Assembly (NCBI GenBank): GCA_015956445.1
Contig: WIUZ02000018.1
Coordinates: 744,001 to 808,000 of the forward strand
Reading direction: 5' to 3'
Source: Thelephora terrestris
Taxonomy: Eukaryota; Basidiomycota; Agaricomycetes; Thelephorales; Thelephoraceae
Length of the DNA: 64,000 bases
Shown: one piece after another, positions 1-64,000 of the stretch
Position numbering within the stretch: position 1 is the first letter of the stretch
Layout of the letters: each line of letters begins with the position of its first letter
Notes under the pieces: generated by a model
What the model was told of the DNA's origin: nothing
Databases searched by the model: none
What the model saw: only the letters and a program-made list of their open reading frames with translations
Translations under genes and position numbers: made by a program

Positions 1-3000
1 TATAAATTAGAGGTGGAATGGAAGATGAAGCATTTATCGTTTGAGTTGACATACGCCCACGACGTCCATGCACTTTGGCCTCGAATATGCGATGGAACGT
101 CCAGAGTCGTCGTTTGCTGACCTCCATTCGAACGATTGGAGCCCCGTGGGCTGCGGTGGTTGGGGTATTTGTGTGGAGGGTTCTCGCGCCGCATGTGGGT
201 CAGGCGCACTTCCACCACCCCAGCAACAAGGATTACGCCTATGCCCAAAGAAGGGAACGGTCGTCAGCTGGCTGCTGACCAGGAGTTGATGGCGAACTTA
301 CATGAGGTCCTTTACGGACCTAGGAAATATCGTGTCAAAGAGACGGGCAAATACCGCGAATGCGACTGTGATGGGACATCGCACGTCTATCGTGGGCCGA
401 AGTTGCCAGTGGATGGGTCAACGCATGGCATCAAGAAAAGATTTGAGGGTCTGCATGCCGTACGAACGATTACCAATGACCGGGATCAAATTAAGAAAGC
501 GTTGGGCCATCGCACCCACGATACTGCTCACAGGCGGATACAGAGTTGTGGCCGAAGGAGTGTCTCGCACACGCGAGGCCCTCCTTTCCGGGGTGACCAG
601 CGACAGGGAAAACTCAAGTGCCCTGAACTGAAACCTAAAATCATGCGAAAGGCGTTCAAGACGTAAGAAGAGACCGGTTGATCAGAAGGTGAGATGTCAA
701 AAATTGCCTCCGTTCGCTGGGAAGTGTCAGCAGCTTCCGGCTGTACGGCTCCCTGATTGCTCTCAAGCGAGCGACGTCGCAGAGAGGGTCTCCAGCACCG
801 TTGCCTCCAGAAGAGGCGCGGGATACACGAGTAGATCTGCGCATGAAACGAAGAGCCATTTGGGCCATTTGAGGATGGCAGCGTGGCCATCTGCGTTGGA
901 GTCATCGGGTTTCGGAAATAAGGATCAAGGGGGCGCAAAATCGCGGGGCGAGAAGGACGAACGTAAGTGGACCCGGTAGTTTTACGGCAAGAGCCCAGAA
1001 GTGATGGAAGAAATCGTTATGGGCGTCCTGAACCAGGATAGTGGGAGCGAAACAAGCAACACCCTTAACGGAAAGTTACGAAATTCGTCCCGTCGCGGTT
1101 TCGGAATCTCGGATATCTCCTTCGCCCTCCATTGGACGTTGCCCTCACCCTCGCCTTCCTCGACTTGCCCGTCCGCGATGATTGCGGCTCTAACCGGTGC
1201 TTTGGCCTGCCTTCTTCTGGTACCGGTCTCTTTCCTCGTATCTCTTACGCCCCGGCTGCGGTGTGGGAACTCCTGGAAACGGTAGCCACAGTTTCTCCAA
1301 ACCCCGTGGCTATCGTCGGATTTGTGCTGCGGGCCGACACCATCAGGAACGGTTTGGCGCCGTCGGTTTCTCTCGGTTTCGGAGCTTTCCATGATTTAGG
1401 ACGTAATACGCCCGTCCATGTCCCAGGGGGCAAGGACCACGATCTGGCTCCTGGTACATGCCCACCCTCGCCACGAAAGCGAAAGGCGACTAGATCGTTT
1501 CCTAGGATCCCTCTAATCTCTAGCGCGTCTCGTCGTATCAAAGAACCCTGCGCCCGAGTTGCCAAACTTGTGCAACGATAGCACCACCGGGAACACCCTG
1601 ATATCCCAAAATCGACCGTTATCCCTCGGCCTCAGCCCCTCGCTCTACTCCCACCGTCCTCCTCGGTAGATCTCGTGGCCGCTCTTCTTCTGATAATGAT
1701 TTCTGATCTTCTCTCATTGTTCGCAGAGTTCGGTACAAGGCTACCATCTCTCCTGATACTCCTCACTCCGGTCAGTCCGGAAAACGCCCGCACGGGTTGC
1801 AAAAAGGAAGCAGAGCTGTTGTTATGAACCATCGTGTACGTGGCCCGCGTTTCCGGACCTTGCGGAATATCTGCGCAGACCTTGCCGGTTTCATTTTTCG
1901 AGAAGGAGGTCAGGCTCCCTCGTTCCCGTCTCTCCGTAAGAACGCGTAACCCCCCTCGTTTCAGTCGACGTTGTGTGAGATTAAACCTTTCGTACCCAAC
2001 AGGTGGGACCGGTACGGTATAAACGCGCCAGGCTCTCGTCAGGTAGCTTCTCAGGTCACCACCTCGTGCGGAGGGGTGTAATTTGGGGTTACGATCTAGT
2101 CGTGGAATGATCAAGCAGTGGAAAATTTTCACGCATCCACTCGCAGTCCCGTGGGCTGGTGGTATTCCTACCGGGATACGCTACAGACAAACAGGTTGGG
2201 CTTGGTTCGCAATCGCAGTGTGTTGTGTCTCTGGGTGAGTGAAGAATCTGAAATAGTCTGCGTCATCGTTAGCTCTGGAATCTCGAACCTTATCTGGAGG
2301 GTTCTCGGACATGAGCGTGTTCGGACGAAAGTATGTCATGTTTATGTCTATTGCCGTTCATTAAGGGGGCAGTCAGCTCAAAGCGGACACGAGAGGTCAA
2401 CGGCGGTTTCGATCCGCGTACATTCAAAGCGGAAACCTCTGTGATAATATTTACGTGTCTACCCTGGGTTCCCTGCAGGTGCGTGTTGCGGCAGCGGGAT
2501 CGTTATGAGGTTCAGTGCGCGAGAACGCGCCATTCGTTGGGCTAATTCGACAGGTCGCACGTTCATCTATCGCCGACAACTTGCCGAGGTCATGCCTCGC
2601 AACGTTTTACATTGCGTTTGGCAGAATGACGGGGTGATCTCGTACGTACTTTGCTTCGACTTGGCTTGCTCGCGTTCATTGACACTATTGAAAGGGATCG
2701 GTATAAATTCAGGGAGGGCAAGATTGGATCGAAGAATTGAGGAGGGCGCTAGTCGTACTGAGGTGAGCTGGGAGGGATTGGCGCACGATATTCACGGAGA
2801 CGATCACGAAGCCATGGACCGCCTCAGGGGACAAGAGAGACGGTCAAAACAGGAGGCGATCTAGGTGCTGCTCCACGCTGACCATGTGGTGAACGATTAG
2901 ACGGTCAGAGGAACGAAGATAAGAATGGTGGCAACAGATGGAGGGCGGGGAAATGCTGGGGCCTGTACCGTTGTGCAGGGCGGATAAGCGCGCAGGTTCC

Positions 3001-3898
3001 CCCCGGGTTCAAGGAACGTTTGGTCGTGTTTTGTGGGCTGCGGTCTTTGTGGACTGAGGAGGAGGGTCAATCTGATATAGATAAGAAACGGAGAGCCCTC
3101 CGAATGCAGGCGGGTGAGTTATTAAGATCGCGTGGTCGAGGTGCGAGCGGCGGTCATATCGAGTGGGTGATTGATAGGATGATCAGATGAGAGAGATCAC
3201 TATGGCCATTCCGGGAGATACAAAGCTGTGCGGCTGGCTGGGCACAAAAGCACCGGCAATCTAAGGAACACCGGGGGGAATGATTTCCAAAGGAAGAGGA
3301 AGGGAGATGGAGAAAGAGCGAAGGAGAAAAAACAGGAGGGAAAAAAGTATATTCTGTAACGGACAACGTTACGCTACCGGGCTCAGCGTCGCGAGGATGA
3401 GATGCAGCTTGGCAGCGGAAGCAAACGAAGGAAATCGTCTCCTTTTCAGGGGTTTGTTACTAGGGTTCACTCGATCGGATCGAAAAAAAAACTGTAAACT
3501 AAAATAAAATAAAATAATTATAATCACAAAAAGGAAAATGATCGCCGCTCTCCTAAATTGGGATGATGACCGAGGGGGAGAAAATGTCACGCCAAAGATC
3601 TGGGGCGATAATTTGAATTAAAAGGACCCCGGGACACGGCGATTGCGGGCGAATAAAATAAATAAATAAAATTTGTAAATTCCCTCACATCCACTTCCTC
3701 CTCGTCCAGAAGATACAAAGAGACGTCGTTCCCACCGCGTCTAACCTTCCCACCTTCCCACAACTCGGTCCCTCCTCCTCCTCCTCCTCCCTTCCATCCT
3801 TTCTTCAACGACCAGGCCGTCTCCACGAGCCACACTCGCCCTTCGCTTCTCCGCTTCCGTCTACTCCAAAAAAAGCTACCGCCAATTTCAACCTACTA
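1..3898. other. Gene-poor stretch upstream of the HMG-box gene
   Basis: I found no supportable gene in these 3.9 kb. The open frames are short, overlap on both strands and show no recognisable domain; the longest (136-666 +, 176 codons) lacks convincing splice partners. The last 400 bases look like promoter and leader: A/T-rich runs at about 3485-3525 and 3652-3680, then a pyrimidine-rich tract with CTC repeats (about 3770-3800) just before the HMG start codon. Pyrimidine-rich leaders are common in fungal promoters; the assignment here is inference. Confidence 0.5.
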
Positions 3899-5560
3899 AT
3901 GAGCCGGTACTCTCTCGGTACTCCGGCTGCCGCTGATCTCATTATGGACAACCACCCCAACGATCTCTTGCGCATACCCTCCAAGGAAACTTCAGATAAC
4001 ACTAGCCCCAACTCCAGCTACTCTTCTTACCCCTTCTCGTCCGAGCAGCTCAAGTCATCTCACTCCAGTGGTCAGTTTCCAGTGTTCTCTAATCCACAGC
4101 TCCCGCTTCATTCCACACGTTTTCGTTTTATGCAGATGACAAGGATGGCTCTGCCTTTGCCAATTCTTTGATTGCTCAGTCTCTCAACGCGGACGGAACT
4201 CCAAAACGTCCCATGAATGCCTTCATGATCTTTGCACGAAAGCGTAGGCCCGAAGTATCTGCCGCTAACCAGATGATGCGCACCGGTGAGATCAGCAAGA
4301 TTCTCAGCAAAGAGTGGAACGCGATGGACATCGTGAGTTACTTCTCGCTTATATGAATCCGTTCCTGATCGAGAGGTTTATATGTGTGCGCGTGCGTTAT
4401 TTACTTCCGCCCACCAGTCCGAAAAGCAGTTCTATCTGGATCAGGCCAAGCGCCTCAAAGATACCTTCAACTCCAAGTACCCCGATTACGTCTATCGCCG
4501 TCGCCCAAATAATTCTCGCAAGAGAAGAAAGAACGACGCCGGTGCGTTGTCCATCACAGACCCAGACGACCTCCCGGGTGATACGTCCCCCATCGATGAC
4601 CACGGTTTGGACGACCGAGGGTCACAGTATTCCTTTGGCGGGCAGAATCCCCAACTTTCGACTCCCAGTCTCGGCGAGATGTTTCCACAAAACAACACGT
4701 CAACTCTTCACTCTCATGGTTATTCCTACCCGTACCCTCAGTCGCGTCATCAATCCAACGGTGACTACTCCTCTCACCGTTCCTCGCTTCAGGGCTCCCT
4801 CTCGTTCCCGCATAGCTCCTCGCACTCTCATGTGCCCTCCCTCCGTTCTGCTCCCGCTTACTCTTCACACGACCAACCATCCCTCCCTCTCTCACAGAAT
4901 CACATCTCTGGGACGAGCTATCAATCATCCCAATCGTCCCAGAACGGATACTGGAGCGACCGCACGTCGGGTAGTCCTCACAACAACGGGACCAGTTACT
5001 CGTCCGCTTCGTCAACGAGTAATGGGGGCCACCATTCCTCCTCCAACTGGTCTTCATCGATGCTTCCCCCCATCCCCAGTCATTTTCCTGCCCATAATGG
5101 GACCAGGGAACGATCTTACACGACTACCGCATTGCCGACCGTCAAGTCCACTTTCTCTACTCACGGATCATCGCCTGGGTTGGTGCACCCGCAACTTCCG
5201 CTTCCACCGCTGAATTCCGTTGGGAATGGCAACTCCTCGGGCGGTGGGAGTGGGGTACCTCACCGCCCCTGGTCCTCCGGACCAAACTCTCAGTCGGGAA
5301 ACGGTGGTAACTATCTCCCGACGTTGAACAGCCCATATTACCCACCATCCTCGGGCAACGGACCTTTGAACAGCCCGTCTTCGAGCAATACCAGTAGCAG
5401 TTATCTCCCAAGCCCACCCGGCACGGCGTCGTCGACATCCACAGGTACGCCTGGTGGAGGAGACAGTTTGTTAACACCGCCGGAACTAACGTACGATCTG
5501 CCTCGACCAGCCGTTGGTGAACTTCCCGTCGGGAGCGGTTACGGCTGGGACAGGAAATAA
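3899..5560 (+). CDS. HMG-box transcription factor (MATA-HMG class)
   Basis: Predicted nuclear DNA-binding regulator of about 503 residues in three exons: 3899-4070, 4136-4332 and 4418-5560. Both introns are GT-AG (65 and 85 bp) and keep the frame. The HMG box starts near residue 76 with PKRPMNAFMIFARKRRPEV and continues through GEISKILSKEWNAM. After the second intron it runs on as EKQFYLDQAKRLKDTFNSKYPDY, ending in a basic stretch (RKRRK). The rest is Ser/Pro/Asn/Gly-rich and low complexity, typical of a fungal activation region. The proline, asparagine and tryptophan positions that define sequence-specific MATA/SOX-type boxes are present. Fungal relatives include Ste11/Rox1-like and mating-type HMG proteins; I cannot tell which, and no homeodomain or pheromone genes lie nearby to suggest a mating locus. 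Confidence 0.9.
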
Positions 5561-7082
5561 GGCTGAAGCCACAAAAATTGCTCTCATCGCAAGTGAGTTT
5601 CCACGAAGGGGTTGAGAAACCCTTTAGACTTTTTTTCTCCCTTCGGTCTCCGGCCACTCCTTGATCCTATGTACACAACTGCCTTACCCTTACTCTTTAT
5701 CGTTCTCTCTTCCTTGCCTGGTGAAATTGCTTGTCGTTATTTATCGGTGTCCCGCGGACAGATTCGGCTGTGCTACGGATTGATTCCTCGGCGGTCTTGC
5801 CTCTCCTTCCCCGTGCTCCCACTTGCCCTCTCGAATGTTTGTCCACCTTGCTTTCCACACCTCATTGTTTTTTCTTCGCCCTCCCAAATGTTTCTATCAC
5901 GTCGCACTTTCTGGTTTTATTGACAGTGTATCTTGTAGCCATGTCTTTTTACGTGATCTGAACCCCGCTATATCCTTTCCGTTTATTCTTTGTTTCTTGG
6001 AAGGATGATATGTATAAAATACGAGATGAAATGCTACGCCCATACCCGACACGCGAGTGAAAGAAGGGGGAGGGGTTGAGGAATGGATGAGAGGTCTGGC
6101 CGGAGTTGTCGCGGTAGGTCGGGAATTGGAAGTTGAATTGACGGAGGCATCATCGCTGGGGATGAAAAAAAGTGTCCGTCGCCACATGGCAGGTAAAAAA
6201 TGGGGCACTGAGATCTGGATCTGACGGGACTCCTGACACCGCTGGTAAACGTCTTTTGCTTCCGCGGGACCCCTTGGCGCGTCTATTTAGATTGGTGAGG
6301 TAGACGTCATCGGAATATCCCGAACCAGACCCGCAAGTGAAGGAGGCCTTGATAAGTAACTTGGGCTCCCTCTGCACTAGTCGAGCGCAATTTTCCGAGA
6401 GGCAAGCCCATTTTCCCCTCGCTGCTTACTGCAGAAAAGCTATGGAGCTGTGGCCCACTCCACCCGCTCTCACATCAGAAGCGCTTTTTTATTCCTTTCC
6501 GTCTTCGGCTCTTTTTCTCGCTTCTTCGGTCGGCACCACCCACGACAGAACACCTAGGTGAGCACTTGTAGCGTTCGCTCCTTTGATCATTTAAACAGCA
6601 GGATGGCAGAATTTAAGCGACTGAATCCCCTTGAGTTCTAGGTGGGAGATCCCATTCAGTCCGACTCTCGTCGAGGGGGCCCAAGGGACGATCCAATTTA
6701 TTTCCACAAATTCCTCACGATCGTTCAATGTGTGGCCATACTATTTATCCCCGCCCAGTAGCTCACGATTTTTTTGCGTTGATATCAATTTTCATTATGC
6801 CCTGCACGATGACGAGACGGAGGTTGTTATCGAGGGTCGCTCCCTCCTCTCCTTTCCTCATCCACACTCCTTTTACTGGGTTCCGATACGGACTTGAGGG
6901 ATGCGGCCACGTTCGTTTCCGTTTTACGAAGCTGTTGCTAACTGGAAAGGGGATACCCAATTGCCGGGCAGCGATAACCACTCCGAGTCTTTGGGGCCTC
7001 AGCTCCCTCATCCGCCGAGGCCGAGACAACTCTCCTTCCAGGCTCTTTGCGCCACAGTTGATCCGGTTTCCCTGCAAGTCCT

Positions 7083-7116
7083 GTGGTCTCTCTCGCTCTC
7101 TCTCTCTCTCCTCTCG
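7083..7116. repeat. CT microsatellite
   Basis: A run made almost entirely of CT dinucleotides within an otherwise unremarkable non-coding stretch. Confidence 0.8.
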
Positions 7117-9699
7117 CACAATGATCTCGCCCGGTGATTCCCGTCCCGGCTTTCTCTTGAGTTACCGTGATCCATTGAACGTGGGAACGAGCAAATAACG
7201 CTCCGACCTCCCATCTCACTTCTCCCGGGGCTGGATCCTCTGACCGTCCACCCCCTTCCCTGACGACAGACATCAGAACGAGGAGATCCGGAGTTTTCGT
7301 TTTCCTCCTCCAGTCCACATCCCGCCCGGGTAATCGCTTTACGAGCAACGCGTGACCACGAGCACTCGAGTCGCAGAGCCATGTGTTCGTTGCACGATGA
7401 CGACCCTGGTGGCAAGCTACCGTACGTTTCTCCATTTTGCCTGATCAGCAATCCCGGACAGACTGTTTACCCCGACCCTGGTCCCTGCAGCTGATTTCCG
7501 TAAATTTCAGATCTTCCAATAGGACCGTACCCGCGCAATGCGCTACTTCCCGTCAGATCCCGTTGATCACCACACTCAAGTACGGCACCCCCCCTCGAAG
7601 CCTCTCTTTATTAATTTTTGTATTCCCCCCCGGGGTTTGATCCCCAGTCAGAGCCTAGGGATTATCGATTACGATCCACCGAATTTCTGTGCCCGCGCTA
7701 CCCGGTTTCGTCCCAAGACAGATCAAAACGAGCTCCGCCCCGGGAGAACGATGCGTCGAAGTTTTGGAAATTTGAACGGAGTTGCTTGACTGAATAAGCG
7801 ACACAACGCCCTCCCTGGAGCTCGCTACCTATCTCATCAATAGCTCGCGGCTTTGTCCACCCTCCAGCACCACAGGTTCCCATCACTTCTGAGGAGCACT
7901 GCTGCTTGCGTCTACGGTGGTTTTTGGGTCTGTTTCCCCTTACTGGCCATCCTTGGTGGAATCAAATGATCTTCTCGTGCGTGTCTCAAGACCAATGAAC
8001 ACTCCGCGAATCATGGAATATCGATCTTCCCGGGCTCGAAGCCGCCCTCGGTCTCGTGGTTGGAACCCTTAGCCCCTATCGCACACTGTTCCATAACACG
8101 AGCTAGTTCACCGGCGTTCTTGTTTACTTGCCGGATGCATGGACCACGAGATACTGCGAGCGTCAGGACTTGTGCCCTTGATACCTCGATCGAGTTGAGG
8201 TGGAGGCCACTTTGCTTTCCCCCGAACGTGAACCTGATACGAACACGCAGAGTCCTTGTGTTGCGTCCCAGGTCACTCGGTCCTCTTGTGGTTCTCGACT
8301 GTTTACGATCACCTCGTCGCCCCGATACGCTCGGTGATCTAGCGGGGTACGTTGCTATTCAATGGGCCAGGGGGGAGGTTCGCACTAATTGATGTGATTG
8401 ATCTTTGGGTGACTTCTTTTGAGAGTATCTTCGCGCGAGAGTAGTTCCTCCCGACCCGGGAGATTCCCGAATCTCCCGTGGAAGCAGCAACCCTCGAAAA
8501 CGGCGACTTAACCGTTGATCGCCGAATCCTCGGCCTGTGTGCACGCTCTCGTGAAGAACGAAAAGTCGAAAACCCTGTTTCAACCTGTTGGACTTGATCT
8601 TTGTGGTGCCAGGAGGTCCTGGAAGATTTGTAGGGAAATGATGCTGTTCTCGTCATTGTTGAGGGTTCAACTTAATATCCCCTGTCCTTCCTGGCGCCAC
8701 GCCGACCGTAGCTCATCGGATGGTTTCGTTGGTGCCGTGTAGATAGTATTCGGTTTGTTGGTATCTCAGGAAGTCAGGTGTGCCTCCCTCCTCCCAGATT
8801 TTCCTCTAGTGTTTCAAGTTTTCCTCACGTTCTGTTAGGATCTTTTATGTGTGGCTTACGCCCGCACGGAGTAAACAGTCCTGCGCACAGGCAACAGAGT
8901 TATGGGGTTTCCCGCTTGCCTATGGAAGGCCGTTCGCGTAATCGTCTCAAGCAGTCCACCACCGATGACCATCGATATGGAATTTCACCGTTCGCAAGGT
9001 TCGCTGAGGATCTCATCATGCGCGTATATCATCCGCCGTGCCTCCTTAGTTACTTTGGGCGCACATGCATGCACCCCTGTTCATGGGGCTGAAGAACGGA
9101 GCGGTGCGCACGACAAACTTAGGCTTGAAATTGGTAGGGCGGTCGGAGTTAATTCCAGTCTAGGCTTGGAAATTATACAAGATCGACTGCTGTTTGCGGC
9201 AGTCGTATGTGGAAAGGCGGGGAAGGAAAATGAACGCGGTGGCGCTCCGTCTTTGACTCTAGATCGAGAACCTTCGAATTCGGAGAGCCGCTGCTTTGCG
9301 TTACTGCCCAGTGTTGATTGTATCCCTCGTCCACATGCCAGGTAACTCTCTCGTGGCCTCCGCTGGAAGTTGCCGGGCTCGCGATCTCGCTTTACAGCCG
9401 GTTCTCGCTTTTCACGAGGACTTGAATTAGAGTTGTGCGGCTGGGCCCTTCCAACGATCCTACGGAATGTTTGGTGTTGGTGAAATATATTGTTCCTCCC
9501 CGCGGTATATCAGTTCTTGAACCTCCCATCGAGGGTGTTTTCCGTATGACATGATAAGTTGGCGTGCAAAGTGGACCACAGTCGTGAAGGCCTTGGGCCC
9601 GGGCTACGCGTTGGTCCTCATAATCAGCCCCTACAGTATATCTTCTTGAAAAAGACAGAGAGTACAATGCGCATTTACTGCGTTTGCCTATCAGATATT

Positions 9700-9815
9700 A
9701 CTGAGTGACTGCCCGCAGGAATAGGTTAGACAGCAAATATACGTATCCGCCGTAGAAGGGTGCCAGTTCCCGCATTTCGCGGTGTTCCTGACCCTCCGGG
9801 GCGGTCGGGGTCCTT
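9700..9815 (-). repeat. Dispersed ~115-bp repeat, copy 1
   Basis: The reverse complement of this segment closely matches 52286-52400, in the middle of the palindromic promoter between the two paralogous element genes. The shared stretch includes the reverse complement of CGGTGTTCCTGACCCTC and of GGGTGCCAGTTCCCGCA. By eye about five bases in six match. It is non-coding in both places and may be a small MITE or a relic of one. Confidence 0.75.
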
Positions 9816-10201
9816 CACCTTCCTTAACAGTCCACAAATGTTCGCCTAGATTCGAGTGTACACTGTATACATCCCACGGACAGTCACCCATTGACAAGCG
9901 TGAGAGGGTCCAAATGGGTGAGAGCGATATACTGATCGACGGATCGGGGTCACTGATCCTTCTCCTGACCTCCTACGACCTTCTTCGGTAAAGCAACCGA
10001 CAGAAAACGACGATAACCAGGATATACAGGTCCCCCGCTTGACACACAGGCTTCACCCAACGAAGCCGCTTCACCAAACGTCGGGCAGCCCTGGGACCAC
10101 TTATAAGAACATGTCGTAAATTGGACACCAGACGCGCGCTTAAAGTCAATCAACCGGCTTGTGGTGGGCGGCAGGCCACAACTTCCTTAGCGCCTCCAAC
10201 C

Positions 10202-11778
10202 ATGAGCCAGCCACACATTTTGCACTCTGCTCTCACTGAGTCCATAACTTCAGGAAGGTTCGTCGATACCAAGTTCTACGTCTTTTCACGCAGACACAAC
10301 TCTGGTCGCGTCGGAACCCCGAAAGCCCTGTTCGCGAATGGCCGTGTGCTCGCGACCGTACCCTATTTCGAGAGTCGTAAGTGAACGTGTTTGTCTTCCT
10401 CCTTTGGTGTTCGACCATTTTCGCCGGTTTGCAGTCTTCTCGGAAAGGTTCTCTGAAGGGGAATCCAAGGATATCAGAGATGGTTTTCCTTCGGACGAAC
10501 AACCGTATACGGATACATATGAATACTTATCGGACAGTGACCTTGATGAGGAGGAAGAGTGTACAGGTGTCGATGAACCCGCGAACAACGACACCGCTAC
10601 AAACAACCCCTTTCTTAGTCCTGGTATCGCAGCACCAGATCGGGAATGTGGTGGAACGGTTCACATGCAGCAGGGGAAGGTAGCGATCGTCAAGGACATG
10701 GCAGCTATAACGTGAGTTGCCGTTCAGGATTGCGCTCTGCCCAACCGACCCCAACCAGTTCTCTCTCAGGTTCAAAGCTCTGCTGGGCTACCTATATACA
10801 GGAGAAATTCACTTTGCCCCGTTTGGCTCGGAAGCGAACAGAAATCTCCGGGCGTCAGGGAAGCAAACTTGGGAAACGGACGGCCTGTCGAAGGTTTCGC
10901 CCAAGTCGATCTACAGGCTTGCGGACAAGGTAACTGAACTTTTTTTTTGTTGATTTGTTGTGCTGAAGATCTCCCATAGTACGATATTCCGGAGCTCAAA
11001 CAACTTGCATGGGAGACAATCCTCAAAGACTTGAATAGCTGTAATTTGGTGGAGGAGATCTTCAGTGACTTTACATTTTTGTAAGACCACGCGGAATTTA
11101 CAAGGCGATTTTCACTCCTTCTGACGCCGTGGCACATTGTTTTAGCTTTCCTCAAGTACAAGAAATCCAGATCAAACAACTTGTGCATAATCTTCTCACT
11201 TCTGAAAAGGGCGCGTCAGAGGATACCATCAAACGCCTCCAGGAGAAGCTATCGAATCTTTCGGGAGTCCGGCTGGAACGTTCCGCCGACACACTGGGTA
11301 TCTTGTGGGAAAAACTCTCGAAATCCGAGCCTTTCACTGTCGAGAAAGAGCAGAATACAGGTCCATCTGTAAGTTTATACTCCCTGACCCGTTTCGACAC
11401 ATCCAAGAGCTTGCGATAGAGAAGATCATTACCAAAGGTCTCAGATTGTGTAAAGGTGGCATTGCTGCATTCCATCCAAACCGGGATTTTCGTAGATTAT
11501 CGGTTCTTTGCGAAGAATCGGAAGGGTCGTGGGGATTCCATCCGGCCAATTTACCTGTCCAGTGCTGTTGCTGGAGAACGGTTACGCCTGATGGTGGATG
11601 GTATGCATCATCATCTGTGCTTTGATCGAGCATATCTCATAATCTACCGGTCCCAGCATCGCGTTCGATGACCGATGACACAGATAATGACTCCGAGCCT
11701 GAAACCGACAGTGACTTGGAAGATGAGGAGGATGTAGGAGGATTCCAGGCTACAGAGGCTTCGCCCGAACCATTGTAA
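10202..11778 (+). CDS. BTB/POZ-domain protein
   Basis: About 412 residues in seven exons: 10202-10376, 10435-10711, 10770-10929, 10980-11080, 11146-11368, 11420-11600 and 11657-11778. All six introns are GT-AG, 50-65 bp, and every junction keeps the frame; the 11369-11419 intron is the least certain. The N-terminal half is a BTB/POZ fold as found in the large agaricomycete family: the opening DTKFYVFSRR strand, LFANGRVLATVPYFE, then after an acidic insert (SDSDLDEEEE) the conserved FKALLGYLYTGEIHFAPF and SIYRLADKYDIPELKQLAWE. The C-terminal region is helical with an acidic tail. BTB domains mediate protein dimers and often Cullin-3 binding, but the family's cellular role is unknown. Confidence 0.88.
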
Positions 11779-12299
11779 TTCTCTGCGCTCGTAGGGAAAA
11801 CCCCCGGCTGACGATTTTTGAAGACATTCCTCGGCAGAAGTCGAGAGCAGTCCGGATCTACTTCTGTGTACTGGTGCTTGGAAGACGTGGGTAATCCGAT
11901 AGCTTGCTCGTTGATGCTTTACTCACCCCAGCCTGGGCAGATGGAGGGCATTATTCTCGTACCTTTACACTGGTAAAATAGTGTTCTCTCCTTTGCGATC
12001 GGAGAAGGTGGCCCCAACCCTTCCGCTCTCATGCTCGCCGAAATCAATGTACTCTTTAGCGAAGCTTGTAAGGGATTGGCTGCGTCTTTCCACCATTTAC
12101 TCATGATTTTGTAGGTGTCGCTGGAAGTAGTAGTGGTCTTGTCCTATAAACAAATCAAACGCAGAATTTCGGCGTGTAATGTTGTCGCTGAGTTGTTTTC
12201 ATCCTTTACTGCATCGTAAGTTCTCATCCTATTCTCTATTGCATCAGCCTCCTTGAGCATCATATTTTTATATATCTCAGTGATGAAAAGATACTAAAA
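11779..12299. other. Intergenic, nothing recognised
   Basis: About 0.5 kb between the BTB gene stop and the next ORF. It holds the presumed 3' end of the BTB transcript and the promoter of the small ORF; no feature is distinct. Confidence 0.4.
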
Positions 12300-12737
12300 A
12301 TGGAGAGTGATCTCCTATTTCAAGACTTTGAAAACGACAGGACGTCCCAGGAGGCCCAGGAACATATTCGAGCTATGTCATGCGGAAAGGCCGTTTTCCA
12401 AGCGAAGACACTCGGCTTCGCGTATCACATGCTCTTGGCCAAGAAGCGGCGTGCGATCCAGGACGTGCCTAGGTGCGAACCGCAAGAAGGTAGCGAACCT
12501 GGATCCGATGTTTACGATGGGTCTGGATTCAAGCTCCATTGTGCGCGTAAACTCCGTCAGCACGCTTACACGGTTTCTGAGCTGCTGCAAGGCTTGTACT
12601 GCCCAGCGTGTGACGAATACGGGAAAAATGGTAAGGGGGAATACGGTCTACCTTTCACACGCTGCGCGCTCTGCAATGCGTTGAGAGATACAGCGAGCCA
12701 ACCATGTAGGAGCTGCGGTGCTTTATTCAAACCTTAG
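12300..12737 (+). CDS. Small hypothetical protein with CxxC zinc-ribbon-like pairs
   Basis: A single open frame of 145 residues. The first two thirds are charged and helical (DFENDRTSQEAQEHIRAM). The last 45 residues hold three CxxC-type pairs: CPAC near residue 101, CALC near 125 and CRSC near 139, a spacing suited to binding one or two zinc ions. I do not recognise the family. It could be a complete small gene or the last exon of a larger one, because usable splice acceptors lie just upstream of the ATG. It follows the BTB gene in the same direction about 520 bp downstream. Confidence 0.45.
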   Translation: MESDLLFQDFENDRTSQEAQEHIRAMSCGKAVFQAKTLGFAYHMLLAKKRRAIQDVPRCEPQEGSEPGSDVYDGSGFKLHCARKLRQHAYTVSELLQGLYCPACDEYGKNGKGEYGLPFTRCALCNALRDTASQPCRSCGALFKP

Positions 12738-15700
12738 CGTAAATGAGACCGGTTACGACGGCATATAAACACTTCCGGGTACTTCGGCCACAACCATGTA
12801 ATCTACAGTGATATGGGTATGGGGACGAAGGGCGTCGCGCAAGTCTGGTTTGTAAGTTAACGTTACATTGTAAAAGTCGGCCTCCCGATCGATAAGATCA
12901 CACGTCCCTTCACTTGTTCCTTCCCGAGGCTCCCAACCGATTTTCCTCGACCACGTTCACTCCTCTTTAACCGTCCTTTCGGTGAAGCCATCAGAAATGC
13001 TGCACATTGATTCCACTCTGCCGAAAATGCAGACCCTCGCCACTAGACTTCCGGTGCTGTCCAAATCACCCTTGGTAGCTGGGATTCCCTTGCGCCGATG
13101 GAGGTTGCCCTCTATGTGCTGCTTGACTAGTCAGCTAGTCGCGGCGGAGGCACTGCAATTGTTACCTAGCAGATTGCGACGAAATGGCTGCGGTAATCTT
13201 GACGTATACTGATTCTATCGCCTAAATTCGAAGGGCGGATGTGGGTTTCGATATCACACAGGGCGCAAGGTGGATCCCGGTCGTGGCACGGGCGCATCAT
13301 CATCTGATGTGTAATGTGTCTGACAAATAAAGTACGTGATGGTTTTTAATCTCTAGATTTGTCTAAAGCACTCCAGTAGACCAGCACCGATTTGGTTCCG
13401 CCACCAGTGGCACATTTGGTCTAGTGAACGATTTGCGTGCTTGGTCCACTTAGTAACAAGCTTGGTGACAACATCATCATCCCACTGGTGTCCTCGTCCG
13501 TCGTGTTGAAGGTAGATCCTTCCTATCGTCGAGACCGTGGCCTGACACGCAATTTTTCACTCCGGTCGTCGCAGAGTTATGAGCCTCGTTCAGAATCTTT
13601 CCGGATCAGACCCTTGCCCACCTCCTTCCGCTTTCTAGAAACTGATTGACTCGCTAAAATACCAACAATAGACGAAATACCCTCGATTGCCCTTTCGACT
13701 GGACCGAGGCTTACATCCGTGTGCCGATTGTAATGGCCCTCCGTATAATGTTGACCTGCCGCATCTCGAAGCACACTTCTAATGCATCCAACCAAAACCC
13801 TGTCTCCGGCACGTCCATTAATTCCGTTGGACGAGTCCTATATGAAGTCTTACTGGTAACGTCCACCGGATTTGATTTGCCACGGGCTAGTCAACAATAT
13901 AGACGTCGACACCAATTCGTCGGAGAGCCTCGACGTCGTTGTTAATGCTCTTTTCAAATGGGGATTCCTGTTCTCAATTGCTCTCGGCATGTGGGCACGT
14001 GGCTGTAAGCTAGTCTTTTTTTCCGACTCATCTCGCCAGATTTCGCCCCGGAAGGCAGGCTCCTTCCCAGCCGTTGGTGAACGGACGAATCTTGTGGTGT
14101 GGGGCAGGGCCTATCATCTGGCCCATCGGATAGCTAGTAAAATTTTGGTTGAACTTATATGTCTGTTCCATCCACGGGCTATGCGGGCTCAGCAGTGCCC
14201 AAATACTATCGCAAGTTGAGTCGTAGAAGATTGTGGTCTCTGCAACTGAGAACGCCCCGACGTGATTTTTCCCATCACTAGCCAATGCTGGAGGGACGAA
14301 AGCGCAATAATACGCCCGTACATGCCTCTGCTAGCTCATGGGTAGTCGATATCGAGGGATTTAAAGCGACGCAGGCTGCAGAACACGAGCCCGAAAATGA
14401 CTGAGAATGGCTAGTAAGAGAAACCACTGACCGCGCCACCGGTCCGGTCGCGTTGTCCGGCGTGGTCTTGACCTCATCATTTCCACTAATGAAGTCTAGT
14501 TTTTCGATGGTACTCGAGTGATGGGTACTTGCTCCTGGGGGTTCCGAACGCATCCGATCTCTCTCATCTCCATAGAATATACTGTACGTCGGTCTTCAAT
14601 ACAAAACGTGGACCCATTGCTTGATCCAGAAATTCCCGCATGGTTTAAGCAGGAACATAACTCCCTCACGAGTTGGGACTCTTCGGGAGTACGTGGATGA
14701 GTTCATGCTCCCTGATTCTACATGATGGCCTGGTCGGTATGTATATGATCTCGAGACCATCTCTCAGTTGGCCAACCGTCTACTTCGGAACACTCGGTGC
14801 AATCTCCGCGTTGGAAGGCCACGCCCTGTGATCCCGAATCACCTCTCCGCCAGCGATTGGGGCGATATGTACAAGAGGTCCCGAGCAATTCATCTGGGCC
14901 AGGCGGCACTACGTTACTCTACCTTGCCGGTCCTGTCCACCTCGCTTGGTTATTGTAGGTTTGGCCCGTACCTTTCGTGTGGTCCTCAATGTCCTGTTGT
15001 GACAGCCAATTACGTAACGAGAAAATGGTCCACGTTCTTGTCGGGTGACGCCGATGCTTATCTGTGGTTTTGAATACATGTGGGCGGAGCTTAGGCGGGT
15101 TCCACCAAACGTCCGCTCTGGGTTGGATTGATGGAGAGTCGGCATTAATAAAGCTCGCCCTTAGATAGGGAGGCCAGAACGCTGATAGAAGTCTCACATA
15201 GGCGGATTTCTCGAGGACAGCGAGTCAGATTTGGTTGGCGTCGACGGGGAGATGGTTGGAGGTGAAGACCTCGAGGCGGGTTTTTTCACTGGATGATGGA
15301 AAGGGGTGTGTGGCGGCATGTTGGTCATGTGAACACGAGCGCGGCCAATAGGGTCCGCGGGAGGGTGACAGGTCGGTTCGACTGATGGCCGAGAAGGTAT
15401 TCGTCTCTTGATCCGGGGCGACGTCCCCCGCTGTTCGTCGGAGATGCTCCGAGCGGCACGGCAATTAGCGAAGACAAGGCCTTGGATTCTTGATACCGTG
15501 TGGTGACTGTCACTTGCACATTAACCTAAGAGAGCAACGGGCGGAACGATCAGGACTCAGCGTATACGGAGTGTTTCAAAAAGGTCGATCATCCGCTGTG
15601 GCATATTGGATGTAAAATTAAAATGAGGAGACGAGGAAGAGGATTGTATGACCTCGATCAGATAAACAGATGGCAATTGAAGTCGATGAATGGTCGAGCA

Positions 15701-16315
15701 AGGAGGTCGGACCTGACCTTTCCCCGCACCGGATGGTGGCGGTAATGGTCTTGGTCCGGAACGAAAACCGGGACGCCCGTTACGTTTTTGCCTTTTCGAG
15801 ATCAGATAACGAATTCATACAACCAGATGTTCGGGACGATTGCGCCTTGAAAGGCGGTGGGAGTACATGCGAGCGGCAGTTGGTCGGGGAGCCAGGGCGG
15901 CTGCAGTGGGCACAGTCCGTTGGAGAGCTCCTTAGGGTGGGGATAGCAGAACGACGAATTGTGGGCTGGAAGACCGGGTGTAACCAGCGAGAGAAGCAGA
16001 GGGGGGCAATATAGAAGAATGGACTGAAGCACAATGACAACGTTCTGCCAGTGAATTGGGAGGCGCAGCGAGTTAACCTAAGCAGGTACGACGAGCCAGG
16101 TCATCAGATGCACAACAAGCGCCATCCCCAGAAATGGAGCCGTACTGGCCCGGATGGGTCAGCAGGGCGAGGGAGACGAGCGAGGTTTCTTCGAGGGTTT
16201 TTTTTTACAAGGAGAGGTGTGAGCGGTAAATGAAATGGAGGCAAAGAATCGAAAGGAAAATACCGAAGGAAGAGGAGGAGCGCATCTCCGGCCTTATCAG
16301 CCACCCCGACTCTCT
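12738..16315. other. 3.6-kb stretch, no supportable gene
   Basis: Short overlapping frames only, none with a domain or a consistent exon chain. The final part is the promoter/leader of the GATA-like gene and includes a T-rich run at about 16200-16207. Confidence 0.4.
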
Positions 16316-16393
16316 ATGTCTGGCGGCATCTCTTCTCCGCAACCCCCCCATCATCCCTCTCCCCACCAACGTCCGTCCTCATCGGCGCCGTAG
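16316..16393 (+). promoter_or_regulatory. Upstream ORF before the GATA-like gene
   Basis: A 25-codon frame opens at 16316 and stops at 16391-16393, six bases before the ATG at 16400 and in the same frame. It would have to be bypassed, or reinitiation used, for the main protein to be made. An alternative is an unrecognised intron removing the stop; I see no donor/acceptor pair of normal length that does this. Confidence 0.45.
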
Positions 16394-16399
16394 AGGTCG

Positions 16400-18988
16400 A
16401 TGTCAACAACCTCTCCGAGGCCTCCCATAACCGCGCCACACCACCCGCCTCCGCCGACGCTTCCGCCACCTCCATCAAACCAGGCAGCGATGTCAACAAT
16501 GACACTCACCTCATCCGGCTCTCTTCCTTCTTCCTCCAAGACTCCAATGACTACCTCACCTCGGAATCCCCGTCCTCCCGTTATGACTTCCGGCCCCTCC
16601 CATTCATCCTCGAACAGTCCCGCTCAGCTTGCCGCCATTCTAGCGGAAACACTCCAGGAGAATGAAATCTTGAAACGAGAGCTCGCCATCGCGAGACGGA
16701 ACGCAGAAAAATATGAAAACATGGTTGGTTTGACCCAGAACTCGCCTCAGAATTCTACCTCTCCTCCATCACCTGAGGCTTTTTCACAGTCGGCTTTGAA
16801 GCGCTTGATGGACTGCCAGAACAAACTCGAACGGATGCAAATCGAACGCGACGAGGCACAAGCAAGGATAAAGATTCTGCAAGAACTCTGGAATCAGCTT
16901 AACCACTATTTGGATCACTGCGAATTCAGGATCAAGGATGCCCGCGAAGGTTTCAACAGGAGGATGGCCGATGCTGGGGGTAAACTTGTCGAGATAAACC
17001 CCGAGCAGTTGCCTCTTCATCTTCCAGAGATCCCGTTCCCCAATGCAGGTCCTTTCCCCCCTCCCGCCTACCTCCCCCAGGAATCACTGCCTCCAAACAA
17101 TCGATCGCGCACCCATCACCATCGCCAGCCGCCACCCTTGACCAACATCGCGCACGGTAAACCTTCTTCTCTCCATCCCACCCCCACTGTGTTGGTTCCC
17201 CCATCAAGTTCCATCTCGTCGCCTATAGCGTCCTTCTCTGTCCCTTCCCAACCCAATAGCCGTGTCCGTACCCGTGCCGATAGTTTTGATGGTCCATCCC
17301 ATTCCTCGGGGGGTTTACCTCCCGCTAAGAGGTTGAGGGGTGGGGACTCCGTCTACGCTGAAAGTGGGAAATATGGCGGATCGGTACGTTTTTGTGTCCA
17401 TCTTCGATTCTCCCCTTTTCCTGATCGCACAAAAAGCCAAGTGCAGTTCACGCCCATCCGCCTACCTCACAGTCACGGCCACCTCCAACTAGTGCATCTC
17501 ACGGACCGACCCCTCCCCACCGAGAAGCCACAGGTCACAGTCGCAATCGGAGCGATGCTAGTCCCGGCAGAGGGCAATCGCCTCACAGGCCTTCGAGCCG
17601 CGCAAGCTCAACAAGCCTTGACGATATGTTGATTGAGGCAACCTCTGTTGGGCACGACGGACAGCCCCCTCCCCCTGGTCAATACAACTACCCCTTGCCT
17701 CCACCGCACCCACAAACCCATCACGCGCACCCTGGTCACCCTCCTCGATCACCTTCCCCAACTCAGTCCCCTGCGACCAGGGTCGGCATGTATCCCAATC
17801 CTGGGCAAGGAGCGGGGATGCATTCGTATCAAACCCATATCTTTGCCCCTCCGGTAACCGGTGCTCCTCCAGTAAAGAAATCCAACACCTCGACTAGTGT
17901 GGTCAGTAGTTTGAGTAGGGGCGGTAGTTTAGCTGGTGGGACTCGCTATCGTAATTAATCTTCTATATTCTTACGCTGATTCAACAATCCAGGAAACCTT
18001 TCTCATCACCAGACACATGTGTTGGGTCCAGGTGGGTATCCACCGACAAACGCTCAGGGGCAACGGATTTGCCGTCAGTGCGGACTCGTCGGTCGTTACA
18101 AAGATGGAAAATGTGTTGAGAAGTGGGGGCCGGGGCCGGAGGGACCTGGAACGGTTTGTGACAAGTCAGTGTTCATTACCCCCTTGCGCGCATTAGCGTT
18201 CAGTGCTATCTATTGAAACAACTACTGATACACGTCTTGCGGGTAACTACAGGTGTCGTAAGAAGATGAAGCGAGTAGAGCGGCGTGGGACAATCGAGAG
18301 CCAACAACAACGGGAACAGCGGGAGCAGTATCAGCAAGTCCAACAAGCGCTGGCAATCCACCGATCTCAGCAAAAAACCGCGAACCCAACGAATCCGTCA
18401 TCTGCTCATGCAGATAACGGTTTTCACGAAAGACCGCCGTCTTCAACCACTGGGTCTTCCCTTCGACGGACCGACACGGTTGTCGTTGGGCCTGGGATGA
18501 ATTATGAACATCCCTCTCGAACAACACCACCACCCTCTCGGACCGAAGATGTACGACCACACTCGATGCATCCGAGTGAGCCAGAAACCGTGCATCATAA
18601 TGGAGCGAATGGGAACGGTACACCTCGGACCACCCAGGAGCTTGTCACTGTCCCAGCACGTTCAGACTCGGATCATCGCGTGCAGAACGAGAGTCCACCC
18701 CGAACATCAGACCGAGGGAAGGCATTGGTCTCTAGTCCATCTCCTGTGGGGGTGCGGCCGCTGATTAGCACTCCGAATGGCTCCACCAAGGTCGATGACG
18801 CCCACCAGATTGACACCAGTATGGAAGAAGCGGATAACGATGCTGAAGGGGAGGAGGATGCGGAGGCGGAGCTTCTGGAGGCGGTCGACGCAGCTGAGGA
18901 GGCCCATGCGTTGAGAGAGGTGTCAAGCAGCGCAAGTCACGCAGAAGATCCTGACGACGTTGACATGAAAATTGAACAAGAGATATAG
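16400..18988 (+). CDS. GATA-like zinc finger regulator with coiled coil
   Basis: About 801 residues in four exons: 16400-17383, 17437-17950, 17993-18164 and 18253-18988. Introns of 53, 42 and 88 bp all keep the frame. Order: Pro/Ser-rich N-terminus; a coiled coil (about residues 75-200, with LAAILAETLQENEILKREL and LKRLMDCQNKLERMQIERD); a long Pro/His/Ser-rich region; a zinc finger opening CRQCGLVGRYKDGKC and closing WGPGPEGPGTVCDKC, followed by a basic arm (RKKMKRVERR); a Gln-rich stretch; and an acidic tail. The C-x2-C...W..GP.G...C-x2-C pattern is GATA-like, but the loop is 25 residues instead of the usual 17-20. Likely a nuclear DNA-binding protein; target unknown. The third intron splits the last CxxC pair. 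Confidence 0.82.
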
Positions 18989-19466
18989 ACGACATGAACT
19001 TAATGCCCTGACGTTTTTCCTTAATCTCGGGTTGTGTGTTTCAGCAGAGCCTCGTGTTTTGTAAATACTTGTACAGTGTATGTTGCCCAGCACTTCATCT
19101 ATGCCCCCCTTTGTAGTTCTATGTTCTCAACGAATGGATTAGTAGTTGTTGGGTTAGTGACACAGCCCCAACCTGTCACGAACCAGAACTTTTTGTGCTA
19201 GAAATGGGATTCGCGCGCTGCGGCGGGAATGTCCACAGGTTGTAGGGTGCCGTGACGATTTGGATATCTACACTAGGGTGAACCGATCCTTGCTCTGATG
19301 TTTGCTGGAGTTGAGGATTTTCTTGAACTAACAGCATCAACCACATGGATATTCAACCGTTGCTGAGATTTTGGTGAGTGAAGATAGGTGGATTATGTCC
19401 TTACCTTATAAAAGTCGTCTAATAGTTGATCGGAACCATGATGTTACTAACCTTCCATTTTCCTGG
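18989..19466. other. Intergenic between the GATA-like and HNH genes
   Basis: About 0.48 kb holding the 3' end of the GATA-like transcript and the promoter of the HNH gene. An ATG at 19345 followed by a good donor (GTGAGT at 19374) could be an extra 5' exon of the HNH gene, but I could not join it convincingly. Confidence 0.35.
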
Positions 19467-20856
19467 ATGACGACGATCAAGTTGCCCCCAAGCCTCCTCC
19501 CTCGCCGCCCACCCCAGTATGAGGTGTGGCGTGAAATACATCCCAGCTTTGTCAGCGCGTACGATGCGATACTCAACGCCGAACGTCATGCCAACGAACA
19601 AGCTACATTTGACCCTGAGGCAAAAGATAACCTCATATCCGCCAGAGTGGCTGGATACCTCCTTCTTGAGCTCTACAGTCGACGTACGATCCTCTCCGAT
19701 AGGCCCTCGTTGTCGTTCGTCAACTCGATTCTGTCACCTTCCCACTGTGCAGGTGGAGGCCCTGTTGACACGGTGTTTGAGGTGGGCAAATTCTACCGCA
19801 ATATCTTGCTCCGCATGTGTGCGTTCGGTTTTTTCCCCACGTGGTTCGGTATCTTGATCACATTGCAGTCCGTACGGTCAACACGAGGTACCCCAGACCG
19901 TCTTCACACCCTTCGCGCCCCTCCTTCGCTACGTTGCAGGATATGACCAGGGACTGCATGATGGCTGACGGAAACAGTTATGGGGCCTCCAGGCGCAAAG
20001 TGCGCATATCTAACATATCTCGTTGCTTTTGTGCTCATTTTTGGTCAGGCTCTTGCGCGCGACGGCTTTCGGTGCATGCTAACTGGCGTGTTCGATCTTA
20101 CAACAACTAGGCAAAGCGAAGAACTCACACAGATGCGCAACGACCTGAGCACTTCCTCCGCTATCGTTCAGACAAGTCACATCTTGAACGAGTCGACGAT
20201 GCAGGACATTGATACCCAAGAGGGGGGCGAGGAAGTCACTATGCTAAACAACGTACGTGCGGCTGATATGTCTCGAGTCTTCTGTTGCCCTCCATCACCC
20301 ACATCCATCGTCCAGACGGAGTATGCTGCCAACGCTATGAGTATCCTTAGAGACTTCGGACTTGAGAGTATCGTCACAAAACTCCTCGAAGCAAATGGTG
20401 TTCACAATCTGTGGAATCTGCTCTCGTTGACGACCGATTTCCAGCATTTCTTCAACAGGCTGGAGTTATGGTTTGAAAGTACCGGTGAGGTGTGTTATTC
20501 GTCAGTTCCCCAGTGGCACCAACCTAACGCTTGCAAAGCCCGACCGCTACAATGTCTGCGTCTCCGATATAGGTCACGAGAGATACCTTCGCTCGTTTCG
20601 GCACCTTCGCGAAGATGTCGATCGTCTGTCCGTCACGTTCTCTTCCAACGACACGAATGCGCAACTGCCTAATCCCAAGCTGCTTTCACTTCACGCAGCG
20701 TGTGCTCGAGTCCTGCACATGTCTGGCGCTGCTGAAGCGTTTGACGAGTTGGAGCGCGAAGCTGAAGGAACAACGGTCCTCGCCTTTGACGGGTCATCCG
20801 CTCGTCTGCTGGACCAACTCATGTTCCCCCTTGCAATGGTTCCTGGGATTGTCTAG
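19467..20856 (+). CDS. HNH endonuclease-family protein (agaricomycete type)
   Basis: About 392 residues in five exons: 19467-19818, 19869-19999, 20049-20252, 20316-20489 and 20539-20856. All junctions keep the frame, with introns of 49-63 bp. The N-terminal domain has VWREIHPSFVSAYDAIL and ARVAGYLLLELYS. The HNH region follows: ALARDGFRCMLTGVFD, then TSHILNEST (first His), VHNLWNLLSL (Asn) and FQHFFNRLELWF (last His). The layout matches the large family of uncharacterised HNH proteins in mushroom genomes, with the nuclease motif in the middle and a conserved C-terminus (DRYNVCV). Activity and role are unknown. A further in-frame intron at 19684-19752 (69 bp, no stop) is possible and would remove 23 residues. 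Confidence 0.82.
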
Positions 20857-21265
20857 CCCTCTTTCTCGATGTCTATGCTTTCCGCACTCTGTGTTGATAT
20901 TCACTATATTCAACCCACCCGTATGCCACCACGAAGGGTTCCGGGTCGGTTCCATCATTGTATACCTGCTCCGGGGAGCAGAGACGCACTATAATGCCCC
21001 TTGCGTATGATTTGCATGAATATGCAAACTCAAAAACTATTGCCTGCCTGGTGTTGGACCCCTGGATTAATCATGATTTATTTATGATTTTTCACAATCA
21101 ATGGGTGACTATCTGTAACACTAGGTATATACATAACTGTTTCAGAAGGGTGCCACTAGCTGAGATTTATCAGTCATTATTCTATTGCTGTCTGTAGGAT
21201 TTCATCGAATAGATTGTGTATTATGGTTGCCGAGGTCCGGACTACGTGGCAAGCCACCCTTAGCC
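20857..21265. other. Border between host genes and the transposon nest
   Basis: About 0.4 kb after the HNH stop and before the Harbinger-like frame. I see no clear terminal inverted repeat of the Harbinger element here, so its left end is undefined. Confidence 0.35.
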
Positions 21266-21729
21266 ATGGACGATGACATCCTCTTCTTCCATACCCTCCT
21301 CTTACAACAATGGCTTGAACTCAAGCATGAAACCAAAGCCCAAGATTAGATGCGACTTGCCACAGTGGTTCTGATCATCGGTTTGAACAAGGATCACACC
21401 TGGGCCATCGAAAACCAGCGCCCTTGTCAACAGTACCTGGGACGTCCAAACCTCCTCCCTAACCCACACTTTGGAACACCCTGGAAATGCCTGTACGGAC
21501 ACTATGAAGACCGCACTTTCATCACCACAATGGGGATCAACACATCCACCTTCCAGGCAATCCTCAAGGCCGGTTTTGGGAATCTCTGGTATTCACACAT
21601 GATTCCCCACACTGATACACATACAGCAGGTTACCCTCAGGCCAGGAGGAGGTTGCTAGATGCTGAGGGTGGTCTTGGCTTGGTGCTTCACTGGCTTTCA
21701 TTGACCATGTGCCAGGTCAGCCTCCAACA
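21266..21729 (+). pseudogene. PIF/Harbinger-like transposase, 5' part
   Basis: N-terminal half of a DDE transposase of the type common in basidiomycetes. The frame opens MDDDILFFHTLLLQQWLE at 21266, meets an in-frame TAG at 21347-21349 and continues open from 21350. Family landmarks follow: QYLGRPNLLPNPHFGTPWK, RTFITTMGINTSTFQAILKAGF and GLGLVLHWLSLTMCQVSLQ. The reading stops matching at 21730, exactly where element B begins; the protein resumes at 28803. The coding part is interrupted and carries at least one stop, so this copy is inactive. Confidence 0.8.
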
Positions 21730-22047
21730 TGTCAGGAACATGGTATTTTTAAACTTTTTATAACACACTCTTTCTTCGAACTCTTCTTACCATTTCTTAT
21801 GTTTGAATGCTTCACACTCCTTATCCTTCCCACCAATCATTCGAAACACACACACGCGTACTATTCCCAGCAAATCCACAACGAGCTATACAAAGTGCTA
21901 TCATCGTCCTATCAGAAATCAACTCTATCGACGGCAGGCCTAAAGGTCATCAACTGTCCATCCCAGAGATCGTAGTGCTGGCCCCTCCTCGCTAGGACCT
22001 CCCCGAACATGGCGTCACCATCTTCGGCACTCAGCTGAACGACTAGT

Positions 22048-24489
22048 TCAAGCTGATAGGAAGAGATGCCTTTGAGCGGACCGATCAGCCTCCCAGATGT
22101 CACCGAACTGCTGAACACCTGCCCACATCGCCATCACCGGGTGACTGCTCGACAGTACTATCGACATAGTCAGCGAGCGACCCTCCGTCTCCCTCATCGG
22201 ACCCCTGGGTGGGATCATGCCATGCGAGGCGAAGCTGGTGTCGGAGTTGGATCTCGGACTCGACCTGTCGGTAGGGACGGTGGACCCGATATCGGAATTC
22301 TCGCTCCTCACCTCGACCAGAGACACTGGGGGCAAGGGGTCACTTACCCAGCAATTACATTGTGATTACATTGTGATTTTTTAGACAATGTATCCAGCCT
22401 GTGGCCAGGAGGCACATGCTGAGTTCTTTTAGAAAGAACCCATCAATGTGACCACAATGTAGCCAGTGGGTCCATCTTGATCACTTTTACAAAGTACCCA
22501 TCAATTCGATCATAATGTGCCCTGTGGGTCCATGCAGGATACATTGTAAAAGTATTCATCAAAGTGGCCACTGGGCACTTTGTGAAAGAAACCAGGGTTT
22601 TCTTTCACAATATTATTTACAATTTATCCTACTTGGTGCCTGAGCCACTCATTGAGAGTTCTTTCAAAAAGTACCCTGCAATGTGACCACAATGTCCCCA
22701 GGGGGTTCTTCTCAATGTTTTCACAATGAACTCTTGATGTGGTTGGATTTCACAACAAACTCTCAAAGAAGCCATTGAGTATCTGGTTGAATACTTTGTG
22801 GACACATTGCTGGATACTTTATGAAAGAACTTTCAATGAGTGGCTCAGGTATATGCTGGACACATTGTGAGCAAAATTGTGAAAGAACCCAGGGGTTTCT
22901 TTCACAAAGTGCCCAGTGGCCACTTTGATGAATACTTTTACAATGTATCCTGCATGGACCCACAGGGCACATTGTGATCGAATTGATGGGTACTTTGTAA
23001 AAGTGATCAAGATGGACCCACTGGCTACATTGTGGTCACATTGATGGGTTCTTTCTAAAAGAACTCAGCATGTACCTCCTGGCCACAGGCTGGATACATT
23101 GTCTAAAAAATCACAATGTAATCACAATGTAATTGCTGGGTAAGTGGCCCCTTGCCCCCAGTGAGAGGTCACCATCCGACTCAACTGGTCGAGGGTAAGG
23201 ATTAGCCGATGCGGTCATACGATGAGCAGGACGGCGTCGAGAGCGTTTGCATCGTTGCCCCTTAGTCACCGGACGTACCTCGGCGACCCTCGGAGCATCT
23301 TCGGCTCGATCAACCTCCATGACCTCATCCTCAATCTTCACCAACTGATGGATTGGCTGCAAGACGCAGCGCCCACAGTTCTCCTTGTCGGAAGCGGCCA
23401 AGGTAGAAGCCGGACCTGGAGTTGGCACGGGAACCGCGTTCTCGATCGGAGGCGTCGCGTAGGACGACGGGTTAGGCAATGGAAGTACCACCTCGTCGGC
23501 ATACTCCAACTCGAACGGAACATCGGCGGTCCCCTGACCAACCAATTTGGGACCCTCTTTACAGTTGCAAGTCTTGTCCTGCAAGGACTCGACCTGCGCT
23601 GACAACACGGCCACCACGTTTTCGAGTTCTTCGGTCTAGAGGAAATCTCTCAGTCATTGCATAAACCTGCAAAGGCTGAAAGCACCTTTGCATCCCTCCT
23701 GGCCAACGCCCCCTTGATGTTGTTGTCCCGAACCTTCAACCCGGCGATCAACTCCTGATGGTTGGCGACCATTGCCTCCAACGCCTCGTTCGTTCCCTGT
23801 TGGAAGGCTGCCAAAGTCTCCTTCATCTGAAGACCTTCCGCTGACAAACGAAGGACGTCTGCCTTCGCCTCCTTCACTTCGCGCTCCAATTGTTCAACCT
23901 AGGCAGTCTGATTAGTCGAGAGTCATACTCGAATATTCAGACAGAAAACCTACCCGGCTTTCTCCTTCCCGAACGAGCGACCACAAGAGACTAGTGGAAG
24001 CGGTGGCGTGGTGGACGGCCCAAGGAACAGTTGCTCCGTGCTCCAATAGGTCCTGATTGTAGATTCCCCTCTGAAGGGTGTACCAGAGCTCCTTTTTGAT
24101 TGGATGCTCCAACTCCCCGAACCTACCCCTCATCTGGAAGGCTACCTTCTCGGCGATTATGGTACGGACCCAGAGCTCGTCGTCCCAGGTCAATCCCATC
24201 AAGTGAGGGATCGTCTCCCTGAGACGTTCGGCGTCCACTTCCGTGACGACCCCCAAGATCTAGAAGCTGTTAGTTTGACATCAACGCCAAAAGAACGTTC
24301 CTCTACCTAGAGGAAGGCGTTAGTGCGAACACACAAAGCTCTAGGTCTCCCCCATACCTGATCATCCGTGGTATAGGGAGTCCCCGCTGCACAGGTGTAG
24401 GTCTTGCGAGCGGCGGCACGACGGTCGATGCGAGAGATGGTAGAGATGCCGTTGGCAACCTTGTAGGTATGGTTGTTGGGGAAGGACAT
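22048..24489 (-). pseudogene. Coiled-coil gene of element B, split by a MITE
   Basis: A spliced - strand gene of unknown function beginning near 24489 (MSFPNNHTYKVANGIS). Recognisable parts are a globular segment (LTWDDELWVRTIIAEK, about 24260-23912), a coiled-coil segment (MEREVKEAKADVLRL, 23889-23650), a Pro/Glu-rich segment (23617-23170) and a C-terminal segment (about 22320-22048) on the far side of the MITE. The order and the first two segments parallel the gene in elements A1-A3. Because the class of the host element is unclear I do not attempt a full reconstruction. Confidence 0.55.
22321..23166. mobile_element. Foldback MITE with CACTG ends (CACTA/CMC-like)
   Basis: An 840-bp non-coding palindrome, 22324-23163. 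The ends are CACTGGGGGCAAGGGG and its inverted copy CCCCTTGCCCCCAGTG, flanked by the 3-bp duplication AGA (22321-22323 and 23164-23166). The arms pair almost perfectly for about 340 bp around a loop of about 150 bp. CACT(A/G) ends with 3-bp duplications are characteristic of CACTA/EnSpm elements, so this is probably a non-autonomous foldback of that superfamily. It is inserted in the coiled-coil gene of element B. Confidence 0.85.
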
Positions 24490-24839
24490 GTTTTGGTAAG
24501 ATGATGGGGAAGTTGCTGGTGTTGCTGATCAAGGATGGCTCCAAGAAGACGTCCTTCTTATAGCCTAGATCAGTGATCCTTCACGTGACCTACCTCGACG
24601 AACCTCATTGGTCCGGGTCACATCAACTTCCGCCCCTGTACCATCATCGTCGGCTTACTACATCAAGCTGACACCTCGGCCCGCAGGACGGCCTTGGAAG
24701 AACTTCGTTCCGGAACGCCTAAAACGCGTGCACACTAAAAATAGGTCTCAAGACCCTGATGACCCCTTTATGACATCACGAACCCCTTTTTACGACCCCT
24801 CATGACTTTACGATTACGATCAACCCTGGACCCTGATCA

Positions 24840-27782
24840 CACACTGTCAGCGTGCTGAATTTTATTCCCTTTTTGAACCATTTTTACACCCAACTTTCGC
24901 CCACTTTCCTTACCTATACCCCTTTCTTATCTTATCATTTTCCGTATCACAAACTCACACGTCGTCAAGGAACACAGACAAGGACACTGATGATATTACA
25001 CACGGTGCGCAGTGAAGACACAAGACTACCAAACCGACGGAGTTGAATCCGCCCGGACTCTATGAACGAGGACTAAGGCGTACAAACCCTAGTCGTCAAG
25101 ACCTAGTCTGCCAGTACTCCTCAGCACTGGCAACCTCCTCCTCCGTCCCCTCCGAGGCATTCTCGTCGACTTCCTCGTCGACCATCTTGACGACCCGAGC
25201 TTCCTCCAGACGATGAGCGACGGCCAACTGAACCTCGGCGCGAAGGCGGTTCCTCGCTAAATCGACCGTAGTCTGATCCAGAGTCCTCTGGACTGACCAA
25301 CCCTCCACTCTCTCGGTCAGTTGAGCCACCAGGCGAACGGCCTCCGCTGCACGCTGGACCGACAAGAGCGTAAGGTCGGTTAAGCCGTTCACGTCGACGG
25401 ACTCCACCGGAATCAGCTCGCCGCGATCCACGCGACACTGAAGCATCGTCGCATCGGAATAGGACGGTGGATTCAATGTCTCCACCCTGTCGGACGACGT
25501 TGGGATTACTGGGACGCATACGGTGTGCTGGACGAAGTGCTCCACGATAAGGAACCCAACGACAAGCACGGGTAGAACGTTGCCCACGCACCGGCGAGAT
25601 CGATGGAGGCGGAATCGGAACAGCCACTTCGTTCTCCCCCGCGTACTCCAACTCGGGAGAACTACTGACCGGATTCACGGCCGTCTCTTCGGACGTCTCG
25701 CGAACGACCTCTTCCCCGCCATCAGTGTGCGCTGGTGTACGGTACGAACCATCGGAAGCTAGAAAGGATGTCAGTGGACAAGCCAAATATGTCAACCGAC
25801 ATCCCACCTATGGGAGAAGCCATCCGATCCGGTATCGATTCATCCTCGGACTCGTCGCGAACCGCAGCCACCGAACGAGTGCGGCAATGGCACAACCGCT
25901 CGCTCATGGATTCCACCCGAGCGCCCAACAACGGTAAAGCGTCGTCCAACGTGTCAACCTAGAAGTGGTATGAGCTCCCTCGGATCAAGACCAGGGGAAG
26001 ACACACCGACCTTGGTGTCCAACTCATTCAAGCCCCTTCGATGACGGTTGAGCCGACGGTCGACCTCAATCAGGTCTCGCTGAATGGTGTCATCCCGTTC
26101 CTTCAAGGACTCGACCAACCGGTTGTGTTCTTCGCGCATCGCCAGCATCTCGCTCTCAAACGTGACGCGGAGCGTATCATTCATCAGGAGCAGCGTCTTC
26201 TTCGTGTCCAACGCTTCCGAGTACATCCTACGGGCATCATCCTTCGCTTCCTTCACTTCACGCTTCAGCCGCTCATTCTACAAGCCTGTCAGTGTTATCC
26301 CACAAGCGGGATGCACAGACCGACTCACCGCTTTCTGTTCCGTCCTCAAAAGGAACCAAAGGCGGTGACCAACGGCTGCCGTATAGTGTTGCGAACGAGT
26401 CGCCCCCGGCCACCTTCCTTCGCCGTTTCCTAGATCGTAGATTCCCATCTTCAGAAGACCCCACAACGATGACGCCACCGGAGTCTCCCATGGCATACGT
26501 AACTCGGTGTCAAACGTGACCCCGCGCATAGACTCCTGCAACTTGTGGTCAATCAAGTTGTGATACCACAACTCGTCGTCTATGGTCAAGTAGTGGGGAG
26601 GCCTGGCGATCGTTGCCTCCAGTTGCCGAGCATCCACCTTGTCGGCAACCGCAAAGATCTACGATGCGATGTCAGTTGTTGCCAGCAAAACGGCGACACG
26701 TGACGTCGCACCTCGCGATAACTGGGGTACGCCACGTTGGCGTTCGGAAGGAAGTAACTCTTGTTCTGCACGGAGCGCGGATCCGCAGACTCGATGGTAG
26801 CAGTGCTGTTCTCAGCACGGAAGACTCGATCGGAGATCATGGGCATAGTGGATGAGTAGTTGGTTGGTGGGATTGTTGATTTGGGAAGAAGGGAGTTTGA
26901 TGGATCCAATGGCCGGTTCGCACTACACTTTATTCAACCATCGACAGCGCTCGCGTCCTATTCGCCATTGGCTCGGTCCATCGTTTCACCGGTCCAGACT
27001 CCTCATACATTCGCCCTCGACATTCAAGCCCCACTCGGTCCTTTGTTGTCCCGATCGGACGAGCTGACGCGTCGTCCTCTCATTGGTTCGTCTTCGCATG
27101 TGATATCATCCTTTGTCATTCCTTTCCCACACGACGTCATGACCCCTTCCTCATTCTCTCACGAACCCTGACCCATTAGTCATTCCTTTAGCATTTCTAT
27201 TCTACATCCTGGGCCGCTTACTGTTCCAGCTTACTCTCGGCCCTTCTTTGCTCCGAGTTATTATTAGATAGGGTTATCTATGTCCCAGCCACTCTCCTAT
27301 ATAGGTACCAGTAGAGTAGCGGAGGATTCCCCATCTTTGATATCTCGGGAAGTCCTCTTCTCCTTGCAGCATCGGTGTATTTGCTGTAGGCCACTGAAGA
27401 GCTTATCGAGTAACTCCTTGAACCGTTCGCTCTCCTCTCTCACTCAGTCTTGATCCTTAACCGGTGTTTGAAGCAAGCTCGGACACGACATCGAGTTCCG
27501 CACTGCTCTTCGGATCAAGTCATCAGTTTGAGGCGCCATCCTCGGGCTCTTGTATCTGCCCTCAGAAGACGATAGGGATCTACCTGATAGAGGCTCGGCA
27601 CTCCTGCTGTGAATTCGGACAACCTACCGGAGAACGCTCGTCCATCGTGTTTTGGACCACGTAGACTTTGGGTGGATATAGGGAAGTCGTTCCCCCTTTG
27701 CCCCATTGTTTCTTGTTGGTTGGAGTTGCGACTCACCAACAGCACTGGTACCTGAAGGGCGAAGAGTGGCCCTGACACACAC
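24840..27782 (-). mobile_element. Element A1 (TGTCAG-ended, 2,933 bp), nested in B
   Basis: Element body 24845-27777, flanked by the exact 5-bp duplication CACAC (24840-24844 and 27778-27782). It lies on the - strand: start TGTCAGGGCCACTCTTCG at 27777, far end (read inward from 24845) TGTCAGCGTGCTGAA. It has the same length as A2, 2,933 bp, and is nearly identical to it by eye, implying recent movement. It carries one spliced coiled-coil gene. The TG...CA ends and 5-bp duplication resemble LTR-type integration, but there are no terminal direct repeats and no retroelement proteins, so the class is open. Confidence 0.9.
25096..26846 (-). CDS. Coiled-coil protein gene of element A1
   Basis: Spliced gene with start codon at 26846 (MPMISDRVFRAENSTATI) and final stop at 25096; the span is 1,751 bp, the same as in A2. 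Segments in order: a small N-terminal exon; a globular domain (YLTIDDELWYHNLIDHKLQE ... SLWGLLKMGIYDLG); a long coiled coil (VKEAKDDARRMYSEALDTKK ... VESLKERDDTIQRDLIEVD); an acidic/Pro segment; and a C-terminal helical segment ending VASAEEYWQTRS. Introns are short with clear GT-AG borders. There is no catalytic motif, and function is unknown. A structural or DNA-binding role for the element is only a guess. Confidence 0.6.
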
Positions 27783-28802
27783 GTGGACAGTCACATCACA
27801 GTCTCCTAACCGGAGGAAGGAATCGCCGTTATTCGGAAGGAGTGCCTTAGACTCCTTTTGTTTAGCCCAGTGAATGTGGAAGTAGCCGTTAGCGTGAAAC
27901 ACCGGCGAATCTGTAATCCCTCATGTCCCATGAGTCTAGGCCCGACCTCCTCATGTTCGGACGTACGTTGAGGTTGCCACTAGTCCGTGATGCTGTTACC
28001 GCCTACAGACAACAAGGGATGCTGCATGGTCTCTATCTTTGGCCTCTCCAAAGGAAGCATCCAAGAAGATTCTCACCTGACCCTTGGGTGTGATCCCCAG
28101 GTACGAACTTTCATGACCCCATGCCCCTATTTCTTTTTGGACTAGTGTTATCTTTACCCCTATGTTTCATGCAGACATTCGTTATCTTTCATGCAATCCT
28201 TCACACGCTAGTAAGGCCCTTTGTCCTTTATTCTCCCACGCGTCATATTTGTTCGCTTCCCTTACTTAGCGTTCTCACACTCCTTATCTCCCTTTGTTCG
28301 GACTTGATAAGGGTATATTAGGGTATTGACGTCATGGCCACTCCTTTAGTATAAGTAGCAACTGTGGCTGTATCGTAGTACCTTAGTTTTGTTACCTCAG
28401 GAAATCCTCTGCCCTTCTCAGCCCAGTTGCAGTTAAGGACAAGTCAGAGTTTCTTGTTTGATCCAAGACATCCCCATCTGCTCTCCCTCCCGCTCTGCGC
28501 CTCAACTGTGCCTCGTAACTATAGACTCCCAGCAGTCATATTAGAACACCTCGAGCGTCCAGTCGATCAACTGGTGGAGTCATCAATCCTGCTGTAGGGA
28601 TCAACCCTTGCTTGTTAAACCGAATGAAGTGTGGTTTAGGTTGGGTTTCTCTTTAGGATTTCGACCTGACTTGTAGTGACCTCGGACAACCTACCGGAAG
28701 AATAGAGACGTGATCGTTCTCTCACAAGCTAGTTGGACTAGTGAGTACTCTGCGGAGTCGGCTCAGTGCACTGGTAGTAGTTGGGGTAGAGTGGCCCTGA
28801 CA

Positions 28803-29060
28803 CAACAGATCTTTGCACTCGTACCCTCAACCATGTCAAGATATCTGTGGTTTGCTCTTTCCATCCTCATCAAGGTACTGAGGCAGATGCCCAGTGCTGC
28901 CATTGCCTGGCCACAAGGTGAAGAGTTCCTCAGCTTAGTGGGTATGTTTCAATGTGACACCTGCTCCTTCAAGGTGTTTTGGGATCAATCAACAGCCTCA
29001 ACCTGCCATGCCAAGTGTCTGCTGACATGGAGATTGAGAATGCAACCTTCAATGGGTGGC
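28803..29060 (+). pseudogene. PIF/Harbinger-like transposase, continuation
   Basis: Continues the transposase interrupted at 21729: QIFALVPSTMSRYLWFALSI and LRQMPSAAIAWPQGEEFLSL, then, in a shifted frame from 28979, GSINSLNLPCQ and IENATFNGWLSG. In active relatives the block reads GSIDGLNLP, where the aspartate is the first catalytic residue; here it is asparagine, so catalysis would be lost. Similarity ends at 29060, where TGTCAGG begins. No downstream half of the gene (second Asp, Glu) is found anywhere in the window. Confidence 0.75.
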
Positions 29061-30776
29061 TGTCAGGCCGACACGACCGCTACAGTTCAATACCACTCTT
29101 GGTATCCAAACCTATCACAATAAAGGATCAAACACACAGTTATAACCTTAATGCAAACCCAGGGATATTGGAAGCCTCTTCACAGACTAGATAGAGAGAA
29201 GGAGAAAGATGGAGACAAGGGGTCTTCAGGCACTCTTGCTCTTAGCACACAGCAGTAGAGGTCACGGAGAGTCTGATGATAACAAATCTAGGGAAGTACA
29301 AGCTAAACTACCTCGGGTATATATACTACCTAGATTTGTGACGTGAATTGTGACCAGTAGCTACACTAATATACAAACAGAGTCATACAAGGTCCATGTG
29401 CAGCACAGCCTGGTCTGTGTGCAGGATGACTAAAATTCTTAGTAATACAAATGAGTCATCATGACTCATGCAAAACAATAACAGCAAATAGCAATTCAAG
29501 AGCATGAGAAAGATGGCGGAAATGAATGTGGGTTGGCTGAGTAATAGCCAATAGCAAAAGGGGAGCATATAACTAAGGATAGGGGCATATGATGTCATGT
29601 GGGTCATGCGCAGTAGACAATAGAAAAGATGACTCAGCTCTTGAGTTGTGGAAGGGGCGTGGCATTTTGTATATAATCAAAGAGGGTTGGATGACTGGTT
29701 TCCCAACAAACCTTCCTTTGTTATACAAAACCAACATGCCTCTTGCTCAAACTTGTGTCGTCATTCCTCTCAACCCTCTCCTGTCCAGGAGCAGAACTTC
29801 AACCCTGACAGTTTCACCCATGCTCGTGGGGATCAAGCTCGTCCGTATCCTACTTTAGGTGCGGTTATTGATTGTTCCGCCACCGCTGACCCAATGGAGG
29901 GTTTTTCCGATTTAGGTAGGAGCGTGTACAAATCTTGTTGGTAGACTTTTGGGATTATCTTCAGGCTTGTTGTCGTGTGTCCTGCCGCAAGTTGGCACAG
30001 ATCGACACTAACCCATACGCTCAAGAACTTCTCTCTCGTAAGGTAGACTTCCATGTGGAGTCTAACGAGACTTACTCGTCCATCGTGGACACTGCCGTTA
30101 CTCATATGGGTAACATTGGTGTTATGTTGATGGATGAGGCTGCCCACATTAACAAGCGTATTGATGCTTGTCATGAGGAAATCAAGAAGCTTGAAAGGAG
30201 TGTCTTGGGTTCCAGGAATGGACCTTAACGACTGAAGTGCAAGTGAACAACAGGCTGCAAGTATTGATCGGTTGAAGGGGGAGGTAATCACGTTGAAGGA
30301 CTTGGTCTGGGGTCTGATTGATCAGACTGGGAGATTGGAAGACAATCAAGTAAGTATCAACATTTATGAGCTAATTGGTTTGCTCTAACGTTGATCCTTT
30401 AGGTTCATCTTACTCTTTGCGTCTCGGAGTTGACCGGAGAAGTCCGTGATCTCCAGAGGAGGTGTCAGGGAGAGGAGGTTTGAGCTGAGGAAGAAGAGCC
30501 GATGATTCCAGTGCGGGCCGAGTCTCTGCCTGCTCAGTTCGTGGTCCCGGTCGAAGGTCGATTGGTTCCAATCAATGATGAGGTCATTGAGATCCACGAA
30601 GAAGAGTCCTATAGGAACATCAGAGTTGTCTGTAGGGACACCCCTCGTCCTTGTGGTAGGGGGTTAACTCCTCTCATCACGGTCATTGATCCGACCCTTT
30701 CTCGGAACCAATGGCCAGCTTTAGAATTCAATCTGTATGCCAAGTTTGTTCCGGACTCCGAACCGAATTCTGATAC
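29061..30776 (+). mobile_element. Probable start of element C (TGTCAGG end) with coiled-coil gene
   Basis: The Harbinger frame breaks at 29061 exactly at TGTCAGGCCGACACG, which resembles the starts of elements A and B. Downstream on the + strand are exon-like segments of a third, diverged coiled-coil gene: FPNKPSFVIQNQHA (about 29700), a helical exon with THMGNIGVMLMDEAAHINKR (29935-30228), RLKGEVITLKDLVWGLIDQT (about 30270-30350), and a Glu/Pro-rich segment (30502-30776). The right end is not found; it may lie beyond the window if later insertions sit inside C. The class is undetermined, as for A and B. Confidence 0.45.
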
Positions 30777-31363
30777 TACTGGGGACAAGCCCCTACTTAC
30801 TGACCAGGTACTTTTTGAATACATTATAGTTCCATGTCCAATGTACCAGCACTTTGCTGGGCAAGAACAAGTTGAGCTCTTTCAGAATGTACTGAACAAT
30901 GTAATTGCTACTTCCCAGCTCAGTACATTGTGGAAACATTTGAAAAGTACTGAATCATGTGACCACAATGTCCCTGATCAGTAATCATTCAGTACTTTTT
31001 GATTGTCCCAAAGAAAGTGATCAACAAGTACCTGCACTGCACATTGTTTTCAATCAAAATTTACTGGGTCATGTGACCACAAAGTACCAAACCAGTAAAT
31101 GCTGAGTACTTCTAGAATGTCCTGGGCCCATGTGTTCAAATTTTACCCAAGTGGCTCAAAGAAAATGTGATCACAAAGTACTGAGACTGGGTAAATCCTG
31201 AACGCTTTTGAAAGAAACGAAAATATACTGAATCGTTTAAAAAGTACTGTACATTGATTCAGTATATTTTGGCTTCTTTCAGAAAGTGTTCAGGATTTAC
31301 CCAGTCTCAGTACTTTGTGATCACATTTTCTTTGAGCCACTTGGGTAAAATTTGGACACATGG
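30777..31363. mobile_element. CACTG-type MITE remnant with hairpin
   Basis: AT-rich, non-coding stretch that starts ACTGGGGACAAG (about 30778), close to the terminal CACTGGGGGCAAG of the MITE at 22324, and interrupts the coiled-coil segment before it. Its right part is a strong hairpin: left arm about 31130-31235, right arm about 31255-31363, loop about 20 bp. The right arm stops abruptly at 31363, where TGTCAGGG begins, so the MITE appears cut by a later insertion. Confidence 0.6.
31130..31363. repeat. Inverted repeat (hairpin)
   Basis: Arms of about 105 bp with only scattered mismatches, containing GTGATCACAAAGTACTGAG in one arm and its reverse complement in the other. Confidence 0.85.
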
Positions 31364-31761
31364 TGTCAGGGTTACCAGCCTAAGCTTGTTCTGATGTCAG
31401 AGGATCAGTGTTGGGGATGGAAAGGGGGTTAGAGCAGAGGTCTAGGGAGGTGGTATGTAGGGGCAGAGGGAGATGGATGTGGGGATAGAGGGGTTTGTTC
31501 TCTTGGTTGATACCTGTGACCAATGAGAAGATGTTAGGAGTGTATTGAGGGTTCACACTTCAGGCAATTGATTTGCCCATCAAATGAATAGAAGGGTGAG
31601 GATAGAGTATGGTTTATACTCTCTGATATATTGAAACTAATGATAGTGATTACAAAGAAGATTGAGGATGGGAAAAGAGAAAGGTCTGAGACACCTTTCC
31701 TTTTTTACATGCATTCCGGCGCGATTCAGCACCTGAATCTAGCGCCCGTCACGATTTCCTT

Positions 31762-32030
31762 AAAAGGAAATTTTCACCAACATGTCGGAAATTTTCACCA
31801 ACATGTCGGAAATTTTCACCAACTTGGCGGAAATTTTCACCAGCATGTCGGAAATTTTCACCACCACGACGGAAATTTTCACCACCACGACGGAAATTTT
31901 CACCAACATGGCGGAAATTTTCACTGACAAGGTGAAAATTTTCACCACCACGGAAATTTTCACTTACACCAGGGAAATTATCATTAACACCGGCATTTTC
32001 ACCAACACCACCCTCACGTTTTCACCAACC
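31762..32030. repeat. 21-bp minisatellite (GGAAATTTTCACC units)
   Basis: About ten to twelve degenerate tandem units of 21 bp, each beginning GGAAATTTTCACC and then varying. Because 21 is a multiple of three, both strands stay open and give artefactual heptad-repeat frames (GNFHQHV type on +, VVKIS type on -). No flanking coding signal supports either. Confidence 0.9.
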
Positions 32031-33366
32031 TCCCTTTTCGCTAATGCCTTTTCAGTTGTCCCCAACCAAAGCAGCCTTCTCTGCCAACCTCCCCACCGAC
32101 TCGCTCACCAATTGGGTTGCCACAAATAGCTTCACAAAGTAGTTGCCTAACATAGGTGCCCAAGGTCACCACAGGGCATCTGATATGCTCATGTGGCACC
32201 ATTTCTGTGACAGGGTCGTAGAACACGGTCATTTAACGCTATCATCTGACAGGGTTTTTTAACTTGGTCTTCTGAAGTAGTTCTCCAGCACCATCGTCCG
32301 AAGGAGTTGTCATGGTTAATTTTTGAATTTTTGAACAAAAAATCTTGCGATGTGCGGTCCAGATTGTTGAAAGATTTAACCAAAAAGGGTGAACCGCTAA
32401 GATGGCAAACACACCATCAATAAATACTGAGATGGAGGGATTTTGCGACGGGTGAAGTGACGATAGAAGTACGTTGTTGAAGAGAAGAATGGTGGAGTGC
32501 TACAGAGGTAGGAGAACGACGAGAGGCCTGACCAACAGATGCTATCCAGGAGATAGGACTGCAGCTAACATACCAATTCAACTCAACAGTGCTCCCCAGA
32601 GAGTTGTCACCTAGATAGGAGCATGTACTTCCATCTATTGAACGACCAAGCGGTCGGCTCATGCAAGGGGGCCACCTGGTAGATTGACCGGCAACTCAAG
32701 CATCAAGTTTACTCGACGGTGGGTACAGTCCTCCCTAGACACGTGAGGAGACCTAGATAGAAGTCAGCAGTTCAACCGAGGGGAGTAACAGGGGTCACTC
32801 AACGCTCAAGGTTGAACTCTCCTTGAGAGAGATATGCAAGGGGGGTTGCTCACCGCTCTCGACAACTCAGCCATCGAGTCAACTCAACGGTGAGATGGTT
32901 TGTAGGTTAGCCATCGCATAGCCTGCACAAAGTCTCTGGACGGTGAGAACTCATAAGTGTGAGTCTAGTGAGAACCTAAAGATGGAGCAAAAGGGCATCG
33001 GCTGAACGGGGATGACGACGGACGAACGGGCAAGGCAAGTGCGACGCGTCATCGATAATTTTTCCTTTTTAGGAATGTACTGCACCCGTGCGAAGTCACC
33101 AGTCAGGAAACGGCGAAAGCTGAAGAGTGAGAAAAATAGGTGATAATGATAGATCGCTCATCTACAGATTTGAGACTATAACTGCTCAAGACAGGAACAT
33201 GGAGTTGAAATGATGCAAAACGCATGTGAATATAACTGTGGGTGAGATAGGAAGGGGTCAAGGCAAATAAAGGGCACAACACAATGCGGGCGCTCGAAGT
33301 TGGTGAGCGACTATACCGAAAACAGACCAGTCAACGGATGGAAATGAGAGCTATTGAACAATTCAA
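32031..33366. other. Non-coding stretch downstream of the RecQ fusion gene
   Basis: No gene recognised in 1.3 kb. Two imperfect copies of a block beginning GCAAGGGGG and ending in CTCAACGGTG or a close variant lie about 173 bp apart (near 32665 and 32838), suggesting an old tandem duplication. This is the left subterminal region of the candidate large element. Confidence 0.4.
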
Positions 33367-36300
33367 CTACAACTTAAGCCGTGGGTACCACTGCCGGCAC
33401 AGCCAGGTAAACACAGACAAGATCCTGACGTCTTCCGTATCTGCCCCGTAGCTGGTCAACCAGACGGCATAGTCGACCTCAGGATTTTGGCCTGGAGAGA
33501 AACCGAAGTCCTTGCGAAGCTGCTCGAAGAGGTGGGGGGTTTGGAAGATGTGCCAAGCAGCCACAACTGCGCTGTCACTGAACTTACAACCTTTGCCATT
33601 GGGGTTGCTGTGGTAGCCAGCAACGGCGTTTGGTAAGCTACAGAAGTGGCACCTACTTACACCTGTTGGCCAAGTAAAGTTCCTCTTCTTCCAATCGATC
33701 CAACGCATCCCGCTGGCAGAACTGTTGCATTTGAATGGCAGGTGGGGCTTCTTCGAGCATGTGGTTTTGCTGCTGAGTCCACATTCGGAGTGGCAAGGAT
33801 CGTGACTAGTCGAACTGATCCTACAGGCAAAACATCCCCCCATTTTCTCCAGGAGACCCATGGCTGAACGGGCATGTCTCACTCTTGCATCTGTTTTTTG
33901 CTGGGCGGTCAGAGCCCCCAGTCGAGTGATTGCAGCAGTTGAGGGGAGAGGCCGTGAGGCTATGGGAAGGGGTAGTGGGGTAGTAGGGAGGGGGTGTGTA
34001 TCCGACCTGTGGCTCTGTTCAGTTGGAGTGGAAGGGGGCGTACTAAGTAGGTCGAGAGTAGGTACTATGGTCAATGGGGAGGTGGCTTGTGAAACGAGCG
34101 GGTGCAGACGGCCTTCGCAAAAGTCACATAGAAGGGAGTTCGGAACAAGGGAACAAGGGAGGTCTTCACCATCCATGGTTTTGGAGATTCCTCGTCGCCG
34201 ACATGATGGAGTGATGAGAATTTTCTCCATCTCCTCCCGGAAGCAATACGGACTTTCGTTGGGGAGGGGTGTAGGAATGTCGTTGAAAAGCACTGCAACG
34301 AGAGATTCTTGACCACCCCTGCCCCCTCGCCCGGCTCCTTGAATGAAGTCGTACAGGCCAAAGGGACACCCTAGGAAGATGACGGCATTGACTTGGGGGT
34401 AATCGACGCCGTGGAGGAGAGCAGTCGTAGAAACCATCCATTTGGAAGGATGGTCCTTTGAAAACCAAGAGTTCAGTTGTTCGTCCTTTTGTTCGCCGGT
34501 CATGTTCCCATAAAAAGTGCAGACAGGGAACAAACAGGAGTCAGTAAACTCCTGCAAGTCCCTGAGAGATCGAACGAAGAAGATCCCACGAGCCCCTGGA
34601 TCCTCCTTCCACTCCTCTAGCAGGAGGGTGGCCAGTTGAGCACCGGAAGGGAAGACTGCCTCTGGAGTTGGCAATCCAACGACCTGCAGTCTGTGATTGG
34701 GTCGTGCGGTTGGCAACCTGAGGAGGAGCGTTCTTGGGAGGGGTATTCCGAGGGATTTCAAGAGGACCGGTTCATGACAGGGTGCAAGGGTGGCAGTGAG
34801 GAAAACCTTTTGGCCTGTAACTTCGCGAAGATGGATCATGGACTGCATTTTTGGTCGATAGGTGTCGCATAGGAAAACCGAGTGTGCTTCATCCAAAGTG
34901 ACCCGCACCACCTGTTTGTTCCTGAGAAAACTAGACTAGAGTGAGCTTCTCATGCGAGTAGCATCGAACATAACGTGCTCACTCTTTGGCCTCAGGCTGG
35001 TAGACATCGTCCGTTATCATGATGACCAATTGTACCGTTGTACAGCTGGGTCGGCCATCGAGAGTTCTCTCGTTCCAAAGGAGGAATTTGATCCCGAAAG
35101 CATGGGCCTGCTCAGCGAGCTGGCGACGAAGGGCAGTATAACAGGTGACGACAACAGAGATCCCATTTTCCCCAGCAAGAAGGGGTCCGAAAATAGCGAG
35201 GGATTTTCCAGAACCAGTGGGTAGAACTGCGAGGATGTTCTCAGCTCTATTTTCTAGGATCCCTTGGAGGAGGAGTCTTTGCTTGTCGCTTGTAAAGGTA
35301 GACCCAGGCCGTCCGGTATAGAGGGACAAGACCCGAAGAAGCTCCCCCTCTTTGTCACCCACAGAAGAAGACGGTGTAGATGTGATGAGTTCAGACCCAA
35401 CGCTTGACTTGGAGAACATGTTAGAAGGTCTGACAAAGCAGCCAGATCAAGACTTACATCAGGGGGTGTGATTGCGGTTGGGGCCCGATACAGGCCAGGT
35501 AGAGATGCCAGAGAGGCACCTGGCAAATTGGGCACACCGATTGCGGACAAGGCTGCGACTGCCTCGAAAACTGTGTCTCTGATCATCTTTTCGTACTTGA
35601 CAGAGAATTCTTCAACAGCAAATGAGAGGCCAGAGGAGATAGCGTGGTGGACCTCGCGCATGATCTCTTTGGAAGAGGGCAGTTGGGGTGGTAGGGAACT
35701 AGGGCCTTGCCAGAATGCCCTTTCAGGTGAGTAGAGGAAGTAGGGTATCGGTCGAACTGGGGAAGGTTCTGGACCAAGGCCAAGGACGGTGTGCAATTTT
35801 CTGCACCATTCGTGGGCAAGACTGTACAACGCAGCCTCCTGGCCAGGTAGATGGTCTATTCGTTGGCCATAGACGCGGTTTGCGACGGCTGAGCTGTGGC
35901 CAGCTTGAGAATCACCAAACTTTTGAACAGAGGGGTCGATGACAGGAGGAAGGAAGACGTGTTGGATGTTGATTAGAACGTGCCGGAGTTGGGAACCAGT
36001 GAGTCGACACTTGAAATACTGCTCTGTGAAATTGGAGATGATTCCGGAAAGTCCTCTGGGACCTAATTTCTGCCCCTTCACCACATAGAGAAACTGACAG
36101 TAGTTGGCATGCTTCTCAGTCCACCCCAAGCTTGCACTTAGGAGGATTTCCACCGGTCGAACCGTGGCGAGATAGTATGTTAGGAGCTCCGCCACCTTCT
36201 CAGGGGGGAAATGGATGACGGAGGATCTATATCCCTTGAGGGTCGACGACTTTAGATTCCTTCGAAGCAAGAACACTTGGCCATGTGCGATGTAAACATT

Positions 36301-36653
36301 CCTTTGCGCAGACCCATTGCGATAGCGGTCATCCACAACTTCGGTAAGGCGGAGGGGACCAGAGCCTGTGGAGTGAACCAGGAAAGTGATGGCCTCTATA
36401 ATTGGCTTGAGGGTGTGGAGGAATTCTTGAGCGGCGCCAGAGTCCACTTCGAAAGTAGGCTTGCCTCCGACAGGGGGGCCTGGTCTTAAAAGAGGTAAAT
36501 TTGAGGACTTTGCCATTTCGTAAAGTAGCGGAAGACTTGGTGGCTCTGTCCTGACGTGGTTTATGAAGGAATCCCCGATTTCTTCCGACCGGAAGTCCTC
36601 CGATAAACAGAGAGGTACCTGGACTTCAATCTTCTTACGGCCGGTCAAAGCCA

Positions 36654-39596
36654 GTAGCTGTCAGGGCCACTCTTCGCCCTTCAGGTACCAGTGCTGTTGG
36701 TGAGTCGCAACTCCAACCAACAAGAAACAATGGGGCAAAGGGGGAACGACTTCCCTATATCCACCCAAAGTCTTCGTGGTCCAAAAAGCGATGGACGAGC
36801 GTTCTCCGGTAGGTTGTCCGAATTCACAGCAGGAGTGCCGAGCCTCTATCAGGTAAATCCCTATCGTCTTCTGAGGGCAGATACAAGAGCCCGAGGATGG
36901 CGCCTCAAACTGATGACTTGATCCAAAGAGCAGTGCGGAACTCGATGTCGTGTCCGAGCTCGCTTCAAACACCGGTTAAGGATCAAGACTGAGTGAGAGA
37001 GGAGAGCGAACGGTTCAAGGAGTTACTCGATAAGCTCTTCAGTGGCCTACAGCAATTACACCGATGCTGCAAGGAGAAGAGGACTTCCCGAGATATCAAA
37101 GATGGGGAGTCCTCAACTACTCTACCGATACTTATATAAGAGAGTGGCCGGGACATAGATAATCCTATCTAATAATAACTCGGAACAAAGAAGGGCCGAG
37201 AGTAAGCACGAACAGTAAGCGGCCCGGAGTATAGAATTGAAATGATAAAGGAATGACTAATGGGTCAGGGTTCGTGAGAAAATATGAAAGGGGTCATGAC
37301 GTCGTGTGAGAAAGGAATGACAAAGGATAATATCACATGCAAGGGTGAACCAATGAGGGGACGACGCGTCAGCTCGTCCGATCGGAACAACAAAGGACCG
37401 AGTGGGGCGCGAATGTCAAAAGCGAATGTATGGGGAGTCTGGACCGGTGAAATGATGGGCCGAGCCAAATGGCGAATAGGGCGCGGGCGCTGTCGAGGGT
37501 CGAATAAAGCGTAGTGCGAACCGGCCATTGGATCCATCAAACTCCCTTCTTCCAAACCATCCATCCCACCAACCAACTACTCATCCATTATGCCCATGAT
37601 CTCCGATCGTGTCTTCCGTGCTGAGAACAGCACCGCTACCATCGAGTCTGCGGATCCGCGCTCCGTACAGAACAAGAGTTACTTCCTCCCGAACGCCAAC
37701 GTGGCGTACCCCAGTTATCGCGAGGTGCGACGTCACGTGTCGCTGTTTGCTGGCAACAACTGACATCGCATCGTAGATCTTCGCGGTTGCCGCCAAAGTG
37801 GATGCCCGACAACTGGAGGCGACGATAGCCAAGCCTCCCAACTACTTGACCATAGATGACGAGTTGTGGTATCACAACTTGATTGACCACAAGTTGCAGG
37901 AGTCTATGCGCGGGGTCACGTTTGACACCGAGTTGTGTATGCCATGGGAGACTCCGGTGGCGTCATCGTTATGGGGTCTTCTGAAGATGGGAATTTATGA
38001 TCTGGGAAACGGCGAAGGAAGGTGGCCGGGAGCGACTCGTTCGCAACACTTTACAGCAGCCGTTGGTCACCGTCTCTGGTTCCTTTTAAGGACAGAGCAG
38101 AAAGCGGTGAGTCGGTCTGTGCATCCCGCTTGTGGGATAACACTGACAGGCTTGTAGAATGAGCGGCTGAAACGCGAAGTGAAGGAAGCGAAGGATGATG
38201 CCCGTAGGATGTACTCGGAAGCGTTGGACACGAAGAAGACGCTGCTCCTGATGAACGACACGCTTCGCGTCACGTTTGAGAGCGAGATGCTAGCGATGCG
38301 TGAGGAACACAATCGGTTGGTCGAGTCCCTGAAGGAACGGGATGACACCATCCAGCGGGACCTGATCGAGGTCGATCGACGGCTCAACCGTCATAGAAGG
38401 GCTCTGAATGAGCTCGACACCAAGGTCGGTGCGACTTCTCCTGGTCTTCATCCAAGAGAGCTCATGCCACTCCTAGGTCGATACGTTGGACGACGCTCTG
38501 CCATTGTTGGGCGCTCGGGTCGAATCGATGAGCGAGCGGTTGTGCCATTGCCGCACTCGTTCGGTAGCTGCGGTTCGCGATGAGTCCGAGGATGAGTCGA
38601 TACCCGATCGGATGGCTTCTCCCATAGGTGGGATGTCGGTTGACATATTTGGCTTGTCCACTGACATCCCTTTTTAGCTTCCGATGGGTCGTACCGTACA
38701 CCTGCGCATACTGATGGCGGGGAGGAGGTCATTCGCGAGACGTCCGAGGAGACGGCCGTGAATCCGGTTAGCAGTTCTCCCGAGTTGGAGTACGCGGGGG
38801 AGAACGAAGTGGCTGTTCCGATTCCGCCTCCGTCGATCTCGCCGGTGCGTGGGCAACGTTCTATCCGTGCTCGTCGTTGGGTTCCTTATCGCGGGGCACT
38901 TCGTCCAGCGCACCGCATGCGTCCCAGTAATCCCAACGTTGTCCGCCAGGGTGGAGACATCGAATCCACCGTCCTATTCCGATGCGACGATGCTACAGTG
39001 TCGCGTGGATCACGGCGAGCTGATTCCGGTGGAGTCTGTCGACGTGAACGGCTTAACCGACCTTACGCTCTTGTCGGTCCAGCGTGCAGCGGAGGCCGTT
39101 CGCCTGGTGGCTCAACTGACCGAGAGGGTGGAGGGTTGGTCAGTCCAGAGGACTCTGGATCAGACTATGGTCGATTCAGCGAGGAACCGCCTTCGCGCCG
39201 AGGTTCAGTTGGCCGTCGCTCATCGTCTGGAGGAAGCTCGGGTCGTCAAGATGGTCGACGAGGAAGTCGACGAGAATGTCTCGGAGGGGACGGAGGAGGA
39301 GGTTGCCAGTGCTGAGGAGTACTGGCAGACTAGGTCTTGACGACCAGGGTTTGTACGCCTTAGTCCTCGCCCATAGAGTCCGGGCGGATTCAACTTCGTC
39401 GGTTTGATAGCCTCGCGTCTTCGCTGTGCGCCTTGTGTAATATCATCAGTGTCCTTGTCTGTGTTCCTTGCTGACGTGCGAGTCGTGATAAAGGAAATGA
39501 TAAGATAAGAAAGGGGTATAGGTAAGGAAAGTGGGCGAAAGTTGGGTGTGAAAAATGGTTCAAAAAGGGAATAAAATTCAGCACGCTGACAGTAGC
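36654..39596 (+). mobile_element. Element A2 (TGTCAG-ended, 2,933 bp) inside the RecQ fusion gene
   Basis: Body 36659-39591 with the exact 5-bp duplication GTAGC on both sides (36654-36658 and 39592-39596). It starts TGTCAGGGCCACTCTTCG and ends GCACGCTGACA. Same length as A1 and nearly identical by eye, in the opposite orientation in this window. The insertion lies within a coding exon of the host gene: the - strand reading on either side (TWAQL, then LALTGRKK) is continuous once one copy of the duplication is discounted. A recent insertion. Confidence 0.92.
37590..39340 (+). CDS. Coiled-coil protein gene of element A2
   Basis: Counterpart of the A1 gene with the same 1,751-bp span. Start MPMISDRVFRAENS at 37590, final stop at 39338-39340. 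Recognisable introns include 38107-38157 (GTGAGT...TTGTAG), between the globular and coiled-coil segments. The segment boundaries match A1 and A3. It is transcribed antisense to the gene it interrupts. Function unknown; no enzymatic motif seen. Confidence 0.6.
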
Positions 39597-42079
39597 TGAG
39601 CCCACGTAGCCTCAATCAGTTCGTTGAGACCTGACTGGAGCCTGGATAAGGATAGATTTCGTCCTCGATACGAAAGAGAGGTGTAATCTGGGTTGTATAG
39701 GATGGTGGGATTACCGGGCTCTTTCAGAGCTAAGGTGGAGGCATATTTCTTTAAGGATATGAGGTCGTCGGAAATTCTGCCTTCTCCGGTCCCCAGGTAC
39801 TGTTTGCACAGCCTTTCGATGAGGCTAAGACAGGGGAAGCAAGGTTAGCCAAGTTGAATTCGAATGACAATAGAAGCCTCACGAGACAAAGTTAACGCCG
39901 CTGCCCAAATTGTGTAGCGCAGTTTTGAGAACCACAGCTCTTGAGAGGTAGAGCAGCCTCGATATCGGCTGAGTAACGAGGCCAGCCTTGACGAAAGTTC
40001 CTTGTGTTCTGAGGGAGAGCAGAGCCATGTATGAGTGCACGGGACAGGCCAGGCGTCCCATTACGGTTATGTCAAAGCTTCGCTCTCGGAACAGGACACA
40101 AGAGAGAGCCACTTGGAACCTCTGGACATTCTCTTTGGAGGAGCCGGTCGGGGACATGAGGAACTTCTTATAGTCATCTAATAAGGCACGTTGCTCATCC
40201 GTGAATCTGGTGGGGACGGCGTCTGGAGGTAGGTTGAAAACCCTGAGGCAAAATGCAAGGAGGGATATTGCAGTTCCGCAATAGCGCCGCACACTATCAC
40301 GTTCTCGCAAGACTTTCCACGGACCCATGTACCTTAACACCAATAGGTTACCTACGGAAGTGAAAGGTCAGAGAAAACTGCTTACTGGCGGTGGGATTTT
40401 AACATGACTGAAACCCGGTGAGAACAGCTCATATGTGCCTCCTCTGCATCTGCCCACCAGCTGGGCCCATGGTCTGTAAGTTTCATAAGCCAGTCAGGGT
40501 CGGAGGTAGGGTTGGGGAAGGAGACCAAAGACTGGAGGTGCGCGATACTTGTCTTGTCGGTAAAGTACGGCTGCAGAAGTTGGGGCCATCTTGTAAACCA
40601 GTGGATTGATGCACGTTCCTTGTCGTTCTCTGCGGTTGGCATTTCTGGTTTAGGTAGTTGTCTAAACATATCAATGGCATGGGCGTAGGCAGAGGTGGGC
40701 AGAGGATCGGGGTGGGAAAGGGAGGGGTCCACGGAGAAGTAGCGCACCAGTCCTCCCCGGTTGAAGAGAGTCTGCACGTAGGAAGAGCACAAGGAGGGTG
40801 TGGGTTTGCTCTCTTGTGGTTCACGGTGATCAGAGAGATGCCGAGAAAATGTGGACTGCGCTCCGAATGCCCGAGAACAGAGGGACCCATCTTCATTCGA
40901 AAGGGGGCACAAAAATCCTTCCAGAACCATCAAACCGTCAACAGGCTTCTGACCAGGGGTCTGAGTATACAGCTCAGTGGCGGAAGTCCGGTAGCCACTG
41001 TCCACAAGGGGTTCCACTACTGTGTCTTGTTGACCGGGAGAAAGGACAGGTCTTCCTGGATGGTAGGTCCTTGAGTGCGAGTTAAGCATGTCCGTAGGAA
41101 CACCACGGTGGCAGCTGGTGCAAATGAGGATCTTCGCCTCCTCGTTGAGGCCATAGCCAAAGCTGGAAAGTGGTTGGACGTATCTTAGTTCTAGAAGGTC
41201 TGGGTCAGCAGAAGTTTAAAAAAGTAACACATGCAAGCGCTTACTATCCGTCCCGTACACTGAGCTGGAGTTGTCCACGCGGACATCTTCTGGTTGCAAG
41301 GGAGGCTCAGTTGCCTCCAACCCAGACGGTGAGTAATCCTCGGAGGGGGGTTGGATCCAGGCGGGAAGGTTGAAAGAAGGAGGAACAATCTCATCCTCCT
41401 CATCTCCAAAAGCTTCTGACGACGCATCAGAGTGATAGGATTCTTCTTCCCAGTCCTCATCCTCATCCTCTTCTATCCCTGTATCGGGAGGTCCTCCTTT
41501 TTCGCTGACAGAGAGAGGGGGGAAATCGATGGCCATGGCTTGGTTGTCGTCGTCATCCTCATCCCTGCTGTTGTATTCTTCCCCATCCTCTTCTTCATCG
41601 ACATCTTCCATATCGATATCTTCGGCAACTGTTGCCAACCCTGAAAAGGCTGATGTGGTTTGCGAAGACGCCTGGAATGAAGGTCGTCGTGGCAAGGCGG
41701 TGACTTTGAGACTGTGGGTTTTTTCACAGTGGGATCTGACCCTGTGGGGGGTGGCGCCACAAAAGTTAGAGCAGATAGGGCACTGGAACTCCCCTCGACC
41801 GTTTTCTCTGTGTAAGAGGGACTTCTTGCCTGTGGGAGGGTGAGTGGTAGGTCGTTAGGACTTGGATAAGACTGGACGCACCGTCAATAGTGACAAGAAC
41901 CGGGAAGTGGTGAGCCCGACGGTGATCAGTCAAGGCCTTAGCTGTGGGAAAGTCTTTGTTGCAAAGAACGCAATGTTTTTTCCCTCCGGCTTAGCAAATT
42001 ATGGGTCAGCTTAACCGCATAGGTAGTGAACCTCGTCGCTCTACTCACAATTTCGGGGAGTTGCAGGAGCTCTGAACAT

Positions 42080-44115
42080 TTCGTTGGGACAAAAACAATA
42101 CGCAGTGGAGCAGATGAAGAGGAGAGGAGAGAGTAAGAGAGTAAGAGAAATCCAAGCTAGAGAAAGGGGTAGCGTTTAGTCACCTACTTTAAAGCTTCAG
42201 GAAGGAGAGGAACACTGACGAGTTGGAAGGCAGTGATGATGGCACCATTTAGCATAGGTACCGGACCAGCGGAAGAATTCCAGCGTGTGAACTCCAAACC
42301 GGTCCAGAAGACCGTGCGAAGACCGTGGACTCAGCCCAAGGTGGACTTCATACTGGTTGGATTGGCAAGGCAACCGCCTGGAAAAAAATGCCGCAGAGCA
42401 TGGGTTGGGGATCTGGGATACACGCGAGGATCGCCTGTCTCGGAAGGATCAAGATGACACGGAGGTGGTGGGTTTGGGGTGGAGATCGGGGCTTTAAGTT
42501 CACGAGATCCAGGACGTCGCACAACATGAGTTCCCCAAGCGAGGGCCGAGACCAAAAGGGCAGCACCTAGCAAAGTAAACTTCGCGTAGGTACCCACGCC
42601 TCGGTCGAAGGCCGAGAATACGGTGCAGAGTCAACTCGCACGGATTCTTGTTGGTGGTTGGGGAAGAGCCTCGTCGTCACTATCTGAGCTCTGGGCGTGG
42701 CGATCGGTGACCGTGATGTGACTGATCTCCAAGGGGCGTCCGATCGGAATCCCCTTAGTGTTTTCGACACTTCCACCGCCTCCCCGAGGGTTGACCCTAC
42801 GGCAGAGTCCCGTCCGCCGAAGTCCATCCTAGCAGTCGGGGGTGTCCCCCTTAGCGTTGTTCGCCTAATGTCTTCTCGGCACCAATCCCGACCGCGAAGA
42901 CCTCTGCCGTCAATTTTCACTTTTTCGCTCTAGTGCCAACGGAAATCATCCGTCTCTCCGCTCGGTAAGCCTTCTCCCCAGGGTCAGATGGTTCGATAAT
43001 TTAGTGTTTTTCACGCAGCCTATCTCCGTTGCTTGTCAAACTCCTTTCGGCCCCATCCCGACCATGACAATCTCTCTGCCATCGATTCTCACTTTTTTGC
43101 TCTAGCGATGACGGAAACCCTCCGTCTTTCCACTCGGTAAGCCTTCTCTCCGCAGATCTGCGGAACATCCCACTTCCTAACCTTTTCCACAGAGTCCACC
43201 TTGTGGGGCCGGGGAACTGTCACTCACCTCTGACAATCGTGGAGTTGTCCGTTGTCTCCTTGAACTCCGTTACCACGGGGTTTGTTGTCCACTTCAGGTA
43301 TCCCCGTCCATTTAACCGCTAAAAATCGACGCCTCTCACTGCCAGATTTCCGTTAACCCCATTTAACTTACCCTCTCCTTGTTCAACACATTTCATAATT
43401 CACCAGGAACTTCTCACCCAACGGCTAACTCTTCCATGTCTCTTGCAGTCCACATGGTCGGTTGGGGTTCTGTTCCGAGTAGTCAACCGTTTCTACCGGC
43501 CTTCTCTTCTCGAATGATCTCCACGTTCTGTTTGGTATCCTTCTGTAATTGGTTCCGATTTGTACACGTTCCGTTTGCCTGAGTTGGAAAGGTCTTTACG
43601 TAGCTCTAGAGTTACCCCTGCCGCATCTACACTCCAGGTGAACTTGGCCTCCAAGTAAGGTTTTCCTAGTCCAGGAATTACCGTAGAAAGTGAGTTAAAT
43701 CTTGAGTGTTGAGCAACCCCATCAATTTGCTCAATCAAATTGTCCAACTCCTGTTGTAGGAACAGTCGTTCGCTTCACTGAGGGAGTTCGGCAACACCGC
43801 TTGTCTGTGGGTTCCGAACGGCTACCTCCACAGAATTGGACACTTGCTCCTACACAACTGCCAGCTGTAATGACAGCGGCGAAAGGAGTTTGAGTAGCCT
43901 ATCGGAGTCCTCCTGCTCCTCGCTGTCTTTTCTTTCCTCAGCTACCAGGCCCACGTTCCCCCTGTCACCGCTCAGAGACCCCGTGTGGGAAGGATCTGCA
44001 GAGAACCGGACCTTACCCCTGCTGTGTCAAATTTTCTCGCAGGTCCGTGGGTTCCTGAACAACCCTAGTGTCTCGACTCTCAACTGATCGGAACGGTTTA
44101 CAACTATAAGCTGCG
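42080..44115. other. Divergent spacer between the RecQ fusion and the large + strand gene
   Basis: About 2 kb between two genes pointing away from each other, so probably a shared promoter region plus the undefined 5' end of the + strand gene. It contains a diverged tandem duplication of about 110 bp (42866-42980 and 43045-43155), each copy ending with CTCGGTAAGCCTTCTC. Several short + frames between 43380 and 44090 may be leader exons of the large gene but could not be chained. Confidence 0.4.
42866..43155. repeat. Diverged tandem duplication (~110-bp units)
   Basis: Two units, about 42866-42980 and 43045-43155, share TCCCGACC, CTCACTTTTT-like and CTCTAG blocks and end in CTCGGTAAGCCTTCTC. 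They lie in the divergent promoter region. Confidence 0.6.
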
Positions 44116-47100
44116 ATGATTGGCATCCCGACCCGCCCTGACCACTCGGATCAGTCTGTGTCATTGTCGGTACGACTTAAATACAGCCGCGGGATCAATC
44201 TAATCATTTTCGAGCGTAGTTTGAACGGAACCGAGGTTGAAGTCCTTGCCGAAATCAACGGCTCCATTCCCCGGGTAAATCTTCCATCAGCAAAGCTCCG
44301 TGGCAGAAGTTCCGTCCTTCCGTCAATCGAACCAGTTCGCAACGGATCTCCCCAGGGTTTTATTCCAAGTCAAGAAATCGGACGTTTATGTTTCTCTGCC
44401 CGGACTGTTCCCGGCAGAAGTATATCTAACCTGGTTTCCTCTTCAGGTGCCTCCACTATCCCCTTATCCCCCGTTTTCAAGGTTGGGTTGACCCAGCCTC
44501 TGAAGTTCATTCCTCCAAGCCCTCAGCTCTCCCAACTCTGGTTCTGCATGCCTTTAAACCTTGTTCCTGAAGGCCCCACCTTCTCCGGCGATAATCCGGA
44601 GAGGTACTGGCCCTTTGGAGCCAGGAACAGCCCCTTGCTCAACGACCCAGCACGAGGAACCCACGAAAGCCTCCTCCAACTAATCCGGCGATACGCCCCT
44701 CACCTGAAAGCATCCTTCGTCAACAACGAGGCCTGGTGGAGTCGGAACTGGGGAACCCCCCAAGTCCATGTGAGAACCCCCAATTGGGAGTACCTTCTTT
44801 CGTGCTCACGACCTAGTAGATGTTTAAGCACCTCCTGTTCAAGGGGTTAGAAGACATTATGGTGATCTTTAATCACAGCCCCGCAGTTCGCCCAGAAAAA
44901 ATCATTGCGGACCTTTTAGAGGCCAACCTGGAGGCTGAAGAATGCTGGAAAGACCCGACGAAGCATCTCTCTGTTCGACAGGCCGAGTGTGAGGCTATTC
45001 TGGATCCTGTCATCAAAAGGAATGGCTCCATCAACTATGAGAACTCCAATCCCGTCCCTCTAGACATTGGGCCCAAGCTCGACCTGATTTTTTCAAAGCA
45101 TTACAAACCAAACGGCCACCGACTTATTGGGAGGACCGAGGATGAACCTTACCAGGTTCAAGACCTGTATGCGTCAGAGGTCGGGACGCTTTTGGGTAAC
45201 ATCCGTCAGTCTTACAGGTCCAGAGCCATTACACGGCTGGGAAAGGTGTATGGGAAGTCATCCATACCTCTCCTGTCTATCAGTTCTGTGTACGTCCTGT
45301 GGGAGATGTGTCAGCTGCCCTATTACAAGAGCCAGCTAGCCCTAGTAAGCTCAACTCTCCAGCGTGTCAGTCAGCCTATTGACTCTTTATCCAGCTGTAT
45401 AGGTGGATAGAACCCTTTTCTGAGTCGTTGGGAAACAGGGGCGTTGGTTGTGACTACAGCTCGTCTATGACGAACTTCTTCATTGAGGAGGATGACTGTG
45501 AACCAGACGTGTTTGCAAAGGTTCGGTTTTTCCACATTCCCGCTTGGGCAGGTTTTGACTGTCCAAACGCAGTTCTACATGTTCCTCCTGTCTTGTTCTA
45601 CGGAGTTTTACCTCCTAGCATTGCTGGATGCCTATGTCGCACCCACTCCCATAACCTCAGAGCTCGTCCGGGAGCAGCTCCTTTCCAAAGACCATGCCGA
45701 GGAAGTCCGAAAAGCCATAGGGGACAGGATCAAGGGGGAGGATTCTTTGGGCCCTTACTCAACTTGGCTCAGATGCAGTAGCCTGGACTTAGAGACCAAC
45801 GGCTTACTTCTCTATGACCTCATCAAGGAAGGCGTCGTCCAATCATCTCTCTTTGACCTCACGCTTGGCCCCAGGGCAAAGTCCTTGCAGCTGGGACATT
45901 ATTCAGAAGTCCACCGGTTCCGGGAATCGATAGAGGACTTCCTTGGGTCAAGCAGACATTGGTGGGATGGAATCAACCCCTCCCAGACTGGCCATCGTCC
46001 CTGGGTCTCCACAAGGCTTTGGCGAGACTCCGGTTTCGTAACGATTATGGAGAGCTGGCTAAAAGACAGCCAGGAGTTGCAGAAGTTTCTCGACGAGTTT
46101 GAGAGCAACACTTCGATCGTCAACAATCCCCAGGCAACGAACCGCGTCTTCTCTGAGAAAATTGCATTGGAAGTTTTGAAGTTTGTAAACGTATATAATT
46201 CCACTCCAAGTCCTATATTCGAGGTTGACACTGCTTTTACAGTTCCAATCTGATCTTCTCAGTCAGAAGAGGAGAGAAAAGTTTGACAGGATGCCTATGT
46301 CCTTCATCCAGGAATGCGAGATTCTAGGCCTCTTCCAGACTCGGCTTCCCCGCTTTACCCAGCTATTCTTCCACGACTTTGAGGAGCATGAGCTTACGTT
46401 GAGTTTGGGCCAATCTCTCACATCCACATCCTCCCAGCGTGCAGCAAGGGCCTACCTCCTGTCCGGGATCCGACTGGAGTCCAAATGTGGATTGTCCGAC
46501 GCCTGGTACTCCTATGTAGAAGCCCACTCATTCCTCTTCCAAGAAATTGGAAGGACCCCCTTGAAGAGAAGCCTCGTCCACCCGTACCCCGTTCTCAGCC
46601 CCGAGGATGCAGCCACCGTCTACAAGTCTTTTACCTGGGAGAAACAGCATAAGAGGCCAAAGCCTGCTAGGCTGGCTCCTCTACCTGCTGGAGCAAGGGT
46701 CACTCCTCGACCCTTTGCAGTAAGGTCGGCTCTTCTACCCCTGCAGTCATTTCCAAGCCGCGTTCGTCCAAAGCTCAGGAACGAGGTTCAAAGCCAACCT
46801 CTCACAAGGAGGGTGACTCGACAGGAAAGGAGGAGCCAGCCACTCGCAAGGAGGGTCGCTCAGCAAGAAAGGAGCAGCTTTCAGGCGAAGAACCTGCCGT
46901 CTATACCTCCAGTGTCAAGGTGAAAAAGGAAGAAGAGGAGATGACGGACCTAGAGTTTGGGTCATGGCCAACAAATCCGTCCTTCAACAAAGAACTATTC
47001 AGGGCCATAGATGACCTTGAACATGGCCCAGGGGCTGACGAACTTGAGTACGTTCCATCTACGATGCCAGAAGAGGAGGAGTTGGTACTCCCATCCCATA

Positions 47101-47555
47101 TGGTCACTGGAACCGTCGACGTTGTGGACCATCCGCTCAAGATGGAGGTATTGACAGAGGGGGTCCCAATGGAAGGGGTAGAGCTGAGCCAACCGACCGG
47201 AGGTCACTCAGTTGACAGTCCTCAGGAACGGGATGAAGATTGGATGGACCAGGTGGACGTCTGGGATGCAGATGACGAAGAGTCCATGGAAGAGATCACG
47301 GATCCCTCAGATGAAGCCGATGAAGAGTCAATGGACCAGGTTACGGATCCCTCAGATGGAGATGAAGAAGAGTCCATCTACTCCCAGGGGGAAATCCACA
47401 AGTCGGACGGTGAGTAGATTGAGTTTTGTTCACACATCTCGCACTGATAGACTATTGCAGTATACTCTATGGCAGGCCACAAGCCTACGAGGGCAGAAAA
47501 GGATGAGGCCCTACTTAAACTGAAGGAGGCCCGCCGGGTGAAGTACGGACTGTGA
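44116..47555 (+). CDS. Large protein of unknown function (candidate element gene)
   Basis: Multi-exon gene; start uncertain (ATG at 44116 chosen, 5' exons possible). Introns seen with the frame kept: 44770-44819, 45345-45394, one near 45520-45572 ending AACGCAG, 46191-46242 and 47410-47460; stop at 47553-47555. One more junction near 46700-46760 is needed and could not be fixed. Features: a Pro-rich start, a helical core (LLEANLEAEECWKDPTKHL; DIGPKLDLIFSKHYKPNGHR), an aromatic-rich region (SRHWWDGINPSQTGHRPW), a Lys/Glu-rich linker (KEEPATRKEG) and a strongly acidic C-terminus with repeated DPSDE-type units. I recognise no catalytic motif or family. It is convergent with F1. Confidence 0.55.
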
Positions 47556-48468
47556 AGGACTGCTACCCCAGTCCCAACCAGCAGGATGGTCCCCGACCAA
47601 CAAACGTTCGCTCTGATCTCGTCTTCTTCCTCTTGAGCACGCCTCCCATTTCACAATTAGGCTGTTGGACTTATTTGAACTTTCGGTCTATTCAAGTTAC
47701 CTTAGTATACAGCTCGGTTCTTTCACTTTGTTGCCCCATCTTACAAGAGAATGATATCCTTCAGTTGAAATTGCGCAACACTTCCTACCTGCTACACACG
47801 TTAGAGGCCAGAGACCCCAGCAACTGTGCGATCACCTCCGGGTGGCAACAAGTGTTTGAGACGGAGGTTATGTATGGATCGTTATCATCAACGAAGGGGG
47901 TACAAGTGACATTGAAAGGCAACCAGTCACAAATCGTGGTACTGGAACGCAGATGAAAGCAAGAAAGAAAGTTAAGAATCAGCCACAATTACCACCCGTG
48001 CTGGAATCATCTGCAACGCTCGGCTTTCTCGGCCTTCTCCTGGTGACCCTGTGATCGGAGAAGGGAGGGGGGGGGGTATTCCAAAAAAGGGGTTGATTCT
48101 ATCATAGGAAGCGGTAGATACATGCGAACGAAAGTACAAGATCTCAAACAGATGTCGACAACATGGGCGACTCTTGGCGCAGTTCATGAGGATCGCGGAC
48201 ACACTTCTGTGATGGTAAGAAACTCTGGGAAAGCATGAAAATTTCCGGCTTTATTGCAACCCGAGAGGTAAGCCCTAAAAAGTCGAATTAGACGGACTAT
48301 CGGCAGCTGCCACAAGTCAATATTTCGCCAGGCATTCGCGCAGGAAAGATTATCCATTGGAAAGGTGGATTTATTTGAACAGATGACGGGCAGATTGTCT
48401 AGCATGGTGGGGAACAAAGGCGCGGATGTGCTAGATGGGGCAAGACAAGTACAGACTTCGGATACAGT
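47556..48468. other. Spacer between convergent genes
   Basis: About 0.9 kb between the stop of the large + gene and the stop of F1 (-). Probably two 3' ends; it includes a G-rich run at about 48068-48077. No gene recognised. Confidence 0.4.
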
Positions 48469-51142
48469 TTATGGTAAGTGGGTGTGAGATAGCCTGTGGG
48501 ACCGAACAAATTCATTTGCGAGATTGACGACGAGTTCATGGAAAGGGCGACTCCGAGATCGTTCAAACTTGATCTCGCTCCTCCAATCTTTTCCCTGCAT
48601 AGCTCTTCCTGTCCCCTCTCTCAACTCGTTCTTCCTCTTCTGGTACCAATGTTCTGCCAGCGGAGCCCACGCACAGAATTCAAGACCGGAAGTAGACCAG
48701 GCAGCAGGTTTCGGCCACCAACTGCTGTGCTTAGGGCGATCCTTTTCGTGCTCTAAAACTCGTGAGTAAAACCACTCTGTCACGTTTCAACTGGACTTGC
48801 CTGGCCATTTGTACACCCCAACAATCATCTCCTCGTCCTCCAAACAGAGAATGGGGGACCAGTATCGTCGGCCATTGATTATGAGGGTTTCACAAGCTCC
48901 TTCGTGGAAAGGGTGGACCAAGTCGGACTCTGCGGGTATTGGAAGAACGTCGACAGCAATCCTCCAAAGGATCCCACCAGAACACAACGCCGCCACATGA
49001 GCATGAGGGTAGAGCTCAAAGAAGTGGGCTACCTCAAGACGGTAGGCCAGGTAGTCTGCGTGAGTCGGGGCTTTACCCATCGGGTGGGTCACAGGACCCG
49101 GGTTTCGATAGAAGGTCGCTCCTTCCTGGTAGCAGGGGTAGAGGATTTTGAAACGGAGGCCTTTCTGGATGAGATTTGAAACGAGTCCTTCAGGTTGGAG
49201 GTGCCACTGTTCCCTTTCTATTTGGAGCAGGACCAGGGGGTCCTCGATCAAGAGCTTCCAGGGATAAGCGTCTTTATCTCTGACCGTTAACAAGTATGCC
49301 TTTCCAACAGGCTGGATGTGAAGGACGGACCCTGACAGCTGCTGAGGGAGCCTGTCTCTGCCAGGATGGGACGGGTGGAGATCGAAGTCGGCAGTGAGCC
49401 CTTTGAGCCCGCCATCGAACAATCTTCGCAAAGTCGTGTCAGGACGTTCTGTGAAAAGGCCAAGTCTTCTAGGAAAAAATTTGTTGCAGGAGGGATCTTC
49501 TTCTCCGGTCAGATGGAGCCCCCAGCTCTTCAAAGCAAAGATGTGGTTATCCAACCAGAGTTCTGCCACGCCTGTGTCCAGTGAGAACTGAGAGGTCTCA
49601 AGCTGATGCAGGAGAGAACCCTCTTGGAAAGTTGGGAGAGGGACATCTACAGCCATCGGATCTTCCTCTGTCCATTCAAACTCATCCATTTCGTCGCTGG
49701 CGAGCTCTTGGTTAAGGTGCATGTTCCGTTCGAAATTGAATTCTTCTGAAGCGTTCCACTGGTTGAGGACGCAGTCAAACCTGCATGGTTTTTCAGTGAG
49801 AAGAAAGTGGAAATGAAACAAAAGTTCTTACCACAGATGACAGCTATCAGTAAGTTCCAGGTCGCGCAGGGCATCATGCCTTGTAAGCAGTTCACGAAAC
49901 CAACGCTCCTTCTGACCATCGTGGACGGTAGTGCTTTCAAACCTATAGTATTTGGCACTCCCAAGGTTTGCAAAGGACTTTGACGATTGGAGACGGTCCA
50001 ACATGGCCTGTTTGTGGGGAGAGTTTTCAAGCTCCATAGGTATCTTCTTAACCCGCTCGTTGACATAGTCCATGGGATGGTCGTAGGTCTGGACCTTCTT
50101 GGCAAAAGGTTGGGTGCCATAGATGGGAGGTGGGTCGAGGGGAGGAGGGGTGGTTACCGACGTGGGAAGTGTGGGGGTTTGTTCTGGGGCCTCTGGTAAT
50201 GAGGAAGGAATCCAACGTTTGATGTAGTGGCCCTGGTGCAATGAATGGTAGGGGTTTCTGCCGGTACTTGGCCAAGACACATAGACAGGAACTCCGTAGC
50301 GGTACATCGCGTTCACCGCAGGGAAGTCGTACTGTCCGGTACACCGCAAGGCAATACCTGCGAAGTTTCGGCTTGCATGTATCTCAGAAAGTGTCCTGAA
50401 AAGGTGCTTTGCTAAGATATGCGAATTGCGAGCTGTTGAATCGAGTCTCGAATAGACCACAGAGAACAACTGCTCCAAACTTTGCTCGGGGTTGTTCGGG
50501 TTTGTCTCAGTACTCTTGTAAGTACGACTGGCTATGAGGTAGGAGCAGTATCCGAGGAGTCGTTGGAAAGCGTTGAGGGATTTCGTCATGCACTTCTTTG
50601 CAAACTTCAACTGGCTGTGAGTCAACATGTATCCATATTCCGAGGGGCGAAAGGGTTCTCTCTGTTCCAGGGGACAGATACGACCAGCACCGATTGCAGA
50701 GATGGCCGCGCACAAAACGTATTCGATATTCCCCCACAGAGATATCTGTTCATCATCCAGTTTGTACCCTGACCCATTGTGCGTGATGTTGGGGTTGGTC
50801 GACATGCCCAAGAACAGGGTGTATTTGAAGGAGATGACGGCAGGAAGGTATGGGTACCATTCGTAGTTGGGCTCTGACCAGCAAATGGGGTAACCGTGTG
50901 GGTTCTTCATAGATCCATAATGAGGGAATGGGTCGCGTTTTAGTGGAACTGAAAGCGGATCTGGGAAAAGGTTGGCATCCCGGTCATCACTGTTCCAGAC
51001 GGACTTGATAGTTTCGGGATCATGCTTGGGATCTTCAAACGTGGTAAGAAAACTCCCCTGATGCCGGAGAAGCCGGAGCGTTTCTCCCTGACCCACAGTG
51101 AGGATTGGGGCAAAGAGGTGAAGAGCTAAGCACTCACCAGCA
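48469..51142 (-). CDS. F1: unknown protein, inverted paralogue of F2
   Basis: About 843 residues in four exons on the - strand: 51142-51137 (only ATG CTG), 51087-49832, 49780-48801 and 48758-48469. All phases agree. The last intron (48800-48759, 42 bp) has a GC donor (GCAAGT) in place of GT; it is supported by the equivalent GT-AG intron of F2 and by matching protein on both sides (SSWWPK versus LSWWPR). The protein has an N-terminal region around WYPYLPAVISFKY, a central YGVPVYVSWPSTGRN block, a Pro-rich linker, W-FDCVLNQWN, and a C-terminal domain with LIEDPLVLLQIEREQW and YPHAHVAALCSGGILWRI. No known family recognised; both paralogues lack obvious catalytic motifs. Confidence 0.7.
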
Positions 51143-52285
51143 TGGTATGAAAGTAGAGGGAAGACCACGGGTCACAAGGAGAAATCGAAAGTGGGAAGGG
51201 GCCAGTCACAAGCCTACAGAAGGTCGTGACCACTTCAGCCTGAGAGTGTATGTTCAAACTTGACTGTGTCCGAACGTCCTGGAGGAGTTTGGAGAGGGTG
51301 CAGGTGGAATATAGTAGAGAGGAGAGAAAGAACTCGACCAAAGGGTCAACCCTGAGGTGAGGCAATGAAGATGAAGATGGTGGTCGAGAAGCAAAAGACG
51401 ATAGCAAAATCAGCTTGCTATATAAGGCTGGGCCATTCCCACGGGGAGGCAACCTCTCACGTGGAGAGAAAAAAGATGATGGGTAGGGGAAAAGGTGATG
51501 GATCGGCAGATCCAGCCAGTGTTCAGTACGGGACGTTCCGTAGATCCCAGCAGGAATACTGGGTAAGGACCTGAAGGGGTGGAAAATCGAGATTAGTTCA
51601 TCGATCAAAGTGACAGGCGGATAAGTGAGCGACATACGATGGTAAGACGGTTTCTCCACTGTGGAGACTCATGCCCACGATAGATCCCTCCTGAACGAGT
51701 AGGCGAGGTGGATGTGAGGCCCAAAGTGTCCAGTGTTGAGAAAGAAGGGACGGATCGAGGGATCAAAAGCCAGGAGGTGCCGGAAGAAACGGTGTGGAAG
51801 GGAAAAGAGAGGGTGGGAGGTAGAGAGCGTAGAACTGTTGCCTGAGAGTTCAGGTGCAGAAGAGTGCGCTCCAACGAGTCAAGTAAACTCGAAGCTGGTC
51901 GGAGGGCGACTCGAGCACAGGGGATAACGAGATCAAGGCGGCAATCTACCGAAGGAAGCTGGAGCCATCGCGGCGAGAGCGAGGGAAGCGATCTGCCCGA
52001 ACCTTGAAGCCGTCGCTGTGAATGAGAGTCAAAGAGAGGGAACCCTCCGACAAGTCAAGTAAACTCGAAGCTAGTCGGAGGGCTACTCGAGCGCAGGGTA
52101 AACCGCCGCGGCGAGAGAGAGGGGAGGGAGATGGTGGGGGTTAAGCGTTAAGCGATGGAAGGAGTTGCAAAGACGACCGATCGTGGCAGATTTTAAGACC
52201 AGGCACCGTATCGTCCCGAGATCATCTCCGCTACACCGACATCAATACTTAATTGATTGTATTTTATGTAATCGGATGATACACG

Positions 52286-52400
52286 AAGGACCCCGACCGC
52301 TCTGGAGGGTCAGGAACACCGCGAAATGCGGGAACTGGCACCCTTCTATGGCGGATATGTATATTTGCTGTTCAAACTATTCCTGCGGACAGTCACTCAG
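52286..52400 (+). repeat. Dispersed ~115-bp repeat, copy 2
   Basis: Matches the reverse complement of 9700-9815 (shared block around CAGGAACACCGCGAAATGCG). It sits in the unpaired centre of the F1/F2 palindrome and is followed by short CAGTCAC repeats. Confidence 0.75.
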
Positions 52401-52802
52401 TCACCCAGTCACTCACTTAACCAGATTTTATTCTTTTTTAATCATAATCCACGTGGGACTCTTGAGAAAAATTTCATTTGGCCCATGCCGCGATCAGCCT
52501 CGTAAGTACCCGGAACGAGTCCCGTGAGGTCCCGTGATGATCGTATTTGCAATTGAATTGGTAATTGAATTTGTTCAATTGTTGTCCCAATGGGTGCAAG
52601 CGCCGATCCGTTGATCACATGTTTGCCACGATCAGTCCCGGCACTTTTGTTCCAAAAAAGATTCCGAATCCAAGCTCCGATCCGATGATCACGTGTCGTT
52701 TGCCACGATTTGCCTCCTTCGAGATGACTCCTTCTTTCGCTTGACGGTGACTCCCATCATCTCCCTCCCCTCCCTCTCGCCGCGGCGGTTTACCCTGCGC
52801 TC

Positions 52803-53197
52803 GAGTAGCCCTCCGACTAGCTTCGAGTTTACTTGACTCGTCGGAGGGTTCCCTCTCTTTGACTCTCATTCACAGCGACGGCTTCAAGGTTCGGGCAGAT
52901 CGCTTCCCTCGCTCTCGCCGCGATGGCTCCAGCTTCCTTCGGTAGATTGCCGCCTTGATCTCGTTATCCCCTGTGCTCGAGTCGCCCTCCGACCAGCTTC
53001 GAGTTTACTTGACTCGTTGGAGGGTTCCCTCTCTTTGACTCTCATTCACAGCGACGGCTTCAAGGTTTGGGCAGATCGCTTCCCTCGCTCTCGCCGCGAT
53101 GGCTCCAGCTTCCTTCGGTGGATTGCCGCCTTGATCTCGTTATCCCCTGTGCTCGAGTCGCCCTCCGACCAGCTTCAAGTTTACTTGACTCGTTGGA
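52803..53197 (+). repeat. 176-bp tandem repeat in the right promoter arm
   Basis: Units start with GAGT(A/C)GCCCTCCGAC at 52803, 52979 and 53155, so there are two full 176-bp units and a partial third. The left arm has a single unit, so the expansion happened after the arms were duplicated. Confidence 0.85.
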
Positions 53198-53827
53198 GCG
53201 CACTCTTCTGCACCTGAACTCTCAGGCAACAGTTCTACGCTCTCTACCTCCCACCCTCTCTTTTCCCTTCCACACCGTTTCTTCCGGCACCTCCTGACTT
53301 TCGATCCCTCGATCCGTCCCTTCTTTCTCAACACTGGACACTTTGGGCCTCACATCCACCTCGCCTACTCGTTCAGGAGGGATCTATCGTGGGCATGAGT
53401 CTCCACAGTGGAGAAACCGTCTTACCATTGTATGTCGCTCGCTTATCCGCCTGTCACTTTGATCGATGAACTAATCTCGATTTTCCATCCCTTCAGGTCC
53501 TTACCCAGTATTCCTGCTGGGATCTACGGAACGTCCCGTACCGAACACTGGCTGGATCTGCCGATCCATCACCTTTTCCCCTACCCATCATCTTTTTTCT
53601 CTCCACGTGAGGGCTTCCCCGTGGGAATGGCCCAGCCTTTATATAGCAAGCTGACTTCGCTGTCATCTTTTGCTCCCCGACCACCATCTTCCTCCTCATT
53701 GCCTCACCTCAGGGTTGACCCTTTGGTTGAGTTTTTGCTCTCCCCTCTGCTCCGATCACCCGATCCAGGGAAGACTTGTGCTCTCTACTCCTCCAGGACA
53801 CACTGTTTACTGTTTTTGTAGTGTACG

Positions 53828-56800
53828 ATGGCGGTAAGTCGTTTACGCTGTTAGCCTTCATTTGTCACTCACAATCAGCATCAGCTCCGGATTTTTAAAT
53901 TTGGCAACGACTTGGTCTCGACACTCGAACAGGATCCTGCCCATGACCCTTCTCCCGAAACCATGGGACTTGTTTCCCAATCTAACCCCAGATATGACGT
54001 TCTCTGGGATCGCAACCTCACCCTTCCCCTCTCTCGCAATCCCATCCCTGGCACCCCTGCAGGAAATCCACGTGGCTTCCCTATACATTATTCTCAGCGG
54101 GAAAAGTATTGGTTGCCCTATCTCCCTGCTGTGACTTCGTTGCATTATCCGATCTTCAGAAACTTTGAAGCAAAACCGACAGTGTCAGGGGAACTACGCA
54201 AATTTTTCATTGACCAAAAAGCCTGCGAGCTTTGGTGGAAGATTGAAACTGCCATCCTGACTCTGATAAACCGGTTGAAGGCAGGCGGTTACCCCAGCAA
54301 GCACCAGGTACCCTTTTACCCCTCCTCCTACCGATACAAATACAATTTCGACAAGAGGAGACCTGCCAAAGACGCATCCGTCGCGGCTGTTCTTTCGTTC
54401 CATCATATGCTGGCTTACTGTTCATACCTCATCTCATCCCACAAATCTATCCCCTTTGGTAACGCCGAGCATGAAGATCTGTTCAAAAATCCACAACATG
54501 TTGACCGACTCATAAACCGCCGAGATCCCGATGATTCCACCCCCGCCTTCCTTACAAAACTACTCTGGGCTACGCTAGGTGAAATCAAACAGGGTCGAAA
54601 CTTTACTGGTGTGGTTGTCAGGTACACGGAAGATTACGGGTACGATGTCCTTGAGCTGATGCAGGACTACGGAGTCCCAGTTTACGTCAGCTGGTCCATA
54701 CCTTTGGGACTCTCTACCTATTCCAAGTTTCCGATGTCCACGATTCTTAACAAGTGGCACCCCCCAGCCCCTTCCTTGTCAGGGTTGGTCCACCCTCGAC
54801 GCCCAGCCAGTCTCCCTCCCACTACATCCTCCGATCGCCAGCCTCCACCCACATCTCCACCTGCCACCCCGAGTCAGAACATGGATCCCCACCAGTATGT
54901 TAGGATGAGGAAAGCAAGGATTGATTCCTTTAAGAACAAACCACAGAGCTGGTCAAGTCGGCAGCAGGCAGCACAGACTTTCAGCCAGCCTGGAGGTCAA
55001 GGTGCTCTGGTCTTCGAGTTCGAACGCACAGAAACAGTGGATGAAACCACGAACAAAACCGTCCTCGGTTGGCGAAGGTCGCAGATCACTAGGGGGCAAG
55101 TAACGCAACAATGGGAAATATTTGAGCGTCGTCATCTCTGGTGAGCTGCAGTCTTCTTCATTCCCTTCACTCTCTCATTTGGTACTAGGTTCGACTGTGA
55201 GCTCAACGAGTGGAACCATTGTGAGGAGTTCAACTTTGCCAACGCCACTTCGAATGCGGTCAGCAATTACTACGACGACTACGAGGAAGACGATGAGGAA
55301 GACGATTATGAGTTAGATGGCGAAGGCAACGACCCGTCGTGGGGAGGCCTGCACCCGCTCGATGGGTGGAACCTCCAGTTCACGAAGAGGAACAAACGCC
55401 TCGCCTTGAAGTTGTCGATAGAATGGCTGCAGTTTCCCCGGTCAGCGGTTCCCCCGATGAAAACTCCTGGTTCGAACGCGACGATGTCGATGACTACGAA
55501 TATGAAGATGACGAAATGGATGGCGACTATTATGAGGACGGTGACGACGTCCCAGATGAAGAAGCTTGGGGGGAGCCAGCTCCCGTGGAGTATTTTCTAG
55601 TGGATGCCAACACTGGATGCCAGCAACCTCAGGCTGGATTCGTGGACAGATCGGCAGAAGCCCCTCCCCCCAGCCAATCCCCCCTCAGCGTGAAAGATGT
55701 TGATGATGTCATTGGGGACGAGCCAGCTCTTCATCGCCTAGCCGAACTTGAAGACCGGATAGTCGATAACCCGCCTCATACAGATCCTGACGTTGAAATG
55801 GACGACATCCCTATTCCAGGTAGCTCGCTACCAAAACCTCCACCTCTGATACCCGTTGAAGATTTTGCCTACAAACGATACGGGCTTCTAGTCTCAGGGG
55901 ACGTTGTCCCTACCACAGAAGCACGTTGGCCCCAAAGGCTCGGCTTGAAAGGGAGAACCTTAACCAGCTACATTCAACTCCACGATTCTTTCCTCCAAGG
56001 AGTTTGGCCACCCAAGATTTGCGATCTGTCGCCGGATACCAGCCACCCTGGATTTTCAACTAGGTTTCGGGGCCCAAGGATTTGGATCAGGCATTCCACC
56101 GCAACCACTCTGCAGGGGTATATTATCACCCTCACTCGGCATCCTCCCGTTAACTGGAAAATTTTCATCGAAGACCCGCTCACCATCCTTCAGATTGACA
56201 GGGAAGGGTGGGATCACGACCCTGACAATTTGGTGGCCAACCTGGTTAGGAAGGGGTTGCCATTCAAGATCCTCAATCCTGAGAGGCTGGAACCTGGCTC
56301 GTTTGTTCCCCACCTCAATAGCTTCCCCGTTCCTCACTTCGACAGACAACTCGACCGTGCAGACTACATCAATTATCAAAACGAGGCTCTCAGGTTCTTC
56401 CAAGCCTACCCACACGCTTACGCTGCAGCTCTGTCTGCTGGTGGTGTCCTACGGAGGATCGCCATGGACGTCCTCCCCTCACCCCAAGAGTCTGACATCA
56501 CTCGTCTCTTCCACCTGGAGGCGTGTTCCGAAGCCGTGGTGAACGGAGTCCATTACTGGACCCCTGACCTTACCGACGCTCAGGAGGATGTTGTCGTTGG
56601 AGTCTCTACGTGTCCCCTCTCCTGTAAGGCACCTTATATTAATTCTGCAGAGACATTTTACTTACGAGATACAGCTTTTCGACAAGACGGCCATCTCAGC
56701 TGGTGGCCAAGATGTACGAATTGGGACTCCTCAGGCCTTGACCTCGGTGCTTGGTCCCCCACGGATGAATTCTGGTACACGGAAAGGAAAGCTGCCCTGA

Positions 56801-56931
56801 TGGCCTCTACTGCAGGGCCTGTCCGGACCCGGGACTGGAAGAAACGACTCAAGTATGATCCAGCCAACCTCCCCTTCCTCGTAGCCGCTCGAGCCTTGGC
56901 CAGGACATCCGTTGCCACCCTTCGCCCGTAA
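53828..56931 (+). CDS. F2: unknown protein, inverted paralogue of F1
   Basis: Starts with a two-codon exon (ATG GCG, 53828-53833), then exons 53879-55140, 55189-56623 and 56669-56931. The final intron is 56624-56668 (GTAAGG...CGAG). The same micro-exon and intron positions occur in F1. One further junction between 55190 and about 55345 could not be placed, so the acidic linker there is uncertain. Protein blocks shared with F1: MA/HQLRIFKFGND, YWLPYLPAVTSLHY, YGVPVYVSWSIPLG, W-FDCELNEWN, FIEDPLTILQIDREGW, YPHAYAAALSAGGVLRRIAM and SWWPRCTNWDSSGLDLGAW. The two are well diverged, so the duplication is old even though their promoters are still alike. Family and function unknown. Confidence 0.68.
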
Positions 56932-57957
56932 CCACATCACAGTGAGTTCCTCTTACTCTTGGCTCCTCCCACTGGCTAAATCTTTTTATACATAAGATAT
57001 TTTGAGCTTACTTTATACTACGCTGCCATTTGTTACCTCTCCCCAGTCAATCTCAATGTTGACGTTCTGCAATAAATTCGTCCGATTATTTCCTGCTCTT
57101 TTTTGTGGAGCTTGAACGGAAATTCGCCTGAACCTCACTTAGCTAGTATGCTGGTACCTGTTGTGCAGGTTGCCCAGTAGCTTTGGTAGTGTCTTCGAAT
57201 GCCCAATATTCTTTTCTTGATCCTGTTTTGTTCTAGGTGTTCGTTTTACTAAGCACACGTACAAAACGCCTTGGTTCCATTTTCTGGTAATCGACGGGCA
57301 AGTCCAAGGATAAGGTCACTGCCATACAATTCCTGCCCTTCATGACAAGCAACTGACAGCGACTGTCCCCAGCCCTGAATCTGCTACCTGCCCCTCCTGA
57401 TCTGCCATTAGATGAGACTGGTCCCAATTGACTTCTCCCTAGCAAAGACCTCCGCACCTCTTCGACGCCCATGTGCTGCGTGGGTCCAGACTGGGGAGTT
57501 GGACGATGGGTATGTATCGTCCTTCTCCCTGTTGGTAGCATCTCTCTAATCCCAGTTATCTTCATGGGACTGCTTGGGAGGAGTCTGGAGGTCAGAATGA
57601 CCGAGCTCCGTCACCTCTAGTCCCTCCCCTCCCCGTTCTCCAGGGTTGCCTCTGATTTATCGGATGGCAACCGTTCCTACATGTCTCAGAGGAGAGTTGA
57701 TCCAATCAGAAGCAGGGACTCCCGTGTCAGTCAGTCAATATTTGACCCATCCTCTTCCACATCATTCAAACGTTAAATTGCGATTCCTTTTCAGAAAATT
57801 TCAGACAGCCACGTGGAAGCAGCCCCAAGCGCTAGCTCCAGTCGTAGAAAAACGAGTCACCTTTAGATCGAGTCACTTCTCTCTTCTTCTTCCTCCACCA
57901 CCAATCCTCCCTCCACGTTGCTGTCCCACCCCTTCCAATCACAACCCCTCCAGCATC
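56932..57957. other. Spacer and promoter of the PHD/caspase-like gene
   Basis: About 1 kb. A - strand frame at 57565-57233 (110 codons) has no support. A motif CCTCTGATTTATCGGATGG at about 57647 recurs in related form before the dioxygenase gene (about 59959) and at about 62099; see findings. A CT-rich leader (about 57880-57955) precedes the ATG. Confidence 0.4.
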
Positions 57958-59696
57958 ATGGTGAAAAGGCGAAAGAATACTGCACGTAAATCCGTTGGGG
58001 GTCTCGCCAAAAGGATAGAACTGGTGCCGGTTCCAGATCGGCTCCTTAGATCCCGCTCTGCCTCTTCCCGGGGTTCCCGGAGTTCAAGTGTTGCATCTGC
58101 GGTCCCTACCCCACCGCCTATGGAGATTGAAGGGGGGGATCAAGGTGACGTTATGCAGGTAGAGGAGAACCTGGATAAACCAGAAGCGGGCGATCCGTTT
58201 ACCGATGATGTGCGTCTCCCTCCCTCTCTACTTTTGGGTCATCATTCTCATATCCACAGTGGTGTGCACTGTGCTCTGACGGCCATGATACCTTGGTCAC
58301 ATGCAACAACTGCGGTGCTGCAAACTGCGGGACGTGTGTCCCAGGTCTCATCGAAGTTACCAACCAAGTCTTGAGCACCTGCTATTACAAATGCGTGGGA
58401 TGTACTCATCGGGGTGCGCTTTTCGAGGTCAGTCGATGCTCTGGATGAAATACAACGACATCCTGATTAGTTCTTAGGGGCTCTTTTACAAGAGCAGCGG
58501 GAAGCCAGTCTTTCCATTGGGTATGGAGGTGGCTACCCACAATCTTACCAGTACATACAAGAACCGGCTCAGAACACCTCGATTGGTCATAATCGAGTTC
58601 ATCCTTGAATCGCTGGTGGACACGGGTACTGCAGGTTCGATGTTGTTCATGTCCCTGGTTTCGAACTATACCCGGGAACATAAGGGCAACATCCACCACG
58701 AAAAAATCCTCTTCGATCTCAACAACGATGAAGCTCAAAAACAACACGAGGCCTCCATGGTGAAAAGGGTGCAGCGTCTCAGAAAGATGTAGGTTTTCTT
58801 CTACGCAATATGGAAACCGAGATTCTCACAATGCCTGCCCTTAGGAATACCTTTGATCATGTGGTCGTCATAGTCCACACGCATTCAGATGATGAAAGGG
58901 GCGATCTTTTCATCACTTCCAAGAGCGACGAGTATCAGACACCTCTCTCTGCTACCATTGAATATGTAGGCAACCAGTTAACGCTGCAACGTAAGGCTAA
59001 AACAATTTCAAGTTTTTTCAGGTTATCGTTGGCAAAGCCGTACGCGACTACGTAGCAGGGATGAAATACTCGTCCTTATTTATGCTTTCGTGTGGATCAG
59101 TCGTGCGGGTTGAAGAAGCTAGGAACGAACTCAAGAAGGTTGCCCAAGAGTAGGCAATGGAGTTACCTCGCTTGCTCGATATCTGACTTTGCTCCAGTTT
59201 CTTGATTGTAGACACCTTCGCCTTTGGGGCGAAGAAGGTCATCAGCCAGTTCATAGCCATATGGATGATCTCCTATGCCAACAAGGTCATCGTTATGGGG
59301 ATGTATGCAGACTCTTGCATAATTTCCCTATTGTACTCATCCGAGATTGGCCACCATACCTCAGTCCTATTTCTCAGCAATCGTCAACGTGGAGCAGATA
59401 CGATGTCCGTGTCTCGCTATATCTGGGGGCACAGAAACCAAAGGCCGAACACCCACACTTTCCCCATCGCCTGTCCCTCCTGTCACAGGATTCACCCATG
59501 GAACCGTCTCCCAGAAACCGCAGCACACATAGGGGACCCCGTTGAGCTGCGTTGCAAACTTCTAGATGGTCCCTGGTTATACAAATGTAACGAGTCCTAC
59601 CAAATCGCTGCACGTCCACCTTCCACCCCAGTAGAGGCCCCCTACGTTGGCACCTGGTACGCATGTACCTCGGATGGGGATGAACAATCGTCATAA
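57958..59696 (+). CDS. PHD-like zinc finger fused to a caspase/CHAT-like domain
   Basis: About 492 residues in six exons: 57958-58209, 58260-58427, 58478-58788, 58845-58965, 59022-59149 and 59198-59696. Introns of 48-56 bp all keep the frame. Residues 1-84 are basic and Ser-rich (MVKRRKNTARKS; RSRSASSRGSRSSS). Residues 85-135 form a Cys-rich finger, WCALCSDGHDTLVTCNNC then CGTC and YYKCVGCTH, PHD-like in spacing. Residues 245-390 read as an alpha/beta domain with HVVVIVHTHSDD (His255/His257) and SSLFMLSCGS (Cys308), the His and Cys placement seen in caspase and CHAT peptidases, followed by DTFAFGAKKV and NKVIVMG. A CPSC pair (419-422) begins a C-terminal zinc-ribbon-like part. The exon structure is solid; the peptidase reading is inference from motif placement only. 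Confidence 0.65.
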
Positions 59697-60482
59697 CGGA
59701 GATTTTGTGGACGTCTACTTGCTAATTTTCGGCTGCTCTCCCTACAACCATTTTATACATACGTCTTCCACCACTTGTTTGTTCCTTAACTACGCCTGCC
59801 TCATGACAAGATATTTTCCGCAGAAGTTGGTCATTAAACCGGTGTTTGGGAATTGCCACACAGCCATGGGTGCTCAGACCGTCACAACAACGGTTGAGGG
59901 AACTCTCTTTACTGGTTCTTTTCAAATTTCATCTTCAAACACCTCTAAGTTCTAATGTCACCTCTGATTTACGGAATGGAAACAGTTTTCCCATTCCAGG
60001 GGGGATCCTGCCAGTTGTTTGGGCTCCCTTTCACGCCTACTCTCCACTCGCGATCTTCTTTCTCTCAGGTGTTCTTGAGCTTTTTGCTTTCTTGTCCAAG
60101 GCAAGCTTCCATCGTCTGTGCGGGTCACTTTGGGCCCTGTTGAGTACTCCCTCCTTCATTAGATGGCAACGTTTCTTACCTGTTGCAGGCAGCTGTGTCA
60201 AACTTAGTCGAAGATGTAGCTGACGGCACGAGGCCATCCACGTTCCCCGCTTTCGGACCTTATTGCCTGCTGAAGCGGCGTCAATGCCTTGCCAAGCGGC
60301 TGGTTCTTTGGGGATCGATGTCCGTGACGGTTAGGTCCAATTACAGTTGCCAGCACACAAGGACTATTTATGGTCTCTTTTATCTCTCCATCCCCCCTGT
60401 CTCTCCTTCCCCCTCCCCAGTTCACCCATCACCACTGGTGTGACGTTATACCCAGCAGCCCCCTCCCATACCGTTCCGACCT
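59697..60482. other. Promoter region of the dioxygenase gene
   Basis: About 0.8 kb without a supportable gene. It contains a CCTCTGATTTACGGAATGG motif (about 59959) and a TTAGATGGCAACGTTTC motif (about 60158), both related to the one before the preceding gene. Confidence 0.4.
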
Positions 60483-61839
60483 ATGCCATCCAAAGGTCAA
60501 GAATACTTTGGTTGGAGTTACGAAGAGATCTGCCAGGAACTCTTCGACAACACAGACCCATTGACGGATTTGGAGGAGATTGAGGTTTCCGCGTCGGCTC
60601 CAAGAATCAACAAAGTAGCTATCAAGCCCATAGCCGGTACACAGGAGAATGAGTCCTCCTCCCAGAATTCAGGGTAAGCCCGTTTGTCTCTCACGTTGAA
60701 GCCTTTCACCTACATCCCCCTTGAGGCATCTTCCAACCCGCGTAAACGAAGCCAGCGTGCTCCGCAGTTTCATCAACCAGGACAAAAAATTGATAGCTGA
60801 AGCTAGGGCAGCCAAGGGTCAGATTTCTACGTCCCAGTGATCTCCAATTGAAAACTGACACGTTCTATCCTTTCAAGTGGTCTTTGAAGGCTTTGACCTC
60901 CGTCAGACTGTTGAAGCTGCAAGAACCAAGGGTGCTAAACCCAATAATCGTGAACCGGAGCTTGAGACCCGGTGGCTTGACGACAGGCCACGTCTTGCAG
61001 TTGACAGGAACGGTATTCCAATCATTCTTCATATCCCCAACTGGCATCGTAAAAAATCTTTGGTTGGTGTTTGCACACATTTCTCAGTTTCGTGCTCTGA
61101 CTTTGAAGCAGGAGAGATTCAATGACCTCTGCTTGAAACTCGCAGAAAAGACTCCGCCTACTCCTGGTGATAGTGCTGATGGTGGGTATAGGAATTCCCC
61201 AGACGCTTACCAGGACGCCGAAGGTGAAGTTTCTGGCCGGATAAAACTGGTCACCTGCTGGCACGCAATTGGGCACCCGGTAGGCACCTTTCTTCGATGT
61301 TTGTACAAAATTCTAATTTCTATCAGAACGATGCTCCTGTGCCATCGTCTTCTGTAACTGGGAGTGGACGAAAGTTTGCTGTTGCTACGACTGCCCTCTC
61401 TGACTTCAAATTGATCGCAAAACGGCTCAACAAGATCTTAGAGGTTCTGGACCCAGGAGCCGCATCCCAGTACTTGAACCTACGGCAAACTGCTATGGAT
61501 AAGGTGCCCTATCTCCGTGCCTTCGATGCTGTGGACCCGTCATATTGGCAGGGCAGGATGATCTTGTTCAACTCACAGACACCAGCTCATACGGACAACC
61601 GGTGCCCACCCCCAGAATGGACGCCACTCCATGCTGCAGGAACTTTCACAGAAGGGGGATGTTTTTATGCTCATGACCTAAAACTCAGAATGAGGTACTT
61701 GCCCGGCGACCTCATCTTCTTGAGAGGTTATTCCCTTTCGCATAGTGTAAAGCCATGGAAAGGAGGTCAGAGGATCTCTGTTGTCTACTTTACTCACGAG
61801 AGTGTTTGGCAACATTTTGACTGTGTTCTCACCTTGTAA
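60483..61839 (+). CDS. TET/JBP-type 2-oxoglutarate/Fe(II) dioxygenase
   Basis: About 383 residues in five exons: 60483-60673, 60726-60817, 60878-61062, 61109-61279 and 61327-61839. Introns of 46-60 bp all keep the frame. The double-stranded beta-helix core is in the last exon. The iron-binding HxD is in PAHTDN (His301, Asp303), the distal His352 is in SLSHSVKPW, and Arg362 in GGQRISVVYFTH fits the 2-oxoglutarate contact. The core ends LRMRYLPGDLIFLRGY...FTHESVW, as in the agaricomycete family assigned to TET/JBP. Known relatives oxidise 5-methylcytosine or thymine in DNA, and fungal expansions are often linked to transposons. All four key residues are present, so it may be active. Substrate here is not shown by sequence. 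Confidence 0.82.
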
Positions 61840-62199
61840 CATCTGATCATATCGAGGATACCGTACTCAAGTACTTTTCTGGCAAATCCATGGCAGAACC
61901 TCTGCCTCCTTTCCTCAGATGGCCCTGACAATGGGCCGCAGTGCGATCGCATGATCACCATTAGTCAAAAGAAAGATGCACGTGACCCAGTAACGGTCAC
62001 AAAACACGTGAGGCCCACCGATCAACAGAGCTTCTGCTCGGCTATATCACGTTGAGGTTGAACTCCGTTCTCCTTCCTCCGTTCCTCTCCCTCTGTCCTC
62101 TATTTATTGGATGAAAACCTTTTAACGCCCGTCTTGTTTCAGCTCTTCCCTCTTGATGTTACTTCCTTTGTTTTTTGTAGGCTACCTTTCTCAACCTCT
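61840..62199. other. Right border of the cluster
   Basis: Holds the 3' end of the dioxygenase gene, the proposed right end CCCTGACA (61923-61930) and about 270 bp of unique sequence. At about 62099 a TCCTCTATTTATTGGATG motif resembles those before the two preceding genes, so another gene of the same cluster may begin here and be interrupted by element A3. Confidence 0.4.
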
Positions 62200-62204
62200 C
62201 GATC

Positions 62205-64000
62205 TGTCAGGGCCACTCTTCGCCCTTCAGGTACCAGTGCTGTTGGTGAGTTGCAACTCCAACCAACAAGAAACAATGGGGCAAAGGGGGAACGACTTCC
62301 CTATATCCACCCAAAGTCTACGTGGTCCAAAACACGATGGACGAGCGTTCTCCGGTAGGTTGTCCGAATTCACAGCAGGAGTGCCGAGCCTCTATCAGGT
62401 AGATCCCTATCGTCTTCTGAGGGCAGATACAAGAGCCCGAGGATGGCGCCTCAAACTGATGACTTGATCCGAAGAGCAGTGCGGAACTCGATGTCGTGTC
62501 CGAGCTTGCTTCAAACACCGGTTAAGGATCAAGACTGAGTGAGAGAGGAGAGCGAACGGTTCAAGGAGTTACTCGATAAGCTCTTCAGTGGCCTACAGCA
62601 AATACACCGATGCTGCAAGGAGAAGAGGACTTCCCGAGATATCAAAGATGGGGAGTCCTCAGCTACTCTACTGGTACCTATATAGGAGAGTGGCCGGGAC
62701 ATGGATAACCCTATCTAATAATAACTCGGAGCAAAGAAGGGCCGAGAGTAAGCACGAACAATAAGCGGCCCGGAGTATAGAATTGAAATGATAAGGGAAT
62801 GACTAATGGGTCAGGGTTCGTGAGAGAATAAGAAAGGGGTCATGACGTCGTGTGGGAAAGGAATGACAAAGGATAATATCACATGCAAGGACGAACCAAT
62901 GAGAGGACGACGCGTCAGCTCGTCCGATCGGGACAACAAAGGACCGAGTGGGGCTTGAATGTCGAGGGCGAATGTATGAGGAGTCTGGACCGGTGAAATG
63001 ATGGGCCGAGCCAATGGCGAATAGGGCGCGGGCGCTGTCGAGGGTCGAATAAAGCGTAGTGCGAACCGGCCATTGGATCCATCAAACTCCCTTCTTCCCA
63101 AGTCAACAATCCCACCAACCAACTACTCATCCACTATGCCCATGATCTCCGATCGTGTCTTCCGTGCCGAGAACAGCACCGCTACCATCGAGTCTGCGGA
63201 TCCACGCTCCGTACAGAACAAGAGCTACTTTCTTCCGAACGCTAACGTGGCGTACCCTAGTTATCGCGAGGTGCGACGTCACGTGTCGCCGTTTGCTGGC
63301 AACAACTGACATCGCATCGTAGATCTTCGCGGTCGCCGACAAGGTGGATGCTCGACAACTGGAGGCAACGATCGCCAAGCCTCCCCTCTACTTGACCATA
63401 GATGACGAGTTGTGGTATCACAACCTGATTGATCACAAGTTGCAGGAGTCTATGCGCGGGGTCACGTTTGACACCGAGTTGCGTATGCCATGGGAGACTC
63501 CGGTGGCGTCATCGTTGTGGGGTCTTCTGAAGATGGGAATCTACGATCTGGGAAACGGCGAAGGAAGGTGGCCGGGGGCGACTCGTTCGCAACACTATAC
63601 AGCAGCCGTGGGTCACCGTCTCTGGTTCCTTTTGAGGACAGAACAGAAAGCGGTGAGTCGGTCTGTGCATCCCGCTTGTGGGATAACACTGACAGGCTTG
63701 TAGAATGAGCGGCTGAAGCGTGAAGTGAAGGAAGCGAAGGATGATGCCCGCAGGATGTACTCGGAAGCGTTGGACACGAAGAAGACGCTGCTCCTGATGA
63801 ACGATACGCTTCGCGTCACGTTCGAGAGCGAGATGCTGGCGATGCGTGAAGAGCACAATCGGTTGGTCGAGTCCTTGAAGGAACGGGATGACACCATTCA
63901 ACGGGACCTGATTGAGGTCGACCGACGGCTCAACCGTCATAGAAGGGCTCTGAATGAGCTCGACACCAAGGTTGGTGCGACTTCTCCTGGTCTTTGTCCA
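62205..64000 (+). mobile_element. Element A3 (TGTCAG-ended), cut by the window edge
   Basis: Starts TGTCAGGGCCACTCTTCG at 62205 and stays closely similar to A2 up to the window end, about 1.8 kb of an expected 2.9 kb. The left flank CGATC (62200-62204) should recur after its right end if the 5-bp duplication rule holds. It is the same orientation as A2 and opposite to A1. Confidence 0.85.
63136..64000 (+). CDS. Coiled-coil protein gene of element A3 (partial)
   Basis: Starts MPMISDRVFRAENS at 63136, continues through the globular segment (YLTIDDELWYHNLIDHKLQE, 63386-63703) and the coiled coil (from 63704, after the same intron as in A2), and runs off the window. Nearly identical to the A1 and A2 genes where they overlap. 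Confidence 0.6.

Follow-up and report, generated by a model that had tools for sequence, protein, structure and literature searches.

Within the window, i.e., the whole 64,000-nucleotide stretch of Thelephora terrestris DNA that was analysed, most of the interval earlier proposed as an element (31360-61934) is part of a multi-gene block of about 28 kb which is present in several near-identical copies. The reading preferred here, to which we give about even chances, is that this block is a cargo-carrying mobile element of about 28.4 kb, moved by its own YR-RecQ protein; we infer that mover to be the OrsD/zinc-finger-tyrosine-recombinase-RecQ product. An earlier note on this DNA had proposed that these genes move together. 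What stands of that proposal is one repeated, apparently mobile unit linking a recombinase-RecQ with a TET/JBP gene, whereas the termini and size then assigned to it do not, and neither does its inverted repeat.

Copies of the block

A copy on contig C8, which runs 28.4 kb from 632,839 to about 661,257, has both ends along with the window's gene order and is near-identical to the window where compared. Partial copies are present in addition on C12, C14, C47, C11, C4, and C7. Identity between copies mostly is 99-100%, with flanks that vary from copy to copy. The C12-left copy ends at 33,150, i.e., short of the left border, that on C14 spans only 46.3-59.2 kb and is without both ends, and the C11-right match ends at 45,231. 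In the window's own copy, another TGTCAGGG repeat breaks in at 62,205 (Table 1).

A stretch at C11:23.9k, at one point considered a separate short element, is instead one of the block's left ends, split off from the rest by inserted sequence with inverted-repeat-like ends. Contigs C7 and C11 both begin at the counterpart of window position 33344, and a telomere at those starts was rejected as no telomere repeat is present there. An Rfam search gave no match, and none of 32 pattern matches in viral contigs was a relative.

Table 1. Features of the window, with positions counted from its first letter
Feature	Positions	Strand	Basis
Foldback (hairpin) repeat adjoining the TGTCAGGG repeat; flank	31121..31363	.	
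Truncated 5' part of dispersed TGTCAGGG repeat, the earlier note's left end; block flank, outside block	31364..31702	+	
Repeated block; last part absent, replaced by repeat from 62205	31703..62204	.	Left border in 6 loci; C8, C47 near-identical to 62204 and on
Left terminus: TTTTACATGCATTCC, then 12-bp-stem hairpin (31718-31746)	31703..31746	-	Search with pattern ACATGCATTCCGGCGCGATTC, plus fold
21-bp tandem repeats, GGAAATTTTCACCAACATGTC-like, beside left terminus	31766..31975	.	Repeat family D1; at other left ends too
OrsD/zinc-finger + tyrosine-recombinase-like + RecQ helicase gene; window copy split by nested element	33370..42100	-	Pfam, PDB relatives, conserved residues
Nested 2.9-kb TGTCAG...CTGACA repeat with GTAGC as target duplication	36659..39591	+	Missing at C8 site, C8 ORF uninterrupted
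G2, no Pfam match to ORFs scanned	44110..47556	+	ORFs
G3, paralogue of G4	48790..51171	-	BLASTP 5e-49 vs G4
Large palindrome, 658-bp arms, 97%, between divergent G3 and G4	51448..53619	.	Inverted-repeat pair I6
G4; 28% homologue near TET gene in second repeat family	53829..56931	+	Sequence comparison
G5, Cys-rich zinc-finger-like stretch	57958..59696	+	Read from sequence; no Pfam match to its ORFs
TET/JBP-like dioxygenase with HTD...H metal triad	60483..61839	+	NgTET, CcTET alignment; Tet_JBP
CCCTGACA+ATGG, the earlier note's right end, internal rather than border	61923..61934	+	Copies unbroken across site
Another TGTCAGGG repeat, interrupts block after CTCGATC, extends to about contig position 809,354	62205..64000	+	

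Termini and target sites

A left end common to six loci lies at about window position 31,703, where ACATGCATTCC... stands behind flanks that differ. Searching with the pattern ACATGCATTCCGGCGCGATTC, allowing up to three mismatches and with zero matches in the control, returned seven places, six of them block ends and the seventh, on C45, a three-mismatch match taken as chance. On the RecQ strand this terminus is a 3' end, i.e., ...hairpin-GGAATGCATGTA(A)n. Three of the left ends (C8, C7, and C11-left) interrupt a repeat at A(A/G)AGATA; the C7 and C8 targets are only 88% alike and therefore are different copies of that repeat. The target is visible in eight uninterrupted copies of this repeat, where the two sites that are broken in C8, C7, and C11-left have the sequence AAAGATAA (in one case GAAGATAAC). 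The count of Ts at the left junction varies, from 1 to 6, and a precise recombinase would leave that variation unaccounted for.

A right end is common to three copies, which extend for another 0.2-0.8 kb after the position equivalent to 62,204 and then meet three different flanks. This terminus is the end of an array of about 108-bp repeats, GCACGTTC..CNTGC, with all three copies ending at one and the same point within the repeat unit. There is a 6-bp likeness between block ends, that is, ACATGC on the left and ACCTGC, GCGTGC (C47), or ACATGC (C12) on the right, with an imperfect match (left ACATGG, right ACCTGC) in C8, the sole copy that has both ends. No terminal inverted repeat was seen between the common block ends, no target duplication of the block was found, and no copy has both flanks of one empty site; in C8, the sequence to the right of the block is not a continuation of the repeat interrupted on its left.

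These borders are not those of the earlier note, which had placed a 30.6-kb element at 31360-61934, bounded by an 8-bp inverted repeat, TGTCAGGG...CCCTGACA, with ATGG as a 4-bp duplication. Both strings are found as placed (31364-31371 and 61923-61930), as is the ATGG beside each, and the RecQ/OrsD gene, the TET/JBP gene, and the nested element are all present between them. As element ends, however, the strings match by chance only, being short and frequent: TGTCAGGG occurs about 2,200 times in the 40.6-Mb genome (1074 on the plus and 1102 on the minus strand, versus 468 and 452 for a reversed control), the 8-mer occurs six times per orientation in the window alone, and CCCTGACA is expected about 0.84 times per 31 kb. 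The TGTCAGGG copy at 31364, particularly, begins a dispersed repeat of which the window has a truncated 5' part. Sixteen of 17 other such loci listed extend past the approximately 31702 point where the window's copy stops, nearly all of them reading ...CCTTATATATAT-TCCCATCC, and the remaining one (L031) is cut at that point by a further TGTCAGGG repeat. A solo LTR at 31364-31709 was considered as well and was dropped, because those 16 copies run past its supposed end.

At the other side, the 61930 site is unbroken in C8 (about 3,005 bp matched to 62204, with seven mismatches and one gap) and in C47 (about 3,005 bp, nine mismatches), while in the C12 copy, at 87%, homologous sequence likewise spans the site. 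Because these copies run through 61930, the ATGGGCC at 61931 belongs to the block itself rather than being the other half of the left-flank hairpin, as had been suggested. The earlier note had named borders lying elsewhere in other copies as what would tell against its interval, and elsewhere is where they lie, i.e., at about 31,703 on the left and, on the right, beyond the counterpart of 62,204. With both of its ends otherwise explained, the TGTCAGGG...CCCTGACA interval fails, its terminal inverted repeat is unsupported, and an element so bounded is scarcely credible.

Genes

The recombinase gene is the end-most of the block, found about 1.7 kb from the end and transcribed outward, with its 3' end facing the border. 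Pfam matches to the RecQ/OrsD gene are Helicase_C (2.2e-13) and OrsD (1.8e-7); the RecQ part has Bloom relatives in the PDB, has five near-identical copies at 99-100%, and is under purifying selection (omega 0.21). The recombinase ORF, of 550 aa, is open in the C8, C12, and C4 copies. Residues R186, K219, R308-H309, H337, and Y346 are invariant in three paralogues, down to 28% identity, with spacings of 33, 89, 29, and 9, and this R-K-R-H-Y set at recombinase spacing marks the region, by motif and spacing only, as putatively tyrosine-recombinase-like. The region had no sequence match to a tyrosine recombinase in Pfam or the PDB; a Pfam scan of it in two paralogues matched no family, DUF3435 (PF11917) included, even with E values as high as 10 allowed; and a single-sequence AlphaFold model of the window's recombinase piece was unusable (mean pLDDT 35). 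The closest YR-RecQ paralogue is on contig C6, with no conserved terminus in the 6 kb including and following its RecQ gene end.

An exon of the TET gene matches NgTET (E 0.005) and CcTET (E 0.11), as well as Pfam Tet_JBP at an E of 0.06, a match that falls short of the family cut-off. Its TET-like core has an HxD...H triad (AHTD...SLSH), aligned to NgTET and to proteins of the second repeat family, which has TET and G4 homologues near each other in seven places. With a dN/dS of 0.13 versus that second family, the gene, as judged from its sequence, is a TET/JBP dioxygenase under purifying selection. A Pfam scan of 20 selected ORFs found no transposase and no Rep/Helitron helicase, though a mover too diverged for Pfam could be hidden among the block's four remaining genes, G2-G5.

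Proposed movement of the block and alternatives to it

Were the block to move by means of its own protein, then the zinc-finger/OrsD part may bind the element's ends, while a short target of like sequence (AAAGATA) would be joined by the recombinase to the TTTACATGC end, and RecQ, as the motor, would either open hairpins or aid replication. Oxidation of the element's methylated bases would be the part of the TET/JBP enzyme, so keeping the element unsilenced.

From a different perspective, the block could be a subtelomeric one, of the telomere-linked RecQ helicase type, that break-induced or ectopic recombination has spread from one chromosome end to another, with the common left border being simply the start of common chromosome-end sequence. 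This is a serious rival, though less likely than not. Of the copies lying no more than about 40 kb from a contig end, the six with the left part or the RecQ gene (on the left of C7, C11, and C12 and on the right of C10, C11, and C4) have it facing inward and the rest toward that end, older copies at C12:157k and C4:1.09M likewise point to the nearer contig end, the unrelatedness of C8's right flank to its left target repeat fits as well, and in Agaricus bisporus var. burnettii 19 RecQ gene models are reported as all subtelomeric, ten of them protein-identical (PMC7473861). C47 nevertheless points the opposite way, the C8 copy, which has both block ends, sits about 296 kb away from the end of its contig, and homologous exchange would not be expected to leave a sharp border at almost the same base in six contexts, three of them A(A/G)AGATA sites. 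None of 45 TTAGGG-type matches, moreover, is less than 50 kb from an end of the contigs compared (C56 being outside the comparison), which leaves closeness to telomeres unproved; a contig end may simply be where the assembly broke within a repeat, and telomeres seem unassembled here.

A giant, non-autonomous Helitron-like (i.e., rolling-circle) element moved in trans, with one hairpin some 12 nt short of a terminus, a second at the opposite terminus, and no target duplication, would accord with the stem-loops at both block termini and with the RecQ-strand end of ...GTA(A)n then T at four of six junctions. It is rendered improbable, however, by a lack of either a 5'-TC or a CTRR-3' terminus, by the absence of a Rep/Helitron helicase from the ORFs scanned, and by C8 flanks which are not those of a simple insertion. 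Quite unlikely as well is that two adjacent elements, a YR-RecQ unit (about 31.7-43 kb) and a G2-TET unit (about 43-62 kb), were duplicated together. YR-RecQ and TET/G4 do occur apart, that is, among the matches listed there is no YR-RecQ near the seven second-family TET/G4 places and no TET or G4 on the contig of the C6 paralogue, and the partial extents of the C14 and C11-right copies point in the same direction. Yet C10, C8, and C12-left are unbroken at 43-45 kb, at about 100%, no terminus-like border was seen there, and a partial TET (C1:1,342,956-1,343,367) is found 6.4 kb away from a decayed YR-RecQ relative (C1:1,332,693-1,336,548), which is a second linkage of the two.

Comparison with known systems

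Starships mobilise cargo in fungi and have as their captain a tyrosine recombinase with DUF3435. The block is like them in its tens of kb, its many unrelated genes, its tyrosine recombinase as putative mover, and its insertion into other repeats (PMC12134995). It differs in having no DUF3435 match, in the fusion of its recombinase to OrsD and RecQ, and in the placement of that gene, which is end-most with its 3' end toward the border, versus a captain that is the leading 5' gene. As to insertion, the block's left target is documented by three copies versus eight uninterrupted repeats, with C8's right side unmatched and direct repeats not proved. Cryptons (CryptonF) are YR DNA elements lacking terminal inverted repeats, their short end repeats being proposed as substrates (PMC3212892). 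The block protein, going by motif and spacing, likely shares active-type YR residues (R-H-R-Y) with these, but is a RecQ fusion within about 28 kb that also holds TET and other genes, and Pfam scans of block ORFs found no GCR1_C domain, as of CryptonF, but instead OrsD. Crypton terminal direct repeats are of 4-6 bp; the likeness of the block's ends is imperfect (ACATGG/ACCTGC in C8).

As with the subtelomeric RecQ genes of A. bisporus var. burnettii (PMC7473861), the block's RecQ is multi-copy, near-identical, and mostly near contig ends. The block differs, however, in its sharp left border, in its one copy far inside a contig, and in a conserved tyrosine-recombinase-like domain upstream of the helicase, the helicase core being the sole domain reported in PMC7473861. 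Many fungal DNA transposons (Kyakuja, Zisupton, Plavaka, Helitron, etc.) carry a TET/JBP dioxygenase (PMC12730594), as does the block. In contrast to KDZ, Plavaka, and EnSpm elements, for which a DDE transposase together with a TIR and/or target duplication is the mark, the block ORFs scanned have no DDE transposase or HUH nuclease, and the block's TET has HxD versus the HxE that marks the PE type (PMC12730594). The words RecQ, recombinase, and Crypton are absent from the main text of that paper.

Implications

More broadly, and as a doubtful though conceivable extension, multi-copy RecQ blocks of mushrooms, which to date are known as subtelomeric helicase genes, may be giant mobile elements, in which a YR-RecQ fusion inserts a unit of about 28 kb at sites resembling AAAGATA, preferentially oriented toward the ends of chromosomes and with a TET of its own set against methylation silencing. 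Basidiomycetes would then have their own equivalent of Starships, whose captain is unrelated to that of Starships proper. If true, then subtelomeric fungal RecQ genes would gain a mechanism, as movers of mobile elements rather than as telomere-maintenance genes, and a cargo-carrying YR element would be added outside of the DUF3435 Starships. It would also be a YR element with a base-modifying enzyme, such that TET protection of mobile DNA from silencing would become directly testable.

Copies and gene content of the block

Window positions 31703-62204 hold a repeated multi-gene unit, here the ‘block’, which has recurring ends, was amplified recently, and encodes enzymes under constraint. Its genes, in order, are an OrsD/recombinase-like/RecQ fusion (YR-RecQ), G2, G3, G4, G5, and a TET/JBP-like dioxygenase gene. 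The window lies in contig C10 (C numbers are contigs of this genome, -left and -right their two sides, and L numbers extracted loci). A copy in C8 has both ends and the window's gene order, with DNA identity to the window of 97-100%, or 83% in the 21-bp repeats; its palindrome stretch, 649,725-652,057, falls outside that letter-by-letter comparison. Partial copies are tabulated by the window positions they cover, and older relatives, 80-93% identical, lie at C4:1.085-1.109 Mb and C12:157-171 kb. Match counts from genome searches are lower bounds, one block-copy search having lacked C10 and C8.

Positions of block copies and of other repeated features
Feature	Position	Remark
C8 copy, left end	632,839	
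C8 copy, RecQ	634,460-636,025	
C8 copy, recombinase ORF	636,347-637,750	
C8 copy, G2-G3 region	up to 649,725	
C8 copy, G4-G5 region	652,057-658,959	
C8 copy, TET	up to 660,260	
C8 copy, right end	~661,257	
C12-left partial copy	33.15-51.4 kb	
C14 partial copy	only 46.3-59.2 kb	with insertions; counts against fixed ends
C47 partial copy	55.7 kb to right end	
C11-right partial copy	left end to 45.2 kb	
C4-right partial copy		left end, recombinase, RecQ
C7 and C11-left partial copies	left end up to 33.3 kb	contigs begin there
Nested element	36659-39591	2.9 kb, begins TGTCAGGG; GTAGC target duplication
Second TET family, seven dispersed places	C1:4463001-4477911	
	C34:2455572-	
	C58:486714-	
	C12:722546-731567	
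	C20:105953-111661	
	C4:42678-50773	
	C59:51083-59929	
Telomere-array pairs	C1:3383656-3385342	
	C2:468281-469918	
	C2:864339-865274	
	C3:214487-216144	
	C12:2338968-2340834	
	C13:503639-505226	
	C58:1448571-1450057	
	C59, C60	L079, L080

The minus-strand YR-RecQ gene has Pfam matches to OrsD (1.8e-7) and Helicase_C (2.2e-13), and its best relatives in the PDB are Bloom-type helicases. The ~360-aa stretch between these domains gave no Pfam or PDB sequence match, and a single-sequence AlphaFold model of the recombinase was uninformative. Three paralogues of this genome, of which the second and third share 60% and 28% identity with the first, keep R186, K219, R308-H309, H337 and Y346 at intervals of 33, 89, 29 and 9 residues, in the contexts PxR, RRxxK, LRH, HxS and VYx. 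By motif and spacing, this arrangement matches the catalytic one of tyrosine recombinases such as Cre.

The block's last gene weakly matches NgTET and CcTET, over a span including the metal (HxD) and oxoglutarate motifs. G3 and G4 are paralogues (5e-49), flanking a 2.2-kb palindrome. That palindrome (51448-53619; 97% arms, ~176-bp sub-repeats) lies between divergent G3 and G4, and may be a duplicated promoter region.

A second repeat family carries a TET exon with 63% protein and 70% DNA identity to that of the block, and near it a G4 homologue, 28% identical. Among the reported matches there is no YR-RecQ match near these loci. Comparison of block with second-family TET exons gives a dN/dS of 0.13 at dS 1.5, and of the RecQ gene with its C6 paralogue 0.21 at dS 1.7, values which show constraint rather than precise rates; the recombinase ORF, its dS being saturated, yields no ratio. 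In contrast with the second family, decayed YR-RecQ pieces at C1:1.33-1.34 Mb are found 6.4 kb from a partial TET. That locus (C1:1332693-1344533), with pieces 38-64% identical and within about 6-10 kb of the partial TET, also has a short sequence resembling the block's right region, and is possibly an old element of a second lineage. A ~117-bp dispersed repeat occurs at window 9700-9816 and 52285-52401, and also 3' of second-family TET genes.

Borders of the block

The earlier note had proposed a candidate mobile element at 31360-61934, the ATGG flanks included. Its two end strings are indeed present there, but are too frequent in the genome to carry weight as ends: TGTCAGGG occurs 1074 times forward and 1102 reverse in 40.6 Mb (the backwards-read pattern, 468 and 452), about 0.84 CCCTGACA are expected in any 31 kb, and six strings of each orientation lie inside the window. 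The TGTCAGGG excess stems at least partly from repeats starting with TGTCAGGG, e.g., the nested element. Window 31300-33300 as query returns at least 42 matches, one group of which covers only 31364 to ~31702-31710. Of the other displayed loci in that group, 16 of 17 extend beyond the window copy's stop, nearly all as ...CCTTATATATAT-TCCCATCC (with small variants in L026 and L033); at that same point an additional TGTCAGGG repeat interrupts L031, whereas L030 is truncated at its 5' side. The left string, that is, starts a dispersed TGTCAGGG repeat which, because it is cut short in the window at ~31702, is a truncated flank and no block end. The right string is internal, as copies in C8 (7 mismatches and 1 gap over ~3,005 bp) and C47 (9 mismatches) match 59200-62204 through 61930, and homologous sequence in C12 (87% identity) spans the site. 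The ATGGGCC after 61930 thus is the block's own sequence.

Sequence from ACATGCATTCCGG onward, common to six loci, is instead the left border. Its 21-mer, at three or fewer mismatches, is found genome-wide at 7 places (control, 0), namely, six ends (C7, C10, C11 twice, C4 with 1 mismatch, C8 with 2) plus one place in C45 which, with 3 mismatches, was taken as chance. The left flank is a TGTCAGGG repeat in C10; in C11-right and C4 the sequence adjoining the border matches nothing in the window, and in C7, C8 and C11-left the flank belongs to copies of a different repeat. Among the loci at hand, eight uninterrupted copies of this target repeat have AAAGATAA at both interrupted sites, with GAAGATAAC once; interrupted copies have AAAGA (C7: AGAGA), then TACATG(C/G)ATTCC. 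The repeat copies interrupted in C7 and C8 are 88% alike, as compared with 99-100% for the blocks themselves over most of their length. C12-left, ending at 33,150 and followed by 1.9 kb without block match, counts against fixed ends. A ~22-kb insertion (C11:1509-24119; L012, L032), its ends resembling inverted repeats, interrupts the tract of 21-bp repeats in C11-left.

On the right, C8, C47 and C12 continue beyond the position equivalent to 62204 and enter tandem repeats of ~108 bp, ending after about 790, 440 and 220 bp, respectively, at the same repeat-unit phase (GCACGTTCCACCTGC, GCACGTTCGCGTGC, GCATGTTCACATGC) and against three different flanks. The window copy lacks this last part and has in its place another TGTCAGGG repeat, which starts at 62205 and extends beyond the window. 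Both block ends are able to form hairpins. A palindromic sequence of ~300-bp repeats, starting TAAAGGGTGACTTAGG (C10 beyond the window, 809,355-811,710, L054; C47:6,898-, L053), adjoins the repeat in C10 as well as the right end of C47.

Known systems, chromosome ends, and proposed mechanism

Fungal DNA transposons with TET genes are established (PMC12730594), and known tyrosine-recombinase elements include cargo-carrying Starships (PMC12134995) and smaller Cryptons (PMC3212892). The block is filed as neither of the latter because some defining features of each were not found in it. Among the papers listed, judged by title or abstract start and with subscription literature and preprints mostly outside the search, none was on a YR-RecQ or OrsD-RecQ mobile element, nor on TET with Starship-like elements. 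A 37.2-kb inverted-repeat region of Pleurotus ostreatus, which one genome has and another lacks (PMC4289320), may be worth comparing. The TET and repeat types suggest a mushroom-like basidiomycete as host.

The main rival to a mobile element is a chromosome-end, i.e., subtelomeric block. It fits the inward-facing left part of all six copies that hold this part and lie no more than about 40 kb from where a contig ends. In Agaricus bisporus var. burnettii, the 19 RecQ gene models are all subtelomeric, and ten have identical proteins (PMC7473861). Of 45 TTAGGG-type matches, none lies closer than 50 kb to the end of a contig of known length, which leaves out C56, so that block copies are not placeable relative to telomeres. 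Inside contigs, perfect telomere-repeat arrays form pairs that face each other, in most cases at distances of 1-1.8 kb and in some of 4-9 kb; L079, the sole pair compared against itself, is a 98% full-length foldback with arms of degenerate plus perfect TTAGGG-type repeats, and L080 is about 90% alike to it.

In the most likely reading, a mobile element, the YR-RecQ protein would join the element by its TTTACATGC end to short targets containing TA, and the TET would shield the copies from methylation silencing. That mechanism explains neither the T-run at the left junction, which varies from 1 to 6, nor the C8 right flank, in which the repeat interrupted by the left flank is not resumed. Both readings may hold together, as a mobile element preferring chromosome ends.
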